64,000 nucleotides of DNA from Belliella baltica DSM 15883 (GTDB lineage: Bacteria; Bacteroidota; Bacteroidia; Cytophagales; Cyclobacteriaceae): the NCBI RefSeq assembly GCF_000265405.1, contig NC_018010.1:1736001-1800000 (forward strand), in the 5' to 3' direction. The notes below the pieces were generated by a model. It was not told where the DNA came from. It made no database searches and worked only from the letters and a program-made list of their open reading frames with translations. Below, in pieces: positions 1-64,000 of the stretch (position 1 is the first letter of the stretch; the number at the start of each line of letters is the position of its first letter). A program made the translations under genes and the position numbers.

Positions 1-15
1 AAACTTTCTAAATAT

Positions 16-53
16 AAAGAGGCTGATCTAATTTTGACGACAGCCTCTTTTTT
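16..53 (+). terminator. Hairpin just upstream of first lipoprotein gene
   Basis: A 10-bp perfect stem (AAAGAGGCTG with CAGCCTCTTT), a 15-nt loop and a T run form an intrinsic-terminator shape. The T run ends 20 nt before the ATG at 74. The same placement, a hairpin directly before a propeller lipoprotein, recurs at 5002 and 51866, where a small peptide gene lies upstream. A gene therefore probably ends just left of base 1. Confidence 0.75.
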
Positions 54-73
54 AAATTCTTTATTCTATCTAC

Positions 74-1249
74 ATGTTTAAATTTACTAAACTAATTATT
101 CTAATGCTTTCATGTTTGATTTTGGTTTATTGTAATCAAAAATCTATTGATAGTAGTGATTTCCAAGACAGGTTTGCCCTAACTGAAGAAGACGGACTAG
201 TCATCCCATTAGATAGTGTCAGCCCACCCAAAGCTCCTTTTATTCAATTATTAGAAGAAGATAATATCCTAACTTTTTTCAATGCCTACAACACCTCAAT
301 TTATTGGTACGATTTAAGTCAAAATGAATACCTGGAAAGAACGGTTCTTACATCTGAGGGAGAGAATCAAGTACTAAGACCAGTGGGATACCATATCTTG
401 AATAGAGATTCAATATTTGTCTTCGATATGCTCAAGAATGACTTGGTTTTGTTAAATGATAAAGGAAAAAAGTTAAGTGTAACTTCGCTGATAAACAATG
501 CACCAATGAATGATAATAATTGGATATTATCTTATCCGCAGTTTTTCCCTAAAACCGTTACCCCATTCATTAAGGTCGATAACAAATTGGTTTTTTCGGG
601 TAGTTTCATGTGGGCTATTCCTGATAATATCTTGAATTCTTTCAAATTCACGGCTTCTTTGAGTTTAGACAACAATGAAATAGTTTATAACCACTCTTAT
701 CCAAAAACTATATATGGTAGCAAGTTCAATTGGGATGATCCTTACTATACCACCGTACATTATGATTGGAACCCAATTGAAAAATTAATGGTCTATAGTT
801 TTCCGATATCCAATAGCCTATTCACTGCTTCCCTTGAAAGTGAAGATTTGAATGAAATCAAGGCGCTTGAAAGTGGTTCAAAAACGGTAAAGCCCATCTC
901 AAATAAGAGACCTACTAGAGAAATGATGCTCAATCACTTGATCGAATCAGATATCTATGCAGGGATCAAATTTGATAAATATAAAAATGTATATTATCGG
1001 GTTTTGATGAATGGATTGTCAGATACTGGAGGTTTTAAAGATTTATCTGGAAAGTCGATCAGCATCATCATTTATGATCACAAGTTCAATTTATTGGGAA
1101 AAACGAATATTGGGACATTAAAAAACTGGAATGTTGATAATATGATGGTGTCTCAAGATGGACTTCTTATAGAGTACATTGATTTTCAATCAAGCAATGA
1201 AGATTATATGATTTTTAAACTATTTAAGCTAATAGAGAATGAAAATTAG
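74..1249 (+). CDS. Beta-propeller lipoprotein, DUF4221-like
   Basis: A 391-residue protein with a lipoprotein signal: a basic N-terminus, a hydrophobic core and a lipobox ending at Cys20 (Cys14 is a weaker alternative). It is therefore probably anchored in an outer or inner membrane leaflet. The rest is soluble and rich in short beta strands with D-x-x-G and N-D-K-G turns, as in the 6-bladed propeller lipoproteins (DUF4221/TolB-like) common in Bacteroidota. Family placement is by overall pattern and is moderately sure. No enzymatic motif is visible and the function is unknown. It overlaps the next gene by 11 nt, so the two are translationally coupled with the MG2 protein as a third member. 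Confidence 0.8.
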   Translation: MFKFTKLIILMLSCLILVYCNQKSIDSSDFQDRFALTEEDGLVIPLDSVSPPKAPFIQLLEEDNILTFFNAYNTSIYWYDLSQNEYLERTVLTSEGENQVLRPVGYHILNRDSIFVFDMLKNDLVLLNDKGKKLSVTSLINNAPMNDNNWILSYPQFFPKTVTPFIKVDNKLVFSGSFMWAIPDNILNSFKFTASLSLDNNEIVYNHSYPKTIYGSKFNWDDPYYTTVHYDWNPIEKLMVYSFPISNSLFTASLESEDLNEIKALESGSKTVKPISNKRPTREMMLNHLIESDIYAGIKFDKYKNVYYRVLMNGLSDTGGFKDLSGKSISIIIYDHKFNLLGKTNIGTLKNWNVDNMMVSQDGLLIEYIDFQSSNEDYMIFKLFKLIENEN

Positions 1250-1700
1250 GTTATTAAGTTCAGTATTCATTATCTGTGCCTCAATTTGTTTTTTATTTTC
1301 TTGTGAAAGTAAAGACGAAGGCAAAGTGTATTACGAACAACAATTAACAAAGCTGGATGGAATTTCGTCCTATAAATATGTGATAATACTCCCGGGACTA
1401 GGTTGTCAAGGGTGTATCTCAGGTGTAGAAGAATACATTAAAAATAACATTGAGAGAAATGATATTTTTTTTATACTCACAGCTATTGAATCATTGAAAA
1501 TGTTACAAAATAAAATAGGTGTTGATTTAAGAAATAGAGATAATGTATTGATTGATTTAGATAATGAGTTTTTATTAACTTCAAATAAAAGTATTTACCC
1601 CATTGTATTGAGGTTGGAAGGGTCACATATCAAAGCATTGGATTATATATCACCAGAAACAGACAAAACATTAGTAGATATAGTAACTTGGGATGATTAA
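1239..1700 (+). CDS. Thioredoxin-like CxxC lipoprotein
   Basis: A 153-residue lipoprotein with a signal sequence ending in lipobox Cys22. Strand-like residues 47-52 lead into a Cys-Gln-Gly-Cys pair at 56-59, the placement expected for the active site of a thioredoxin-like fold. The classic WCxxC tryptophan is absent, so ordinary disulfide reductase activity is uncertain. It starts inside the stop region of the upstream propeller gene and overlaps the downstream MG2 gene by 8 nt, giving a tight three-gene operon. A similarly placed CxxC lipoprotein follows the propeller gene at 51917-53098. By position it could act on disulfides of a nearby cysteine-rich secreted peptide; this is inference. 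Confidence 0.75.
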   Translation: MKIRLLSSVFIICASICFLFSCESKDEGKVYYEQQLTKLDGISSYKYVIILPGLGCQGCISGVEEYIKNNIERNDIFFILTAIESLKMLQNKIGVDLRNRDNVLIDLDNEFLLTSNKSIYPIVLRLEGSHIKALDYISPETDKTLVDIVTWDD

Positions 1701-4227
1701 ATACCGCTTTATTTTATATTTAATTTTTTTAAGCTTGAGCAATTTTGTTCAAAGCCAAACTTTGTACGAGAAAGTATTGGTTGCAGAATTTGAAGAAAAA
1801 GCAAGGAAAAATGCCAGACCTATTGAGTATTTGCAGACAGACAAAGATATCTACGAGACTGGAGAGCAGCTTTGGTTCAAATTTTTGCAACTTGATGGAC
1901 AATTTTTAAGTCCATACCAAGGAGATAGCATCTTGTATCTAAGATTAGTGAATCAAATAAGTAGGGAAGTTTTTTGGGAAGAGAAGTATGGCATTTACTC
2001 AGGATTCACAGATGGTATGGTTCTCTTAAATGAAAACCTAAATCCCGGTATTTACAATTTGGAAGCCTATTCGCCTTCATCCGTCTATCATGAAATGAAA
2101 GACTACCATGCTTTTAAGGAGATAGAGATCAGACAGTTTATCAATCCAGAGATCATCATCAGACACAATTTATCTGATCAAGATGATTATTCTGACACTT
2201 TAAACCTGATCGTATCTGATAAGCAGGGTAATAGATTGTCAGATGCTAAAATTCAAATTACTTGGCTCAACTCAAAAAGGAAATCAATACATGAAACCAC
2301 CTTTCAGTCAAATCTTGAAGGAAGATTAGAAATTCCTCTCAATAGAACAGGAAGTCAATGGATTGACCTGGATGTTACTTTAGGAAATAAGCATGTTTTC
2401 CAAAGAATAGAGCTGAAAGACATCACAAATCCCAAAGAGATAACCTTTCACCCAGAAAGTGGAAAATTAATTCATAATCAAGAAAGCTTTGTAATGCTGT
2501 CAGCTGCTGGGGATAATAATGAAAATCAAACAAGGCAGGGAGTATTGTTGAAAGATGGAGAAATACTTCAATTCATCAATATGGGAAGTGATGGATTGGG
2601 TAAATTTAAAGTAAAGCCAGAGAAAGGGTCATCTTACAGAATTTTATGGAATGATACACCCTCAGATACAATGACCGTATTTGATCAGATCGAGGATCGC
2701 GGAGTCACCATTAACCTAAATACTTTGGCTGACACCCTCCTGATGACAATACAAACCTCTTGGCCTGGTCAAAAACACTTTTTGAGGCTACAAGTGAGGG
2801 GTATCGTGCATGTTTTCCATGAATTGATACTTGAAGACAATTCCCAAATTAAGATTCCATTGACAAATATTCCCTCAGGAATAGCAGAGATCGCGATATT
2901 CAATGATCAAGCTGAACCACTTGGGGAAAGATTAACATGGATAGAGAATAATGGAAAACTGATTGTTGAAGCCAAGCTCAATCAACAGGAGTACGGAAGC
3001 AGAGAAAAAGTTAAAGTCACCTTTACAGTGAAAGATTCAAAAGGCACCCCGCTTGAAGGTGTACAATTAGGAGGAACTGTATCGGACAAGCTTTACCAGA
3101 ATTCTAGATACAATAGAAGCTTATATACCTTTGCCCATATAATTACGCAAATGGGGACGAATCCAAATCTTGAATCAATACTAAGTTTATCAGAGGAAAA
3201 TGATTTTAGAAAAATCAATAATATTCTAGAATCGAGCAATATTGAAAAATACATTTGGTTGGAACAAAAATTTGAAAACTATAGAACAGTAGAATACCCT
3301 CTAGGAAATAAGCTTACTGGCCAGATAAAATATAGGAATTCTAGCAAAGAGAATGATTCCAAATATGGGCTTTTATTTAGGGGAGATAATGAAGGTAATA
3401 CAGCATTTATTCCATTGGATCAAGAGGGGAATTTTGAAATCTACCCTGAAGAGTTAGACTTTGGTAAAGATGAATACCTCTACATAAAAGCCCTACCAAA
3501 AGGGTCAAATGAAATAATTCTTAAAATAAAAGACCCCTTTGAAGAATTATCATCGATTCTAAAAACAGCGAGATTTAACTTCCCAAGTATAGATTATGGT
3601 GGTTCAAATCAAAAACTGGATCTTCCTACTTTTGATAGGAATATGATCCTTCTAAGTGAATTTGTAGTAAGAGGAAAGCGAATGGAGCAGGACAGAGAAA
3701 AATTCATTGGTGAATTAGCTGAAAGAGCAAAATTTGATTTTAATGATGATTTTGTTTGTCAATATGGTGACCTATTAAATTGTCCTATTTGTAGTTATAC
3801 TGACAAAAAACCGATAGAAGGAAAAGAATATCTTGTAATTACAGGTGATGTCCTAAAAATCGCTGGAGGAAGTCATTACATTATCAAAAAAGATCCTAGT
3901 TATACACATAGTCACAAAATTTACGAATACCCAAAATACACCGATGAAGAATTGATGAAGTTGTATAATATGACAAGGACCAAGGGTTTTTTTGTGGGGT
4001 CAGGGTTTCAATTCAAAGAATATCCTGATCATGAATCAAAAAATGATCCTGAGGCTGATTATAGAAATACGTTGGGATGGTATCCTTATCTTTTTACAGA
4101 TTCCAATGGAAAAGCGGAGATTGAGCTTTATACTTCAGACAATCGATCCATATTTGCAGGCAATTTTGAAGTCCTTAGTGCAGATGGAAAAATGGGTAAA
4201 GTGAACTTTGAGTTTGTTGTGAAATAA
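1693..4227 (+). CDS. MG2 (macroglobulin-like) domain surface protein
   Basis: An 844-residue exported protein. Residues 1-21 look like a signal peptide cleaved by signal peptidase I (VQS/Q). Residues about 40-130 carry the Y-x-x-G-E-x-x-W-F-K pattern typical of MG2 domains in alpha-2-macroglobulin-like proteins of Bacteroidota. Further Ig-like or macroglobulin segments lie near 170-240 and 430-470. The C-terminal 60 residues (TDSNGKAEI, SDNRSIFAGNFEV) match the closing beta domain of such proteins. A stretch near 650 (LSEFVVRGKR) recalls plug-linker text of TonB-linked proteins. Cys689, Cys697 and Cys700 form an unusual C-x7-C-x2-C cluster. It is the last gene of the operon starting at 74. 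Export and fold are fairly sure; the function is not known. Confidence 0.8.
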   Translation: MIKYRFILYLIFLSLSNFVQSQTLYEKVLVAEFEEKARKNARPIEYLQTDKDIYETGEQLWFKFLQLDGQFLSPYQGDSILYLRLVNQISREVFWEEKYGIYSGFTDGMVLLNENLNPGIYNLEAYSPSSVYHEMKDYHAFKEIEIRQFINPEIIIRHNLSDQDDYSDTLNLIVSDKQGNRLSDAKIQITWLNSKRKSIHETTFQSNLEGRLEIPLNRTGSQWIDLDVTLGNKHVFQRIELKDITNPKEITFHPESGKLIHNQESFVMLSAAGDNNENQTRQGVLLKDGEILQFINMGSDGLGKFKVKPEKGSSYRILWNDTPSDTMTVFDQIEDRGVTINLNTLADTLLMTIQTSWPGQKHFLRLQVRGIVHVFHELILEDNSQIKIPLTNIPSGIAEIAIFNDQAEPLGERLTWIENNGKLIVEAKLNQQEYGSREKVKVTFTVKDSKGTPLEGVQLGGTVSDKLYQNSRYNRSLYTFAHIITQMGTNPNLESILSLSEENDFRKINNILESSNIEKYIWLEQKFENYRTVEYPLGNKLTGQIKYRNSSKENDSKYGLLFRGDNEGNTAFIPLDQEGNFEIYPEELDFGKDEYLYIKALPKGSNEIILKIKDPFEELSSILKTARFNFPSIDYGGSNQKLDLPTFDRNMILLSEFVVRGKRMEQDREKFIGELAERAKFDFNDDFVCQYGDLLNCPICSYTDKKPIEGKEYLVITGDVLKIAGGSHYIIKKDPSYTHSHKIYEYPKYTDEELMKLYNMTRTKGFFVGSGFQFKEYPDHESKNDPEADYRNTLGWYPYLFTDSNGKAEIELYTSDNRSIFAGNFEVLSADGKMGKVNFEFVVK

Positions 4228-4388
4228 GCATTATTAGCCTATTTTTTTATTGCTTATGTATCTCTTTTACATGTAATAGGATAAACGGGAAGCTTGTTTT
4301 TCATGAAGACACCAATGAAAAACCTGACAAGAAGAAGAAGGTTGGTATTGATTTTATAGACGCTGTTGTGATGAAGAAGGGGAATTGA
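4221..4388 (+). pseudogene. Possible short gene remnant after the MG2 gene
   Basis: An open frame runs 55 codons to a TGA at 4386-4388. It has a hydrophobic beginning and then a charged, protein-like tail (NGKLVFHEDTNEKPD, later VGIDFIDAVV). No ATG opens it; the only in-frame ATG is near the end. It may be the 3' end of a lost lipoprotein or peptide gene, or chance. Low confidence. Confidence 0.2.
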
Positions 4389-4462
4389 ATTTTTAACAAC
4401 ATTTATTTGGGGTATCTATCTGTATAGTAACATGATGGCAGGCAATGGTAAATAATCCCTAA

Positions 4463-4563
4463 AGTCCCATCGGGAAGGACGATATAAATGCCTAAATACT
4501 CCGATACTAACCTTCTATTCAATTGAAAAATCACAAAAACTTTTAACTTTTCCTAAACTAAAG
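4463..4563. repeat. Dispersed repeat, CCCATCGGGA family (copy 1)
   Basis: Begins with AGTCCCATCGGGAAGGACG and runs through an AT-rich tail ending CCTAAACTAAAG. It aligns by eye at about 70 percent with 6416-6515, left of the IS66 element, and its head also matches 6343-6371. It is non-coding and part of the duplicated upstream region of the peptide gene. The rest of the 4228-4771 gap holds the possible remnant at 4221-4388, the leader, and nothing else recognised. Confidence 0.6.
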
Positions 4564-4616
4564 ACATCTAGTGTAAACAAATACAATTGTGATTTAAACG
4601 GATAAAATGTGTAAAT

Positions 4617-4759
4617 AACTGTTGTTTTGTTATTTTTATAAACTTAAATTATTCAAATTATTATAAACTAAAAATTTGCTTCTTTCTTTCTTTCTTTCTT
4701 GTTACCAGCTTTATTAGTAGTCAAACTTTTAGAGTCAATAAAATCATATTTTAACCAAA
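4617..4759 (+). promoter_or_regulatory. Duplicated leader with microsatellite, copy 1
   Basis: The leader of the peptide gene at 4772. It holds a weak Bacteroidota -7-like box AAAATTTG (4671-4678), then four CTTT units (4682-4697), then a conserved stretch containing GTTACCAGCTTTATTAGT. It is about 90 percent identical by eye to 8104-8240. The repeat would lie at or just after the transcription start if the box is real. The promoter assignment is inference; the duplication is directly visible. Confidence 0.6.
4682..4700 (+). repeat. CTTT tetranucleotide microsatellite, four units
   Basis: Four perfect CTTT units plus a partial unit, directly after the putative -7 box. The equivalent tract in the second leader has five units (8160-8179), and the third has four ATTT units (35462-35477), so both length and unit vary. 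Confidence 0.9.
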
Positions 4760-4771
4760 ACAAAAATTGTT

Positions 4772-4996
4772 ATGATGAAAAAATTAAAAAGCTCTTTAAT
4801 GCTCGCATTTCTTGTAGGATCAGCATTTATGTTTAGCAATCCATTTTTGACAGCTCAATCTGTTGATCCTCTTCCTGGTAACCATATTTGTTGTCCAACG
4901 GGTAATGGATGTGTTGATAGGCAAGGATATGAGTTTAAGTATGATGAAAGTAGGGTAGCTTCTACTTGTACTGTAGCTGAGCCTGAAATTCATTAA
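4772..4996 (+). CDS. Small secreted cysteine-rich peptide
   Basis: A 74-residue precursor with a strong signal peptide (basic MMKKLKSS, hydrophobic core, TAQ cleavage site near residue 29). The mature part is about 45 residues with four cysteines, including CCPTGNGC. The C-x5-C spacing recurs in the peptide at 51667 (CCTGSGSC) and in the broken one at 36765. It sits upstream of a propeller lipoprotein with a strong hairpin between them, as in Bacteroides NVEALA-peptide loci, though no NVEALA motif is present. It may be an exported signal, toxin or structural peptide; the function is unknown. Translation can start at either of two adjacent ATGs. Confidence 0.75.
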   Translation: MMKKLKSSLMLAFLVGSAFMFSNPFLTAQSVDPLPGNHICCPTGNGCVDRQGYEFKYDESRVASTCTVAEPEIH

Positions 4997-5001
4997 GAAC
5001 C

Positions 5002-5032
5002 AATAAAGGAGACAACTCTTGTCTCCTTTATT
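5002..5032 (+). terminator. Strong hairpin between peptide and lipoprotein genes
   Basis: A 12-bp perfect stem (AATAAAGGAGAC with GTCTCCTTTATT) and a 7-nt loop, lying 5 nt after the peptide stop and 14 nt before the lipoprotein ATG. It lacks a long T run. It may act as a partial terminator, a 3'-end stabiliser of the peptide mRNA, or both. Confidence 0.75.
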
Positions 5033-5046
5033 ATATTTAACTTACT

Positions 5047-6117
5047 ATGAAAAATATTTCTTTGATAATTTTATTGTTTTGTCTTCTCAGTTGTGTTGAA
5101 AAAGACCAAAAATCCATTTTTGATCAAAAACATCCAGAATTTGAATTGAAAGGTGTTAAGCTTGAGTATAAAGAGATTATAGACCCGTGGAAGATAGACC
5201 AAAAGAACTCTTACATAATTATACAAGAAAAAGATATCATTCCAGAGGATCAACCACTGATACATATTATAGATAAGAAAACAAATGAAATTGTTAATTC
5301 GAAAGGAGTCATAGGATTTGGTCCTCTAGAGATTACAGATGCCCATATATTTGACCCAGGGAATTCCGAAGATACTTTTTGGGTCAATTCGGTGACGGGT
5401 AAAAAACTATCTGAATTTTCACTCTTAGACACCTCTAGATTGGCTGTCAATGAATTCAGGCAAACAGAACCGATGATTTTGGCTTACAAAGTTTACCTGA
5501 CAAGAGATAACACTTTTCTATGCTTGATGGCAGATAGTCCCTACAAATTAGTTGAATTTGATAGTCAGGGAAATTTCTTGAAAGGTCATGGAAAGTGGGA
5601 GCCTATAGCTAAATATAAAGAACTTGACGATTATTTATTGGGAACTTATAATAAGGGAGAATTAAAGACTAATTCAAAAAAAGATTACTTTGTTAAAGTT
5701 AGCTTATACAGGGATAGAATTGAAATTTTTGATTATAACTCAAAGTCTTTCAATATTATTGACGGTCCTAGAATGGAATTGCCTGAGGTAAATATTTCTG
5801 GAACTGGATCAAATGCCTCAATGGGTTTTAGGTTTGATCAAATATACGGTTATCGGGACGTTTCTATCACAGAGAATTTTTTATTCTTGCTATACAGTGG
5901 TTATAGCCAACTTGAGATAAGTCAAACAGGAATAGAAGCACTCACCGTTTACATGATGACTACTTCAGGTAAATTAGTCGCAAAATTTACACTAGATATA
6001 GGAATCAGAAGTTTAGCTGTTGACGAAAGATTAGGGAAAATATATGGCGTGACCAGAGACGAAAATCCAGGTATTGCAGTATTTGACTTCCCAAAGCATT
6101 TATTGAATAATCCCTAA
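5047..6117 (+). CDS. 6-bladed beta-propeller lipoprotein, BF3164-like
   Basis: A 356-residue lipoprotein with a signal sequence and lipobox ending at Cys16. Features match the BF3164/TolB-like propeller lipoproteins of Bacteroidota: an early G-x-I-G-x-G-P-x-E-I segment near residue 95, blade-like repeats, and a final blade with RSLAVDERLGKIYGV. No catalytic motif is visible. It follows the small peptide at 4772 with only the hairpin between them, so it probably shares that transcript at a reduced level. It has no CxxC or MG2 partner downstream; repeats and the IS66 element follow instead. The function is unknown; a receptor or carrier for the peptide is one possibility by context. Confidence 0.8.
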   Translation: MKNISLIILLFCLLSCVEKDQKSIFDQKHPEFELKGVKLEYKEIIDPWKIDQKNSYIIIQEKDIIPEDQPLIHIIDKKTNEIVNSKGVIGFGPLEITDAHIFDPGNSEDTFWVNSVTGKKLSEFSLLDTSRLAVNEFRQTEPMILAYKVYLTRDNTFLCLMADSPYKLVEFDSQGNFLKGHGKWEPIAKYKELDDYLLGTYNKGELKTNSKKDYFVKVSLYRDRIEIFDYNSKSFNIIDGPRMELPEVNISGTGSNASMGFRFDQIYGYRDVSITENFLFLLYSGYSQLEISQTGIEALTVYMMTTSGKLVAKFTLDIGIRSLAVDERLGKIYGVTRDENPGIAVFDFPKHLLNNP

Positions 6118-6235
6118 TACAAAATTCAAGGCTAATATTTTTATCTTATTGTGAGATAGGTTCAAGGGGAATGTTTAAGCGTTTATTTCCACTTCAATTT
6201 TTGATAGAATTAGTTGGGAATATTGGGTATAATGA

Positions 6236-6445
6236 TTTGTATATCTCTGCGCTGCTTTGCGGTTCGCTGCGGTTTGATATTATTTTCACCGCAGAGAAAC
6301 ACAAAGTGCCGCAAAGAAAACATCACCTATCCAAACCTCTCTTAGTCCCATCGGGACGGCCTACATATTAACGGTAGGTTTCAACCTACCGTCCCAGATG
6401 ACTAGGAAGACCCAAAAGCCCCATCGGGACGGGCGATATGAATGC
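6236..6445. repeat. Cluster of dispersed hairpin repeats
   Basis: The 6118-6522 gap contains no gene. It holds a CTGCGG/CCGCAG-type repeat (6246-6320) that also occurs at 11150-11206, two CCCATCGGGAC elements (6343-6371 and 6416-6445), and a palindrome ACGGTAGGTTTCAACCTACCGT-like hairpin (arms ACGGTAGG and CCTACCGT, 6371-6392). These resemble the REP-like dispersed repeats of Bacteroidota genomes. Confidence 0.6.
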
Positions 6446-6522
6446 CGTAGAGAACCCATTGTAACCCCCAATCAAATTGAAAAACCTCAAAGACTTTCAA
6501 TTTTTCTCAAACTAAAAAAATC

Positions 6523-8105
6523 GTAACTACTCAGGTTGTAAATTAGCTATATGATTTAGATTTTCTAAGATATTTCCCGAACGTTTGATCAGGGTATCCA
6601 CGACGGATCTTATAACACAGAAGTTTTCAGCTCCATTGTTGGATTTGAACTGTCCTGATATTTTTTGTTTCACCTTGATGTTGCGTATGGCTCTTTCAGA
6701 GGCATTGTTATCCGGTGGTACTTTTTGGTGATAGAGAAAAGTAAAAAGTGACTTTCTGTATTTCAGGAGTCTTTTTTGTAGGGATACTGCTTCTTTATGT
6801 TTTGACTCTACAGGTTGGGCGAGTAGGTTATCCATCTTCTCTTCAATGGAAGCAATACTCCTGCTATTCTCTGGATCTGGTAGTTTTTTGAGTTTTCTCT
6901 TCAGTGAGATAGCTTCCCTGAACAGGGCCCTAAGGCTGTCAGCCCATTTAGATTTATAGCGTTCAACAATGTAGTTGAGCTCCCTAAGCAGATGTGCACA
7001 ACAGAGCTGGTGCAGGTTTTCCGAATAGTTGAAGTATGCCCTCCATGCATCGTGGCACAATACTGCCTTTCCGAACCCATCGGGAAAATGTGTATTCATC
7101 GCCTTAAGTCCACGTGATTCAGATATAGCTAACAGGGTGAGTTCCTCGGTCTGATAAGTCCAGACCCACTGTTTGTTTCCATCCACTTTAGCCCCAGTCT
7201 CGTCAGCTCCTATCACAGGACTTTTAGAGACTGCCGTCTTTATCTTTGCATATATTGGTGCAGACTTGCGGGCAAACCTACCGATAATGTTATCGATACT
7301 CCCCTCGCTGAGATTAATACCGAAGCAGTCCCTGAGAAGTTCTTTCATCCTTCTATAGGGAACATACTGTCTGGCATGCAGATAACCGACAATGGTTTCA
7401 ACACCGCTCCCGTACTGTATGGGAGCATTGATATTGTCAGGGAATGACCCACTGATCTTTTCTCCACAGGAACAGTTTTTGGAAAAGATTCTATGCTCGG
7501 TACATACCACTTTAATCACAGGAAGATCCAGGACCTGTCTTTTGGAGGACAGTTCTGCTGGAACCGCCGACAGATCACCACCACAGCAGGTACAGAATAA
7601 AGGGATGTGGTTTTCTATTATGTCCGGGGAGGATGTCATTTCAAGGGTATGGCCTTTGTGTCCAGGCTGACCGCCGGTTTTGCGCCCTGTATCCTGACGG
7701 AGACTCTGATTTTTTTTGGGGCGGTTCTCGTCTTTTGAAGGGGGAACCGAGCTGTTGCGGCTGTTTTTGGGATTACGGTAACGGGCAAGCTCATTTTCCA
7801 AATCGGATACCCTAGATTTTAAAGACTTGACCTGCTCCATAAGCTGGAGGTTCATCTTGATCAGTTCCTGAATAAGCGTATCCCTGTGGTCCAATATACT
7901 ATAGAAATGTTTCCTGAATATCAGCACATAATCCCATGAATACCAATAATCCACGCTGTTTTTCCCCACAAAAAAATGTGGATAAACCAACTTTAAAGCT
8001 GATTTTCGTACATTCACATACAAATACGCATCAATACACCACAGAGGGCAACAAGACTCCAAATACTTGAATATTGGTCAGTAAATAATGTACCTGAGTA
8101 GTTAC
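6523..8105 (-). mobile_element. IS66-family insertion sequence (tnpC only)
   Basis: Bounded by terminal inverted repeats GTAACTACTCAGGT at 6523-6536 and its complement at 8092-8105, enclosing one transposase gene on the minus strand. No 8-bp target duplication is seen: the flanks are AAAAAATC on the left and TGTTGTTT on the right. Both flanks are homologous to 4463-4759, and about 50 bp present in that copy are missing here. The insertion was therefore accompanied or followed by a deletion, or the duplication has decayed. Confidence 0.85.
6527..8062 (-). CDS. IS66-family transposase
   Basis: A 511-residue frame. A leucine-rich coiled coil (about 60-95) precedes SSVPPSKDENR, a GGQPGHKGH segment, a Cys-rich zinc-binding stretch (LFCTCCGG ... 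CSCGEK), and an intact DDE core: GADETGAKVDG, CHDAWRAYF and NNASERAIRNIKVKQK. This order is typical of IS66 TnpC. The accessory TnpA/TnpB genes are absent, as in many Bacteroidota IS66 elements. The first 50-70 residues do not look like IS66 protein, so the true start may be downstream, for example Met70 at 7855. The element looks capable of transposition as far as the catalytic core shows. Confidence 0.9.
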   Translation of the reverse strand: MESCCPLWCIDAYLYVNVRKSALKLVYPHFFVGKNSVDYWYSWDYVLIFRKHFYSILDHRDTLIQELIKMNLQLMEQVKSLKSRVSDLENELARYRNPKNSRNSSVPPSKDENRPKKNQSLRQDTGRKTGGQPGHKGHTLEMTSSPDIIENHIPLFCTCCGGDLSAVPAELSSKRQVLDLPVIKVVCTEHRIFSKNCSCGEKISGSFPDNINAPIQYGSGVETIVGYLHARQYVPYRRMKELLRDCFGINLSEGSIDNIIGRFARKSAPIYAKIKTAVSKSPVIGADETGAKVDGNKQWVWTYQTEELTLLAISESRGLKAMNTHFPDGFGKAVLCHDAWRAYFNYSENLHQLCCAHLLRELNYIVERYKSKWADSLRALFREAISLKRKLKKLPDPENSRSIASIEEKMDNLLAQPVESKHKEAVSLQKRLLKYRKSLFTFLYHQKVPPDNNASERAIRNIKVKQKISGQFKSNNGAENFCVIRSVVDTLIKRSGNILENLNHIANLQPE

Positions 8106-8240
8106 TGTTGTTTTTATAAACTTAAATTTTTTAAAATATTTTAAACTAAAAATTTGCTTCTTTCTTTCTTTCTTTCTTTCTTGTTACCAGCTTTATTAGT
8201 GGTCAAACTTTTAGAGTCATTAAAATCATATTTTAACATA
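8106..8240 (+). promoter_or_regulatory. Duplicated leader with microsatellite, copy 2
   Basis: Nearly identical to 4617-4759, but placed before the 522-residue lipoprotein gene at 8253 instead of a peptide gene. It carries the AAAATTTG box (8149-8156), five CTTT units, and the GTTACCAGCTTTATTAGT segment. The right end of the IS66 element abuts it. The conserved part stops about 13 nt before the ATG, so only regulatory sequence was duplicated. Confidence 0.65.
8160..8179 (+). repeat. CTTT tetranucleotide microsatellite, five units
   Basis: Five perfect CTTT units. One more unit than in copy 1 at 4682. Confidence 0.9.
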
Positions 8241-8252
8241 ATTCAAAAAAAG

Positions 8253-9821
8253 ATGAGAAAATTATTACCAATCGCAATTTTTATTGCTGGAATGTTTTTT
8301 GGCTGTTCTGCATTTGAAGAAGAATTGTTCAAAGAAAATGATCTTAATAATCATTCAATTGAACAAAAAAATAGACTAAAATTCAATTCTTATGATTCAT
8401 TTACAAATGCAATTTCTGAAATTGGGCAAAACTCTAATGCTAATTCAAAAAGTATTATTGAAAAGTATGCTGAAAAACCCGAATATTTTAATTCATTAAA
8501 AAGTTTAATTGATTCAGAAAGTTTTGAACGTATCAAATTCAGAACGAATTCAGAAAATAATAAAAATCTTAATCCTGAACTTTACTCTGAGATGGTTCCT
8601 GATTTAGTATTTGCTGAGTTATTAAATGAAAATTTAGAAATTGAAGTTGAAAATGTTATTTTTAAAATAACCCCATTTGGGACTTTTTTTTCTCGTACAG
8701 AGAATTACGGGAATCTTATTAAAATTGTTGATGACTTTAAAATTTCAAAGCTTGAAGATCTCCGAAATACAAAAAATACCAATGCAAGAATGTATTTTCA
8801 AGAACCTTCACTTTATGAAGATGCTTATCTTTTAGAAGATGATGTTTATCTTTTTGATACGTATTATGATTATGATTTTGATGACGAAATTATATTTAAT
8901 GTGCCTAATGTGTCAATAAGTAGTGAGTTTTATCAATTAAACAACTTTTGTGGGGTTTGTGCACCAGTTGTAAGTTGGGCCCTTCCAGATTCAGAATATA
9001 ACAAGTTTCAAGAATATAGTTTTGGGAGAAAAACTGATGTTGGGAAATTAATGGAAGGGATTGTTGGAAATAACAAAGGATTTACTTTGAATTTTTCAGA
9101 TAACTATAGGTTAAAAGCTAAATTATATGCTTTTAATTATTGGCTATATCAAAGTGTTGGTGTAAAAGGGAAAATGCAAAAAAGAGGCTGGACAGGGTTT
9201 TGGGCGAAACATAAAGATTCTCGAGCGGATAAACTTGTAGTTGGTTGGGATGTTATGTTATTTAATATTAATCATCCAATATCGCTAGATCTTAGATATA
9301 CTCAGTTACCCTCAAAAAAAATAGCTAAGGAGATTCTTAAATTTTCTAATTTTGATATGGCAGTAGCGTCTTTATCGGATGCTAGGTTAGTCTTAGGCAA
9401 TGTTCAGCTGATAGATTATAATGATTTAGAAAAAGCTTTGAATGGTACGGTTAAATTGTCCCTAGCAAAACTTACAGAAAAGGTTTGGAAAGAGGCTGAA
9501 AAGTCTTTTGCAACTGCTTCTTATGAAATAACTCAAGAAAGAATAAAAACCTACAGAAAAATCTTTCCTAACAAGACAAAAATGATGTTAAGTAGATTTG
9601 AAGCAGTATTGAATAACTCTAATGAAATAAATCTGAACATTGATAGACAGTTTAGAGTAAGTTATAACAACCAATCAGGAGATGGCTTCTATGAAAATTT
9701 AATTATTCCTACTCTAGGACAAAAAAAGATGTACGATATTGAAGGAGCATCAGTTTATGCAGCAGCTCAATTTAGAAATCAAATAAAAGGTATTAGAATA
9801 ACCAAGGAAATAAATGATTAG
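8253..9821 (+). CDS. Lipoprotein of unknown function
   Basis: 522 residues from the ATG at 8253, chosen because it gives a clean lipoprotein signal (MRKLL, hydrophobic core, lipobox Cys18). The frame stays open back to a TTG at 8154 through the CTTT repeat, but that region is a duplicated leader. The protein is acidic in the middle (DDVYLFDTYYDYDFDDE) and has a Cys-Gly-Val-Cys pair near residue 230 and a WTGFWAKHK segment near 310. I do not recognise the family. The gene is visibly A+T-richer than the dcw region. It overlaps the following barrel gene by 8 nt, so the two are probably co-expressed and may work together at the outer membrane. Confidence 0.7.
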   Translation: MRKLLPIAIFIAGMFFGCSAFEEELFKENDLNNHSIEQKNRLKFNSYDSFTNAISEIGQNSNANSKSIIEKYAEKPEYFNSLKSLIDSESFERIKFRTNSENNKNLNPELYSEMVPDLVFAELLNENLEIEVENVIFKITPFGTFFSRTENYGNLIKIVDDFKISKLEDLRNTKNTNARMYFQEPSLYEDAYLLEDDVYLFDTYYDYDFDDEIIFNVPNVSISSEFYQLNNFCGVCAPVVSWALPDSEYNKFQEYSFGRKTDVGKLMEGIVGNNKGFTLNFSDNYRLKAKLYAFNYWLYQSVGVKGKMQKRGWTGFWAKHKDSRADKLVVGWDVMLFNINHPISLDLRYTQLPSKKIAKEILKFSNFDMAVASLSDARLVLGNVQLIDYNDLEKALNGTVKLSLAKLTEKVWKEAEKSFATASYEITQERIKTYRKIFPNKTKMMLSRFEAVLNNSNEINLNIDRQFRVSYNNQSGDGFYENLIIPTLGQKKMYDIEGASVYAAAQFRNQIKGIRITKEIND

Positions 9822-10353
9822 ATCTATTGTTTTTATTTGTTTTTTATTTTGTTTCATTGGTAACACCTTTGGACAAACAGAAAATGTTGTTAGAATAAAC
9901 TTCTTAAATCCAAGTCTTACAATAGAAAGGGTTCTAAGTCCAAAAACAACTTTTGAGGCTGGTGTTGGTTTTGGGTATAATGGTTCGTATCCTGATTTGG
10001 CATTTGCCTCAGAAAGTGGGATTCAATATATATTTGCAGGGTTTGTGGATCTTCAGAGCAGATATTATTATAACCTGGAAAAACGACAAAATAAGGGCAA
10101 AAAAATAGGGTCAAATTCCGGAAATTTCTTTGCCTTGAGAATGCTTTATACAGGCCCAGATGTTGCAAGTAATTTTATTCGATTTGATAATAATTCATTT
10201 GCTGTAGGACCTACTTGGGGGATTCAAAGAGCTTATGGGAAGTTTAATTTAGCTTATAGTATGGGTCCAATATATTATTTTAACACTAGTGGAAGTCACA
10301 ATTGGTTTCCTCTGATATTGGAAATAAATTTTGGGTATAATCTTGGACGATAA
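9814..10353 (+). CDS. Small outer-membrane beta-barrel-like protein
   Basis: 179 residues with a cleavable signal peptide (FGQ/TEN near residue 21), followed by alternating hydrophobic and aromatic strands: TTFEAGVGFGYNG, GFVDLQSRYYYNL, FALRMLYTG, LAYSMGPIYYF, LILEINFGYNLGR. This pattern fits a small outer-membrane barrel with about eight strands. The family is not recognised. It starts within the end of the upstream lipoprotein gene (8-nt overlap) and is followed by a strong hairpin. Confidence 0.7.
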   Translation: MIRSIVFICFLFCFIGNTFGQTENVVRINFLNPSLTIERVLSPKTTFEAGVGFGYNGSYPDLAFASESGIQYIFAGFVDLQSRYYYNLEKRQNKGKKIGSNSGNFFALRMLYTGPDVASNFIRFDNNSFAVGPTWGIQRAYGKFNLAYSMGPIYYFNTSGSHNWFPLILEINFGYNLGR

Positions 10354-10359
10354 ATTCTT

Positions 10360-10388
10360 AAATAGGGAGGCAAAAAACCTCCCTATTT
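10360..10388 (+). terminator. Hairpin between barrel and lipoprotein genes
   Basis: An 11-bp perfect stem (AAATAGGGAGG with CCTCCCTATTT) and a 7-nt loop, located 7 nt after a stop codon and 13 nt before the next lipoprotein ATG. This is the same geometry as the hairpins at 16, 5002 and 51866. Confidence 0.75.
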
Positions 10389-10401
10389 TATTTGAAAATC
10401 T

Positions 10402-11079
10402 ATGAAGAATATTACTAGAGTATTAATCGTTTTAACAATTTTTATTTGCTCCTGTCAAGCTACCAAAACTTCAGTGATTCAGTATTGTAAAATTTGTTTG
10501 GATGTAGAAGACGGGATTATAGTGGATGATTTGAATAGTCCTTTGCTTTCTGAAAGGAGGAATAATGATCTTAGAGTTCTTATCATCGCTATGCTTCAAT
10601 CTGAAGGTATGATCAATGTTTATGATAAATACGAGCTGGATTATGAATTTTTAACCAATAACATCATAGGAATCGAAAGTACAGAAGATAGAGAGCAACT
10701 CAATAGAAAACTGAATATCAAATATATTCTTAAGCCCACTGTTTTGAATTTGAGAGAGGCAGAAGGATATGATGTGATTTATCCAAGTGAGTCAATTTAC
10801 CCTATTCCTAGATCGCCTCAACTAAACAGATCACTGCTAGAATTTGAGTTGATAGAGACGGCTACCGAAGAAGTGGTTTATAAAGTAGCTTTTAATAACA
10901 GTGACAAGGAATATAGCAAAAACAACGAGGATGATATTGAATTTTTCAACTTTGGGTCATCTTTTAGGACATTGTGGAGCGGTGCTAAAAAAGGAAGTAA
11001 ATTTACAGTTGCTGATTGTACTTGCCCAAAAGGAAAGTACTTAAAGCGAAGAAAATTTTGGGAGAAAATTGGGTTTTGA
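10402..11079 (+). CDS. Lipoprotein of unknown function
   Basis: 225 residues with a lipoprotein signal and lipobox Cys18. The middle (LNIKYILKPTVLNLRE, then LLEFELIETATEEVVYKVAF) resembles the part of CsgG/FlgO-like periplasmic proteins where a computed value is compared across strands, but this is only a weak resemblance. There are six cysteines after the signal region or near it, including CKIC and CTC. It sits directly after the hairpin at 10360 and is probably the third gene of the module beginning at 8253. The function is unknown. Confidence 0.65.
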   Translation: MKNITRVLIVLTIFICSCQATKTSVIQYCKICLDVEDGIIVDDLNSPLLSERRNNDLRVLIIAMLQSEGMINVYDKYELDYEFLTNNIIGIESTEDREQLNRKLNIKYILKPTVLNLREAEGYDVIYPSESIYPIPRSPQLNRSLLEFELIETATEEVVYKVAFNNSDKEYSKNNEDDIEFFNFGSSFRTLWSGAKKGSKFTVADCTCPKGKYLKRRKFWEKIGF

Positions 11080-11149
11080 TATAAACAATCAGAATAGATT
11101 GGTTTTCTCTTTAGCGTCTTAAAGGGTCCACTTTAGTTTTCCTTTTAGC

Positions 11150-11320
11150 TATAGAGAAACACAAAGTGCTGCGCCCTCTGCGGTTTGACCATTATTTTGA
11201 CTGTGTCGCCTAGGCGTAGATTGCATCTACGCTTTCATATCTATGGAATTTGTAATTCCACTTTCAAATAAAATGACTCACGAAGTCAAGATATTTAGGG
11301 TGTAGTTTCAAACTACACCT
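11150..11320. repeat. Dispersed hairpin repeats
   Basis: The 11080-11342 gap holds the AGAAACACAAAGTG ... CTGCGGTTTGA repeat shared with 6246-6320. It also holds three palindromes: GCGTAGATTGCATCTACGC (11214-11232), TGGAATTTGTAATTCCA (11244-11260), and arms GGTGTAGTTT/AAACTACACC (11299-11319). They lie between convergent genes and may serve as terminators. Confidence 0.6.
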
Positions 11321-11342
11321 AGTCGGTTTGTTGTGTGTTTTA

Positions 11343-12572
11343 TCACCCCTCCCCCAAAAGTCCATTCACCAAACTTTCATGTTCTTCAATCCATCTATCA
11401 TATAGTCCTCCAGTGCCTGGCCCGTTGAAGCCGGTGTGGATATGACGGACTTTGCCTTGGTGATCGATATAGATAAGAGTAGGGAAGGCTACTACGCTGT
11501 TGAGGGCAGGGAGTGCTTCGGATGCTTTTTCTTTGTTGCTTACTCCTGCGATCAGGAAAGTATGATTTGCTCCCAGGCGCTCAGCAGCATTTATTACCCG
11601 CTTACTTGCATAGTCAAAGTCAGGCTTGCTCTCGAATGCCAAGCCGATGATTTCTATTCCTCGGTCTTTGTTTTGTTCATACCAAGGAGCTAGGTATTTG
11701 GTTTCATCCATGCAGTTTGGGCACCAAGTACCAAATAGCTGTACCAAGATTACTTTGTCTTTGAATTGCTCGTCTTGGATACTCACCATTTTCCCATCGG
11801 TATCTGGAAAAGTAAAGTCCAAGGTTTCATAACCTTCTTTCAAATAGGTTAAGCTTCCAGCATCAGGGAGCTCAAACTCCTCGTCTCGTACTGCAATAAA
11901 TGTCTCTTTATACCTTGGACCACTTCTAAATCTACCTTGGAGAGAGCCATCATCTAGCACATCTCCTTGGAAAAAGAAGGCATGACTTCCATCAAAAGCA
12001 CTCAGGTAAAATGTACTCCCGCTGACATTGCCTTCCAGATATCTATAATCTCCCAAAGCTGTCAAAAATGTCCCTGTCAACTGATCTCCTTTTTGCTCCA
12101 AAATGGCAATAGCATCATAAGTTTTTCCATTATCATCCTGAAAAACAGTCTTCCATCTACCCGAAAAATCAAGATTTGGTTTCGCTGAAGTTGTAAAACG
12201 CTGAGTTGCACCCTTGGTAGCGTAAAAAGACATTTTGTAATCCGAAGCATAGTTTCTCATATAGCTACCTTCCAAGTCTCCACTTTCAGTAATCTTCGCT
12301 TTGATGTCTGAATCAAAAATCCCCAAAGGAATCCAAACTGAATCCGCACTCACGTGAATCCCCTCTATTTCCAATCTTTCTTCTGCGTTGATCAAGACAG
12401 CACTCCACTTTTCCCCACTTTGGATCAACTCCAGTCCGAAGGGCAACACATCAGGAGACATCTCCAATTCTGCATGCCAGACTCCTTCCAAAGAAACATT
12501 TGAATTATCTTCTCTTTCACAGCTTATTAACCCAAAAACCAAGATAATAAGAGACCAATATATTTTTTTCAT
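11343..12572 (-). CDS. TlpA-family thioredoxin lipoprotein
   Basis: 409 residues with a signal sequence and lipobox Cys18. The first 230 residues contain two similar beta-rich segments (LEGVWHAELEM and FSGRWKTVFQD are their starts) of lipocalin-like character. The C-terminal 160 residues are a TlpA/ResA-type thioredoxin domain with GTWCPNC (Cys284, Cys287) and the cis-proline region VVAFPTLIYID. It should reduce or exchange disulfides outside the cytoplasm. The two-part architecture is common in Bacteroidota. It is a single gene with its own promoter. The activity class is sure; the substrate is unknown. Confidence 0.88.
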   Translation of the reverse strand: MKKIYWSLIILVFGLISCEREDNSNVSLEGVWHAELEMSPDVLPFGLELIQSGEKWSAVLINAEERLEIEGIHVSADSVWIPLGIFDSDIKAKITESGDLEGSYMRNYASDYKMSFYATKGATQRFTTSAKPNLDFSGRWKTVFQDDNGKTYDAIAILEQKGDQLTGTFLTALGDYRYLEGNVSGSTFYLSAFDGSHAFFFQGDVLDDGSLQGRFRSGPRYKETFIAVRDEEFELPDAGSLTYLKEGYETLDFTFPDTDGKMVSIQDEQFKDKVILVQLFGTWCPNCMDETKYLAPWYEQNKDRGIEIIGLAFESKPDFDYASKRVINAAERLGANHTFLIAGVSNKEKASEALPALNSVVAFPTLIYIDHQGKVRHIHTGFNGPGTGGLYDRWIEEHESLVNGLLGEG

Positions 12573-12597
12573 AAAAGGGAGGTGATTTTCTAAGCAG

Positions 12598-12630
12598 CAA
12601 ATTTATATCATAATTCTTATTAACCTACAA
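12598..12630 (-). promoter_or_regulatory. Bacteroidota-type promoter of the TlpA gene
   Basis: On the minus strand, TAAATTTG (12598-12605) matches the -7 consensus TAnnTTTG, and TTG (12628-12630) lies 22 nt upstream as a -33 element. The box is 26 nt from the start codon. Confidence 0.55.
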
Positions 12631-12644
12631 ATATTATAGGGTTT

Positions 12645-12865
12645 ATTTTTTGAGCTGTCCACATACGACGGTCAGCAGTTGTGCGCCGTGGCGTAGTCAA
12701 CTGTGGACGGAATTAGCCTGATTAGCTTTTTTTTGTGGTTAATTGGATGAAAGTGATTAAACCAATGCTGTCTATCCCCTTTCTTACATGTAGCGATTCC
12801 AAATAATAAACTCATTATATTTTAATCATCTGTTGTCCATCGACCGTCGACCGTTGACTCCTGGG
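12645..12865. other. Intergenic region with dispersed repeats
   Basis: Part of the 591-base gap 12573-13163. It contains an imperfect inverted repeat with ends GTCCACA and TGTGGAC (12658-12715) and a GTCGACCGTTGAC element near 12845-12860. A related GTCAACGG-type element occurs at 48273-48298. No gene is seen. The right part of the gap holds the mraZ operator and promoter. Confidence 0.5.
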
Positions 12866-13080
12866 ATTTCCCCCCACTCTTTACCCTTATTTACTTTCTA
12901 CATCAGTGAGAATAAATTTCATTAGGTCATATTCACTAGAAAAACCTAATTTTATGACTGTTTTCCTATATTTTTTGTGAGATGCCCTCCTGCCTCAAAG
13001 CCTTGATGATCAAGCAAAAAAACCTTTAATTTTTTCGATAAATATTGTGATAATTAAAACTTTTAGATACTTTTAAGAAA

Positions 13081-13116
13081 AAGTGGTGAAAAGTGGGAAG
13101 AAGTGGTGGGATGTGT
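13081..13116 (+). promoter_or_regulatory. MraZ operator (10-bp-spaced GTGG repeats)
   Basis: Three GTGG boxes start at 13083, 13093 and 13103, exactly 10 bp apart (AAGTGGTGAA, AAGTGGGAAG, AAGTGGTGGG), with a degenerate fourth (GTGT) at 13113. MraZ is known to bind direct TGGGN-type repeats with about 5-bp spacers upstream of its own gene. The boxes overlap the -33 region of the promoter at 13129, which fits autorepression of the dcw operon. Confidence 0.75.
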
Positions 13117-13128
13117 AAAAGCATTTAT

Positions 13129-13136
13129 TACTTTTG
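13129..13136 (+). promoter_or_regulatory. dcw operon promoter, -7 box
   Basis: TACTTTTG matches the Bacteroidota -7 consensus TAnnTTTG, 27 nt before the mraZ ATG and just after the MraZ boxes. Confidence 0.6.
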
Positions 13137-13163
13137 TGTTTGAAGTAAACTCAAGATAAGTCC

Positions 13164-13604
13164 ATGGGAATGTTTAACAGTCGGTACGAATGCAAGGTTG
13201 ACGCCAAAGGTCGTCTGGCATTGCCCGCCAAGATCAAGGCGGCAATTCCGGAGTCCAATGGGAGTGAACTGTATCTCCGATATGGGGACGATGGCTGTCT
13301 TGCGCTTTACACGGAAGTGGAATTCAAAAAACTTTACAATCAAATCAACTCACTTTCTGATCGTGATCCTGTTTTGAGAAAAATCAAAAGGAGTTTTTTT
13401 GATGGGTTAGTAACTGTGGAGTTGGACAATGCGGGAAGATTTTTGATTCCCAAAAATTTTATGGCCTTCGCTAGCATCGAAAAAGATGCCTACGTGATCG
13501 GGCTAGGCTCCTATGTAGAAATATGGAGTCCTGAAAAATATGAAAATAATGTAGTGTCGGATCAAGCAGAGCTTTCCGAGTTGATGGATAAATATCTCTC
13601 TTAA
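13164..13604 (+). CDS. mraZ: Transcriptional regulator MraZ
   Basis: 146 residues with two AbrB-like DNA-binding repeats: an N-terminal one around CKVDAKGRLALPAKIK and a second around VELDNAGRFLIPKNF. The usual MraZ length is 140-150. It is a DNA-binding repressor of the dcw operon that forms rings and recognises spaced repeats; candidate boxes lie directly upstream at 13081. It is the first gene of the cell-wall and division cluster, 3 nt from rsmH. The start MGMFNSRYECK is the family start. Confidence 0.96.
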   Translation: MGMFNSRYECKVDAKGRLALPAKIKAAIPESNGSELYLRYGDDGCLALYTEVEFKKLYNQINSLSDRDPVLRKIKRSFFDGLVTVELDNAGRFLIPKNFMAFASIEKDAYVIGLGSYVEIWSPEKYENNVVSDQAELSELMDKYLS

Positions 13605-13607
13605 GTT

Positions 13608-14513
13608 ATGGCTGATCAAGTGTACCATATCCCTGTGATGCTTTTTGAATGCATTGAAGGATTGGCTATCAATCCCAATGGGATCTATGTAGATCTCACA
13701 TTTGGGGGTGGAGGTCATTCTCGGGAAATACTGAAGCAACTGGACAAAGGTCATCTCTATGGTTTTGATCAAGATGTGGATGCGGAAGCAAATATTCCTG
13801 ATAGTAAGAATTTCACTTTCGTATCTGCGAATTTCAGGGATTTGAAAAAATACCTGCGCTTATACGGTGTGACGCAAGTAGATGGGATTTTGGCGGATTT
13901 AGGAATTTCTTCCCACCAAATAGACGAGCCGAGTCGAGGTTTTTCGACAAGGTTTGAAGGCGATTTGGACATGCGGATGAGTAATTCCATGGAACTGTCT
14001 GCCAAAGACGTCCTCAACACTTACGAAGAAGGAAAACTTCATAAGATCTTTGGGATTTATGGAGAGATCAAAAACGCCAAAACACTAGCACAAGCGGTCG
14101 TCTCTCACAGAGCTGCAGAACCATTTGTGACGATAGAAGGATTCAAGGCGGTATTACAGAAATTCGCCCCGAGAGGAAGGGAATTCAAATATTTCGCGCA
14201 GGTTTTTCAAGCACTACGCATAGAAGTCAACGATGAACTGGGAGCACTTGAGGAGATGCTTTTGCAAACCATCGAAGTGTTGAAGCCGGAAGGCAGATTG
14301 GTGGTCATGAGTTATCATTCGCTTGAAGACCGTTTGGTGAAGAATTTCATTACCAAAGGGAAATTTCAGGGAGAAGTAGAAAAGGATTTCTACGGAAATC
14401 TGATCAGACCACTAGAACCGATCACGAGGAAGGCGGTCACAGCTTCTGCTGAAGAGTTGGTTTTGAACAACAGATCGAGAAGTGCCAAATTGAGGATTGC
14501 CAAAAAAGTATAG
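13608..14513 (+). CDS. rsmH: 16S rRNA (cytosine1402-N4)-methyltransferase
   Basis: 301 residues (MraW family). It transfers a methyl group from S-adenosylmethionine to N4 of C1402 in the ribosomal P site. The SAM-binding loop is DLTFGGGGHSREIL (residues about 28-41). Other family hallmarks are DLGISSHQID, RGFSTRFEGDLDMRM, the PRGREFKYFAQVFQALRIEVNDEL region (about 185-208) and VMSYHSLEDR near 245. Length and order are normal. It is the second gene of the dcw operon. Confidence 0.97.
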   Translation: MADQVYHIPVMLFECIEGLAINPNGIYVDLTFGGGGHSREILKQLDKGHLYGFDQDVDAEANIPDSKNFTFVSANFRDLKKYLRLYGVTQVDGILADLGISSHQIDEPSRGFSTRFEGDLDMRMSNSMELSAKDVLNTYEEGKLHKIFGIYGEIKNAKTLAQAVVSHRAAEPFVTIEGFKAVLQKFAPRGREFKYFAQVFQALRIEVNDELGALEEMLLQTIEVLKPEGRLVVMSYHSLEDRLVKNFITKGKFQGEVEKDFYGNLIRPLEPITRKAVTASAEELVLNNRSRSAKLRIAKKV

Positions 14514-14517
14514 AAAA

Positions 14518-14898
14518 ATGAGTCAGAACACTTTCAAAAAGAAAATCAAGCAAGGATCTACTCCGGGGGGTAAGAAGAAAACTCTTTTTACACTGATCGA
14601 AGAGAAGCTCAATGTGACTGGACTTCTTGGAGAAGGGATTCCAGTCAAATTCGGACCTCCGTTTTTCTTTGCTGCATTCTTGGCCATGATCTACATCTGG
14701 AGCAATCACCGCGCAGACAATATGATCCGCAAAATCGAAAAGATGCAGCAGGAAGTCGAAGACCTTCGCGCTGACGTGACGACGCTCGAAGCTGAATATA
14801 TGTTGAGCAGCAAGCAGTCAGAAGTAGCCAAGAAAATACAGCCTTTGGGCATTTATGAAATTGACGAACCACCGATAAAAATTAAATATAAGAAGTGA
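14518..14898 (+). CDS. FtsL-like cell division protein
   Basis: 126 residues from the ATG at 14518, 5 nt after the rsmH stop. An upstream in-frame start at 14497 would overlap rsmH and is not needed. It has a basic, disordered N-terminus (about 1-45), one membrane helix (FFFAAFLAMIYIWS, about 49-62), then a coiled coil (MIRKIEKMQQEVEDLRAD). This is the FtsL/DivIC-like layout, and the gene lies between rsmH and ftsI where ftsL always sits. Sequence similarity to proteobacterial FtsL is low, as usual in Bacteroidota. Confidence 0.85.
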   Translation: MSQNTFKKKIKQGSTPGGKKKTLFTLIEEKLNVTGLLGEGIPVKFGPPFFFAAFLAMIYIWSNHRADNMIRKIEKMQQEVEDLRADVTTLEAEYMLSSKQSEVAKKIQPLGIYEIDEPPIKIKYKK

Positions 14899-17009
14899 AT
14901 ATAAAACGTTCCATAGTACTGAGAGTAAGAATCGCCTTTATCCTGGTGTTCTTATTTGCTGGGTTGATCTTTTACAGGATCGCCCATTTGCAGTTTGTGG
15001 AGGGTGACAAATGGCAGGCGAAATCCGAGAGCCTCAATTTTCAATTTAGACAGGTAAGCGCTACCCGTGGAAATATTTACGCGGCCGATGGAAGCTTGCT
15101 TTCTACCAGTTTGCCTTTTTATAGAGTTGTCATTGACCCCGTAGTGGCCAAAGAAGAGATTTTCAACAAAGGAATAGACTCACTTGCTTACATGTTATCG
15201 TCTTTTTATAAAGACAAATCAACAGACTCTTACAAAAGAGCGATCAAGGATGCGCGAGCCAATGGCAAACGTTATTTGATCTTGAACAGACGTCAAGTAG
15301 GTTATCAGGATATGCAAGCCATGAGCAAATGGCCTATTTTCCGTAATGGAAGATTGTCAGGAGGAGTGATTTTTGAAAAAGTTGAAAAGCGCTACCGACC
15401 ATTCAATAACTTGGCAAACCGTACCGTAGGTTATATCAATGAAGATAAATATGGAGCAGGTATCGAATACAGCTTCAATGAGTACTTGGAGGGTCAAAAT
15501 GGGAAAGCTTTATTCCAAAGAATTGCTGGAGGGAGTTGGAAGCCAGTTTTTGATGCGGAAGATGTAAAGCCTGACGATGGATTTGATGTACTGACTACGC
15601 TGGATGTAAATATTCAGGATGTGGCAGAATCTGCTCTGCTTAAGCAATTGATTGCTAAAGATGCAGCTTTTGGTTCTGTGATTGTTATGGAAGTGGCAAC
15701 TGGAAAAATCCAAGCAATTGCCAATCTTGAAAAGAATGCTGGAGGAAGAGGTTATGGTGAAAATTACAACTACGCAATTGGAGATCAAGGATTGACTGAA
15801 CCAGGATCTACTTTCAAGCTTTTGTCTATGCTGGCACTTTTGGAAGAGGGAAAAATCAACTTGAATGATTCCATTGAAACTGGAAATGGTACTTTCAGAT
15901 TTTATGACCGCATCATGCGCGACGCCAAAAACGGCGGTTATGGTACCATTACGATCAAAGATGCTTTTGAGAAATCTTCCAACGTTGCAATCTCCAAACT
16001 GGTAGAGGTAAACTTCGGTCATCAGCCAAAGAAATTTATTAGCTACATCGAGAAAGCTGGCTTGGACAAGCCAATAGGATTTCAACTAAAAGGAGAAGGA
16101 GCACCATATTTCAAAAATCCTGAGGATAAATATTGGTACGGAACCACCTTGCCATGGATGTCTATCGGCTATGAAACCAAACTCACGCCGCTTCATACCT
16201 TGATGTTTTACAATGCTGTTGCCAATGGTGGGAAAATGGTCAAGCCAATGATCGTTCAGGGGATTGCAAGAGGGAATAAATTGGAGAAAAATTTTGAGAC
16301 AGAAGTGATCAGAAAAAGTATCGCTTCGGATAAGACCATCAAGCAACTTCAAATGCTATTGCAAGGGGTAGTTGATAATGGTACTGCCAAAAATATATAC
16401 AATGCAGATTATAAAATTGCTGGTAAAACAGGGACAGCTCAGAAATTGATTGACGGAAGATATACCCAATTGTATTACACTTCCTTTGCAGGCTATTTTC
16501 CTGCTGACAATCCTAAGTACTCTGCCATCGTAGTGATTGACAGTCCTAAGGGCTTTGCGGCATATGGAGGGGATATTTCTGCACCAGTTTTCAAGGAAAT
16601 AGCAGATAAGATCTATGCTCAAGATTTAGAGATCAATGTGAAGAGTCAGCCAAAATTCCAGTTTGCTGATATGAAAACAGACGAATTTCCATTTATCCAA
16701 GCAGGCAAAGTTGATGAATTACAGTTGCTCTGCAACAAGTTTGGCATTTCCAATCACTACAACAATGAAGGAGACGAAAGTTGGGTAAAATCTTCAGTGA
16801 GTAACAAATCTATTCAATGGAAAGCGAATAAAGTAGAAGCCCCAACAGTCCCAGATGTGAGTGGACTTTCTTTGAGAGACGCACTTTATGTTTTGGAAAA
16901 CAAAGGTCTGAGAGTGGTTTACGAAGGGAAAGGAAGAGTAAGAAATCAGTCTATGACTCCCGGAATGACCATTTATGAAAATACAGTAATCAAATTAGTA
17001 TTAGGTTAA
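14895..17009 (+). CDS. ftsI: Division transpeptidase PBP (FtsI/PBP2B type)
   Basis: 704 residues, starting with GTG at 14895 inside the 3' end of the ftsL-like gene (4-nt GTGA overlap). It crosslinks septal peptidoglycan. It has a membrane anchor at 10-29, a PBP dimerisation domain (SATRGNIYAADG near 54-65), and a transpeptidase domain with the catalytic STFK (305-308), SSN (361-363) and KTGTA (511-515). The C-terminal 60 residues form one PASTA domain (VPDVSGLSLRDALYVLENKG). PASTA on FtsI is typical of Bacteroidota. All active-site motifs are intact. Confidence 0.96.
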   Translation: MNIKRSIVLRVRIAFILVFLFAGLIFYRIAHLQFVEGDKWQAKSESLNFQFRQVSATRGNIYAADGSLLSTSLPFYRVVIDPVVAKEEIFNKGIDSLAYMLSSFYKDKSTDSYKRAIKDARANGKRYLILNRRQVGYQDMQAMSKWPIFRNGRLSGGVIFEKVEKRYRPFNNLANRTVGYINEDKYGAGIEYSFNEYLEGQNGKALFQRIAGGSWKPVFDAEDVKPDDGFDVLTTLDVNIQDVAESALLKQLIAKDAAFGSVIVMEVATGKIQAIANLEKNAGGRGYGENYNYAIGDQGLTEPGSTFKLLSMLALLEEGKINLNDSIETGNGTFRFYDRIMRDAKNGGYGTITIKDAFEKSSNVAISKLVEVNFGHQPKKFISYIEKAGLDKPIGFQLKGEGAPYFKNPEDKYWYGTTLPWMSIGYETKLTPLHTLMFYNAVANGGKMVKPMIVQGIARGNKLEKNFETEVIRKSIASDKTIKQLQMLLQGVVDNGTAKNIYNADYKIAGKTGTAQKLIDGRYTQLYYTSFAGYFPADNPKYSAIVVIDSPKGFAAYGGDISAPVFKEIADKIYAQDLEINVKSQPKFQFADMKTDEFPFIQAGKVDELQLLCNKFGISNHYNNEGDESWVKSSVSNKSIQWKANKVEAPTVPDVSGLSLRDALYVLENKGLRVVYEGKGRVRNQSMTPGMTIYENTVIKLVLG

Positions 17010-18470
17010 ATGAAGATATTAAAAGACATACTCTATAAAGTTTCACTCAATTCTACCATAGGAAATATGGATAGGAGAATCAGTGAGCTTGTTTTTGATA
17101 GCCGAAAGGTGGTTGAGGACAGTGTCTTTGTTGCCATCAGCGGAACACAGGTTGATGGTCATGTCTTTATCGATGCAGCCTTGGACAAGGGAGCAAAAGT
17201 GATCGTTTGCGAGACTTTACCGGAAGTTCTACATGAAGAAATCACCTACGTTCAAGTGGTGAATTCAGCCCGAGCATTGGGCATCATGGCTGCTAATTAT
17301 TATGAAAATCCATCTGAAAAGTTGAAGATCGTGGCGGTGACGGGTACCAATGGTAAAACCACAACCGCCACACTTCTCTATCAGTTGTTTATAGAAATGG
17401 GCTATGTCGTTGGCCTTTTGTCCACTGTGGAAAATAAGATCAGCGGTAAAGTTATTCCATCCACACACACCACCCCAGATGCTTTGAGCATGCAAAGTTT
17501 GCTCAAAGAAATGGTTGATGAAGGTTGTACGCATTGTTTTATGGAAGCAAGTTCGCATGCAATCGTTCAGGAAAGAACAGCAGGAATCAAATTGACCGGA
17601 GCTGTTTTTACCAATATCACACATGATCATTTGGACTATCACGGGACTTTTGACGAGTACATCAAAGCGAAGAAAAAACTGTTTGATGAATTGCCGAAAG
17701 ATGCCTTTGCTCTCATCAATGCGGATGACAAAAGAGCCATGGTGATGCTCCAAAATACCAAAGCAACACGCCAGTCTTTTGGGTTGAAATATCCCGCAGA
17801 TTTCAAAGCGAAAATCCTCACCAATGCACTTGAAGGTTTAGAGTTGGATATCAATGGAAGGCAAGTTTGGTTTCGCATGATTGGCGAATTCAATGCTTAC
17901 AATCTTCTTGGTGTTTTGGCAACCGCCGTTTTACTTGGAGAGGATGAGGAAGAAATCCTGATGCAACTTTCTAAGGTAGAAGGTGCTCAAGGAAGATTTG
18001 ATAAAATAGCTATAGCAGGGATTACTGCAATCGTCGATTATGCGCATACGCCGGATGCTTTGGAAAATGTACTCAAAACCATTCAGGGTGTTCGTTCTGG
18101 AGGTGAGCAAGTAATTACAATAGTTGGATGTGGCGGAAACCGAGATAAAACCAAACGTCCTATTATGGCGAAAATCGCCACGCAATTGAGCGATAAGGTT
18201 ATTCTGACTTCTGACAATCCACGTGATGAAGATCCAATGACAATATTGAAAGAAATGGAAGCAGGAATTAATCCTGTTGATTTCAAAAAAACCATGATTA
18301 TCGAGGATAGGAGAGAAGCCATCAAGACAGCAGGAATCATGGCAAATAAGGGAGATATTATTCTGATTGCCGGTAAAGGGCATGAAACCTATCAAGAAAT
18401 TAAAGGTGTGAAACACCTTTTTGATGACAGGGCAGTGGTGAAGGAATTGTTAAACCTATTGAACCAATAA
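17010..18470 (+). CDS. murE: UDP-MurNAc-tripeptide ligase MurE
   Basis: 486 residues. It adds the third amino acid to UDP-MurNAc-L-Ala-D-Glu using ATP in the cytoplasm. It has an N-terminal UDP-binding domain, an ATP loop GTNGKTT (112-118), HTTPDAL, a central ligase domain with [11 protein letters not shown], and a C-terminal domain with DNPR (402-405). In characterised enzymes DNPR marks meso-diaminopimelate specificity, so the wall is predicted to be DAP type. It starts immediately after the ftsI stop. Confidence 0.97.
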
Positions 18471-18474
18471 AAAG

Positions 18475-19686
18475 ATGTTATACCCAATTTTCGAATATTT
18501 CGACCAAGTATTGGATATCCCAGGAACGGGTGTGTTTCGCTATATCTCTTTCAGAGCAGGGATGGCAGCGCTTGTTTCTTTGATCATCACAATCACTTTT
18601 GGGAAGAATATTATCAATTGGATCAGAAATAAGCAGATTGGTGAGACGGTAAGGGACTTGGGTCTGGAAGGTCAAAATGAGAAAAAAGGCACACCAACAA
18701 TGGGTGGTTTGATGATCATGGCAGGGATTATTATCCCGACTTTACTCTTCGCCAATATCAACAATATTTACATCATTCTTTTGCTGATAACTACCGTTTG
18801 GTTAGGAGGAATTGGCTTCTTGGATGATTATATTAAGGTTTTCAGAAAAAATAAGGAAGGTTTAGCTGGAAGGTTCAAAATCATTGGACAGATAGTCATT
18901 GGAATTGTTGTTGGTGCTACGCTTTATTTTCATGAAGGAGTTGTCGTTCGTGAATTCACCAATCCTGTATCTATCGAACAGGGAATGGTAGAAACTCCTG
19001 CATTCAAGGATGTAAAGACGATGAAGACGACCATTCCTTTTATGAAGGATAATGAGTTGAATTACGAGAAGATTTTCGGATTCTTGGGAGATTCAGCTAC
19101 ACCGATTTTCTACATTCTAATCGTGATTTTCATCGTGACAGCAGTATCCAATGGTGCGAATATCACAGATGGAATTGACGGACTTGCAGCGGGAACTTCA
19201 GCTATTATTGGGTTGACGATTGCGATTTTCGCCTACATTTCTGGCAACGCTATATTTTCTCAATACTTGAATGTTTTCTTCATTCCGAATTCTGGCGAAT
19301 TGGTAATTTTCTGTGCTGCTTTTGTCGGCGCTTGTGTCGGTTTCTTGTGGTACAATTCCTACCCAGCACAGGTTTTTATGGGAGATACTGGAAGTTTGAT
19401 GTTGGGTGGAGTGATTGCTGTTTTGTCTTTTGCTTTAAGAAAAGAATTATTGATCCCTGTGCTTTGTGGAATTTTCGTGATAGAAAATGCATCTGTAATC
19501 ATTCAGGTATCCTATTTTAAATATACCAAGAAAAAATACGGGGAAGGTAGGAGAGTATTCTTAATGTCTCCATTGCATCACCATTATCAAAAGAAAAATA
19601 TTCACGAAGCGAAGATTGTGACGAGGTTTTGGATTCTAGGAATTCTACTTGCCATTATCACCCTTGCAACATTGAAATTAAGATAA
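18475..19686 (+). CDS. mraY: Phospho-MurNAc-pentapeptide translocase MraY
   Basis: 403 residues with about ten membrane helices. It transfers phospho-MurNAc-pentapeptide to undecaprenyl phosphate, giving lipid I. Family motifs present are KGTPTMGGL (about 66-74), LDDYIK (about 118), [12 protein letters not shown] (about 228-239), FMGDTGSL, and the final [11 protein letters not shown]. An insert of about 60 residues between helices 4 and 5 (near 160-200) makes it longer than the roughly 360 residues of E. coli MraY, as is usual in Bacteroidota. Confidence 0.97.
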
Positions 19687-19687
19687 T

Positions 19688-21040
19688 ATGAATAAGAAGA
19701 TAGTCATACTAGGAGCCGGAGAAAGTGGTTTGGGAGCAGCATTGCTCGCAAAGCAGCAGGGTTATGCGGTATGGGTATCGGATATGGCAATGATAAGTGA
19801 TGCCAGAAAATCCATTTTGGTCGAAGCTGAGATTCCTTTTGAAGAGGGAAAACATACGGAGGAAAAAATTCTCTCTGCAGATGAAGTAATTAAAAGTCCT
19901 GGCATTCCTTCCAAAGCACCGATTGTGAAAGCAATTGTGGAAAAAGGTATTCCTGTGATAGATGAATTGGAATTTGCCTTCAGATTTTCTAAAGGAAAAG
20001 TAATTGCAATCACCGGAACTAACGGAAAAACCACCACAACTCTATTGACTTACCATTTGCTTCAAAAAGCAGGTTTGGACGTGGGTTTGGCAGGAAATGT
20101 CGGTAAAAGCTGGGCAGGTCAGTTGGTGGAGCAAGACAGAGCATGGTGGGTGATTGAGGTGAGCAGTTTTCAGATTGATGGTTTTGTAGATTTCAAGCCT
20201 GCTATCGCGATCTTGACTAACATCACTCCTGATCATTTGGATCGATATGATTACAAACTGGAAAATTACATCGCTTCAAAAGTGTCTTTATTCAAAAATA
20301 TGGAATCCGATGATCTAGCGATCTATTACGCTGATGATTTGAATATTCACAATGGCTTGGTAAAAGCGCCAATTTCAGCAAGTTTAGCCACCATCTCAAC
20401 TTCAAAACCTGTCGAAAAAGGTGGTTATTTCAATGGAAATACAATTTTGCTAAAGCATGCTGGAAGGTCGATGAAAATTGAAAGTTCAGAAGTAGTGCTC
20501 AAGGGAGCGCATAACATGCAAAATGTGATGTGTGCAGTATTGGCAGCATTGGCAGTAGGCGCTGAGGAAAAGCAAATTCTTGCTGGATTGAAAGATTTCA
20601 AAAATGCACCTCACAGAATGGAGTTTGTGGAAGAAATCAAAGGAATCACCTTTATCAATGACAGCAAAGGGACCAATGTCGATGCGACAGCATATGCATT
20701 GGAGAGTTTTGAGGAGTCTTTGGTTTGGATTGCAGGAGGAGTGGACAAAGGCAATGATTATTCAGTACTTTTTCCAGTAGTAGAAGATCAAGTGAAAGCC
20801 TTGATATGCTTGGGAGTTGACAATGAGAAATTGAAATCAGCTTTTGCAGGAAAAGTACAAAAGATAAAAGAAACAGAAGATATCGCTCAGGCAGTAGCTT
20901 GGGGTTTGGAATATGGTGAAAGGGGAGATGTCGTATTGCTGTCACCGGCATGTGCGAGTTTTGACCTTTTTAAAAATTACGAAGACAGAGGAGATCAGTT
21001 CAAATCTGCTGTGAAAGCATTAAAAAGTAAGCAATCATGA
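19688..21040 (+). CDS. murD: UDP-MurNAc-L-alanine:D-glutamate ligase MurD
   Basis: 450 residues. It adds D-glutamate to UDP-MurNAc-L-alanine. The N-terminal Rossmann segment is VILGAGESGLGAALLA, the ATP loop is [11 protein letters not shown] (about 112-122), TNITPDHLDRYD marks the central domain, and FINDSKGTNVDAT and SPACASFDLFKNYEDRGDQF mark the C-terminal domain. It begins 1 nt after the mraY stop and overlaps ftsW by 4 nt. Confidence 0.97.
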   Translation: MNKKIVILGAGESGLGAALLAKQQGYAVWVSDMAMISDARKSILVEAEIPFEEGKHTEEKILSADEVIKSPGIPSKAPIVKAIVEKGIPVIDELEFAFRFSKGKVIAITGTNGKTTTTLLTYHLLQKAGLDVGLAGNVGKSWAGQLVEQDRAWWVIEVSSFQIDGFVDFKPAIAILTNITPDHLDRYDYKLENYIASKVSLFKNMESDDLAIYYADDLNIHNGLVKAPISASLATISTSKPVEKGGYFNGNTILLKHAGRSMKIESSEVVLKGAHNMQNVMCAVLAALAVGAEEKQILAGLKDFKNAPHRMEFVEEIKGITFINDSKGTNVDATAYALESFEESLVWIAGGVDKGNDYSVLFPVVEDQVKALICLGVDNEKLKSAFAGKVQKIKETEDIAQAVAWGLEYGERGDVVLLSPACASFDLFKNYEDRGDQFKSAVKALKSKQS

Positions 21041-22212
21041 TGAACGCAGCGAAGAAATTTGTAGATGAAAATTTGAAAGGCGACCCAATAATTTGGGGTA
21101 TCGTTATCATTTTGTCTATTATCAGTATGCTGGTCGTGTATTCAGCGACAGGTTCTCTTGCGTACAAATACCGCGGTGGAAATACCGAAAGCTACATCAT
21201 CAAACATGGCTTTTTGATTTTCATCAGTTTCGCAGTGATGTGGGCAGTGCATAAGATTCCTTATAAGACTTTCGGTCTTATTGGAAGAATGCTTTTGTTG
21301 GCCTCTATTCCCTTGTTGATTTTCACCTACTTCTTTGGCTCAAACATCAATGAAGCCAATAGATGGTTGACGATTCCTGTGATCGATCAGGCATTTCAGC
21401 CTTCAGATTTAGCAAAACTGGCTTTGATCGCTACGCTGGCAAGTTTGTTGGCAAGGAAGCAGCAAAATATCAGAGATTTCCAAAGAACATTCTTGCCAAT
21501 GATGATTGCGATCGGCATAGTCTGCGGACTAATCGGGATGGCGAATATGTCTACAGCAGTATTGCTTTTGGCTACTTGCTTATTGCTGATGTTTATCGGT
21601 CGAGTTCCGATGAGATTTATTGTCATGGTGCTTTTGATAGGTGGTCTGGCATTGACGACTTCGCTTTTGCTGGGTCAGCGTGGAGGAACATTTTTCTCCA
21701 GAATAGAAAATTTTGTCTCTGGAGATGAAATCCCATATCAAGCAGAGCAATCCTACATCGCCATTTCAACAGGTGGAATCACTGGTAAAGGGCCGGGAAA
21801 TTCTGAGCAAAGAAATTCACTTCCTCACCCGTATTCGGATTTCATCTATGCTATCATCATTGAAGAATATGGATTAGTAGGCGGAGCAACAGTATTGTTC
21901 CTCTACCTCGCCTTATTATATAGAGGAATGCGCATCGTCGCTTCTTCAACCAAACCTTTTGGAGGATTACTTTCTGCAGGTTTGAGTTTTGCCCTCGTCT
22001 TGCAAGCTATGGTCAATATGGCCGTTGCAGTTGGACTAGGGCCAATCACAGGTTTGCCACTTCCATTGCTCAGCATGGGAGGAACATCTTTGATTTTCAC
22101 AGGATTTTCACTTGGAATTATTCTGAGTGTCAGTCGCGGAGATCATGAAGATGCGGTGGAACCAATTGTTGAAGGAAATAACAGGCCAAGAAAAGCATTT
22201 CAACCAGCTTAA
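21037..22212 (+). CDS. ftsW: SEDS glycosyltransferase FtsW
   Basis: 391 residues, about ten membrane helices. It polymerises lipid II into septal glycan strands together with FtsI. SEDS-family text is clear: RWLTIPVIDQAFQPSDLAKLA near 108-128, SYIAISTGGITGKGPGNS near 240-257, HPYSDFIYAIIIEEYGLVGG, and GLPLPLLSMGGTSLI near the end. It overlaps the murD stop (ATGATGA). RodA is the only alternative, but the place between murD and murG settles FtsW. Confidence 0.96.
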   Translation: MMNAAKKFVDENLKGDPIIWGIVIILSIISMLVVYSATGSLAYKYRGGNTESYIIKHGFLIFISFAVMWAVHKIPYKTFGLIGRMLLLASIPLLIFTYFFGSNINEANRWLTIPVIDQAFQPSDLAKLALIATLASLLARKQQNIRDFQRTFLPMMIAIGIVCGLIGMANMSTAVLLLATCLLLMFIGRVPMRFIVMVLLIGGLALTTSLLLGQRGGTFFSRIENFVSGDEIPYQAEQSYIAISTGGITGKGPGNSEQRNSLPHPYSDFIYAIIIEEYGLVGGATVLFLYLALLYRGMRIVASSTKPFGGLLSAGLSFALVLQAMVNMAVAVGLGPITGLPLPLLSMGGTSLIFTGFSLGIILSVSRGDHEDAVEPIVEGNNRPRKAFQPA

Positions 22213-22250
22213 ATAAAAAGATTATCGCACATAAAGCAACATATAGAATC

Positions 22251-23333
22251 ATGATTAGCGGCGGGGGAACCGGAGGACATATTTATCCTGCGATCGCAAT
22301 TGCTAATGCCTGGAAGGAAAAATATCCTGACACAGATTTTCTATTTGTTGGTGCGGAAGGGAAAATGGAAATGCAAAAAGTCCCTGAAGCAGGCTATAAA
22401 ATCGAAGGATTGAAAGTAGCTGGACTGCAGAGAAGTTTGACTTTAGCCAATTTGAGTTTTCCATTTAAGTTGTTGAGAAGCTTACAAAAAGCAAAAGAGC
22501 TAGTCAAAAACTTTAAGCCGGATGCAGTGGTGGGTGTTGGCGGATATGCAAGTGGTCCATTGTTATATGCAGCCCAAAACCAAGGAATTCCGACGCTCCT
22601 ACAAGAGCAGAATTCTTATGCAGGTTTGACAAACAAGTTGCTTTCAAAGCGAGCAAAAAGAATTTGCGTAGCCTATCCAAATATGGGGAAATTTTTCCCT
22701 GCGGATCGATTGATATACACAGGGAATCCTGTGAGGAAAGACATCATGGAATTGGCTGGAAAGAAAGAAACTGCCATGGAGCATTTCGGACTAGAGTCAG
22801 GCAAAAAGACGCTTTTGGTATTGGGTGGAAGCTTGGGGGCAAGAACAATCAACCAAGCTATGCTTGCTGATATGAAAGCCCTTGAAGAAGGAGGTTACCA
22901 AGTGCTTTGGCAGTGTGGTCGTTTCTATTTCTCTGAAATGGAAACGCAAGTCAAATCTGCTGAATTGAAGCATATCCATGTTTTGGAATTTATTCGAGAA
23001 ATGGATTTGGCTTATGCAGCTGCCGATGTAGTCGTTTCTAGAGCTGGAGCTTTGTCTGTATCTGAATTAAGTTTGGTAGGAAAGCCGGTGGTTTTCATTC
23101 CTTCTCCGAATGTGGCAGAAGATCATCAGACTAAAAATGCGATGGCCTATGTCAGTCAAGATGCAGCAATTTTGCTAAAAGATTCACAGGCAATCGGTAA
23201 GCTAAAACTGACGGTAGATTCCATCATGAAAGATGAAAATAAAGCCGAGCACTTGGCTTCAAACATAAAAAAACTAGCAAAACCCAATGCGGCAAATGAA
23301 ATCATTGAAGCATTGGAACAAATCATAGTATGA
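22251..23333 (+). CDS. murG: UDP-GlcNAc:lipid I GlcNAc-transferase MurG
   Basis: 360 residues from the ATG at 22251. It converts lipid I to lipid II at the inner face of the membrane. It shows SGGGTGGHIYPAIA at the extreme N-terminus, VVGVGGYASGPLL, LLQEQNSYAGLTN, VLGGSLGAR and ADVVVSRAGALSVSEL. This ATG places the glycine loop at residue 3 and cuts most of the first beta strand. The reading frame stays open upstream, encoding KKIIAHKATYRI, which looks like the missing strand, but no ATG, GTG or TTG lies there. A non-standard start (for example ATT at 22221) is possible. Confidence 0.95.
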   Translation: MISGGGTGGHIYPAIAIANAWKEKYPDTDFLFVGAEGKMEMQKVPEAGYKIEGLKVAGLQRSLTLANLSFPFKLLRSLQKAKELVKNFKPDAVVGVGGYASGPLLYAAQNQGIPTLLQEQNSYAGLTNKLLSKRAKRICVAYPNMGKFFPADRLIYTGNPVRKDIMELAGKKETAMEHFGLESGKKTLLVLGGSLGARTINQAMLADMKALEEGGYQVLWQCGRFYFSEMETQVKSAELKHIHVLEFIREMDLAYAAADVVVSRAGALSVSELSLVGKPVVFIPSPNVAEDHQTKNAMAYVSQDAAILLKDSQAIGKLKLTVDSIMKDENKAEHLASNIKKLAKPNAANEIIEALEQIIV

Positions 23334-24724
23334 ATGTAAGAAAGCTTCATAGCGTCCATTTTCTAGGTATCGGTGGTATCGGCATGAGTGCTTTGGCCCG
23401 ATGGTTCAACCATCTTGGGATCAAAGTTTCTGGATACGATAAGACACCTTCTCCTTTGACCAAAAAGTTGGAAGAGGAAGGAATGGCTATTTCTTATGTG
23501 GATGCGATAGAAGAAATCCCAACTCAGGTCAAGGATTTCAAAGCTGATTCGCTGATTGTATGGACTCCTGCGATGCCAAAGGATTCTGCAGAGCTAAATT
23601 TCTTCCTGTCTGAAGGATACAACTTGAAAAAGCGAGCTGCTGTATTGGGATTGATTACTTCCGATATGCCGACCATCGCTGTGGCGGGCACACATGGAAA
23701 GACAACTACTTCTTCCATGATTGCGCATTTGCTCAAGTTTGGCGGGAAAAATATAGCGGCATTTTTGGGTGGAATTACTCAAAACTACGAGAGTAATTTG
23801 ATCCTTCATGATGAGTCCGAGGAAGATGCAACTGTGGTTGTGGAGGCGGATGAATTTGATCGCTCCTTCTTGCATTTGCATCCTAATGTAGCTGTTTTGA
23901 CCAGCGTAGATCCAGATCATTTGGATATCTATGGCGATGATAAAGTGATGTTGGAAGGCTTCAGTGCATTCATTGATTTGGTTGCGCCAAGTGGAAAGTT
24001 GTTTATTCATTCCAAAGCTTTTGCGAAGCTAGCCAAGGTAGATTACAAAGTACATTCAGTAACTGCATACGGAATCAACGCTGGAGCGATCCAAGCTACT
24101 AATGTAAAAGCTTTGCCAGGTCATTTTACCTTTGATTTTATCCGCGAGAATACAAGGATAGAAAATCTGGAATTGAGAATGCCAGGTTTTCACAATGTAG
24201 AAAATGCGATTCCAGCTATTGCTATTGCGATGGATTTTGGAATTGAAGAAGATAAAATCAGAGAAGGACTGAAGAGTTTCAAAGGTGTCAAAAGAAGATT
24301 TGAAATTCACGTCCAAGCTGATGATAAAGTATATATCGATGATTATGCCCATCATCCTGAGGAGATCAGAGCTTTTCTGAATTCAGTGAAAGCCATGTAT
24401 CCTGAAAAGAGATTGACGGCGATCTTTCAGCCACATTTATTCAGTAGAACAAGAGATTTTGCAGAAGGATTTTCTGAAAGTTTGTCGATTGCAGATGAGG
24501 TGGTCTTGTTGGATATCTACCCTGCAAGAGAGCAGCCGATTGAGGGTGTGACTTCAGGGATGTTGATGCCAAATATCACATCAGGAATGAAGTCGATTCA
24601 AAGTAAGGAAAATATCCTAACCTATTTGAATGTGAATAAGCCAGAGGTTTTGGTGACGCTAGGAGCTGGGGATATAGACAGATTGGTAGAACCGATTGCT
24701 AAATGGATGCGAAATGAAAACTAA
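23330..24724 (+). CDS. murC: UDP-MurNAc:L-alanine ligase MurC
   Basis: 464 residues. It adds the first amino acid, L-alanine, to UDP-MurNAc. It has HFLGIGGIGMSALARW at 9-24, the ATP loop VAGTHGKTTTSSM (about 118-130), VEADEFDRSFLHLHP, and DDYAHHPEEIRAFL in the C-terminal domain. Its ATG overlaps the murG stop by 4 nt. It is somewhat longer in the linker than E. coli MurC but otherwise normal. Confidence 0.97.
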   Translation: MNVRKLHSVHFLGIGGIGMSALARWFNHLGIKVSGYDKTPSPLTKKLEEEGMAISYVDAIEEIPTQVKDFKADSLIVWTPAMPKDSAELNFFLSEGYNLKKRAAVLGLITSDMPTIAVAGTHGKTTTSSMIAHLLKFGGKNIAAFLGGITQNYESNLILHDESEEDATVVVEADEFDRSFLHLHPNVAVLTSVDPDHLDIYGDDKVMLEGFSAFIDLVAPSGKLFIHSKAFAKLAKVDYKVHSVTAYGINAGAIQATNVKALPGHFTFDFIRENTRIENLELRMPGFHNVENAIPAIAIAMDFGIEEDKIREGLKSFKGVKRRFEIHVQADDKVYIDDYAHHPEEIRAFLNSVKAMYPEKRLTAIFQPHLFSRTRDFAEGFSESLSIADEVVLLDIYPAREQPIEGVTSGMLMPNITSGMKSIQSKENILTYLNVNKPEVLVTLGAGDIDRLVEPIAKWMRNEN

Positions 24725-25469
24725 TACAAAGAAATATATCGTCTTTACTATCATCTTGATGGTTTTGGTAGTCTTCATTGGCTTTGTGGAGAAAAAGCAT
24801 TCTGAGAAAAGATTGGCAAATATCCAAGTGAAAGTTAACGCAATAGCCGATGTGTATTTTGTAGATGAAAAGGAAATATTGGAGAAGTTAAAAACAGAAT
24901 TTCCACTTCTAAATACAGGAATTTCAATGACTGAATTGAATTTCAACAAAATTGAGAAAAAAGTTGAAAATCATCCATTCGTGAAGAATTCGGAAGTGTT
25001 TGCTGATTTGAAGGGAAATGTTTGGATTGAAATAGATCAGTATAAGCCAATGGCTAGAATCGTGAGGCCAATGGCAGCTGACGGCTATATTTCATCAGAA
25101 GGAATCATTCTTCCGACATCTCCAAGATATACTACAAGAGTATTGACTTTGGAAGGAGCATATGCAGAGCGATTGCTACAGGAAGAGGATTTGACTGAGA
25201 AACATTCTGATATTTTGGAATTGATCAGATTTATTGAAAAAGACGAGTTTTGGAAGGCTCAAATCACAGGATTGGAGATTACAAAAAAAGGAGATATCAA
25301 ATTATTCCAACAAGTGGGCAAGCAAGTCATAGAATTTGGTAACGCTCAGGATATCGAAGAGAAATTTAAAAAAATCATGCTTTTCTATGATGAAATTCTA
25401 CCAGCAAAAGGATGGAATACATATAGTAGAGTAAGTGTAAAATATAAGGATCAAATTATTTGTGAATAA
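24714..25469 (+). CDS. ftsQ: Cell division protein FtsQ
   Basis: 252 residues -1 from the ATG at 24714, which overlaps the murC end by 11 nt. A longer frame from 24696 adds six unlikely residues. It has a short cytoplasmic tail, one membrane helix (YIVFTIILMVLVVFIGFV, about 8-25), then a POTRA-like segment and the FtsQ beta domain (HPFVKNSEVFADLKGNVWIEI near 85-105). It lies in the classical murC-ftsQ-ftsA order. It links FtsL and FtsB-like partners in the divisome. Confidence 0.9.
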   Translation: MKTNTKKYIVFTIILMVLVVFIGFVEKKHSEKRLANIQVKVNAIADVYFVDEKEILEKLKTEFPLLNTGISMTELNFNKIEKKVENHPFVKNSEVFADLKGNVWIEIDQYKPMARIVRPMAADGYISSEGIILPTSPRYTTRVLTLEGAYAERLLQEEDLTEKHSDILELIRFIEKDEFWKAQITGLEITKKGDIKLFQQVGKQVIEFGNAQDIEEKFKKIMLFYDEILPAKGWNTYSRVSVKYKDQIICE

Positions 25470-25473
25470 TTGA

Positions 25474-26808
25474 ATGGCTATGGAAAATGACAAATTAATC
25501 GTAGGACTCGACATCGGGACGACCAAAATCTGCGCAATCATCGGGCGCAAAAATGAATTTGGTAAACTGGAAGTACTTGGTATGGGTAAAGCTGTGTCGG
25601 ATGGTGTCATCCGAGGAATAGTGACCAACATCGACAAGACCGTAAATGCAATTCAGAAAGCTGTTTCAGATGCATCTGATATGGCTGATGTGGATATTGC
25701 CGAGGTCATTGTTGGGATAGCTGGACAGCATATCAAAAGTACAGTTCACCATGGAGTGACGATTAGGCGTCAGAATCAGGATGAAATTACGATCGAAGAT
25801 GTCAGAGGACTTTCCAACGACATGGAGAATATTGTAGTTCCTCCAGGGAATTCTATCATTCACGTAATGCCACAGGATTATACAGTAGATTATGAAGATG
25901 GGATCAAAGATCCAGTTGGAATGTCTGGCTCTAGGTTGGAGGCTGATTTTCACATCATTACTGCACAGACCACTGCTATAAACAATATCAACAGATGTGT
26001 GAAAAGAGCCAATCTGATTTCTCAGGATTTGATCCTTGAACCATTGGCAAGTTCACTTTCTGTATTAGGAGATATTGACAAGGAAGCGGGTGTTTGCTTG
26101 GTAGATATCGGTGGGGGTACAACAGACATTGCCATTTTCTATGATAATATTATTCGCCATACTGCTGTCATTCCATTGGGTGGAAATATCATCACAACAG
26201 ATATAAAGGAAGGATGCATGGTCCTACATCATCAAGCGGAATTATTAAAGACCAAATTTGGAAAAGCCATAGCCGAAGAAGCCAATCCAAATGAAATCGT
26301 ATCAATTCCAGGACTGAGAAATAGACCTCCAAAAGAGATTTCAATCAGAAATCTTGCTGCCATTATTCAGGCAAGAATGGAGGAAATCATTGAGTACGTT
26401 CAAAATGAATTGGTCGCAAGTGGTCATTATAAAAAGCTCGCTGGTGGGATTGTGCTTACTGGTGGAGGGGCACAATTACAAGGTGTTGCGCAGCTATTTG
26501 AATACATGACAGGTTTGGATACAAGAATTGGATACCCTAACGAACACTTAGGTAAATGCAAAATTGAAGAAGTGAAAAGCCCGATGTATGCAACTACAGT
26601 AGGGCTTGTTTTGGCTGGCTTCAAGTCACTTGATGATAGGGAAACAGTCTATAACGAAAGATCTTTAGCCGTAGGGGCTAAGACTTCTGCACCTGTTGGT
26701 AAATCAGAGAGATTCCCAACATCAGGAGATAACTTATTCTCTAAAATCGGAAGCCGAATCAAAGATATCATCGGTGGAGATGTAGGAGACGAAGGAGGTA
26801 ATTACTAG
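25474..26808 (+). CDS. ftsA: Cell division protein FtsA
   Basis: 444 residues. An actin-like ATPase that tethers FtsZ to the membrane. Nucleotide-binding motifs are VGLDIGTTKICAIIG (about 10-24), VCLVDIGGGTTDIAIF (about 208-223) and GIVLTGGGAQLQGV (about 323-336). The 1C domain lies between about 85 and 170. The C-terminus (SKIGSRIKDIIGGD) could form the amphipathic membrane helix. It starts 4 nt after the ftsQ stop. Confidence 0.97.
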   Translation: MAMENDKLIVGLDIGTTKICAIIGRKNEFGKLEVLGMGKAVSDGVIRGIVTNIDKTVNAIQKAVSDASDMADVDIAEVIVGIAGQHIKSTVHHGVTIRRQNQDEITIEDVRGLSNDMENIVVPPGNSIIHVMPQDYTVDYEDGIKDPVGMSGSRLEADFHIITAQTTAINNINRCVKRANLISQDLILEPLASSLSVLGDIDKEAGVCLVDIGGGTTDIAIFYDNIIRHTAVIPLGGNIITTDIKEGCMVLHHQAELLKTKFGKAIAEEANPNEIVSIPGLRNRPPKEISIRNLAAIIQARMEEIIEYVQNELVASGHYKKLAGGIVLTGGGAQLQGVAQLFEYMTGLDTRIGYPNEHLGKCKIEEVKSPMYATTVGLVLAGFKSLDDRETVYNERSLAVGAKTSAPVGKSERFPTSGDNLFSKIGSRIKDIIGGDVGDEGGNY

Positions 26809-26822
26809 GGCTTATCGATTAT

Positions 26823-26855
26823 GGGGAGTTGAAAGATTTTGTCTTTCATTTCCCC
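26823..26855 (+). promoter_or_regulatory. Long hairpin between ftsA and ftsZ
   Basis: GGGGA-GT-TGAAAGA pairs with TCTTTCA-TT-TCCCC around a 5-nt loop, 14 nt after the ftsA stop and 55 nt before the ftsZ start. It is followed by TTCTTTAAAG, not a clean T run. It could set the FtsA/FtsZ ratio by processing or partial termination. Confidence 0.55.
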
Positions 26856-26910
26856 TTCTTTAAAGTCCTCAAAAATATATGAAAAACTAGTTCACCAAAA
26901 TAAATTTAAA

Positions 26911-28572
26911 ATGTCAGATAACATGAAAGATTACAAATTTGATCTTCCAAAAAATCACAAATCTATCATCAAGGTGATAGGTGTTGGAGGAGGTGGTTCC
27001 AACGCGGTGAACCACATGTACAACCAAGGAATCAAGGATGTAGAGTTTGTCGTAGTCAATACAGACTCACAAGCTTTGAAAAGCAGTCCAGTCCCTTTAA
27101 GACTTCAGTTGGGTGCAAACTTAACAGAAGGCCTTGGAGCAGGAGCAAATCCTGAAAAAGGTAGAAATGCTGCCTTGGAAAGCAAAGAAGAAATAAGAGA
27201 GCTTTTATCAGACAATACCAAAATGGTATTTATCACAGCCGGAATGGGTGGAGGTACAGGAACTGGTGCGGCTCCTGTGATTGCCAAAATCGCCAAAGAT
27301 CTTGACATTCTTACGGTAGGAATTGTCACGGCACCATTTATTTTCGAAGGAAAAAAGAAGATGAATTCCGCCCAACTTGGAATAGAAGCTTTAAGAGATA
27401 ATTGCGATACTGTATTGGTTATTTTGAATGACAAGCTTAGAGAAATATATGGCAATTTGGCCATTAGATCTGCTTTTGCGAAAGCAGATAATATCCTTTC
27501 TACAGCTGCTAAATCTATCGCAGAAATCATCACCGTTCATCAGGATGTCAACGTTGATTTTGAAGATGTCAAGACAGTGATGAAAGATGCTGGAGCAGCT
27601 GTAATGGGCTCAGCTACAGAAGAAGGAGAAGGCAGAGCAATCAAAGCCGCTGAAAAAGCAATCGCTTCACCTTTGTTGAACAATGTGGATATCAAAGGAG
27701 CACAAAAAATCTTGCTTTCGATCATGTCTGGAGAAGATGATGAATTGTCTATGGATGAATTGAGCGAAATTACTGAATATATCCAAGAAAGAGCAGGTGA
27801 CGAAGCTGAAGTGATCTTTGGTCAAGGTATCGATCCTGACTTGGGTAAGGGTATTCGTGTAACTGTTATCGCTACTGGTTTTGAAATGGACAGATTGACT
27901 ACTTTAGCTCCTCCTGCAAACTCTGCAGTTGAGCCACAGAAGAAATCTATCGAAGTCACTGAAGAAGCTGAGCCTGTGAAAAAAGTAATTCACTTGGAAT
28001 CAGGAAAAACATCACAAGTTGAAGAAGAAGCTGCGGCAGAATCTGGTCAGACATATACTTTCACTTTCCAAAAGCCACTTTTTCCAACTGCTACAGAAAG
28101 CAAAACCTCTGTAGAATCTTCAAAAGCTCAAGAGCCCAATAGAGAAGAAACTCCAAAGCAAACTGAAGTTGATCAAGAGGCTGAATTTGAATTTGAGATA
28201 GCAAATGGTGCTGATTCGAATAAAAAGGTATTTACCTTAGAAGATGAAGAGGAAATGCCTGCAGCAAAGGCAGCGGTAGAAGAGGAAAAGCCTGTTGAAA
28301 ATCCGGCTTATAACAATGATTACTACGAGCAATTGAAGCAAAAAGCAATTCAAAGAGCACACGAGCGATTCGAAAAGCTGAAAAGCATCAAAAGCTACAA
28401 TCAGAATCCAGAGGAATTCAAGGATAAATTGGAAACTCCAGCTTATGTCAGAAAGCAAATCAAATTAAATGATGTGCAACACAGTTCTGAAAGAAGCATT
28501 TCGAGATTCAATTTGACAGATGATAATGAATTCTTGAAAAATAACAGATTTCTGCATGACAATGTTGATTAA
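26911..28572 (+). CDS. ftsZ: Cell division GTPase FtsZ
   Basis: 553 residues from ATG 26911 (MSDNMKDYKF); the frame also runs back to 26839 but through the intergenic hairpin zone. It is a tubulin-like GTPase forming the Z ring. It shows IKVIGVGGGGSNAVNHM (about 21-37), the tubulin signature GGGTGTG (113-119), and NVDFEDVKTVM. After the globular core (to about 320) comes an acidic, low-complexity linker of about 175 residues. The conserved C-terminal peptide TPAYVRKQ is followed by a further 33 residues. The long linker is common in Bacteroidota. Confidence 0.97.
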   Translation: MSDNMKDYKFDLPKNHKSIIKVIGVGGGGSNAVNHMYNQGIKDVEFVVVNTDSQALKSSPVPLRLQLGANLTEGLGAGANPEKGRNAALESKEEIRELLSDNTKMVFITAGMGGGTGTGAAPVIAKIAKDLDILTVGIVTAPFIFEGKKKMNSAQLGIEALRDNCDTVLVILNDKLREIYGNLAIRSAFAKADNILSTAAKSIAEIITVHQDVNVDFEDVKTVMKDAGAAVMGSATEEGEGRAIKAAEKAIASPLLNNVDIKGAQKILLSIMSGEDDELSMDELSEITEYIQERAGDEAEVIFGQGIDPDLGKGIRVTVIATGFEMDRLTTLAPPANSAVEPQKKSIEVTEEAEPVKKVIHLESGKTSQVEEEAAAESGQTYTFTFQKPLFPTATESKTSVESSKAQEPNREETPKQTEVDQEAEFEFEIANGADSNKKVFTLEDEEEMPAAKAAVEEEKPVENPAYNNDYYEQLKQKAIQRAHERFEKLKSIKSYNQNPEEFKDKLETPAYVRKQIKLNDVQHSSERSISRFNLTDDNEFLKNNRFLHDNVD

Positions 28573-28574
28573 GC

Positions 28575-29099
28575 CTAAAACTTAATCAACATTTCAGCCT
28601 GGGAGCGAAGCAATTCCATGTACAGCCTGTTGGTGAGCAGGTTATCTGACATATTCTCCTCGATCTTTGCATACTTAAGTTTGAGAGCGAGTACATGCAT
28701 TCCTAGGTAATGGAAGATGTCGGTAAGGTGGCTCAATGCGATGCCACCTCCGCCTATTCCTGAGGAAATGCCGACAAGTGCGCATTTTTTATCCCTAAAA
28801 CTATTTGGGTAAGTCATTCCATCAATAAATGACTTTAATACCCCTGGGAAAGAACCATTATATTCTGGGACAACGAAGACAAACTTATCGCCTGACTTTA
28901 CCCTTTCATGAAATACATTGTAAGCTGGATTTTTTCCATTATTACTGTACATGGCTGTGAATAAAAAATCATTTGGCAGGTCTTCAAGTTCTAAAATTTC
29001 AGATCTTGTATCAAGTTCTAGAAGAACTTGCTGGTAAATAGTTGCAATCTTTTTAGAGATTGAGTTTTTACGATTCGTGCCTACTATTATTTTTATCAT
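28575..29099 (-). CDS. NADPH-dependent FMN reductase family protein
   Basis: 174 residues of flavodoxin-like fold. The phosphate loop GTNRKNSISKKIA is at 8-20, and VVPEYNGSFPGVLKSFIDG (about 76-94) is the hallmark of NAD(P)H:FMN or azo/quinone reductases. GISSGIGGGGIALSHL supports flavin contact. The electron acceptor is not predictable. It runs convergently into ftsZ with only 2 nt between the stop codons. Confidence 0.88.
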   Translation of the reverse strand: MIKIIVGTNRKNSISKKIATIYQQVLLELDTRSEILELEDLPNDFLFTAMYSNNGKNPAYNVFHERVKSGDKFVFVVPEYNGSFPGVLKSFIDGMTYPNSFRDKKCALVGISSGIGGGGIALSHLTDIFHYLGMHVLALKLKYAKIEENMSDNLLTNRLYMELLRSQAEMLIKF

Positions 29100-29208
29100 A
29101 TCTAAAATTTCAATTTCAACTGCAATAATACAAGCGAGAAGCTTATTAAGTTTAGAAAAGTTGAAAATTCCCCTTTATAACTAAATTCAATAGTACTTTC
29201 AATAAGTC

Positions 29209-29216
29209 TATATTTG
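29209..29216 (+). promoter_or_regulatory. Promoter -7 box for purine nucleoside phosphorylase
   Basis: TATATTTG is a perfect match to TAnnTTTG, 36 nt before the ATG at 29252. No clear TTG lies at the expected -33 position. Confidence 0.5.
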
Positions 29217-29251
29217 AATGAATTCCGTAATTTAGACCAAAATTAAAAATC

Positions 29252-30088
29252 ATGCGCCAAGAACCAGAAATTGACTATCTAGAGCAGATCAAACATGCAA
29301 AAGAACACATTCAAAACATTTTTCCAGAAGAGATTCAAATAGGAATCATTCTTGGAACCGGACTTGGACAATTGATCAATCAGATTGAAATTAGACATGA
29401 AATTCCTTATGAAGGCATTCCTTTCTTTCCTGTTTCTACAGTAGAGAGTCACAGCGGAAAGTTAATCATAGGTTCGCTTTCTGGTAAAGCTGTTGTAGCC
29501 ATGCAGGGTAGATTTCATTATTACGAAGGCTACAATATGAAGGAGGTTACCTTCCCTGTCCGCGTTTTGAAAGCATTAGGAGTGAAAAATCTTTATGTTT
29601 CAAATGCAGCAGGAGGATTGAATCCCGATTTTAAAGTGGGTGGTCTTATGATTTTAAATGATCATATTGATCTGTTTCCTGAAAATCCCCTAAGAGGAAA
29701 AAATTTGGAATCATTAGGAGTTCGTTTTCCTGATATGAGCGAGCCTTATGCTTTAGAAATGATTTCTTCTGCATTGAAAATTGCTGAGGAAAGTGGAATA
29801 GAAATTCACCAAGGTGTATATGTAGGTGTACAAGGTCCAAACTTGGAAACTAAAGCTGAATATGGCTATCTCAGAACGATCGGTGCAGATGCTGTAGGAA
29901 TGAGTACCATTCCGGAAGTGATTGTTGCTCGACACATGGATATGAAAGTCTTTGCAATTTCTGCCATTACGGATCTTTGTTCCCCAGGAAATATTAAAAA
30001 AATCAGTATTGCTGAAGTACTTGCCGCCGCCGCCATCGCCGAACCAAAAATGTCGCTAATCATTAAGGAATTGATTGGGAAGATGTGA
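29252..30088 (+). CDS. punA: Purine nucleoside phosphorylase
   Basis: 278 residues. It cleaves inosine or guanosine (class I trimeric type) with phosphate to the free base and ribose-1-phosphate in purine salvage. Motifs are IILGTGLGQLINQI (about 32-45), a phosphate-site SHSGKLIIG, MQGRFHYYEGY (about 86-96), YVSNAAGGLN (about 114-123), the base-site VGMSTIPEVIVARHM (about 215-229) and ISAITDLC. The trimeric form fits the 270-280 residue length. Confidence 0.94.
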   Translation: MRQEPEIDYLEQIKHAKEHIQNIFPEEIQIGIILGTGLGQLINQIEIRHEIPYEGIPFFPVSTVESHSGKLIIGSLSGKAVVAMQGRFHYYEGYNMKEVTFPVRVLKALGVKNLYVSNAAGGLNPDFKVGGLMILNDHIDLFPENPLRGKNLESLGVRFPDMSEPYALEMISSALKIAEESGIEIHQGVYVGVQGPNLETKAEYGYLRTIGADAVGMSTIPEVIVARHMDMKVFAISAITDLCSPGNIKKISIAEVLAAAAIAEPKMSLIIKELIGKM

Positions 30089-30121
30089 GGGGAGAGATGT
30101 AAGACTTGAGATTCAAGATGA

Positions 30122-30161
30122 AAGATCCAAGAAGCAAACTATTTTTTTGATCTTGGATCTT
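30122..30161 (+). terminator. Hairpin downstream of purine nucleoside phosphorylase
   Basis: An 11-bp perfect stem AAGATCCAAGA / TCTTGGATCTT with an 18-nt loop. It is embedded in a pyrimidine-rich repetitive stretch (30170-30235) with recurring AAATCTCG motifs. Probable terminator. Confidence 0.5.
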
Positions 30162-30300
30162 GTTTCTTATATCTGACTTCTTTTTTTCGCAAATCTCGTT
30201 TCTTAAATCTCGCGTCTTTTTTCTCGACAATTTCCGACACTAATTTGTCTGCATCCTCAGATGTTTGTTAATTTAGACTCCCCAAATTCAAGGAGTATTT

Positions 30301-33300
30301 ATGTACATTATTTTTGATACCGAGACCACAGGATTACCAAGGAGTTATGATGCTCCAATGTCTGCTGATGACAACTGGCCCCGACTGGTCCAACTTGCTT
30401 GGCAGCTTCATGATGCCAAGGGTAAGCTGATTTCCAACAATAATTTTATTGTCAAACCAGAAGGTTTTACCATTCCTTATAATGCCGAGAAAGTCCATGG
30501 GATTTCCACTGATAGGGCTTTGAAGGAAGGGCATGACTTGGTGAAGGTCTTGGAGATTTTTCATCAAGACGTAGTCAAAGCGAAGTATCTGGTTGGTCAT
30601 AATATTGGTTTTGATATCAATGTAGTAGGCTCGGAGTTTTTGAGAAAAGATATTCCAATGCAGCTTCAGCAAATGAAGGAGTTGGATACCAAAGATATTT
30701 CAACAGAATTTTGTGCACTACCAGGGGGACGAGGTGGGAAATTTAAATGGCCTACACTTACCGAATTGCATAAGAAACTTTTTGGAGTTGGATTTGAAGA
30801 TGCCCATGATGCGGCTTATGATGTGGCAGCAACAGCCAAATGTTTCTTTGGTCTGATCACACAAAAAGTTCATCCTCCTGTGTCAGGAGTAGAGGTTTCT
30901 GAGGTAGTCTATGAAGAACCTCAATTGGAGGAAGCCAATTTTGTAGATGCAAAAGATGATCAGAAGGCAGCTGCAAAAGATGTCTTAAGAGCTGCTGGAA
31001 ATGCTGACATTTCTGATTTAGTAGAAGTTCCTTTTTCCCATCTTCATGTTCACACGCAGTACTCTGTTCTTCAATCAACATCAGAAATTCCGGCTATGGT
31101 TGCCCTTGCCAAAGAAATGGGTATGCCTGCGCTTGCCATGACCGATCATGGCAATATGATGGCTGCATTCAACTTTGTAAAGGAAGCGTTAGCTAAAGAA
31201 ATCAAGCCGATTATTGGATGTGAGTTCAATTTGACTAAGGATCGAAAGAACAAAAGCCAGAAAGATGATGGTTACCAAACAGTGCTTTTAGCAAAAAATA
31301 AATCAGGCTATCACAATCTTGCAAAGCTAGCCTCTTACGCAAATATTGAAGGGTTTTACTACGTGCCAAGAATCGATAGAGATGTTTTGGTGGAGTATAA
31401 AAGTGATTTGATTGCCACGACAGGTGGGCTGTGGGGAGAGATTCCATACTTGATTCTTAATGTGGGAGAAACACAAGCCGAAGAAGCTTTTATCTGGTGG
31501 AAAGAACAGTTTGGAGAGGATTTTTATGTAGAGCTAAGCCGTCATGGTATTCCTGAGGAAGAAAAAGTCAATGAAGTCCTCTTAAAATTAGCCAAAAAAT
31601 ATGGCGTTAAATATTTTGCTGCAAACAACACCTATTATAATCAAAAATCTGATGCCAAAGCACATGATATTTTACTTTGTGTAAAAGATGGGGAGTTGGT
31701 TGAGAAGCCAAAGAAATATATAGGAAAGCGTGGGAGAGAATTTCGCTATGGGTTTCCAAATGATGAATTCTACATCAAGAGTCCTGAGGAAATGAAGAAG
31801 CTTTTTGCTGACCTTCCAGAAGCCATTGCTTGTACCAATGAGATTGTAGAGAAAATTGAAACTTATAAACTCGCAAGAGAAGTTCTGCTTCCAAAATTCG
31901 ATATTCCAGAAGAATTCAAAGATGCCCAAGATGAGGAAGATGGTAAAAAGAGGGGAGAGAATGCTTACCTCAGACACTTGACCTACGAGGGAGCTAAAAA
32001 AAGATATCCTGAACTTACAGATGAAATCAGAGAACGACTGGATTTTGAATTGGCGACAATTGAAAACACGGGTTATCCCGGATATTTTTTGATTGTTCAG
32101 GATTTCATCAGGGCTGCAAGAGATATGGGCGTTTCCGTTGGACCAGGAAGAGGTTCAGCAGCGGGTTCAGCAGTGGCCTATTGTACAGGGATTACGAATG
32201 TTGACCCGATCGCTTACAACCTCCTTTTTGAGAGATTTTTAAATCCGGATCGGGTTTCACTTCCCGATATTGATATTGACTTTGATGATGAAGGTCGTCA
32301 GAGTGTAATTGATTATGTAATTAAGAAATACGGTTCAAAGCAGGTAGCGCAAATCATTACTTATGGTACGATGGCCGCCAAATCTGCCATCCGTGATACA
32401 GCGAGAGTCTTGAACCTACCGCTTTCAGAAGCGGATAGACTTGCGAAGCTCGTTCCAGATATTAAGCTAAAAGCACTTTTTGCGCTTGCAAAGGATAGAG
32501 CGAAGCTGTCTGACAAGCTGAAAAATAACAATGAAGATATCGGAAAAGCGGATGAGTTAATCCGAATCTCCAAAGGTCAAGACGAAACCTCAAAGACAAT
32601 CAATCAAGCGACCATGCTTGAAGGTTCTGTGAGAAACCTTGGGATTCATGCTTGTGGGGTGATTATTACGCCAGATGATATCACCAATTTTGTGCCAGTG
32701 GCTTTGGCCAAAGATTCGGATTTGGTTTGTACCCAATTTGACAATTCCGTGGTAGAAAGTGCAGGTCTACTCAAGATGGACTTCTTAGGTTTAAAGACCC
32801 TGACTTTGATCAAAGATGCTGTGAAGATTGTCAAAGAAAGACATGGGATTCTTCTTGATCCAGATAATTTCCCGATCGATGATGTGAAGACTTACGAGCT
32901 TTTCCAAAGAGGTGAAACAGTCGGGATATTCCAATATGAATCTGCTGGAATGCAGAAGTACATGCGGGAATTGAAACCAACAGTTTTTGCTGATTTGATT
33001 GCCATGAATGCGCTTTATAGACCAGGACCGTTGGCTTATATCCCGTCATTTATCAAGAGAAAGCATGGGACAGAGCAGATTTCCTATGACTTGGATGACA
33101 TGAAGGAATTCCTTGAGGAGACTTATGGGATTACAGTTTATCAGGAGCAAGTGATGCTACTTTCTCAAAAATTAGCAGATTTCACCAAAGGTGAGGCGGA
33201 TGTTTTGAGAAAGGCGATGGGTAAAAAGCAGAAGGACGTTTTGGATAAAATGAAGCCAAAATTCATCGAACAAGCAGCTGCTAAAGGTCATGATGCAAAG

Positions 33301-34587
33301 AAACTTGCTAAAATTTGGACGGACTGGGAAGCTTTTGCTTCTTATGCTTTCAATAAATCCCACTCGACTTGCTATGCATGGATAGCTTATCAGACAGCTT
33401 ATCTCAAGGCGCATTATCCTGCAGAATACATGGCTTCAGTACTCAGCAATAATATGAATGACATTTCGCAGGTGACTTTCTTTATGGAAGAATGTAAGCG
33501 AATGGGTATAGCTGTTTTGGGTCCTGATGTCAATGAATCCAAAAGTGGCTTTACTGTAAATCAAGAAGGAAAAATTCGCTTTGGACTGGCTGCTGTCAAA
33601 GGATCTGGAACTGCCGCTGTGCAGTCTATCATCGAAGAAAGAGAAAAAGCGGGACCTTATCAAAATATTTTTGATTTTACAAAAAGGGTGAATTCCAAAG
33701 CCGTAAATAAAAAGACTTTAGAATCTCTTGCTATGGCGGGAGGATTTGACTGTTTTCCAGAACACCATAGAAGGCAGTATCTAGAATCAGTGGATAATGA
33801 CGGGACAGTGTTGGAAAAAGCGGTGAAGTACGCCCAAAAAGTACAGCAAGAAGCAGACAGCTCACAGGTGAGTTTGTTTGGCGGAGGGACAGGTATGGAA
33901 GTGCCTTTGCCAAGTTTTACTCCAATAGAGCCGTTCAGTCAATTGCAGCAATTGAATATTGAAAAAGAGGTGGTTGGACTTTATATTTCTGGTCATCCTT
34001 TGGATCAATTCAGAGTAGAAATAGAATCTTTTACCAATACTCCTTTACCGGAATTTTCAAATATGGATATTCTTCGACAAAAAGGAGACATCAAAACAGC
34101 AGGATCTGTATCTAGCTTTGCTCATCGTACAACCAAAACGGGTAAGCCTTTTGGAACCTTGACTTTAGAAGATTATCATGGGGCACACACGTTCTTTATT
34201 TTTGGGGATGATTATGTGAAGTTCAAAGAATACTTTATGACGGGTTGGTTCTTGTACATCACAGGTTCAGTTCATCCAAATAAATGGAAGGAAAATGAAT
34301 TTGAGTTCAAAATCAATAACATCACCTTGTTGGATGAGATTCGAGGTAAAATGATCAAAGGTCTTCGGGTAAATATTGATCTAGATGACTTGAGTTTGGA
34401 TCTTATGGAAAAATTAGAAAAGATCACTGCTAAGTATAAAGGTGAAGCCAAGTTGTATATCAATGTAATTGACAGTAAAGAAAATATCACCCTTGATTTG
34501 ATGTCCACAAAATTCAAAGTTGACCCATCTAATGAGATGATCCAAGAATTGGGACAGCTGCCGGAGGTGGTGTATCAGATCATTTAA
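30301..34587 (+). CDS. dnaE: DNA polymerase III alpha with fused 3'-5' exonuclease
   Basis: 1428 residues; replicative polymerase catalytic subunit. Residues 1-185 are a DnaQ-like DEDDh exonuclease: FDTETTG (Asp6, Glu8 region), GHNIGFDINVVG and HDAAYDVAAT. A linker (about 190-240) leads to the PHP domain (HLHVH, His247/249/251). The polymerase palm carries PDIDIDFDD (Asp656, 658, 660) and the family text GPGRGSAAGSAVAYCTGIT. A helix-hairpin-helix region, an OB-fold (about 1240-1320) and a small C-terminal domain follow. Most DnaE proteins are about 1160 residues and use a separate epsilon subunit. Here proofreading is covalently attached, with all exonuclease motifs intact. Confidence 0.95.
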   Translation: MYIIFDTETTGLPRSYDAPMSADDNWPRLVQLAWQLHDAKGKLISNNNFIVKPEGFTIPYNAEKVHGISTDRALKEGHDLVKVLEIFHQDVVKAKYLVGHNIGFDINVVGSEFLRKDIPMQLQQMKELDTKDISTEFCALPGGRGGKFKWPTLTELHKKLFGVGFEDAHDAAYDVAATAKCFFGLITQKVHPPVSGVEVSEVVYEEPQLEEANFVDAKDDQKAAAKDVLRAAGNADISDLVEVPFSHLHVHTQYSVLQSTSEIPAMVALAKEMGMPALAMTDHGNMMAAFNFVKEALAKEIKPIIGCEFNLTKDRKNKSQKDDGYQTVLLAKNKSGYHNLAKLASYANIEGFYYVPRIDRDVLVEYKSDLIATTGGLWGEIPYLILNVGETQAEEAFIWWKEQFGEDFYVELSRHGIPEEEKVNEVLLKLAKKYGVKYFAANNTYYNQKSDAKAHDILLCVKDGELVEKPKKYIGKRGREFRYGFPNDEFYIKSPEEMKKLFADLPEAIACTNEIVEKIETYKLAREVLLPKFDIPEEFKDAQDEEDGKKRGENAYLRHLTYEGAKKRYPELTDEIRERLDFELATIENTGYPGYFLIVQDFIRAARDMGVSVGPGRGSAAGSAVAYCTGITNVDPIAYNLLFERFLNPDRVSLPDIDIDFDDEGRQSVIDYVIKKYGSKQVAQIITYGTMAAKSAIRDTARVLNLPLSEADRLAKLVPDIKLKALFALAKDRAKLSDKLKNNNEDIGKADELIRISKGQDETSKTINQATMLEGSVRNLGIHACGVIITPDDITNFVPVALAKDSDLVCTQFDNSVVESAGLLKMDFLGLKTLTLIKDAVKIVKERHGILLDPDNFPIDDVKTYELFQRGETVGIFQYESAGMQKYMRELKPTVFADLIAMNALYRPGPLAYIPSFIKRKHGTEQISYDLDDMKEFLEETYGITVYQEQVMLLSQKLADFTKGEADVLRKAMGKKQKDVLDKMKPKFIEQAAAKGHDAKKLAKIWTDWEAFASYAFNKSHSTCYAWIAYQTAYLKAHYPAEYMASVLSNNMNDISQVTFFMEECKRMGIAVLGPDVNESKSGFTVNQEGKIRFGLAAVKGSGTAAVQSIIEEREKAGPYQNIFDFTKRVNSKAVNKKTLESLAMAGGFDCFPEHHRRQYLESVDNDGTVLEKAVKYAQKVQQEADSSQVSLFGGGTGMEVPLPSFTPIEPFSQLQQLNIEKEVVGLYISGHPLDQFRVEIESFTNTPLPEFSNMDILRQKGDIKTAGSVSSFAHRTTKTGKPFGTLTLEDYHGAHTFFIFGDDYVKFKEYFMTGWFLYITGSVHPNKWKENEFEFKINNITLLDEIRGKMIKGLRVNIDLDDLSLDLMEKLEKITAKYKGEAKLYINVIDSKENITLDLMSTKFKVDPSNEMIQELGQLPEVVYQII

Positions 34588-34865
34588 TTATGGATTGGAA
34601 GAACTTGGCCGCCGTGGGGGAGGGGAAAAGATTGTAAAATTAAAAGATTTTAAAATTTGGGAGAGTTCAAGCTATTGTAAGGTTTTCAATTGGGTTGGTG
34701 CTATAGCTCATTCATAAAAATATAGAGTCAAGTTTAGAGGCTTTAGCCAAATATCTTAAACTCTTTCGCTTCTTGAATCTTGTCTCTTTATTCTAATTTC
34801 ATAAGTCTCTTATCTCATTTCTATCCTTAAAAATGAACTTATTACAAATGAATTAACTTTAGTAT

Positions 34866-34873
34866 TATATTTG
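34866..34873 (+). promoter_or_regulatory. Promoter -7 box for trxA
   Basis: TATATTTG, a perfect TAnnTTTG match, lies 32 nt before the trxA ATG. The rest of the 34588-34904 gap is pyrimidine-rich repetitive sequence (34740-34815) with no gene seen. Confidence 0.6.
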
Positions 34874-34904
34874 AAAATTAAGAAACATTAAAATTTGTAT
34901 AGAA

Positions 34905-35225
34905 ATGGCAAAAGCAATTGAAATTACTGACTCTAACTTTGAAGAGATCATGAAATCTGAGCAGCCGATCCTAGTGGATTTTTGGGCTGAGTGGTGTGGA
35001 CCTTGTAAAATGATCGGACCTGTAGTTGAAGAACTAGCGGGTGATTATGATGGGAAAGCCGTAATTGGCAAAGTGGATGTAGATTCCAATCCTGCTGTAG
35101 CAGCACAGTTTGGAATCAGAAGTATCCCAACCCTTTTGTTTTTCAAAGGAGGTCAGATTGTAGATAAGCAAGTAGGTGCAGTTCCAAAGTCAGTTTTGGC
35201 TCAAAAGCTAGACGCACAGCTTTAA
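34905..35225 (+). CDS. trxA: Thioredoxin
   Basis: 106 residues, a single thioredoxin domain without a signal peptide and therefore cytoplasmic. The active site is WCGPC (Cys31, Cys34), and the cis-proline SIPTLLFFKGG is near 74-84. It reduces protein disulfides with electrons from thioredoxin reductase. It is a single gene with its own promoter and a clear terminator. Confidence 0.97.
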   Translation: MAKAIEITDSNFEEIMKSEQPILVDFWAEWCGPCKMIGPVVEELAGDYDGKAVIGKVDVDSNPAVAAQFGIRSIPTLLFFKGGQIVDKQVGAVPKSVLAQKLDAQL

Positions 35226-35247
35226 GCTCATAAAAAATAAATTTTTG

Positions 35248-35279
35248 AAAACCGTAAAGTTAAATCTTTACGGTTTTTT
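35248..35279 (+). terminator. trxA terminator
   Basis: AAAACCGTAAAG pairs with CTTTACGGTTTT around a 6-nt loop, followed by T residues, 23 nt after the trxA stop. Confidence 0.9.
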
Positions 35280-35419
35280 GTTTTACTAATTGGCTTAAAG
35301 TAAATAGATGGGCCTCCTTTCTTGAGTTTTTTGGAGGTTTATACGATTATAAAATTATCTAAAAAATGTTGAATTTATAAGATTGGTTTATACAAAAAAG
35401 TGTATTTTATTAATGAACA

Positions 35420-35478
35420 TAATTTAAATTGTTCAAAATTTTTTAAACTAAAAATTTGCTTATTTATTTATTTATTTA
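35420..35478 (+). promoter_or_regulatory. Leader with microsatellite, copy 3, cut by ISL3 element
   Basis: AAATTGTTCAAAATT, then TTTTAAACTAAAAATTTGCTT, matches the leaders at 4640-4680 and 8110-8160. The box AAAATTTG is at 35451-35458, and four ATTT units (35462-35477) replace the CTTT units. The leader stops at the left end of the ISL3 element. About 90 bp and a start codon that would be expected before the peptide gene are missing. Confidence 0.6.
35462..35477 (+). repeat. ATTT tetranucleotide microsatellite, four units
   Basis: Four perfect ATTT units abutting the IS left end; same place as the CTTT tracts of the other two leaders. Confidence 0.85.
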
Positions 35479-36762
35479 GGCTCTATATGATTTGTAGTGG
35501 GTAACTGAAACAAAAGTTAAGAAAGTCTTAAATTTGTTTGATGAACAGCAACCAGATTTTTGAGATGGCGCTTTGCTTGGAGAAGCCTTGGCAGATAAAA
35601 GAAATAGTAATGACTAAACCTGATGGAGTAAATCAAGGTCAGATAGATATTCATATTGATTTTGAAAGGGGACACAAATTCCATGGAGGTAAGACCCACG
35701 ATACTGTTGAAAGAACATGGCAACATCTCAATTTTTTTCAGCATAAATGTTTTTTGCATGCAAGGGTTCCAAGAATACAAACAGCGGATGGCAAAACTGA
35801 GACCGTTAAGGTTCCATGGGCGCGTCCTGGCAGTGGTTTTACGCTAATGTTTGAGGCTTACAGTATGCTGCTCATTGAGTCTGAAATGCCTGTAACCAAA
35901 GCAGCTGACATTATGGATGTATACCCCCAACGCATATGGAACGTGTTTTCATATTGGATCAACAAGGCCCATAAGTCTGCAGATCATTCAGGAATTGAGA
36001 TATTAGGAATAGACGAAACATCCTCCAAGAAAGGCCATTCTTACGTTACTGTAGCTGTTGATATGGACGAACGGAAAGTAGTCTATGCAGTGCCTGGAAA
36101 AGGTGCGGATACAATTGACAAAGTTGCTAAACATCTTGAAAATAAGGGCTGTAAAAGAGAACAGATAAGACAAACCTGTATAGACATGTCACCTGCATTC
36201 GTATCAGGAATTCTACATAACTTCAAGGATGCTTCGATTACTTTTGATAAATTCCACATTGTCAAATTCATCAATGAGGCTATGGATAAAGTTCGAAAAC
36301 TTGAGCGAAAGGAGTTTGCTATGTTGAAGGGATATAAATATACATTCCTGAAAAATAACCGAAACCTAAGTGAAAGTGCCAAAGAAGATAAATACAATAT
36401 TCTGATGCTGATGCCAAACTTGGCAAATGCTTACAGATTAAAGGAGCTATTCAATGAATTCTGGACTTTTAAGGATAAAGAACAGGCAACAGCTTATCTA
36501 GCATATTGGTGTGACCTTGTAAAAGAATCCGGAATCTTTCCTTTTATTGATGCTGTAAAGACAATTCAAGCACATTGGTTCGGGATCATAACCTATACAG
36601 AAACCAATTTGACAAACGGCATACTCGAGGGTATTAATTCAAAAATCCAATTGGCAAAAAAAAGAGCAAGAGGTTATAGGAATATCTCCAACTTTATCAA
36701 CATGATTTACTTCATCTCTGGAAAACTCAAATTCGACTACCCACTATATTCCACCTAGAGCC
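35479..36762 (+). mobile_element. ISL3-family insertion sequence
   Basis: A 1284-bp element with imperfect 25-bp terminal inverted repeats (19 of 25 match). The left end begins GGCTCTATATGATTTG and the right end, read inward, begins GGCTCTAGGTGGAATA; both continue to TAGTGGGTA. It encodes one intact transposase. The 8-bp flanks TTTATTTA and TTAAATTT are not an exact target duplication, which suggests a deletion at the insertion site. Confidence 0.88.
35538..36758 (+). CDS. ISL3-family transposase
   Basis: 406 residues. An N-terminal zinc-ribbon-like part with degenerate residues is followed by a helix-turn-helix (VTKAADIMDVYPQRIWNVFS, about 115-134). The DDE core is intact: GIDETSSKKGHSYVTV, CIDMSPAFVSGI, and TNGILEGINSKIQLAKKRARGYRN, which carries the final Glu. 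This order is characteristic of ISL3 transposases. The stop codon lies within the right inverted repeat. It appears functional. Confidence 0.92.
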   Translation: MMNSNQIFEMALCLEKPWQIKEIVMTKPDGVNQGQIDIHIDFERGHKFHGGKTHDTVERTWQHLNFFQHKCFLHARVPRIQTADGKTETVKVPWARPGSGFTLMFEAYSMLLIESEMPVTKAADIMDVYPQRIWNVFSYWINKAHKSADHSGIEILGIDETSSKKGHSYVTVAVDMDERKVVYAVPGKGADTIDKVAKHLENKGCKREQIRQTCIDMSPAFVSGILHNFKDASITFDKFHIVKFINEAMDKVRKLERKEFAMLKGYKYTFLKNNRNLSESAKEDKYNILMLMPNLANAYRLKELFNEFWTFKDKEQATAYLAYWCDLVKESGIFPFIDAVKTIQAHWFGIITYTETNLTNGILEGINSKIQLAKKRARGYRNISNFINMIYFISGKLKFDYPLYST

Positions 36763-36764
36763 TT

Positions 36765-36980
36765 AAATTTACAATTCTTACATTATTCGTTAGTTTTAGT
36801 TTAACTGCACAAACAACAAATCCACCTGAGGAAGAAGAAGAATCAGAAGAACCAGGTTGTGCTGCTATTGTTAGATGCTCTGAATCTAGTGAGGTTTCGT
36901 GTACAGGTGAAGTAGTATGTTCAGCTAATGCCATTGAAAGATGGGTTAAATGTGATAACTCACTTAGGAAATATTGTTGA
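36765..36980 (+). pseudogene. Cysteine-rich secreted peptide gene lacking its start
   Basis: Directly after the ISL3 right end the frame reads KFTILTLFVSFSLTAQ, the body of a signal peptide with a TAQ cleavage site. A mature part of about 55 residues follows, with a poly-Glu stretch and six cysteines in C-x5-C and similar spacings (CAAIVRC, CTGEVVC). No start codon remains between the transposase TAG and this sequence, although both share the same frame. The peptide belongs with those at 4772 and 51667. It lies 11 nt upstream of the propeller lipoprotein. Probably not translated unless the stop is read through. Confidence 0.75.
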
Positions 36981-36991
36981 TAATTAATTCA

Positions 36992-38038
36992 ATGAAGTTA
37001 AGTAGTTTAAAGTTCAGGGACACCAATTTGATTATGTCTCTTTTTTTATTTATCTGTTGCACGTCAGAACAGAAGGAACTGGATTTGTCTTTAAAATTAG
37101 AGGCTTCTTATTTTGGTGAAGGTGCAAAAGAAGAGTTCCCGATGCGTCCACCAATTGGAATGTCATATCTTGATGGTAATCTTATGTTTGCAGAATCAGG
37201 AGATTTAGCAAGACTTCTAATTGTCAAGGATAATTTTAAAGTTGTAGAAAAGATAAGTCAAGCAGGGGAAGGGCCAGATGATTTGGTGTTTATAGAAAAG
37301 CCAACTCTATATAATAAAAAGTACTTTTCAATCCCAAGCCTTGAGAAATATAAAATCTTTGATTCGCAGGGAAATTTTTTCAAAGAAACCTTAACAAAGC
37401 AGGTTTCAATGGAATTTCATTCAGCATGGTTGGGAGATTCTACCATTGTTTATACTGCTGTTGAAGGGGATGCCCCAATTAATCGATTTAATATTAATAC
37501 GGGAGAATTAGATTTTTTTGGTAGTTGGTCTAAAATAAAAGGATCAAAGACAAAAGTAAGAGGAATGAGCACTGGGGATGTATTTGTTTCTAATTCTGGT
37601 AATCATTTTGTTTTAATAAGACATTCTGATCCGATTGTAGATCTTTTAGATGGCGAATTCAACTTAGTAGCACAATTGGATTTAAGTGAGTATGTTGATC
37701 ATATAAAGGAAACCCTTTCCTTTTATGAAACCAAAATTAATAAAGGTGACCCTTCTGAAGATTATTACTATTTAATTGGAGACGCTTATCAAGATGGTAA
37801 TTTAATCTTCTTATCAATCTTTGAAAATTATGAAGTACAGGAAAGTAAAAAACCACTTTTGAGGCAAAATAAAATTATCGAAATAGAAATTCTTGAAAGT
37901 AAAAAAACATTGAAGTTTAATGCACATTTTGATCTTTCTGATGGAGGCGATTACTATAATTGCATCACAGGAGATAGAAATACTCTTTTTGCTTTTAATG
38001 TACGGACATATGGAATAGACGTGTTTAATTTGCCATAA
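36992..38038 (+). CDS. 6-bladed beta-propeller lipoprotein
   Basis: 348 residues from ATG 36992. It has a lipoprotein signal with Cys22/Cys23 at the lipobox. The SQAGEGPDDLVFI segment (about 85-97) is the G-x-G-P-x-x-x signature of Bacteroidota 6-bladed propeller lipoproteins, followed by blade-like repeats. It lies downstream of the broken peptide gene; its original promoter is now separated by the ISL3 element, so expression may depend on the IS. A 7-bp hairpin (37016-37041) with a T run lies in its first codons. An alternative start at 37034 would fall after it but gives a poor signal sequence. The function is unknown. Confidence 0.78.
   Translation: MKLSSLKFRDTNLIMSLFLFICCTSEQKELDLSLKLEASYFGEGAKEEFPMRPPIGMSYLDGNLMFAESGDLARLLIVKDNFKVVEKISQAGEGPDDLVFIEKPTLYNKKYFSIPSLEKYKIFDSQGNFFKETLTKQVSMEFHSAWLGDSTIVYTAVEGDAPINRFNINTGELDFFGSWSKIKGSKTKVRGMSTGDVFVSNSGNHFVLIRHSDPIVDLLDGEFNLVAQLDLSEYVDHIKETLSFYETKINKGDPSEDYYYLIGDAYQDGNLIFLSIFENYEVQESKKPLLRQNKIIEIEILESKKTLKFNAHFDLSDGGDYYNCITGDRNTLFAFNVRTYGIDVFNLP
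37016..37047 (+). terminator. Weak hairpin with T run at the lipoprotein start
   Basis: AGGGACA pairs with TGTCTCT (one G-T pair), followed by seven T residues. It is similar in position to the peptide/lipoprotein hairpins at 5002 and 51866, but here it lies inside the first codons of the predicted gene. Confidence 0.4.
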
Positions 38039-38039
38039 A

Positions 38040-38624
38040 TTAATTCAACTCACTTAGATTCGAGACCCCACCAGATACAATAAACTTCATGATGTCTGAA
38101 CTTTTGACATTGTTGAGAATTCGTACATTATGTCTTGGTACAAGGTAAAGGTTACCAGAGAAGTTATAGCTATGGGGAAAGTAGATGGCTACAAGGTTTT
38201 CTTCTTCCAAAATACTCAAATCATCTTGTGTAATAAATCCCAATCTTGACATGCCTTCTGAGAGCTTGACGATTACAGGGATGTTGAATTTTTTCTTATC
38301 ACCTACAAAAGCTGACATCAAATCTTTGATACTTGTATAGACGATATTGATCAGGGGGATTTTAAAAATCCATTTTTCAAAGATCTCAAAGAGGGGCTTT
38401 GTTATAAACAAGCCTGCCAGATATCCTACAAAAGTAATGAAGCCCAACATGATCAAAATCCCCAAACCAGGTACAGAAATTGGAATAATGCCATCAAGGA
38501 AATTGATCGTCAATATGATAATATAGATCGTAAGGGCTAGTGGGATGACAAATAGAATGCCTCTGAAGAAGTAAGTAATGAATCTTTTGTATGTAAATGA
38601 CATATTGAAAATATTAGAACTCAA
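38040..38624 (-). CDS. DUF502 family membrane protein
   Basis: 194 residues with two membrane helices near the N-terminus (FFRGILFVIPLALTIYIII and LGILIMLGFITFVGYLAGLFI). A conserved cytoplasmic or periplasmic domain follows, carrying IPLINIVYTSIKDL and the GN-x-Y-L-V-P motif near 150. These are DUF502 hallmarks; the function is unknown. A start 21 nt downstream (38603, MSFTYKRF) is equally plausible. It is separated from nqrE by a terminator and converges on the propeller gene at 38038 with 1 nt between. Confidence 0.85.
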   Translation of the reverse strand: MSSNIFNMSFTYKRFITYFFRGILFVIPLALTIYIIILTINFLDGIIPISVPGLGILIMLGFITFVGYLAGLFITKPLFEIFEKWIFKIPLINIVYTSIKDLMSAFVGDKKKFNIPVIVKLSEGMSRLGFITQDDLSILEEENLVAIYFPHSYNFSGNLYLVPRHNVRILNNVKSSDIMKFIVSGGVSNLSELN

Positions 38625-38630
38625 AACTAC

Positions 38631-38665
38631 AAAAAAAAAGCCTCAGATTTCTCCGAGGCTTTTTT
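38631..38665 (-). terminator. Terminator after nqrE
   Basis: GCCTC / GAGGC stem extended by an A run pairing with a T run (AAAAAAGCCTC ... GAGGCTTTTTT), usable in both directions. It closes the nqr operon after nqrE. Confidence 0.85.
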
Positions 38666-38686
38666 AAAAGAACCTTATTAGGTTGA

Positions 38687-39298
38687 TTATAAATCAATAC
38701 CCATAAATGACATAAATGCTATTCCCATCAATCCAGTAATGAGCATCGTGATGCCAAGACCTTTTAGACCATTAGGAACATTTGAGTATTTTAATTTTTC
38801 TCTGATGGCTGCCAAAGCAATGATTGCCAAGAAGAACCCTGTACCTGAACCGAAACCATATACTGCTGATTCTGCCAAGGTATAATCTCTTTGTGCCATG
38901 AATAGTGAACCACCAAGAATCGCACAGTTTACTGCGATCAAAGGAAGGAAGATACCCAAAGCGCCATATAGTGCAGGTGCAAATTTCTCTACTACCATCT
39001 CTACCAATTGTACCATGGCAGCAATGATGGCAATGAACATGATAAACCTCAAGAAAGACAGATCAATTGTGGCAAAAGTTGCTCCTGCCCATGATAAAGC
39101 TCCTTCTTTCAATACATATTCATTCAAAAGCCAGTTCACAGGAATTGTTACTGTCAATACGAAGATAACAGCTGCACCAAGACCTAAAGCTGTACTTACC
39201 TTTTTGGAAACTGCCAAGAATGAACACATTCCCAAGAAGTAGGCAAATACCATGTTGTCAATAAATATTGATCGTATAGCTAAATTAAATAATTCCAT
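38687..39298 (-). CDS. nqrE: Na+-translocating NADH:quinone reductase subunit E
   Basis: 203 residues, six membrane helices, the RnfA/NqrE fold. [19 protein letters not shown] (about 15-33) holds the conserved cysteine that with NqrD forms an intramembrane iron site, and [17 protein letters not shown] is near 118-134. It is part of the Na+ pump that oxidises NADH and reduces quinone. It is the last nqr gene here and is followed by a terminator instead of nqrF. Confidence 0.95.
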
Positions 39299-39311
39299 GT
39301 CTCTTTATTTA

Positions 39312-39992
39312 TTAATGTTCAACATATCCTGTTTTGGTACGCTGTACCCAAATGATCAATCCTAAGATGATAAATGCACCTACAGGAGATACCATCAAGC
39401 CATTGGTTGCTAAGCTGAATTCACCACCGAATAGACCGCTGATACCATCATATACTTGAACACCAAATACTGAACCTGAGCCCAATAACTCTCTGAAGAA
39501 AGCTACTGCCAAGATAATCCAAGAATATCCTAAAGCATTTCCAAATCCATCAAGGATTGCATCATAAGGCTTATTTCCCAAAGCAAAAGCTTCCAAACGA
39601 CCCATTACAATACAGTTGGTGATAATCAGACCCACGAATACGGAAAGTTCTTTGTACATATCATAAGCAAATGCTTTCAAGACTTCATTTACCAATGTAA
39701 CCAAAGTAGCAACTACTGCTAACTGAACAATAATCCTAACTCTAGATGGAATCGTTTTTCTCAATATTGAAATAGTCAAGTTAGACATTACAATTACAAA
39801 GATTACTGAGATTGCCATTACTAGAGTTGGCTGCATCTGAGTGGTCACCGCTAAAGCTGAACAAATACCCAATACCTGAATGGTGATAGGGTTGTCATCT
39901 ACGAGAGGGTCAGATACTAATTTTCTTCTTCTTTTAGAAAGAAGTGCCTCTGCTGGCTTTTTTACTTCTACTTGTGCTGTTTCTGTACTCAT
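39312..39992 (-). CDS. nqrD: Na+-translocating NADH:quinone reductase subunit D
   Basis: 226 residues with a soluble N-terminal tail (about 1-30), then six membrane helices. LGICSALAVTTQMQPTLVMA and ITNCIVMGRLEAFA are conserved around the metal-binding cysteines. It pairs with NqrE as inverted homologous halves of the membrane core. Located 13 nt upstream of nqrE in the operon. Confidence 0.95.
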   Translation of the reverse strand: MSTETAQVEVKKPAEALLSKRRRKLVSDPLVDDNPITIQVLGICSALAVTTQMQPTLVMAISVIFVIVMSNLTISILRKTIPSRVRIIVQLAVVATLVTLVNEVLKAFAYDMYKELSVFVGLIITNCIVMGRLEAFALGNKPYDAILDGFGNALGYSWIILAVAFFRELLGSGSVFGVQVYDGISGLFGGEFSLATNGLMVSPVGAFIILGLIIWVQRTKTGYVEH

Positions 39993-40017
39993 TATATAAA
40001 GATTGAAACGTTCAAAA

Positions 40018-40794
40018 TCAATTTAATATCGCTACTTCGGTGTTAGTTCCAGACTTTCTTTTTTCTAGATAGGGTTTGTAGTGACCAATGTAGTTTTTCA
40101 ACATATCATTAACCCCATTTGCAGTAATGGTTGCTCCTGATAAGCCATCCACCTTATGCACCTCTCCATCATAGTCTTTTCCTTCACCTTTTTGCATGAT
40201 TACAGCTTGTAATTCGCCATTTTCATCAAAAACTTTTTTGCCTTGATATCTCGCTTGTACGCCGTTTTCAGTGATTCTTGCTCCAAGACCAGGAGTCTCA
40301 CCTTTGTGTGAGAAAGTAACACCTTCAATGGTATTCAAGTCAGTCTGAAGAGCGACATAGCCCCAGATTTCGTCCCAAAGACCTGCACCATAAACTGGAA
40401 GAATGTAAGACTCCACAGATTCTTCGTTGCCTTCTTCATGATAAATGAAAATTGGGTAAAGTCTGTCAGCTGGCGCTTTTTTGTAATTTTTACCTACATT
40501 AACCGTCTCTGCTACTACAGGATTGCCTTCTGAATCTTGCTCTACTTCATTGCCTTCAATGTCCACTACTTTAGAAGCGATTCTTGATTCATAATAAGTG
40601 AGAACTTCTTCAGGTTTCAAAGCTTTCAATTCTTCTGGAGCCATAACAGCACCCAAGATTTGCTCTTTGTTGTCCAAATCTTCGGCTTTCTTCTGAATTG
40701 GTCCTAAAACTTGAGAAGTACCTGAAAGTAATAACCCTAAAACTACTGTAAGGATTATTGAGAAAGTGATGATATAACCGTTAGACTGTTGCAC
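40018..40794 (-). CDS. nqrC: Na+-translocating NADH:quinone reductase subunit C
   Basis: 258 residues with one N-terminal membrane helix and a periplasmic FMN-binding domain. The covalent FMN site is Thr222 in DGLSGATIT. GETPGLGARI (about 160-170) is also conserved. It starts within the 3' end of nqrB (14-nt overlap). It passes electrons from the iron site to FMN in NqrB. Confidence 0.95.
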   Translation of the reverse strand: MQQSNGYIITFSIILTVVLGLLLSGTSQVLGPIQKKAEDLDNKEQILGAVMAPEELKALKPEEVLTYYESRIASKVVDIEGNEVEQDSEGNPVVAETVNVGKNYKKAPADRLYPIFIYHEEGNEESVESYILPVYGAGLWDEIWGYVALQTDLNTIEGVTFSHKGETPGLGARITENGVQARYQGKKVFDENGELQAVIMQKGEGKDYDGEVHKVDGLSGATITANGVNDMLKNYIGHYKPYLEKRKSGTNTEVAILN

Positions 40795-41995
40795 GTTGTA
40801 ACCTCCTTTTCTTGTTTGCTTTTACTACATAATAATCGATCAAAGGTGCAAAGACGTTCAAGAAAAGAACGGCAAGCATAATACCTTCAGGATAAGCTGG
40901 GTTTGTTACTCTAATGATGACAGTCAATGCTCCTATCAAAAGACCATAAATCCACTTTCCAGTTTCTGTTTGAGCGGCTGATACAGGGTCAGTTGCCATG
41001 AATACAATCCCGAAAGCCAATCCTCCCATCACCCAATGATATTCAGGACCCATCGCCATGTATTCATTTACTGCTACTAGGTTCATAATGAAGCCCATTA
41101 CATATGCGCCAGCAAAACCACTTACTATGATTTTCCAACTTGCTACTCCTGTACCGATTAGGATTGCTGCACCAACAAGTGCCATTAGCGTAGATGTTTC
41201 ACCAATCGAACCTGGAATCCAACCCATAAATAAGTTTGCGAATTCATAAATTCCGGAACCTAAAGCACTGTTGTGTGAGGAGAGCGCTGTATTCACTGCT
41301 TCACCTTCTACTCCAGCATTGTATGCTACTGCAAGGGCCGTCGCTCCTGAAAATCCATCTACCGCAGCTTTATCTCCTAAATATGTCCATACTTGGTCAC
41401 CCGAAATCTGAGCAGGATAAGCGAAGTATAAAAATGCTCTAGCAGTCATGGCTACGTTCAAGATATTCATCCCTGTTCCACCAAAAACTTCTTTTGCAAT
41501 CACTACTGCGAAGATTGTCGCTAAAGCAACTTGCCATAATGGCATAGTCGCAGGAACAACCAAAGGAATCAACATCCCTGTCACCAAAAAGCCTTCGTTG
41601 ATTGGGTGCTTTCTGATTACTGCAAAAGCTGCTTCAACCAATCCACCTGCAGCATAAGCCACGATGACAATTGGTAATACTAGGGTTAAACCTAAAATCG
41701 CTTTATCTGCAAAATTATCCCAAAGTCCAGCTGTTTGACCTGTAGCCAAAAAATGCTGATGACCTGTATTATAAATACCAAACAATAAACATGGAATCAT
41801 GGCAATCACTACTGTGATCATCATTCTTTTCAAATCTATTGCATCTTTTACTTGAGCTCCTTTAATGCCATTTGTATGCTTTGGTGAAAACAAAAATGTC
41901 TCACCTGCTTCAAATGCATAATAAAGATTCTCTAATTTTCCTCCCTTTTGAAAAAGGGGCTTCTGCTTGTCCAACAGATCTCTTAGAAACTTCAT
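40781..41995 (-). CDS. nqrB: Na+-translocating NADH:quinone reductase subunit B
   Basis: 404 residues with about ten membrane helices. It carries covalent FMN (Thr219 in DGFSGATALA) and the Na+ path. A conserved start (FLRDLLDKQKPLFQKGGKL) precedes the first helix, and PVSAAQTETGKWIYGLLIGAL is near 337-357. Located 5 nt downstream of nqrA. Length is normal for the family. Confidence 0.95.
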   Translation of the reverse strand: MKFLRDLLDKQKPLFQKGGKLENLYYAFEAGETFLFSPKHTNGIKGAQVKDAIDLKRMMITVVIAMIPCLLFGIYNTGHQHFLATGQTAGLWDNFADKAILGLTLVLPIVIVAYAAGGLVEAAFAVIRKHPINEGFLVTGMLIPLVVPATMPLWQVALATIFAVVIAKEVFGGTGMNILNVAMTARAFLYFAYPAQISGDQVWTYLGDKAAVDGFSGATALAVAYNAGVEGEAVNTALSSHNSALGSGIYEFANLFMGWIPGSIGETSTLMALVGAAILIGTGVASWKIIVSGFAGAYVMGFIMNLVAVNEYMAMGPEYHWVMGGLAFGIVFMATDPVSAAQTETGKWIYGLLIGALTVIIRVTNPAYPEGIMLAVLFLNVFAPLIDYYVVKANKKRRLQRATV

Positions 41996-42000
41996 ATTGA

Positions 42001-43386
42001 TTAACTGTATTGAATTAAGTCTATACCTTTTCTAACTATTTCCTGTACTGGGTGTTTGGAAACATCTACAAATTCACATAATGCAAGATCCTCTTCTACT
42101 ATTTCGTAGATTCCAAGTTCTTCCATCTCGTCAAAATCTTCAGCCATGATAGCTTTCAATAAATATACAGGAAGGATATCCATCGGAGTTACGCTTTCAA
42201 AAACGCCTGTCTGCACGAATGCTCTTTCTTCACCTCTTACGTTGGTGTCCAAAACAAACTCCTTGCTTGGCTTCAAGAATGAAAGTAATCCTAAAGCTCT
42301 GTGAAAGCTCAATTTATCTGCTGTTGGCTTCATCCAGCCTAAGAATTCATGATATTCACCTTCTGGAAGTAAAGTGATTTGGTTACTATAGTAACCTAAA
42401 TATCCATCTTTATTAATTTTTTCACCTGTCAAAACATTTCCTGAAACTACCCTTGTTTCTGGTGCTATTTCAGATTTTTCATCTTCTTGGATATTGCCAT
42501 TTACCATGGTGTCTACACAAGCCCCAATGAAGGTTTTAGTGTATGCAGCATTTTTCGCTCTTGAGCCAGTGATGGCAATTACTTTTGAGGCATCATATTT
42601 TCCTTCAAGGAATAATTTGCCTATTTGAGTCACACCGAAGGGTGTGATTGTCCAAGCAATTTCCCCTTTGTTGACTGGATCAATATGATGTATTTGAACA
42701 CCAACATTTCCAGCAGGGTGTGGGCCAGAAAATTTATTGATTTGTGTGTTTTGAACATTGGCAAATACGGCAGGTACTTCCGCATCAGCGTTCAAATTCA
42801 AGTGAATAAGACCATCCGTTAGTTTTTTCAAAACATCTATTCCAGCTTGAAAATATTTCTCCTCTCCCTTTAGCGTCACTGCATAATCTGGAGCTAAAGG
42901 ATGCGAATCAAAGCCTGAAATGAATATAGCTTTTGGGCTATCAGCAGGATTAGCCACAATCCCAAAAGGTCTTTGAATGATTTGAGGCCAAACCCCACCT
43001 TTGGTAAGATTGGCGATAGCATCTTCCCTAGACAGGTTTTTTATGGAGGATTCTGAGAATTTCTCGAAACTTTCATAGCTGATTTCTGAATCTGCCAAGA
43101 TTTTGATTTCTAATAACTTTCTCTTTTCACCTCTTTTGATCTCAACGATTTCACCAGAAACTGGTGCGACATACTGAACTTGCTCCAGTGCTTTGTCGAA
43201 TAAAATCGGAGTTCCAGCCTTTACTGTGTCACCTTCGTTTACAGTAACTTTTGGTCTTTGTAAACCAATAAAGTCCGTAGGTTTGATTGCAAAGGTCTTT
43301 GCTGGCTGGAATTCTACAAGCTTCTTATCAGCTTTTCCAACGAGCTTAATGTCGAATCCCTTCTTAAGCTTAACTAGTTTTGACAT
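42001..43386 (-). CDS. nqrA: Na+-translocating NADH:quinone reductase subunit A
   Basis: 461 residues from ATG 43386. The longer frame to 43425 would begin inside the promoter box at 43423, so it is not used. The protein is soluble and cytoplasmic, part of the peripheral arm. Motifs are LKKGFDIKLVGKA (about 5-17), VNEGDTVKAGTPI (a barrel-sandwich-like turn, about 48-60), and HPAGNVGVQIHHIDPV (about 238-253). It is the first gene of the nqr operon. Confidence 0.95.
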   Translation of the reverse strand: MSKLVKLKKGFDIKLVGKADKKLVEFQPAKTFAIKPTDFIGLQRPKVTVNEGDTVKAGTPILFDKALEQVQYVAPVSGEIVEIKRGEKRKLLEIKILADSEISYESFEKFSESSIKNLSREDAIANLTKGGVWPQIIQRPFGIVANPADSPKAIFISGFDSHPLAPDYAVTLKGEEKYFQAGIDVLKKLTDGLIHLNLNADAEVPAVFANVQNTQINKFSGPHPAGNVGVQIHHIDPVNKGEIAWTITPFGVTQIGKLFLEGKYDASKVIAITGSRAKNAAYTKTFIGACVDTMVNGNIQEDEKSEIAPETRVVSGNVLTGEKINKDGYLGYYSNQITLLPEGEYHEFLGWMKPTADKLSFHRALGLLSFLKPSKEFVLDTNVRGEERAFVQTGVFESVTPMDILPVYLLKAIMAEDFDEMEELGIYEIVEEDLALCEFVDVSKHPVQEIVRKGIDLIQYS

Positions 43387-43422
43387 ATTATTTTGAACTG
43401 TATGGTCTTTTGAAAAACGCCT

Positions 43423-43430
43423 CAAATCTA
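43423..43430 (-). promoter_or_regulatory. nqr operon promoter, -7 box
   Basis: On the minus strand TAGATTTG matches TAnnTTTG, 36 nt upstream of nqrA. It lies inside the left arm of an inverted repeat (GCCTCAAAT at 43419-43427, ATTTGAGGC at 43501-43509) that spans the ispH-nqrA gap. Confidence 0.55.
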
Positions 43431-43517
43431 ATAAAATACATCAGTTATTAGAAGATAATTCTGTTATTATTTGTCAGCGAGTTGCTAACTTAACATACTT
43501 ATTTGAGGCCTTTTCAG

Positions 43518-44420
43518 TTAATTATTTTCTAAAGCAAGGTTATGTTCAAGCGAGGTAATATGTGATTTGATTTGCTCCATGAGCCACATTGGAGTTGATG
43601 TGGCACCACATATACCTATTTTATCTTCTGATCTAAACCAACTTGGGTCTATCTCAGATTCGTTTTCTACAAAATAACTTTTTTCGTTTTGGCTTTTACA
43701 TACTTGATAAAGCGCCTTCCCGTTTGAGCTTTTTTTACCAGAAACGAAGATGATGACGTCATTCTCTTTTGAGAAATTCAATAATTGAGGTTCTCTGTTT
43801 GATACTTGTCTACAAATGGAGTCATTGGCATTGAAATCAACTTCCGTTAAAGTCCCTTTGGTCTCTTTGATGCGATTCTCAATTCGCTCTTTCAATTCAT
43901 AAAATCCTTTGGTACTTTTTGTAGTCTGACTGAATAAAGTAACCGGTTTGTTGAAATCGATTTTATCCAAATCTTTTTCTTCCATCACGACTATGGCTTT
44001 CTCTAAAGTTTGTCCTGTAAGACCAATTACTTCCGCATGTCCTTTTTTACCATAGATGACGATCTGTCCTTTTTCCTTTTCCATTTTGTCAAAGGCAGTT
44101 TTTACTCTATGTTGAAGTTTCAATACTACAGGACATGAAGCGTCAATCAATTCGATGTTATTTTCTATAGCAGTTTTATAAGTTTCAGGTGGCTCGCCAT
44201 GTGCACGAATCAAAACCTTACAATTTGTCAATTCTTGAAGTTTTTCGCGATCGATCACTACCAGACCCTTTTCACTAAGTCTTTTGACCTCCATGTCGTT
44301 GTGGACGATATCACCCAAACAGAAAAGCTGATCGGATTCTTGCATTTCATCTTCGGCCATTTTGATGGCGAATTCTACACCAAAACAATAGCCTGAATTT
44401 TTATCGATGGTAACATTCAT
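43518..44420 (-). CDS. ispH: 4-hydroxy-3-methylbut-2-enyl diphosphate reductase
   Basis: 300 residues. The last step of the MEP isoprenoid pathway, a 4Fe-4S enzyme making IPP and DMAPP. Cluster cysteines are Cys12 (SGYCFGVEFA), the one in DASCPVV (near 94-100) and ADSICRQVSN-type text near 190-200 (NDSICRQVSNREP). GICGATSTPMWL is near 271. It follows cmk by 13 nt, so the two are cotranscribed. Confidence 0.95.
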   Translation of the reverse strand: MNVTIDKNSGYCFGVEFAIKMAEDEMQESDQLFCLGDIVHNDMEVKRLSEKGLVVIDREKLQELTNCKVLIRAHGEPPETYKTAIENNIELIDASCPVVLKLQHRVKTAFDKMEKEKGQIVIYGKKGHAEVIGLTGQTLEKAIVVMEEKDLDKIDFNKPVTLFSQTTKSTKGFYELKERIENRIKETKGTLTEVDFNANDSICRQVSNREPQLLNFSKENDVIIFVSGKKSSNGKALYQVCKSQNEKSYFVENESEIDPSWFRSEDKIGICGATSTPMWLMEQIKSHITSLEHNLALENN

Positions 44421-44433
44421 ATTACAGCTGTTT

Positions 44434-45111
44434 TTAGCTAATTTTTTCTTTAGCTAGTGATAGGATTTGTTCGACTTGGTCATCAAATTCTAATAAACTT
44501 GTATCTATTTCAATGGCATCTTTCGCTTTTATAAAAGGACTTTCAACCCTAGTTGAATCCATTCTATCCCTTTCACCAAGGTTTTCTTTGATTTTTTCTA
44601 GCGCTATCAATTCACCTTTTTCCAAGATTTCCTTTTGTCTTCTCGCTGCTCTAATCGATAGATCTGCCGTCATAAATATCTTTAATTCTGCATGCGGAAA
44701 GACTACAGTTCCAATGTCCCTGCCATCCATGACAACTCCCTTAGATTTTCCAAGTTTTTGTTGTTGTGCAACAAGTGAGTGTCGAACTTCTTTTAATTTA
44801 CTCACTTCACTAACGTAATCTGATACGCGCATGGTTCGGATTTCTTGCTCTACATTGAGACCATTTAGGAAGGTTTCTTGAGTTTGCTTTTCAGGATCGA
44901 AATGAAAAGTTATTTTGAGACTATCTAAAGCATTATTGACTTCTTTGATATTTGTGAGAACAGTATGATTATTTAAAAAGTGTAAAGTTGCAGCACGATA
45001 CATGGCTCCAGAATCAATATAAGTGTAGCCGAGTTTTTTGGCTACTGCTTTGGCTGTAGAACTTTTCCCGCATCCTGAAAATCCATCTATTGCAATTACG
45101 ATTTTACCCAT
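44434..45111 (-). CDS. cmk: Cytidylate kinase
   Basis: 225 residues from ATG 45111 (MGKIVIAIDG); the longer frame to 45186 adds 25 residues unlike the family. It phosphorylates CMP and dCMP with ATP. The P-loop GFSGCGKSSTAK is at about 9-20, with YIDSGAMYRAATL, VVMDGRDIGTVVFPHAE and RAARRQKE in the usual order. It begins the cmk-ispH operon and is divergent from adenine deaminase. Confidence 0.93.
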   Translation of the reverse strand: MGKIVIAIDGFSGCGKSSTAKAVAKKLGYTYIDSGAMYRAATLHFLNNHTVLTNIKEVNNALDSLKITFHFDPEKQTQETFLNGLNVEQEIRTMRVSDYVSEVSKLKEVRHSLVAQQQKLGKSKGVVMDGRDIGTVVFPHAELKIFMTADLSIRAARRQKEILEKGELIALEKIKENLGERDRMDSTRVESPFIKAKDAIEIDTSLLEFDDQVEQILSLAKEKIS

Positions 45112-45226
45112 TACTAAAAGTTGTCTTGCTTTTTTCTTTTCAGCAGCAAATATAGGGGTTTTAAATCTATTTCTTCTAGGATACAAATGTATTCTTGTAT
45201 CTCAAGTTTGGTGGAGAATTATTCCT

Positions 45227-45234
45227 TAAATTTG
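45227..45234 (+). promoter_or_regulatory. Promoter -7 box for adenine deaminase
   Basis: TAAATTTG matches TAnnTTTG, 28 nt before the ATG at 45263. A TTG at 45208-45210 could be the -33 element. Confidence 0.5.
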
Positions 45235-45262
45235 CTCTTATTCAAATCAAAATGTCAAAGAA

Positions 45263-46897
45263 ATGAATTGTTTTTGTGTAGAAGGTCAACTTATTGATAT
45301 TGAGAATCGTGTGATTTTTTCTGCTGAAATAAAAATAGGTTCTGGAAAAATTATTTCCATTAGAAAGATCCAACACAATAGTAAGTTGCCCTACATTTCT
45401 CCTGGTTTTATTGATGCGCATGTTCATGTGGAATCTTCCATGCTGGTACCTTCAGAATTTGCAAGATTGGCTGTGGTTCACGGAACCGTAGCTACGATCT
45501 CAGATCCACATGAGATTGCCAATGTATGTGGAATGGAAGGGGTGAATTACATGATTGAGAATGGAAAAAAGGTCCCTTTCAAATTTTACTTTGGAGCACC
45601 TTCCTGCGTGCCTGCAACACCTTTTGAAACTGCTGGAGGGGAAATCACTGCCAGTGATATCAATAAACTTTTGGAGAGAAAGGAAATCGTTTATTTGGCA
45701 GAGATGATGAATTGGCCCGGAACTGTCAATAGAGATCCTTTGGTCATGGAAAAGATTGCTTTGGCAAAGAAATACGGAAAGCCTATCGATGGTCATGCCC
45801 CAGGACTGAAAGGAGATCTAGCAGCCAAATATGCCTCTGCAGGAATCACTACAGACCTCGAATGTTTTACCAACGAAGAAGCGCTTGATAAGCTTCAATT
45901 GGGAATGAAAATCGCAATTAGAGAGGGAAGTGCAGCAAAGAATTTTGATGCACTAATTGATTTGATTGATGATTACCCTTCAATGATTATGTTTTGCTCG
46001 GACGATAAGCATCCTGATAATCTGGCAGAATCACATATCAACGAATTGGTGTCTCGTGCGGTGAAGAAAGGTAAAAATCTTTTCGACGTGTTAAAAGCTG
46101 CTTGTATCACGCCTATTCTTCATTATCGATTAGATGTAGGTATGTTAAAAGTTGGAGATCCTGCGGATTTTATTTTGATTGAAGACCTTGAAGATTTCAA
46201 GGTGAATGCCACTTATATCAATGGGGAATTAGTCGCTAAAAATGGCACGACACTTATCAAAAAGGTGGAAAATAAAATCATCAATAATTTCGAGACTTCG
46301 CTCAAGTCAAGTACTGATTTTCAGTTGAAAGCCAATGGTGCAATTGTACGAGTGATTGAAGCTTTGGATGGACAATTGATCACACCTGAAATACTTGGTC
46401 AAATCAGCATTCAAGATGGATTTGCAGTTGCAAATGTAGAATCAGATATTTTAAAAATCACAGTAGTCAATCGTTATAAAGAGGCAAAACCTGCTGTAGC
46501 TTTTATCAAAAATTTTGGATTGAAATCAGGTGCGATTGCTTCTTCTGTAGGTCACGATTCTCACAATATCATATCAGTGGGTGTGGATGATGAATCAATA
46601 GCCAAAGCCGTTAATTTGTTGATCGAAGTAAAAGGGGGAGTTGCGGCAGTTGATAAAGAGGAACAAATCGTGCTTCCGCTTCCTGTTGGTGGGGTTATGT
46701 CTGCTGAGGATGGATATGAAGTAGCCAAAGCCTACACGAAAATTGACCAAATGGCAAAGAGTATGGGTTCCAAGCTCCAATCTCCTTTTATGACATTGAG
46801 TTTTATGGCTTTATTAGTCATCCCAGATTTGAAATTAAGTGACAAAGGGCTTTTTGATGGACAAAAATTCGAGTTTGTTGATGTCTTTACAGGTTAA
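45263..46897 (+). CDS. ade: Adenine deaminase
   Basis: 544 residues, amidohydrolase family. It converts adenine to hypoxanthine in purine salvage. The metal-binding HVHVESSML is at about 52-60, with GHAPGLKGD near 176-184, and [10 protein letters not shown] near 245-254 gives the metal-binding aspartates. The C-terminal adenine deaminase domain carries [29 protein letters not shown] and [22 protein letters not shown]. The length matches Bacteroidota Ade. With the phosphorylase at 29252 it supports purine recycling. Confidence 0.95.
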
Positions 46898-47038
46898 AAT
46901 CAACCGATTACATAATTTATGCAATGAATTTTTCAAGATCAAAATTTGGAGTTTTTTGATCATGGAGAAATAGATTTTATATTAAAGAATAGGAGATCAG
47001 TTTTTTATATTGATATTTAAGAAGAAAGCAATCTATAG

Positions 47039-47058
47039 ACGGATTTGATCCGTATTTT
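47039..47058 (+). terminator. Terminator after adenine deaminase
   Basis: ACGGAT-TTG-ATCCGT followed by ATTTTT. It is 142 nt after the stop; nothing else is recognised in the 46898-47128 gap. Confidence 0.5.
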
Positions 47059-47128
47059 TCAAACTTCTGGTTTCATAGGAAGTTAGTATATTAGTAAAAA
47101 ATATAACCCAAATAAATAACAATAACAT

Positions 47129-48271
47129 ATGATGAATTTTGAGCTCAATGAAAATCAGGCGATGATCGCCCAGATGATTAAAGATTTTGGAGCAAAAGAG
47201 ATTACCCCATTTAGAAAAGAATGGGACGATAAGCAGCATTTTCCAGTTGAAGTATTTAAGAAGCTAGGAGAACTTGGTTTGATGGGCGTATTGGTCCCTA
47301 CTGAGTACGGTGGTTCTGGTTTTGGATATTTTGAATATGTGACTGCTATTTTGGAATTGTCTAAGCTTGACCCTTCTATAGGATTGTCTATGGCAGCGCA
47401 CAATTCTCTTTGTACTGGACATATCATGATGTTTGGAAATGAAGAGCAAAAAAGAAAATACTTGCCAAAACTTGCTACTTGTGAATTTTTAGGTGCTTGG
47501 GGATTGACAGAGCCAAACACAGGTTCTGATGCAGGCAATATGCGCACTGTGGCAGTTGAAGATGGTGACTATTATGTCATCAATGGAGCGAAAAACTTTA
47601 TTACGCATGGAGTCTCTGGTGATGTTGCAGTGGTGATTGCAAGAACAGGAGAAGTGGGTGACTCACATGGGATGACTGCATTTGTGGTTGAAAGAGGTAC
47701 GCCAGGATTCAAAGGTGGTCGCAAGGAAGATAAGCTTGGGATGCGTGCATCTGAAACTGCTGAAATGATATTTGAAGATTGCAGAGTTCACAAAAGTCAG
47801 ATTCTTGGTGAAATAGGCGATGGGTTTATTCAGTCTATGAAAATCCTTGATGGGGGTAGAATTTCTATCGCCGCATTATCATTGGGAATTGCAGAAGGTG
47901 CTTTGGAAGAGTCAATTCAATACTCCAAAGAAAGGCAGCAATTCAATCAGCCTATCAGTAGATTTCAAGGGGTTTCGTTTAAGTTGGCAGATATGGCTAC
48001 GCAAGTAGAGGCAGCCAAATTATTAACTTTCAAAGCTGCAGACCTTAAGAATAGAGGACAAAAAGTAACCCTTGCTGGAGCAAAAGCAAAACTTTATGCT
48101 TCTGAAGTTTGTGTTTCTGTTTCCAATGAAGCAGTTCAAATCTTCGGTGGTTATGGATTTACAAAGGATTATCCAGTAGAGAAATATTACAGAGATTCTA
48201 AGCTTTGTACAATCGGTGAAGGAACTTCTGAGATCCAGAAATTGGTGATATCGAGAGAGATATTGAAGTAG
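47129..48271 (+). CDS. Acyl-CoA dehydrogenase
   Basis: 380 residues. It introduces the alpha-beta double bond into acyl-CoA using FAD. N-terminal all-alpha domain, then GAWGLTEPNTGSDAGNM (about 126-142), FITHGVSGDVAVV, and the C-terminal helical domain with AVQIFGGYGFTKDYPVEKYYRDSK and GEGTSEIQ, where the Glu of GEGT is the expected catalytic base for short or medium chain enzymes. The exact chain length (butyryl or similar) cannot be told. It is a single gene. Confidence 0.94.
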   Translation: MMNFELNENQAMIAQMIKDFGAKEITPFRKEWDDKQHFPVEVFKKLGELGLMGVLVPTEYGGSGFGYFEYVTAILELSKLDPSIGLSMAAHNSLCTGHIMMFGNEEQKRKYLPKLATCEFLGAWGLTEPNTGSDAGNMRTVAVEDGDYYVINGAKNFITHGVSGDVAVVIARTGEVGDSHGMTAFVVERGTPGFKGGRKEDKLGMRASETAEMIFEDCRVHKSQILGEIGDGFIQSMKILDGGRISIAALSLGIAEGALEESIQYSKERQQFNQPISRFQGVSFKLADMATQVEAAKLLTFKAADLKNRGQKVTLAGAKAKLYASEVCVSVSNEAVQIFGGYGFTKDYPVEKYYRDSKLCTIGEGTSEIQKLVISREILK

Positions 48272-48272
48272 T

Positions 48273-48298
48273 CAACGGACGACGGTCAACGGTCAATG
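48273..48298. repeat. GTCAACGG-type dispersed repeat
   Basis: GTCAACGGACGACGGTCAAC resembles elements at 12658-12715 and 12845-12860. A common intergenic repeat type in Bacteroidota; no function is assigned. Confidence 0.4.
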
Positions 48299-48390
48299 GA
48301 GTTTAATTGCACTCTCCTAACTTATGAAGATTGTTCGTAGCTTTCATTTAGTTGATTTGATAGATAATCACGTAGTTATATTAAAAGTCT

Positions 48391-48427
48391 AACCCTTCCA
48401 AAGTTTCGAACTTTGGAAGGGTTTTTT
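48391..48427. terminator. Bidirectional terminator
   Basis: A 15-bp perfect stem AACCCTTCCAAAGTT / AACTTTGGAAGGGTT with a 3-nt loop and a T run, between convergent genes. The ATPase stop at 48426 lies in its right edge. Confidence 0.92.
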
Positions 48428-49568
48428 ATTCCAAGCTTTTCCAGTTTCTGATTTGAACACCTTCTCTTTCTTGGTGGAGATTGCCCGCATAGACCAGTTT
48501 TAATTCAGTTTCTGGAGCTAATTTTTTGAAATATTTCAGTCCTTTCAGAAAATCTGAGTGATAAGTTTCAGAAGATTTGATCTCATATGCGATCAGTTTT
48601 CCATTTTTTTCTTGTATGAGGTCAAGTTCATTTTGGTTACTGTCTCTCCAGTAATATAGATTTGGGACATGTCCTTTGTTAAGTTCTTTTTTGATTAAGT
48701 CAAGGATAATAAGGTTTTCAAAAACAGCACCTCTTGCAAAATGCAATTTAAGGTCTTCTTCCTTGCGAATGCTTAAAAGGCTACTTAATACTCCAGTATC
48801 ATAGAAGTATACTTTTGGTGTTTTCAATATTCTTTTGTTGAAATTTTTGTAATAAGAAGGTAGTCGAAATGCAATAAATGATGCTTCGAGTACAGAGAGC
48901 CAAGAGTTTATTGTTTTTTGATCTATCCCAAGTTCATTGGAGAAGTTGCTTTGATTGAATATCTGACCGGCTCTTCCAGCCAATAATTGTAGGAATTTTT
49001 GAAAACTATTCAAATCCTTAATGTTTAATAATTGCCTAACATCCCTTTCTATATAAGTTTGTATGTAGTTGGGATAGAAATCTTCGGGAGCTATTTCATA
49101 TTTGTATTTTCTTGGGTATCCTCCACTGACAGCCATTTCCTCCCATGATTTTAGACTATAGTTTTGACGAATTTCATCCAAAGAAAATGGCATTAGATGC
49201 AGAATAGCCACCCTTCCAGCCAGAGATTGAGAGATTTGGTTTGATAAGAGGAAATTTTGAGAACCAGTCAGAATATACTCCCCAACTTTCCCCCTTTGAT
49301 CAGTGACGACTTGTAGATAGGAAAAAAGCTCAGGAACCCACTGTACTTCATCTAATATTGCCCCATCCTTATAAGTATTTAAAAAGCCTATAGGGTCATT
49401 TTTTGCATAATTTCTTTCTTCAGGTAGTTCCAAATTTACGTAGGAGTATTCTGGCTGAATCATTTTTGCAAAAGTGGTTTTTCCCGATTGCCTTGGCCCA
49501 CTTACAACTAAAAATGGAAATTTTTCCAATAAAGCCATCGCTTTTTCTTGTAAATCTCTTTTTATCAT
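48426..49568 (-). CDS. AAA_14/DUF4143 ATPase
   Basis: 380 residues. Walker A GPRQSGKT at 24-31; Walker B-like GAILDEVQWVPEL near 69-81. TGSQNFLLS and a C-terminal DUF4143 domain with YYWRDSNQNELDLI, typical of nuclease-like folds, follow. These predicted ATPases are widespread and often mobile; their function is unsettled. It is a single gene of normal length next to the peptide cassette duplication; no partner gene is visible. Confidence 0.9.
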   Translation of the reverse strand: MIKRDLQEKAMALLEKFPFLVVSGPRQSGKTTFAKMIQPEYSYVNLELPEERNYAKNDPIGFLNTYKDGAILDEVQWVPELFSYLQVVTDQRGKVGEYILTGSQNFLLSNQISQSLAGRVAILHLMPFSLDEIRQNYSLKSWEEMAVSGGYPRKYKYEIAPEDFYPNYIQTYIERDVRQLLNIKDLNSFQKFLQLLAGRAGQIFNQSNFSNELGIDQKTINSWLSVLEASFIAFRLPSYYKNFNKRILKTPKVYFYDTGVLSSLLSIRKEEDLKLHFARGAVFENLIILDLIKKELNKGHVPNLYYWRDSNQNELDLIQEKNGKLIAYEIKSSETYHSDFLKGLKYFKKLAPETELKLVYAGNLHQEREGVQIRNWKSLE

Positions 49569-49930
49569 TTTATGAAAATTTGGAATTCAATTCCTAATAT
49601 GCATAAAATATTTGATAATGAAAATACTTAATGGTCTAAATTAGGTAATTTTAGATTTTATTTCATTTCAATGGTTGTACATGTTTTGTTCTATATTATG
49701 TTATATTCTAGTTATATTTAGCGCGTGCTGAAAAACGTCATTTGTAAAGTTAATGGCATTATTTTGAATGAGTAGTCTGTTTATTAGGCGTAAGGTTTAT
49801 CAGCAAGTACAAGCTTTTGAGTTGAATTAAGAGGGATTTTATTTAGATTTCCATATTGTATAAATCCGGAATTAATTTCGGATTTGTACAAAATATCAGA
49901 GTATTCAAAATTTTTTTAAAAATAGAAACA
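49569..49930. other. Intergenic region upstream of the duplicated cassette
   Basis: AT-rich, no gene seen. A perfect 7-bp inverted repeat AAATCCG ... CGGATTT (49863-49886) could form a hairpin. The duplicated leader follows from 49931 to 50020. Confidence 0.5.
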
Positions 49931-50020
49931 TTCACTTGGACATACCAAAAGTAATCATGATCTTGAAGAAGCTTTTAGGTGAAGTTGTGTTAAAATGAGT
50001 TTTTTAAATAATCAGAATAC
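49931..50020 (+). promoter_or_regulatory. Leader fused directly to propeller gene
   Basis: Homologous to 51571-51666, which in unit 2 precedes the peptide gene. Here it is joined straight to the propeller ATG, so the lipoprotein now has the peptide's leader. No clear TAnnTTTG box is found. Confidence 0.55.
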
Positions 50021-51202
50021 ATGAAGAAAATATGTTTAACTCTTTTTTTATTTAGCATTCTTAGCTTGTTAAGTTGTGAAGACAAGAGTTCAACAAGTCG
50101 ATCACTTGATTCTACACCAAGAAAATTTGATGATGCAGTTACATTGGTTTCTGTTGACACAATATCTATTTCTATTGGACAAAGTACCAATGTGTTTTCT
50201 AATTATCTATCAAAAAAAAGAATCAAAGGCAAGGATTATTTGGGACTTGTAAATGAAAACACCAACCAATTAGAGTTTTATGGATTGTCGGATGATGCAG
50301 AGAATTTTAGCATCAAATATCAACAAGAAGGACCCAATGGAGTCAGAACAATCAAGGCATTTGAAGTTTTGTCTGACAGTACGCTATTGATTGGGAGTTC
50401 TTGGCGTCGTGAATTGTATATTTCAGATTTTAGTGGTAATCTTCTAAATAAGATAAATTCAGTAGAGAAGGATAGGGCTGACAGGAAGCCTTATGTTCAG
50501 ATTTACTACACAAACAAACCATTAATTTTTAGGGAAAAAACTCAATCTGTTTTTACTTTCTCTGGAGCAGATCAAGATTACTTTTCTCCGGGATTGTGGT
50601 CAGGTACTTATTTTGTGGAAATCTTAACCCTCGAAGGGCATGAAATGAAGCATACTTTGAATTTGCCTGAACATTTGTCACAATTGGTATATGGAGGTTT
50701 TTTTTCACATAGTTCACACTTATTAAAAGATGAAAATCAAATAGTAATTAGTTTACCCTTTCTAAATGATTTGTTGGTGTATGATTTAGATTCTGAGGAC
50801 ATTTCTTATGCAGAAGCTGGTCATAGCAGTTTTGGAGATCTTCTTCCTTTAGATAAGCCGATTCCAAGTAGAGACGAGCAGGATTATATTGAAAGTTACA
50901 CTTACCGTGAGATTGCTTATGATGATAAAACTGGTTACTTATATAGGTTTGCCTATGAAGGAGTGGATTACAAGGATTTGGATGGCAGAAGAAGGACATG
51001 GGATAATAAAAAGCCATCAATAATTATTTTAGATAAGGAGATGAAGAAGGTAGGGGAATATGTACTCCCTCAAAACCAATTCTATACAAGGATGTTCTTT
51101 ACCTATCAAGGAAAGTTATATGTTTCAATCAATCATCCAGATAATAATCCGTCTGAAGATGAGTTGATTTTTGTAGGATTAAAACCGGTTGATAAGTTAT
51201 GA
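50021..51202 (+). CDS. Beta-propeller lipoprotein, DUF4221-like (copy 1)
   Basis: 393 residues with lipobox Cys19. It is a close paralogue of the protein at 51917: residues about 65-135 and 320-393 are nearly identical, while 1-60 and 165-310 have diverged clearly. It has the same DUF4221/propeller character as the gene at 74. No enzymatic motif is visible. Its upstream peptide gene has been lost and its downstream CxxC gene reduced to a fragment, so it stands alone. The function is unknown. Confidence 0.82.
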   Translation: MKKICLTLFLFSILSLLSCEDKSSTSRSLDSTPRKFDDAVTLVSVDTISISIGQSTNVFSNYLSKKRIKGKDYLGLVNENTNQLEFYGLSDDAENFSIKYQQEGPNGVRTIKAFEVLSDSTLLIGSSWRRELYISDFSGNLLNKINSVEKDRADRKPYVQIYYTNKPLIFREKTQSVFTFSGADQDYFSPGLWSGTYFVEILTLEGHEMKHTLNLPEHLSQLVYGGFFSHSSHLLKDENQIVISLPFLNDLLVYDLDSEDISYAEAGHSSFGDLLPLDKPIPSRDEQDYIESYTYREIAYDDKTGYLYRFAYEGVDYKDLDGRRRTWDNKKPSIIILDKEMKKVGEYVLPQNQFYTRMFFTYQGKLYVSINHPDNNPSEDELIFVGLKPVDKL

Positions 51203-51275
51203 GAAAGGTGGAATTACGTTTGAAAATGTGGATAATCAGCTTCTTAAAATCTCTAAACATTTAGAAGAGAGCTAA
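51199..51275 (+). pseudogene. Remnant of thioredoxin-like lipoprotein gene
   Basis: Starts ATGAGAAAG, exactly as the intact gene at 53095, then jumps to the sequence of its last 66 nt (GGTGGAATTACGTTTGAAAA, corresponding to 53493 onward) ending TAA at 51273. About 390 bp including the CxxC codons are deleted and the junction is out of frame: the ATG frame stops at 51264. Decay by internal deletion, possibly through short GAAA-rich homology. Confidence 0.85.
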
Positions 51276-51570
51276 ACCCTCAAACATTTCAGGTTTTATT
51301 GATAATCAATCAGTTATTAGAATAAGTCTAATGAAATCTGTAAGGTTTTTATCGCTATAAATAAATCAATTATTGCAATATGGAAAGAATTGAAAGAATA
51401 CTAATAGAGCAGATTATGGAGATTGACACAGATAAATAATCAGTTTTAATCAGATCAATCAGCTTTTTAGATATTCTCGACATCAATTTAGTGTTATACT
51501 CAATATCAAAATAATCATTAATATGTCCTTTATCTTGTTTTTGAAACAATTTTCAGAAAAATATTAATAA

Positions 51571-51666
51571 TTACTTGCGCATAATAATAATAATAACAAT
51601 ATTGGAAGAGCTTTTAGGTTGAAGCTGCTCTGTAAAGAGTTTTTTAAATTTATAAATCGGAATACG
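51571..51666 (+). promoter_or_regulatory. Peptide gene leader with trinucleotide microsatellite
   Basis: Five ATA/AAT units (51581-51596) follow TTACTTGCGC, then a conserved stretch with GAGCTTTTAGGTTGAAG shared with 49968-49985. The rest of the 51276-51666 gap holds the decayed copy of the terminator region (51280-51345); no gene is seen. Confidence 0.55.
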
Positions 51667-51843
51667 ATGAAAAAGAAAGTAAGATTATTAGTAGCAGGTG
51701 CCATGTTGGTATTGTTTTCAGGAGGAGTTTACCTCGAAGTGTCAGCACAACGAGTTGGGGAAACAGGTTGGAAGAAATGGGATGGAAAAAACTGCTGTAC
51801 AGGATCTGGCAGTTGTCTAGTTACAGAAGCAGGTAATTGCTAA
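51667..51843 (+). CDS. Small secreted cysteine-rich peptide
   Basis: 58 residues from ATG 51667 (MKKKVRLL); an upstream in-frame start at 51619 would add a non-signal stretch from the leader. The signal peptide ends VSAQ near residue 28. The mature part is about 30 residues with two Trp and four Cys: CCTGSGSC, then a C-terminal Cys as last residue. C-x5-C is shared with the peptide at 4772 (CCPTGNGC). The architecture recalls Bacteroides NVEALA peptides: basic start, alanine/glycine-rich core, short Cys-containing tail, propeller lipoprotein next door. The function is unknown. Confidence 0.75.
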   Translation: MKKKVRLLVAGAMLVLFSGGVYLEVSAQRVGETGWKKWDGKNCCTGSGSCLVTEAGNC

Positions 51844-51865
51844 AATCAATCAATTTAAAAATTTT

Positions 51866-51904
51866 CATCCCTCTTGCTTCATGGGCAAGAGGGATGTTTT
51901 TTTA
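51866..51904 (+). terminator. Strong hairpin between peptide and lipoprotein genes
   Basis: A 12-bp perfect stem CATCCCTCTTGC / GCAAGAGGGATG, a 7-nt loop and an 8-T run, 22 nt after the peptide stop and 12 nt before the propeller ATG. By shape it is an intrinsic terminator, so the propeller gene would be read through only partially. Confidence 0.85.
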
Positions 51905-51916
51905 AAATCAGGAAAT

Positions 51917-53098
51917 ATGGAAAAAAAACATTTACTTCTTTTTTTATTTAGCATTATTAGCTTAATAAGTTGTGAAGAACAAGCTTCGACGCGTCATTCA
52001 CTTGATCCTTCACCTAGAAAATTTGATAATATTATTACATTGGTTTTTGATGATACGTTATCTATTCCAATTGGACAAAGAACCAATGTGTTTTCTAGTT
52101 ACATATCAAAAAAAAGAATCAAAGGCAAGGATTACTTGGGACTTGTAAATGAAAACACCAACCATTTAGAGTTTTATGGATTATCAGATGATGCAGAGAA
52201 TTTCAGCATAAAATATCAACAAGAAGGCCCCAATGGAGTCAGGACAATCAAGGCATTTGAAGTTTTGTCTGATAGTACACTATTGATTGGGAGTTCTTGG
52301 CGTCGTGATCTGTATGTTACAGATTTTAGTGGTAATGTTCTGAATAAGATAAATTCAGTAGAGAAGGAGAGGGCTGATGGGAAGCCTTATGTTCAGATCT
52401 ACTACACTGAAAAACCATTGATATATAGGGAAAAAAATCAATCTATTTTTACTTTCGCTAAAGCTGATCAAGATTACAATTCACCTGGGTTATGGTCAGG
52501 GACATATTTTGCTAAATTTTCATTGCTAGATGGTCAAGTCATGGAGCATTCATTAAGTTTACCAGAGCATTTGTCGACTTTAGTATATAGTGCTTTTTTT
52601 TCGCATAGCTCACACTTACTATATGGAAAGAACCAATTGATAGTTAGTTTACCATTTTTAAATGATCTTTTAATTTATGATTTGGATTCAGAGACGGTTA
52701 CTTACGGAGAGGCGGGTCATAGTGAATATGGTGATATATTACCACTCGATAAACCAAGCCAGGATCATGACGAGCAAGAGTATTTAGAGAGTAATTCATA
52801 CCGTGAGATAGCTTATGATAATGAAACTGGTTACTTGTATAGGTTTGCCTATGAAGGAATGGATTACAAGGATTTAGATGGCAGAAGAAGGACATGGGAT
52901 AATAAAAAGCCATCAATAATTATTTTGGATAAGGAGATGAAGAAGGTAGGTGAATATCATCTTCCTATAGATCAGTTTTACACAAGGATGTTCTTTACCT
53001 ATCAAGGTAAGTTATATGTTTCAATCAATCATCCTGATAATAATCCTTCTGAAGATGAGTTGATTTTTGTTGGAATAAAACCGGTTGATAAGTTATGA
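51917..53098 (+). CDS. Beta-propeller lipoprotein, DUF4221-like (copy 2)
   Basis: 393 residues from ATG 51917, chosen because it gives a proper lipoprotein signal (MEKKH, lipobox Cys19); the frame runs back to 51881 through the hairpin. Same length and fold type as the copy at 50021, with mosaic divergence. It lies after the peptide gene and hairpin, and overlaps the CxxC lipoprotein by 4 nt. Context suggests a membrane-anchored partner of the peptide and CxxC protein. Confidence 0.82.
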   Translation: MEKKHLLLFLFSIISLISCEEQASTRHSLDPSPRKFDNIITLVFDDTLSIPIGQRTNVFSSYISKKRIKGKDYLGLVNENTNHLEFYGLSDDAENFSIKYQQEGPNGVRTIKAFEVLSDSTLLIGSSWRRDLYVTDFSGNVLNKINSVEKERADGKPYVQIYYTEKPLIYREKNQSIFTFAKADQDYNSPGLWSGTYFAKFSLLDGQVMEHSLSLPEHLSTLVYSAFFSHSSHLLYGKNQLIVSLPFLNDLLIYDLDSETVTYGEAGHSEYGDILPLDKPSQDHDEQEYLESNSYREIAYDNETGYLYRFAYEGMDYKDLDGRRRTWDNKKPSIIILDKEMKKVGEYHLPIDQFYTRMFFTYQGKLYVSINHPDNNPSEDELIFVGIKPVDKL

Positions 53099-53559
53099 GA
53101 AAGATGTTTTTAGTGGTGCTTTTGGTAAGCACTTTTGCGTGTACAAGTCAAAATACACATAAGGAAGAATTTGGTAAATTGGTTGATTTATTGGCAGATC
53201 AAATGTCTGATGAAATTGAAGCAGTAGTGATAATTCCATTGGAAAATGCATGCTCCTCCTGTTCCCAAATGACAATCGTTAAGTTACCTAGAATGGAAGA
53301 AATTGAAAAGTCTTCCATACATTTGATCTTCACGGCTCGCTCTGGAAAATTGATTGAGGAGACGCTTACAGATGCAGGTCTAGAAGATTTTCAAATACAA
53401 AAAGACCCCAAATATGAAGCATGGAAAATGGGAATGGTTGACAATAATCCATCCTATTATTTGCTGAAAGGAGGAAAATTAATCGAAAAAGGAGGGATTA
53501 CTTTTGAAAATGTAGATGAACAGCTTCTCAAAATCTCTAAACATTTAGAAAAGAGCTAA
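53095..53559 (+). CDS. Thioredoxin-like CxxC lipoprotein
   Basis: 154 residues with lipobox Cys16. VVIIPLENACSSCSQM places a C-x-x-C pair (Cys53, Cys56) after a first beta strand, and NPSYYLLKGGKLIEKGG (about 122-138) looks like the cis-proline and following strands of a thioredoxin fold. It overlaps the propeller stop by 4 nt (ATGA). It is a positional counterpart of the gene at 1239. A decayed copy exists at 51199. Its likely substrate by context is the Cys-rich peptide; not shown. Confidence 0.78.
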   Translation: MRKMFLVVLLVSTFACTSQNTHKEEFGKLVDLLADQMSDEIEAVVIIPLENACSSCSQMTIVKLPRMEEIEKSSIHLIFTARSGKLIEETLTDAGLEDFQIQKDPKYEAWKMGMVDNNPSYYLLKGGKLIEKGGITFENVDEQLLKISKHLEKS

Positions 53560-53565
53560 ATCCTC

Positions 53566-53634
53566 AAACCTTTCAGGTTTTATTTATAATCAATCGGTTG
53601 TTAGATTTAGTCTAATGAAACCTGAAAGGTTTTT
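53566..53634 (+). terminator. Terminator of the cassette
   Basis: Arms AAACCTTTCAGGTTT and AAACCTGAAAGGTTTTT with a loop of about 37 nt, directly after the CxxC gene. A degenerate copy follows the remnant at 51280-51345. Confidence 0.65.
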
Positions 53635-53788
53635 CTCGCTATACATATTCAGATTATTGCGAATTTTAGGAAAGAATTAATTGAACACTGATGATGCAGA
53701 ATCAACGGATTGACACGTATAAGAAATAAGTAATCATAATATCAATCCCGATTCATGAAACACTTTGAATCAAAAGCGTGAAATCAAT

Positions 53789-54547
53789 TTAAACCATTCC
53801 TCCCACACCCAACAAAAGATAAATACCAGCAGCTAATGCTGCACCTACGATTGGTCCTATAATGGGCACCCAGCTGTATGCCCAATCACTTTCTCCTTTT
53901 CCTCTGATAGGTAAGATTTGATGCATAATCCTTGGTCCAAGGTCACGGGCAGGATTGATCGCATAACCTGTGGTTCCTCCCAAGGATAAGCCAATTACCC
54001 AAACCAAAAAGGCTACAGGCAATGCACCAAGTGATCCCAAACCAATCGGCGTATTGTTTCCATCCAGTAAAATGGGTTCTGTCGAATATAGAATCACGAT
54101 AATCAGAACAGATGTTCCTACGATTTCTGAAATCAGATTTGAGGGTAAATTTCTAATGGCTGGAACAGTTGCAAATGGAGCGAATTTCAATCCGGGATCA
54201 TCTGTCGCATCGAAATGATCTTTGTAAACCAGCCAAGCGATTCCTGAACCAAACATAGCTCCGAGTATCTGTGCGAAAACATATTTAGGGACATCTGCCC
54301 AAGGAAAATCTCCTGCGATGGCCAAGGATAAACTAACTGCTGGATTAAGATGCGCACCGCTATAAGGTCCCGCTACGACCACTCCGATAAAGACTCCAAG
54401 TGCCCAAGCTGTGGTGATGACTATCCATCCACTGTTTTGTCCTTTGGTTTTATTCAATACCACATTGGCCACAACGCCCGAACCCATTGCGAGAAGGAGA
54501 GAGGTGCCAACAAATTCTGCTACGAATGCATCCATTATTCGACCCAA
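53789..54547 (-). CDS. glpF: Glycerol facilitator (aquaporin family)
   Basis: 252 residues with six membrane helices and the two pore motifs [10 protein letters not shown] (about 66-75) and [11 protein letters not shown] (about 197-207). The Asp after NPAR in the second motif is typical of glycerol-conducting channels. It starts inside the glpK 3' end (13-nt overlap), so it is translationally coupled to glycerol kinase. It imports glycerol by facilitated diffusion. Confidence 0.93.
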
Positions 54548-56025
54548 TTTTTAGATCTTTCAACTGCCTTATGCCAAAAATGTAGATATTTTTCGACTTT
54601 TTCCTTATCCATAATTGGCTCAAAGCTTTTGTCTGCCTCCCATAAGGATTTGAGTTCCTCTTCATCTTTCCAAAATCCAACGGCCAGTCCTGCTAAAAAT
54701 GCCGCTCCAATGGCAGTAGTTTCTATTATTTTTGGTCGAGTAATTTTGCAGCCTAAAATGTCGGATTGGAATTGCATTAGGAAATTATTTGCAGTTGCGC
54801 CTCCATCTACACGGAGTTCTTTGGTGACTTCTCCACTGTCTTTCTCCATGGCTTTGAGGACATCATTGACTTGGTAAGCAATGGCTTCCAAAGCAGCACG
54901 TGTCATGTGTGCGATGGTCGTTCCACGGGTTAGTCCAAAAAATGCCCCTCTTGCATTCTGATCCCAATGTGGTGCTCCAAGTCCTGAGAGGGCTGGAACA
55001 AAATATACTCCATCATTATCATCCAGACTGATTGCTAACTTTTCACTTTCCTTGGCTTGTCCAAACATCTCCATTCCATCTCGCAACCATTGTATTGCTG
55101 CACCTCCAATGAAAACAGATCCTTCTAATGCATAGTTGATTTTTCCATTGATTTTCCAAGCTACAGTCGTGAGTAGTTTGTTTTGTGAAGTCACTGGCTT
55201 TTCACCAGTATTCATGACAAGAAAACAGCCTGTACCATAAGTGGTCTTGGCCATCCCTGATTGCGTACAAAGTTGTCCGAAAAGTGCTGCCTGCTGATCT
55301 CCGGCTACTCCAGAAATCGGGATCTTGTGCGAAAGAATATCCCCTGAAGTCTCACCTATAAGTTCAGAACTTTCTTTGACTTCAGGAAGCATATTTTCAG
55401 GGATATCGAAGAGCTGAAGGAGTTCTTGATCCCATTTTTCTTCATGAATATTATAAATCATTGTTCGGCTGGCATTACTGATATCGGTCGCATGGGTTTT
55501 GCCACTTGTAAGTTTCCAAATCAGCCAAGTATCGATTGTCCCAAAAGCCAATTCACCTTTCTCAGCACGTTCTCTTGCGCCTTCAACATTATCCAAAATC
55601 CATTTGATTTTAGTAGCAGAAAAATAAGCATCGAGAATTAAACCTGTTTTTTTTGCAATGACTTCAGCTTTCCCTTCCGCTCTCAATTCATCACAATAAG
55701 CGGATGTTCTTCTGTCCTGCCATACTATGGCATTATTTAATGGTTTACCGGTTTTCCTATCCCAAACTACAGTTGTTTCCCTTTGATTCGTAATTCCGAT
55801 AGCTGCAATTTCAGAAGCTTTGATGCCTTCATTGGCAAGAGATTCGATCATCACTGCTGATTGAGTAGCCCAAATTTCTTGTGGATCATGCTCTACCCAT
55901 CCTGATTTGGGAAAATGCTGTTTAAAATCTTTTTGAGCAACAGAGATAATTTGTCCTTTCTTATCAAAAACGATTGCTCTAGAACTCGTCGTTCCTTGAT
56001 CTAAGGATAAAATGTATTGAGGCAT
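54535..56025 (-). CDS. glpK: Glycerol kinase
   Basis: 496 residues, FGGY kinase family. It phosphorylates glycerol to sn-glycerol-3-phosphate. [16 protein letters not shown] is at 6-21, the substrate segment [11 protein letters not shown] is near 41-51, and the C-terminal ATP domain carries [20 protein letters not shown] (about 403-422). Its full family length is kept. It is the first gene of the glpKF operon; the upstream gap has an array of GAAAT motifs. Confidence 0.97.
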
Positions 56026-56059
56026 GGGTTTATTTTTTAGGTATTGTTAGATGGTTGAA

Positions 56060-56285
56060 TGTTGTAGAAATAGAGGTGAAATATAGATGTGAAATATTGT
56101 GGGAATATGATTGAAATAAAATTGATGTAATTGGGAGCATCATACATATGTTCTTTGAAGCTATATTTCAATCTATTTCACATCAGTATATTTCAGCGAA
56201 GCAATATTTCTAATTATTTCATTTCAATTATATTTCGCCATAGGCATATTTCAGCTTAGCCATATTTCTATTTTTTTCATTTCAA
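56060..56285. repeat. GAAAT/ATTTC motif array upstream of glpK
   Basis: Ten ATTTC motifs lie between 56165 and 56283 at spacings mostly of 10-11 or 15-16 bp. Four GAAAT motifs in opposite orientation lie at 56067-56117. The two parts partly form an inverted repeat (GAAATATAGATGTGAAATAT near 56078-56098 against the complement of 56175-56195). The half-site resembles the AAAGAAACAA repeats in the glpD-glpR gap. Could be a GlpR operator array or simple repetitive DNA. Confidence 0.45.
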
Positions 56286-57839
56286 TATATACTTATTTAC
56301 TGTTTTCTCGAAATCAGTGAGTTCTTCTTTGACCCAAGCAGCATTGTAGCCTTTTTCCTCGGCCATGATATTAGCCACTTTTGAAGCCATGGCTTTGGCA
56401 GCTTTGGCATCAAGGAATAACACACGCAATCTTCTCGCAAGAATGTCTTCTACTTTCATAGCCATTTCATTTCTTACTGACCAAATAACTTCGGCAGTTG
56501 TGTAGGGGTATTTTGGATGAAGCAATTCTCCTGATTCTGGACTTTCATTTATCAAAGACTGGATTTTCTCAGCATCATCACCATAACCCTTCCAATGTCC
56601 ATCTTGTGGATTAGTAGTGTATCCTTTATATTTGATATTGGCAGAAGCACTTTCAGGAAGATGCTCACCCGTGACTTGTTTGTAATAATTCACAGTGTCT
56701 TCGCCCATTTTTCTAAACGTCGTCCACTTCCCACCTGTTATTGTAATTAATTTACTTTCTGACACGATGACTTTGTGAGAGCGTGAGATTTCTTTTGTTT
56801 TGGTGCTACCTTCTTTCGGTGCTGCCAAAGGTCTAAGGCCTGCATAAACTGAAAGCACGTCAGCTCTAGTTGGAGCTTTTGTCAAATAAGCAGTAGCAGT
56901 TTCTAAAACAAAACTTATTTCCTTTGCCAAAGCTTCAGGTTCAAGTTTGGCTTTTTCTCTCAAAGTATCTGTAGTTCCTAGGACCAATTTATCCTGCCAT
57001 GGTACAGCAAATAGTACACGTCCATCGGATGTTTTGGGAATCATCAGCGCATCATTACCACCAAGAAATGAACGGTCCAAAACTAAATGGATTCCTTGAC
57101 TGGGCTGAATGCTTTTTGGAGCACCTGGTTGATCAAGTTGTAGGATTTTATCCGCAAAAACTCCGGTTGCATTGACGACCATCTTGGCTTTGATTTTATG
57201 ATTTTTCTTGCCAATCAAATCTCTAACCTGAACTCCAGTTATTGTGCCTTTTTCATTTTTGATTAGTGCATTCACCTTGGTATAATTGAGCATAATTCCA
57301 CCCATTTCATCACAAGTCATGGCAATGCTTAAAGCGAGTCGGGCATCATCAAATTGCCCGTCGTGATAGACTACGCCTCCTTGAAGTCCCTTTTGCTTGA
57401 TTTGAGGTAGTCTTTTGATGGTTTCTTTTTTTGAGATAAAGCGGGATTTTCCTAGCCGAAGTTTCCCCGCCATCCAATCATACAGCTTCAATCCAATACT
57501 ATATTGTAACCTGTCAAAAAATGTATAAATGGGAATAATAAAAGGTTGGTTATGGGTGAGGTGAGGTGCGTTTTGAAGTAATCTCCCTCTTTCTTTAAGC
57601 GCTTCGAATACCAACATCACATCTCCTTGAGCCAGATATCTTACTCCACCATGAACAAGTTTGGTGCTTCTGCTAGAAGTCCCTTTTGCAAAGTCAGATT
57701 TTTCTACCAAAACAACAGAAAGTCCTCTTGAAAGCGCATCTAGTGCTACTCCCAAACCCGAAGCACCTCCTCCAATCACTGCAATATCCCACACCTTATC
57801 TTTTACTTCGAGTTTTTTTAAGTTTTCTATCCTATCCAT
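56277..57839 (-). CDS. glpD: Glycerol-3-phosphate dehydrogenase (FAD)
   Basis: 520 residues. It oxidises sn-glycerol-3-phosphate to dihydroxyacetone phosphate at the inner membrane, feeding quinone. The FAD loop IGGGASGLG is at 22-30, with KGTSSRSTKLVHGGVRYL (about 50-67), GLRPLAAPKEGSTKTKEISR and ITGGKWTTFRKMGEDTV. The C-terminal DAO_C domain is near 400-510. It is divergent from glpR. Confidence 0.96.
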   Translation of the reverse strand: MDRIENLKKLEVKDKVWDIAVIGGGASGLGVALDALSRGLSVVLVEKSDFAKGTSSRSTKLVHGGVRYLAQGDVMLVFEALKERGRLLQNAPHLTHNQPFIIPIYTFFDRLQYSIGLKLYDWMAGKLRLGKSRFISKKETIKRLPQIKQKGLQGGVVYHDGQFDDARLALSIAMTCDEMGGIMLNYTKVNALIKNEKGTITGVQVRDLIGKKNHKIKAKMVVNATGVFADKILQLDQPGAPKSIQPSQGIHLVLDRSFLGGNDALMIPKTSDGRVLFAVPWQDKLVLGTTDTLREKAKLEPEALAKEISFVLETATAYLTKAPTRADVLSVYAGLRPLAAPKEGSTKTKEISRSHKVIVSESKLITITGGKWTTFRKMGEDTVNYYKQVTGEHLPESASANIKYKGYTTNPQDGHWKGYGDDAEKIQSLINESPESGELLHPKYPYTTAEVIWSVRNEMAMKVEDILARRLRVLFLDAKAAKAMASKVANIMAEEKGYNAAWVKEELTDFEKTVNKYILK

Positions 57840-57870
57840 TTTAGTAATATTTGTTTCAAAAATAATATAA

Positions 57871-57900
57871 AAAGAAACAAAAAGAAATAAATAGAAATTA
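57871..57900. promoter_or_regulatory. Candidate GlpR operator, three decamer repeats
   Basis: AAAGAAACAA, AAAGAAATAA and ATAGAAATTA follow each other with an exact 10-bp period in the 124-bp glpD-glpR divergent gap; an opposed TTTC lies at 57855. DeoR/GlpR-family repressors are known to use TTTC/GAAA-type direct repeats. A near-consensus -7 box TATATTTA for glpR lies at about 57938-57945. Confidence 0.55.
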
Positions 57901-57963
57901 AAAAATAGTATTTTTTACTTTTAGCCTCCAAAATGCTATATTTAGCAATTAACAGAAAGTAGT

Positions 57964-58725
57964 ATGACCATTGCGGAAAGGCATAAATTTATTTTGGACA
58001 GACTCAATGAAGCGGGAATTGTACATGTAGCGGATTTGAGTAAGGAGCTTGATGTTACGGTCGTGACTGTACGAAAGGATCTCAAACTTTTGGAAGATAA
58101 AGGACTTCTTTATCGTTCACATGGTTCTGCCACTTTAACTTCTCCTTATGTCAATGACAAACCTGTCAATGAGAAAAAATTGGTCAGAGTTGAGGAGAAG
58201 ATGAAAATCGCTCAAGCAGCCGTTGAGTTGGTCGAGACAGATGAAGCGATCATCATTGGGTCGGGTACTACTGTGGTGTCTTTTGCACAAATGCTTCCAA
58301 AGAATCAGAAGCTTACCGTATTGACTGCCGCGATGAATGTGACCTTGGCGCTGATAGATGCGGCAGAAGTGGAAATTGTTCAACTAGGAGGTGTGGTCCG
58401 AAAAAGCAGTAGCTCTGTAGTGGGAAATTATGCTGAAGAAATGATGCGCAATTTTGCTTGCAGCAAACTTTTTTTGAGTGTGGATGGAATCAGTTTAGAT
58501 TTTGGATTGACGACCTCTCACATGATGGAAGCGCATCTCAATGCACAGATGATTCAATCTGTTCAAAAAACCATCGTTTTGGTCGATTCAAGTAAATTTG
58601 GAAAGAAAGGATTTGGTAAAATATGTAATCTTGAAGACATCGATATGATCATTACAGATGAAGGAATTCCTGAGCATTACAAAGAAAAAATTGAAGAAAT
58701 GGGTATAGAAGTAAGGGTGGTATAA
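57964..58725 (+). CDS. glpR: DeoR/GlpR-family transcriptional regulator
   Basis: 253 residues. An N-terminal winged helix-turn-helix (ERHKFILDRLNEAGIVHVADLSKEL, VTVVTVRKDLKLLED near 30-44) is followed by the DeoR sensor domain of isomerase-like fold (IIIGSGTTVVSFAQML about 95-110, VLVDSSKFGKKGFGKI about 203-218). It lies divergent to glpD next to glpK and glpF, so it is very likely the repressor of glycerol genes with glycerol-3-phosphate as inducer. Confidence 0.9.
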   Translation: MTIAERHKFILDRLNEAGIVHVADLSKELDVTVVTVRKDLKLLEDKGLLYRSHGSATLTSPYVNDKPVNEKKLVRVEEKMKIAQAAVELVETDEAIIIGSGTTVVSFAQMLPKNQKLTVLTAAMNVTLALIDAAEVEIVQLGGVVRKSSSSVVGNYAEEMMRNFACSKLFLSVDGISLDFGLTTSHMMEAHLNAQMIQSVQKTIVLVDSSKFGKKGFGKICNLEDIDMIITDEGIPEHYKEKIEEMGIEVRVV

Positions 58726-58728
58726 AAA

Positions 58729-58757
58729 AAGAGACTTGGAATATGCCCAAGTCTCTT
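58729..58757. terminator. Bidirectional terminator after glpR
   Basis: AAGAGACTTGG / CCAAGTCTCTT with a 7-nt loop and an upstream A run, between convergent glpR and the phosphatase gene. Confidence 0.9.
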
Positions 58758-58761
58758 CTGT

Positions 58762-59265
58762 TTAATACTCTTTAAACAAACTCCTTTTTACATTCGAGCT
58801 TCCGTCTTCTTCTAATGTCACCTCAAATATATAGTCATATTCAATATCACTTAATTCGGAGAATTTTTCACCATCACTTACAAAATAATTGACAAGATGA
58901 TGAACAGTATTGCTGTGACCTACCACCACTGCATTACCTTTTCTCTTCCTGAGTTCTTTGACCAAATCATCATGATTTTGAGGATCATAAATCTCAATGG
59001 CAATTCCAGCAATATTTGAAATTGGCTGTAGTGTGGCTTTTGTTCTTATCGTATTTGTACTAAAAGCATGTTTGATTTGTTTATCGGTTAGGATTTGACC
59101 GAGTTTTTTTGACCGTACAGTTCCAGCAACATTCAGTTGTGGGTCATCGGAATCAAGCATTTTTTCCGCATGCCTCACGATATAGATTGTTTTTGCTTCC
59201 TGCTTCGGAGTACAAGCAAATCCAATGATTAAAAATGCCAAGATGACTAATATATTATTTTTCAT
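58762..59265 (-). CDS. Histidine phosphatase family lipoprotein (SixA-like)
   Basis: 167 residues with lipobox Cys18. The catalytic RHA-E signature (IVRHAEKM, 29-36) and VVVGHSNTVHHLV (about 111-123) give the two active-site histidines and arginine of the histidine phosphatase (phosphoglycerate mutase-like) superfamily. The export signal places it outside the cytoplasm, unlike cytoplasmic SixA. The substrate is unknown. Confidence 0.88.
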   Translation of the reverse strand: MKNNILVILAFLIIGFACTPKQEAKTIYIVRHAEKMLDSDDPQLNVAGTVRSKKLGQILTDKQIKHAFSTNTIRTKATLQPISNIAGIAIEIYDPQNHDDLVKELRKRKGNAVVVGHSNTVHHLVNYFVSDGEKFSELSDIEYDYIFEVTLEEDGSSNVKRSLFKEY

Positions 59266-59359
59266 TTGTGTTGTTTTAACTTTTCAATTCAAGCAATATC
59301 TATAAATATGTAACATCATTGAACATCAAAAAATCAGATGTACAAATCATCAGAATAAA

Positions 59360-60094
59360 TTAGCCGCTAAAGGTATTATCCAAATACTGATCTTTTGCTT
59401 TGATTTCTTCAAATTCCAAGAATTGCTCCCAGAATGGTTCTTCAGGTAAAGCTGCTCTTAAAATTAATTTTTCTTTTTTGATTGGGTGGATAAATACCAA
59501 ATGAAAAGCATGAAGATTGATGCTCAAATCAAGATTTGGCTTAGCAAAACCATATTTCACATCCCCTCTGATCGGACATCCAATTGATGCCAACTGAACT
59601 CTGATTTGATGAGGTCTACCAGAAACAGGCCTCACTTCCAGCAACCAATGGTCATTTAATTTCCCCATTCGTTTATAAGTCAATTCAGCTTTCTGAGAAC
59701 CTGGGGCTTCTTTTTCAAAAGCACTTACATAATTGCGCTGTTCGTCTTTAACCAGATAATGGGTCAATTTGTCCATTTCTTCCCTTGGTTTCTTTTTGAC
59801 GATAGCCCAATAGACTTTATGGATGTCTCTTTTTCTGAAGAGTTCCATCATTCTTTCGAGCCCTTTTGAAGTCCGCGCAAAAACGACCAATCCACTTACC
59901 GGTCGATCTAATCTGTGAACAGGATGGAGAAATACATCTCCTGGCTTGTTATATTTTCCTTTGATATACTCACGACAATAATCTGTGAGCGTTTTATCTT
60001 TGGTTTTATCACCTTGTACCAAAATTCCTGCAGCCTTATTCACCACCAAAAGATGATTGTCTTCATAGACGACTGAGAACGGTTTCTTTTTCAT
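59360..60094 (-). CDS. RluA-family pseudouridine synthase
   Basis: 244 residues without an S4 domain. The catalytic Asp63 is in HPVHRLDRPVSGLVVFAR (about 57-74). RPVSGRPHQIRVQL (about 156-169) is the conserved C-terminal motif. It isomerises uridine to pseudouridine in rRNA or tRNA; the lack of S4 resembles the RluA/TruC group, and the exact target cannot be assigned. Confidence 0.92.
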   Translation of the reverse strand: MKKKPFSVVYEDNHLLVVNKAAGILVQGDKTKDKTLTDYCREYIKGKYNKPGDVFLHPVHRLDRPVSGLVVFARTSKGLERMMELFRKRDIHKVYWAIVKKKPREEMDKLTHYLVKDEQRNYVSAFEKEAPGSQKAELTYKRMGKLNDHWLLEVRPVSGRPHQIRVQLASIGCPIRGDVKYGFAKPNLDLSINLHAFHLVFIHPIKKEKLILRAALPEEPFWEQFLEFEEIKAKDQYLDNTFSG

Positions 60095-60172
60095 ATTTCT
60101 AAATTTAGTAAGTTAAAAAAGTATCTGTAATGCTATGAATGTGAAATGGTTAATTTTCACTTTCAATAATGA

Positions 60173-61753
60173 TTAAAATTCCGATGTGAAATGGAATTCG
60201 ATTTCCGGATAGTTGTCCTGCACCATTTGTAACCAAGATTTCGATTCGGCCATAAAAACCAATTTCCCATCCTTATCACGAGCGATATGCCTGTTTTTGG
60301 ATTGGACAAATTCATCCAATTTCTTTTTGTCAGAACTGCTAATCCAACAAGCTTTATAAAGTTGCATTGGTGCGAATTCGACCGATGCGTTGTATTCTTG
60401 CTTTAATCTAAATTGAATTACCTCAAATTGAAGCTGACCAACTGTACCAATTACTTTTCTAGAACCCATGTCGAAAGTAAAAAGCTGTGCTACTCCTTCT
60501 TCCATCAATTGCTTCAAGCCCTTTTCCAATTGCTTGGTTTTCATAGCGTCCTTATTTATGACTTCTTTGAAAATCTCTGGAGAAAAGCTTGGGATACCTT
60601 TAAAGGTCATATTTTCACCATCGGTAAGTGTGTCACCGATTTTTAGATTTCCTGTGTCATATAGACCAATGATATCTCCTGGAAATGCTTCATCTACCAT
60701 TTCTCTGTCCTGCGCCATAAACTGAGTCACATTCGAAAATCGAAGAGGTTTTGGCCCACGAACATGATTGTACGGCTTATTTCTTTCAAATTTACCAGAG
60801 CAAATTCTTAAGAAAGCAATCCTGTTTCTGTGATTGGGATCCATGTTTGCGTGGATTTTGAAAACAAATCCCGAAAACTTAGATTCTGTTGGAAGTACTT
60901 CTCTATCTTCTGTATTTCTGCTTTTTGGAGCAGGAGCGATGCGGATAAAAGTATCGAGCATCTCATTCACACCAAAGTTATTTACGGCTGAGCCGAAAAA
61001 TACTGGAGCTACTTTTCCTTCAAGATATTCCTTCGTGTCAAAATCCGGATAAACGCCTTCTATCAACTCAACATCTTCTCTAAGTTGATTGGCATTGTTT
61101 TGACCAATCAATTCATCTAATCTACTTTCTGATAAGTCATCAAAAACTGCTCTATCATCGCTCAACTTTCTTTGACTTGGGCTAAATAGATTGAGTTTTT
61201 TATCATATAGATTGTAAACTCCCTTGAAGCCTTTTCCCATTCCAATTGGCCAAGACAAAGGTCTAACTTGGATGTTGAGTTTCTCTTCTACTTCATCTAG
61301 TAATTCGTATGGATCTCGACCTTCTCGGTCAAGTTTATTGATAAAACAGATAACAGGAGTATTTCGCATGCGACATACTTCCATCAGTTTTTCTGTCTGA
61401 ATTTCCACACCTTTCACGCAATCGATCACCATGATGACTGAATCGACAGCAGTCAAAGTTCTATAGGTATCTTCCGCGAAATCCTGGTGACCAGGAGTAT
61501 CGAGAAGATTAATTTTGATGTCTTTATATTCAAATCCCATTACGGAAGTAGCCACAGAAATCCCTCTCTGCTTCTCTATTTCCATCCAATCGGATTTCGT
61601 TGCAGTCTCTATTTTATTGGATTTTACAGCTCCTGCAGTCTGAATCGCACCTCCAAAAAGAAGTAACTTCTCTGTTAGGGTTGTTTTTCCTGCATCAGGG
61701 TGGGCAATGATGGCGAAAGTTCTTCGCTTTGCAATTTCTTTGTTTAAACTCAT
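60173..61753 (-). CDS. prfC: Peptide chain release factor 3
   Basis: 526 residues from ATG 61753 ([11 protein letters not shown]); the frame to 61786 adds 11 non-conserved residues. A GTPase that recycles RF1/RF2 from the ribosome. G1 is AHPDAGKT (17-24), the switch region is [14 protein letters not shown] (about 64-77), G3 is DTPGHQDF and G4 is [10 protein letters not shown]. Domains II and III follow in normal order to the end ([16 protein letters not shown]). Confidence 0.96.
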
Positions 61754-61855
61754 CTGGAAAAGATTCAATTTTATTCCAAGGCGCAAAGGTACGCTTTTAT
61801 GCTGGAAATTTATAAAAGTGATTTGAAGTCATTTTTTCGAAAAATCATGAAATAA

Positions 61856-61889
61856 AAAAGTCTGCCTTGAATCACAAGAACAGACTTTT
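61856..61889 (-). terminator. frr terminator
   Basis: Read on the minus strand: AAAAGTCTG, loop, CAGACTTTT then T residues, 24 nt after the frr stop. Confidence 0.8.
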
Positions 61890-61912
61890 CTAAAGGATAT
61901 ATTTTGATAGGA

Positions 61913-62473
61913 TTAAACCGTCATAATTTCAGCTTCTTTTTTCACAAGCAAGTCGTCAACTTTTGTTGAGTATTGATCTGTGAATTTTTGAACTGTATCC
62001 TCAGCTCTTTTGATTTCATCCTCTGAAGCCCCATCTTTTTGCAGTTTTTTCAAAGAGTCATTCGTGTCTTTTCTTACAGTTCTGATACTTACTTTTCCAG
62101 ATTCGCATTCAGCTTTAGCCATTTTCACCAATCCTCTTCTTCTCTCTTCTGTCAAAGGAGGAATAGTCAAAATGATAATTTCTCCATTGTTTTGCGGAGC
62201 AAGACCCAAGTCAGAATTGACAATTGATCTTTCTATTTCTGAGATCAAGTTTCTTTCCCAAGGCTTGATAGACAAGGTTCTTGCATCAGGAGTAGTCACT
62301 GAAGCGACTTGCTGAAGTGGAGTTGGAGCTCCATAATAGTTCACCATTATGCCATCAAGCAAGTTTGGCATTGCTTTTCCAGCGCGTATTTTGACTAATT
62401 CCTGGGCAGTGTGATCCACTGCTTTTTGCATAAGTTCTTTTGCTTCGTCTAGGTGCAATTGAATTTCTTCCAT
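61913..62473 (-). CDS. frr: Ribosome recycling factor
   Basis: 186 residues, the normal length. With EF-G it splits the post-termination ribosome. Family text: VKIRAGKAMPNLLDGIMVNYYG (about 27-48), SIKPWERNLISEIERSI (about 72-88), PPLTEERRRGLVKMAK (about 106-121), and a terminal coiled coil. It follows pyrH by 16 nt, the usual pairing. Confidence 0.97.
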   Translation of the reverse strand: MEEIQLHLDEAKELMQKAVDHTAQELVKIRAGKAMPNLLDGIMVNYYGAPTPLQQVASVTTPDARTLSIKPWERNLISEIERSIVNSDLGLAPQNNGEIIILTIPPLTEERRRGLVKMAKAECESGKVSIRTVRKDTNDSLKKLQKDGASEDEIKRAEDTVQKFTDQYSTKVDDLLVKKEAEIMTV

Positions 62474-62489
62474 GATCAGTTTATGTGGA

Positions 62490-63200
62490 TTATAATGATG
62501 TGATTAATGTTCCGATTTCTTCACCTTGAGCCAATTTCATCAAATTTCCGTCTTTATTCATATCAAAAACGATAATTGGAAGGTTGTTTTCTTGGCAAAG
62601 TGTAAACGCAGTCATGTCCATAATGTTGAGGTTTTTCTCATAAGCCTCTTGGTATGAAAGTGAGTTGTATTTTGTGGCAGTTTTGTCTTTTTCAGGATCC
62701 GCAGTATAAACACCATCAACTCTTGTTCCTTTTAAAACTACTTCTGCTTCAATCTCTATAGCTCTCAAACTGGCAGTAGAATCAGTTGTAAAATATGGAT
62801 TTCCGATTCCAGCTCCAAAAATAACGATTCTACCTTTCTCTAAATGTCTGATTGCTCTTCTTCTTATGAAAGGCTCACAAACACTTTCTACTTTAATTCC
62901 AGACATCAATCGGGTGTACATGCCGTTTTGTTCAAGAGCGCTTTGAAGTGCCATAGCATTGATTAATGTTGCCAGCATTCCCATGTAATCACCTTGCACT
63001 CTATCGATCCCTGTTTTTTCTGCTTGAACGCCTCTATAGATATTACCTCCTCCGATTACGATGGCGATTTCCACACCAAGGTCTTTCACTTTCTTAATCT
63101 CTTCGGCATACTTTTGCAGTCTATTAGGATCAATTCCGTAATTATCTTCACCCATTAGTGACTCACCGCTCAGTTTTAGTAATATCCTTTTGTACTTCAT
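62490..63200 (-). CDS. pyrH: UMP kinase
   Basis: 236 residues, amino-acid-kinase fold. It phosphorylates UMP with ATP in pyrimidine synthesis. [18 protein letters not shown] is at 7-24, [13 protein letters not shown] at about 45-57, [17 protein letters not shown] at about 71-87, and [20 protein letters not shown] at about 135-154. It is upstream of frr in an operon. Confidence 0.97.
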
Positions 63201-63302
63201 TTTTTGTTTTTATTTGAAAAGTGCAGATTGATTTATAATTTTATGCAAATGATAAATTTGACAAATATAAACGCTTCATTCTAGAATTCTAAAGAAGAAT
63301 CT

Positions 63303-63797
63303 TTAAAATTGAATAAGAACTTGGTTTTTCTCCACACTATCACCTTTTTTGATTTTGATGGTTTTAACTGTTCCGTCGCCTGGTGATTTGATGATATTCT
63401 CCATTTTCATGGCTTCCAAAATAAGTACTGGATCTCCTTTTTTTACCACATCACCTTCACTCACTTTGATATCAAAAATAAGCCCTGGCATTGGAGCTTT
63501 GATTTCTTTGGCAAGATTTCCTTTGAGGGTATTCATCCCTAGCTTTTCTAAAAGTAAATCAAATTTATCCTGCATTTTAACCGTCGCTGGCTTGTTGTTT
63601 AATTTCAGAGTGACAGTTTTTTCTTCGGAGTTTACACTGACCACTTCCAAGTTAAAAGACTTGCCTTCCTGGATAATATGGTAGAATTTCTCGCTTGTTT
63701 TTTTGAAGTCCCAAATCAATATTTCTTCATTAACAATAATGGAGTCTCCTGATTTTTCTACTTTTATTGCTGACTTATCGATGCTTACTGAATACAT
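63303..63797 (-). CDS. Biotin carboxyl carrier protein (biotin/lipoyl domain)
   Basis: 164 residues. The C-terminal 75 residues form a biotinyl domain with EAMKM; Lys131 is the expected biotinylation site. The hinge PMPGLIFDIKVSEGD is near 102-116. The N-terminal part matches the carrier subunits of Bacteroidota acyl-CoA (acetyl/propionyl) carboxylases, not E. coli AccB. No carboxylase or carboxyltransferase gene lies beside it here; a divergent gene starts at 63847, so the partner subunits must be elsewhere. Confidence 0.9.
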   Translation of the reverse strand: MYSVSIDKSAIKVEKSGDSIIVNEEILIWDFKKTSEKFYHIIQEGKSFNLEVVSVNSEEKTVTLKLNNKPATVKMQDKFDLLLEKLGMNTLKGNLAKEIKAPMPGLIFDIKVSEGDVVKKGDPVLILEAMKMENIIKSPGDGTVKTIKIKKGDSVEKNQVLIQF

Positions 63798-63846
63798 TTC
63801 TTTTATTTTGCGTCAATATACGATTAATGTTTAAAATGCTCTTTTT

Positions 63847-64000
63847 ATGAAAACCCAATATATAAAGCTATTTCCATTTCTTCTTTTTCTGATTTTCTCT
63901 GCTTGTAAAGGTAATAAAAACTTGTCCAAAGAAAATAATCCAGTTCAAGATACCATTTCCATAAATGACGAAAATGACAAGGCATTTTCAGCTGAATTAT
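63847..64000 (+). CDS. Lipoprotein, N-terminal part (runs off window)
   Basis: The first 51 codons of a gene that continues past the window. It has a lipoprotein signal (MKTQYIKLFPF, lipobox LIFSAC with Cys20), followed by a polar, Asn- and Glu-rich linker. The product cannot be identified from this part. Confidence 0.6.
   Translation, partial: MKTQYIKLFPFLLFLIFSACKGNKNLSKENNPVQDTISINDENDKAFSAEL

Follow-up and report, generated by a model that had tools for sequence, protein, structure and literature searches.

Fast-diverging mini-operons of an exported cysteine peptide, a propeller lipoprotein and often a CxxC lipoprotein recur in Bacteroidota

In Bacteroides, the NVEALA family (PF14055) consists of small peptides that are exported and have a cysteine tail, and the peptides described here are like them in these respects. 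The DUF4221, TolB_like and DUF5128 families are annotated singly, and the family names and descriptions that we examined hold no association with a peptide and a CxxC protein. A DUF4221 structure has been solved (3s9j), and among open-licence papers, preprints aside, we found no published function for NVEALA or DUF4221. In methylamine dehydrogenase, a cysteine-rich small subunit sits on a propeller subunit. Here we describe fast-diverging mini-operons, repeated in many Bacteroidota genomes, that encode an exported cysteine peptide together with a propeller lipoprotein and, in many cases, a CxxC lipoprotein. The system is apparently undescribed, and a search of the open-licence literature (no preprints; judged by titles and the starts of abstracts) found no report of such a cassette.

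The window analysed is a stretch of 64,000 nucleotides from Belliella baltica DSM 15883 (NC_018010.1, positions 1,736,001 to 1,800,000), and five of its loci, here called A (1-4227), B (4772-6117), C (36765-38038), D (49931-51275) and E (51571-53634), represent a single cassette, either as copies or as remnants. Its order from 5' to 3' is a leader, often with a simple repeat, followed by an exported cysteine peptide, a terminator-like hairpin, a propeller lipoprotein (DUF4221 or TolB_like) and an overlapping CxxC lipoprotein. In window positions, the features are:

A, about -306 to -67, just 5' of the window: peptide, 79 aa
A, 16..53 (hairpin 16-50), + strand: terminator-like hairpin between peptide and propeller, AAAGAGGCTG/CAGCCTCTTT plus T-run
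A, 74..1249, + strand: propeller lipoprotein, DUF4221 (PF13970, 2.5e-31, 109.9 bits, cut-off 23.4)
A, 1239..1700, + strand: CxxC (GCQGC) lipoprotein, predicted thioredoxin-like (AF2 pLDDT 85.8, thioredoxin-like matches; no Pfam family)
A, 1693..4227, + strand: MG2-domain protein behind the CxxC gene (PF01835, 33.0 bits, cut-off 32.8)
B, 4628..4770, + strand: leader carrying a (TTTC)n repeat (about 4675-4699; pattern site)
B, 4772..4996, + strand: exported peptide, 74 aa, CCPTGNGC (ORF; signal peptide by simple rule)
B, 5005..5029, + strand: hairpin
B, 5047..6117, + strand: propeller lipoprotein, TolB_like (PF15869, 5e-16, 59.3 bits, cut-off 29.2)
C, 35421..35477, + strand: part of the leader, interrupted by the IS and carrying a (TTTA)n repeat (84% over 57 nt to the B leader)
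C, 35478..36763, + strand: ISL3 element inserted in the cassette (DDE_Tnp_ISL3, 7e-71)
C, 36764..36980, + strand: peptide frame lacking a start codon (SCTG..C....RWVKCD....YC)
C, 36974..38038, + strand: putative lipoprotein, 354 aa (outside all Pfam families; neither a profile match nor a homologue apart from its own record)
D, 49909..50028, + strand: leader, relative of the E leader (71% over 127 columns to 51548-51674)
D, 50021..51202, + strand: orphan propeller, DUF4221 (PF13970, 3.8e-20, 73.2 bits, cut-off 23.4)
D, 51199..51276, + strand: CxxC remnant, 3' end only (51201-51413 84% identical to 53485-53700)
E, 51574..51596, + strand: TTGC box and (ATA)n repeat
E, 51667..51843, + strand: exported peptide, 58 aa, CCTGSGSC (ATG at 51667)
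E, 51866..51903 (hairpin 51866-51896), + strand: terminator-like hairpin plus T7 (score 42.5)
E, 51917..53098 (ORF 51881), + strand: propeller lipoprotein, DUF4221 (PF13970, 4.2e-21, 76.3 bits, cut-off 23.4)
E, 53095..53559, + strand: CxxC (CSSC) lipoprotein, predicted thioredoxin-like (A1/A3 family member)

Cassette E (51571-53634) is complete, and on sequence comparison D is a decayed tandem copy of it: the two share 83% DNA identity over the propeller, and D is without peptide, hairpin and most of the CxxC gene. The leaders of A and B are 83.6% identical over 250 nt, and the CxxC gene overlaps the propeller gene by 11 nt in A and by 4 nt in E, as a preliminary description of this DNA had it (4-11 nt). 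In C, the inverted repeats of the ISL3 element (35478-35503 and 36738-36766) are 76% complementary, and the broken peptide resembles one encoded in a different genome of the family, at 28% over 74 columns and with E 1e-5 as a single comparison. The preliminary description had seen one plan at five loci, and all five are present, but the "propeller" of C is unproven, because the product of 36974 has no Pfam family and no propeller-profile match. Neither BLASTP, hhalign (E 0.068, probability 0.8%) nor a profile search (E 3.3) showed it to be a propeller, and its own record was the sole homologue found. The MG2 protein, proposed there as a recurrent partner, was seen behind cassette A only; the gene listing, read by eye, shows none behind the other nine CxxC cassettes of this genome.

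The recurrence of the peptide-propeller-CxxC plan is borne out beyond the window. A propeller-sized ORF lies immediately 5' of 84 among the 86 CxxC-family ORFs collected, and in 54 cases a cysteine peptide precedes it. Within this genome an upstream cysteine-peptide ORF is found at 18 of 39 propeller genes vs 2 of 199 other genes (Fisher p = 2e-14), which is the enrichment that had been suggested as a test of the idea. All ten DUF4221 genes with a CxxC neighbour have a peptide, as do three of the 15 without, so the CxxC gene is not obligatory. The association is incomplete in the other direction as well: by a strict rule 32 of the 86 CxxC loci have no peptide (in the relatives set, 10 of 19). 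When the rule was relaxed, candidates emerged at a few of these loci and none at most, and a scan of named genomes detected no peptide at 32 of the 67 DUF4221 relatives that were usable. Behind the CxxC gene, an ORF of at least 280 aa follows in 30 of 84 loci. Of these third genes, the six compared with Pfam reached no model's cut-off, the three compared with propeller profiles matched none, and at least two of the 30 (L044 and L191) are, by eye, unrelated genes. In the part of the flanks (1-3 kb) that was listed and read by eye, neither a sensor kinase nor a regulator stood out near the cassettes.

The peptides begin with a Sec-type signal peptide; their mature part is some 30-70 residues long and usually contains four cysteines. 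The "-AQ" signal-peptide end noted earlier is not a general feature, and the C-x5-C motif, which does hold for all three window peptides, is present in just 2 of the 10 CxxC cassettes of this genome. Cysteine spacing differs between peptide classes and, as far as the sequences tell, follows propeller relatedness: a cysteine framework is shared by 74% of the 90 pairs whose propellers are 25-60% identical vs 19% of all 1275 (0 of 5000 permutations), a conservation that had likewise been put forward as decisive. The cysteine number is even in 51 of 57 peptides (P = 3e-10). Between orthologs, most changes in the mature peptides are silent (omega of 0.04-0.29 across 10 selected pairs), and at the protein level the peptides change faster than the propeller in six of ten pairs. 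One might suppose that there is no system and that AT-rich leaders simply contain these small reading frames by chance, since a search of 5.8 billion proteins gave peptide E just four relatives (one of them probably its own record; the two with names come from Belliella) and none of the 28 scanned peptides has a Pfam family. The silent-site bias of the mature peptides already contradicts this, the enrichment, even cysteine numbers and conserved spacing stand against it too, and we regard it as having next to no probability.

We tentatively favour a reading, slightly more apt to fail than to hold, in which each cassette is a cognate envelope peptide-receptor pair, a thioredoxin-like lipoprotein sets the disulfides and the peptide is made in excess of the propeller. 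Transcription would start at the TTG-type box seen in the leader. Simple repeats occur in 12 of 54 leaders vs 4 of 146 controls; where present, the repeat would form the very start of the transcript, and changes in its length could adjust expression. The leader pattern recovered one cassette missed by family searches, and no known RNA family reached gathering score in the window. A hairpin score of at least 28 was obtained in 34 of 50 peptide-propeller gaps, 3.6% of shuffles and none of 54 propeller-CxxC junctions. Resembling an intrinsic terminator, the hairpin may let just part of the transcripts continue, and peptide would thereby exceed propeller. The peptide, predicted to be exported by a Sec-type route, would form disulfides, as its even cysteine numbers and conserved spacing suggest. 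The envelope-anchored propeller lipoprotein would bind its own peptide, to which their linkage and the way peptide class follows propeller relatedness both point. A recognised lipobox is present in 58 propellers, 42 of which have no more than one cysteine in the mature part; of the two partners, then, it is usually the peptide alone that could hold a disulfide. The cell might in this way perceive or discriminate the peptide of self or of neighbours, a recognition role that fits the many diverged cassettes per genome, their patchy distribution and the decayed copies better than housekeeping. Counting against this reading are the CxxC loci and DUF4221 genes at which no peptide was detected, the peptides found without a CxxC gene, the six ortholog pairs whose mature peptide outpaces the propeller at the protein level, the poor rank correlation of propeller and CxxC similarity, and the flanks, in which no regulator was noticed.

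The same excess of peptide, apparently indicated by the hairpin, would also suit antagonism, in which the peptide is a secreted bacteriocin-like toxin, the propeller an envelope immunity protein and peptide-less propellers orphan immunity against the peptides of relatives. Such a role would sit well with the ten diverged CxxC cassettes in this genome and with copy D, whose propeller ORF stays intact after the loss of peptide and CxxC gene. Twelve of the 25 DUF4221 genes of this genome, including the four best PF13970 matches, have no detected peptide, and cassette A has in common with a second genome of the genus a segment of more than 99% identity, 5' of which the DNA has diverged. Yet most of the mature peptides are acidic (the median net charge is -3, and 79% of 57 have a charge of zero or less), unlike typical cationic peptides, their silent-site bias speaks against it, and no dedicated exporter or protease was noted by eye in short flanks without systematic annotation. 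We consider antagonism unlikely, though the most substantial of the alternatives.

Returning to the peptide-receptor reading, the partner proteins can be described more closely. The propeller-slot proteins belong to DUF4221 (PF13970), TolB_like (PF15869) and DUF5128 (PF17170), and the modelled E propeller (51881; AF2 pLDDT 83) has 3s9j as its nearest structure (Foldseek E 4e-22, TM 0.73/0.81). The preliminary description had placed the system at the surface and let the propeller bind or export the peptide; binding is what we infer, and export is not supported. A surface location is not favoured by a crude search for an export motif of surface lipoproteins behind the lipid cysteine, which found it in none of 58 propellers and in 3 of 60 CxxC proteins; two or more acidic residues follow that cysteine in 15 of 58 and 17 of 60, respectively. 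The CxxC protein is predicted, from a thioredoxin-like model, to have the thioredoxin fold, and no Pfam thioredoxin or redoxin model matched ten members or the A protein. Both cysteines are invariant in 27 of 27 aligned rows, themselves picked partly by the motif, and the motif is absent in 2 of 86 family ORFs. The E CxxC protein has three homologues among 5.8 billion proteins. The findings are consistent with action on the peptide disulfides, which this lipoprotein, its gene usually overlapping that of the propeller, would make or proofread. Propeller and CxxC similarity are weakly correlated by rank over the whole set (Spearman 0.27; Pearson 0.74), but among the paralogs of this genome Spearman is -0.10 (Pearson 0.68) despite a Mantel result of 9/5000 by Pearson, and we therefore do not use co-evolution within the genome as support.

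The trio of part types is also that of methylamine dehydrogenase, and the peptide could be a permanent disulfide-rich subunit of the propeller, with the CxxC protein as a MauD-like maturation factor. A MauE family gene follows one cassette of this genome (peptide and 359-aa lipoprotein, G000 3885230), and a Foldseek search with the propeller lists the MADH large subunit (2gc4_A) at rank 18 with TM 0.36, where many unrelated propellers score alike. A report that in Streptomyces MauE and MauD stand next to cysteine-rich precursors (PMC7794033) also counts in this direction. MauE was nevertheless found in that one cassette only (by Pfam model in this genome, by phmmer at other loci), and we rejected it as a general cassette part. 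A bound subunit would call for 1:1 stoichiometry, against the peptide excess that the hairpin suggests, the peptides are very diverse, and no cofactor or electron acceptor gene was noted; we judge this arrangement improbable. More improbable by far is a relay in which peptide and CxxC protein, docked by the propeller, exchange electrons or bind a metal ion: both have conserved cysteines, but the peptide spacing varies between classes and the listings, read by eye, gave no sign of a metal transporter or redox enzyme that recurs next to the cassettes.

The link to NVEALA drawn in the preliminary description holds at the level of the system, because Pfam NVEALA peptides fill the cassette's peptide slot, directly 5' of a DUF4221 relative, at two gut Bacteroidaceae loci (L278, 49.9 bits; L307, 34.5 bits; PF14055 cut-off 27), one of which also has a CxxC lipoprotein. 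The window peptides are not members, having no PF14055 match; with E allowed up to 10, this genome gave four matches, all of them below the cut-off and away from the window loci, and 148 genomes of the phylum gave two, also below it. It is a doubtful but conceivable extension of the peptide-receptor reading that recognition of this kind spans the Bacteroidota, with diverging, partly repeat-tuned cassettes, each providing a disulfide peptide, its own propeller receptor and a dedicated thioredoxin-like lipoprotein. NVEALA would be one branch, repeat length at the transcription start would vary peptide dose, and kin would be sensed or discriminated by shared pairs. Through the cassettes, database families with no assigned function (NVEALA, DUF4221, TolB_like, DUF5128 and unnamed CxxC lipoproteins) come together as one testable unit, many times repeated in some genomes and present also in gut Bacteroides. 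The Bacteroidota would gain a family of exported peptides whose partners are defined, and peptide-propeller binding would offer a direct assay for genes so far without one.

Set against the described systems, the window peptides differ from NVEALA in having plain signal peptides without the NVEALA leader. The CxxC proteins share their motif and a thioredoxin-like model with the TlpA/ResA/CcmG/FetE type, but are small lipoproteins tied to a propeller operon and have no Pfam thioredoxin match. With methylamine dehydrogenase and MauD/MauE the cassettes have in common a propeller, a small cysteine-rich partner, a thioredoxin-like helper and, in a single cassette, MauE, whereas no sequence relation of their parts to its subunits is shown. 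Bacteriocin-immunity pairs are alike in the small exported peptide and linked envelope protein, in orphan partner genes and in a sign of interspecies exchange; the cassettes differ in that no dedicated exporter is noted, their peptides are acidic and the partner protein is much larger.

The five loci of the window belong to a set of cassettes in which an exported cysteine peptide is linked to the gene of a propeller lipoprotein, is set off from it by a terminator-like hairpin, carries signs of cysteine pairing and is matched in its class to its propeller. We read such a cassette as encoding a peptide, the propeller that is its cognate partner and, as dedicated disulfide helper, the thioredoxin-like CxxC lipoprotein. 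All five were confirmed where the preliminary description had placed them, with Pfam families as follows.

1-4227: cassette A, DUF4221 propeller; its peptide lies just 5' of the window start
4772-6117: cassette B, TolB_like propeller
36765-38038: cassette C, interrupted by an ISL3 element directly behind the leader repeat; 354-aa putative lipoprotein (the 36974 gene)
49931-51275: cassette D, DUF4221 propeller; a copy of cassette E in which peptide, hairpin and the greater part of the CxxC gene are missing, propeller ORF intact
51571-53634: cassette E, DUF4221 propeller

The preliminary description had missed the cassette A peptide only because the window starts immediately 3' of it. Pfam, homologue and propeller-profile searches with the product of the 36974 gene gave no match. 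The cassette E peptide has two named relatives, both from Belliella and 77-84% identical to it. An IS66-type transposase gene (window 6527-8062) adjoins cassette B on its 3' side.

The window occupies positions 1736001-1800000 of the Belliella baltica genome (G000), which is 4.2 Mb in size and forms one contig. Propeller matches in this genome numbered 27 for DUF4221 (PF13970), 4 for TolB_like (PF15869) and 11 for DUF5128 (PF17170). Two split genes account for four of the DUF4221 matches, one for each half, and were scored as two, giving 25 genes; with two DUF5128 matches excluded for internal stops and the 36974 gene included, the propeller set comprised 39 genes. A peptide was taken to be an ORF of 40-100 aa with a signal peptide by our own scoring and at least two mature cysteines, ending no more than 450 nt 5' of the gene, a rule composed after several loci had already been inspected; signal peptides and lipoboxes were assigned by simple home-made rules rather than a trained predictor. 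By this one rule, applied to the fetched stretches of this genome, a peptide lay upstream of 18 of the 39 propeller genes, compared with 2 of 199 other genes (13/25 for DUF4221, 2/4 for TolB_like, 3/9 for DUF5128 and 0/1 for the 36974 gene). DUF4221 genes with a CxxC neighbour had a peptide in 10 of 10 cases, and those without one in 3 of 15; neither a peptide nor a CxxC neighbour was found at the four top-scoring PF13970 matches of the genome. The two control matches are themselves telling: one peptide precedes a 359-aa lipoprotein without a Pfam family, followed by a MauE family gene, and the other lies beside one of the excluded DUF5128 fragments. The former row of peptide, lipoprotein and MauE family membrane protein (L038, G000 3885230-3886954) is the sole MauE cassette found. 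A bound subunit like that of methylamine dehydrogenase is the next rival to our reading, ranking after the antagonism considered below.

The CxxC family extends the association of peptide and propeller to other genomes. Matches to its profiles came from 12 of the 59 genomes in the set of relatives, 34 of the 148 in the family set and 15 of the 296 in the phylum set; each of these sets is a sample that includes the own genome, and some weak partial matches are counted. In all, 74 stretches around CxxC matches, the weakest excluded, were merged with the own loci; L119 and L199 yielded no qualifying ORF, and 86 CxxC-family ORFs were pooled, two of them without the CxxC motif. An ORF of at least 250 aa ends at the start of the CxxC-family gene in 84 of the 86 (10/10 own, 18/19 relatives, 56/57 remaining), and a peptide lies 5' of that ORF in 54 (10 own, 9 of 19, 35 of 57), the 10 own loci having served to build the profile and not being independent in either count. 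At a few loci (e.g., L213, L219, L222) a third gene supplies the ORF directly 5' of the CxxC gene, and peptide and propeller lie further upstream. A relaxed search of the peptide-less CxxC loci gave candidates at a few (e.g., L115, L118, L190, L233, L237) and none at most. Scanning named genomes with one propeller group, picked for having peptides, yielded 75 loci, 67 of them usable and in part repeating earlier ones (e.g., L240-L242, L244, L246-L248); 35 had a peptide (for at least one of these, L262, inspection by eye shows a CxxC protein instead), 32 a CxxC gene and 22 both (Fisher p = 0.014). In one stretch (L188, genome G430) four peptide–propeller–CxxC cassettes, all complete, follow one another in tandem, with two peptides near-identical and a third similar, and at L193, L235, L114 and L038 two peptides, different or related, stand in succession. 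In 30 of 84 loci (e.g., L043, L054, L111, L194) the CxxC gene has another ORF behind it, in many cases some 320-360 aa long and bearing a signal peptide or lipobox; six of these ORFs were tested and matched no known family.

The peptides are genuine genes. In 10 chosen ortholog pairs changes in the mature peptide were mostly silent (omega 0.04-0.29, with some silent distances near saturation); at the protein level the mature peptide changed less than the propeller and CxxC proteins in four pairs, three of which form one trio, and more than the propeller in the other six. The mature peptides are mainly acidic (median charge -3), and the number of cysteines is even in 51 of 57 (P = 3e-10 against one half) and exactly four in 37. 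Cysteine spacing follows propeller relatedness: among 51 cassettes, those with a short propeller or CxxC ORF or without a peptide having been dropped, a framework is common to 74% of the 90 pairs at 25-60% propeller identity, compared with 19% of all 1275 pairs, a sharing matched by 0 of 5000 label permutations. The main rival to our reading is antagonism, in which the propeller would act as an immunity protein. For the cognate pair with its disulfide helper we infer both the steps and the purpose: the propeller would bind its own peptide, the CxxC protein would oxidise that peptide, the peptide would be in excess and the leader repeat would exert an effect.

A terminator-like hairpin scoring at least 28 occupies 34 of 50 peptide–propeller gaps (4 of 54 gaps being left out for length), whereas shuffled sequences reach this score in 3.6% of cases and none of the 54 propeller–CxxC junctions does. 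Propeller and CxxC genes overlap in most loci. This arrangement, hairpin in the gap and overlap beyond it, suggests an abundant peptide, with propeller and CxxC protein coupled at lower amounts.

Some of the leaders are marked by simple repeats. Of 54 cassettes, 12 have a repeat of at least 12 nt within 200 nt upstream of the peptide; the corresponding figures are 4 of 146 for controls (p = 4e-5) and, on average, 0.4 of 54 for shuffled leaders. Nine of the 12 come from the 18 peptide-bearing Belliella cassettes and three from the 36 others. The named-genome set had a repeat in 5 of 35 peptide leaders, including L244 and L248, already counted elsewhere. Within about nine bases ahead of each of the 12 repeats stands a TTG box, which reads TTGT in one case and TTGC or TTGG in the other 11; it may be the -7 element known from Bacteroidota promoters. 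The repeat units differ (TTTC, TA, ATA, AC, and TTTA in cassette C), and in three aligned ortholog pairs or trios with repeats the lengths differ and the flanks are conserved. Two leader patterns matched seven places in the own genome, five of which had served as their source, and reversed controls matched none; a cysteine peptide lies behind six of the seven. An extra cassette detected only in this way (L318, G000 3638667) encodes a peptide of 74 aa with six cysteines and a product of 390 aa; the latter matched no Pfam family and is propeller-like by its profile score of 34 bits. The seventh place precedes a 535-aa lipoprotein of no known family. Here the cassette B leader recurs (window 8106-8264, 87% over 164 columns), and window 8214-11079 holds the 535-aa product, which was judged a lipoprotein by eye and has a CxxC motif, followed by 179-aa and 225-aa genes; none of the three products has a Pfam family. 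In addition to the repeat, a CTTTTAGG-type segment is common to window 51597-51666 and several other leaders; its flanks are self-complementary as judged by eye, and it may represent a structured 5' leader; an Rfam search of the window matched no family.

The cassettes also show signs of turnover. Two stretches from two genomes of one genus (L041, L100) are more than 99% identical from about window -200 to at least +1980, the limit of the fetched sequence. The identity begins at a breakpoint inside the cassette A peptide gene and the DNA 5' of it has diverged, so the cassette A segment was likely exchanged recently.

The preliminary description had linked the window peptides to the NVEALA peptides (PF14055) found beside propellers in Bacteroides. 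The window peptides are not members of that family, and the link holds instead at the level of position. Two Bacteroidaceae peptides of the named-genome scan exceed the Pfam NVEALA cut-off (49.9 bits at L278, 34.5 bits at L307), and both lie directly 5' of a DUF4221 relative, L307 having a CxxC gene as well. The cassette A peptide has GKC-LS--C--A-GY--CDP in common with a Bacteroides peptide (L295; 12 of 21 residues, E 3e-7 as a single comparison), which likewise precedes a propeller and a CxxC gene, the CxxC active site there being ILPGLGCHGC and that of cassette A ILPGLGCQGC. The same slot is therefore common to the NVEALA peptides and to the cysteine peptides of the window.
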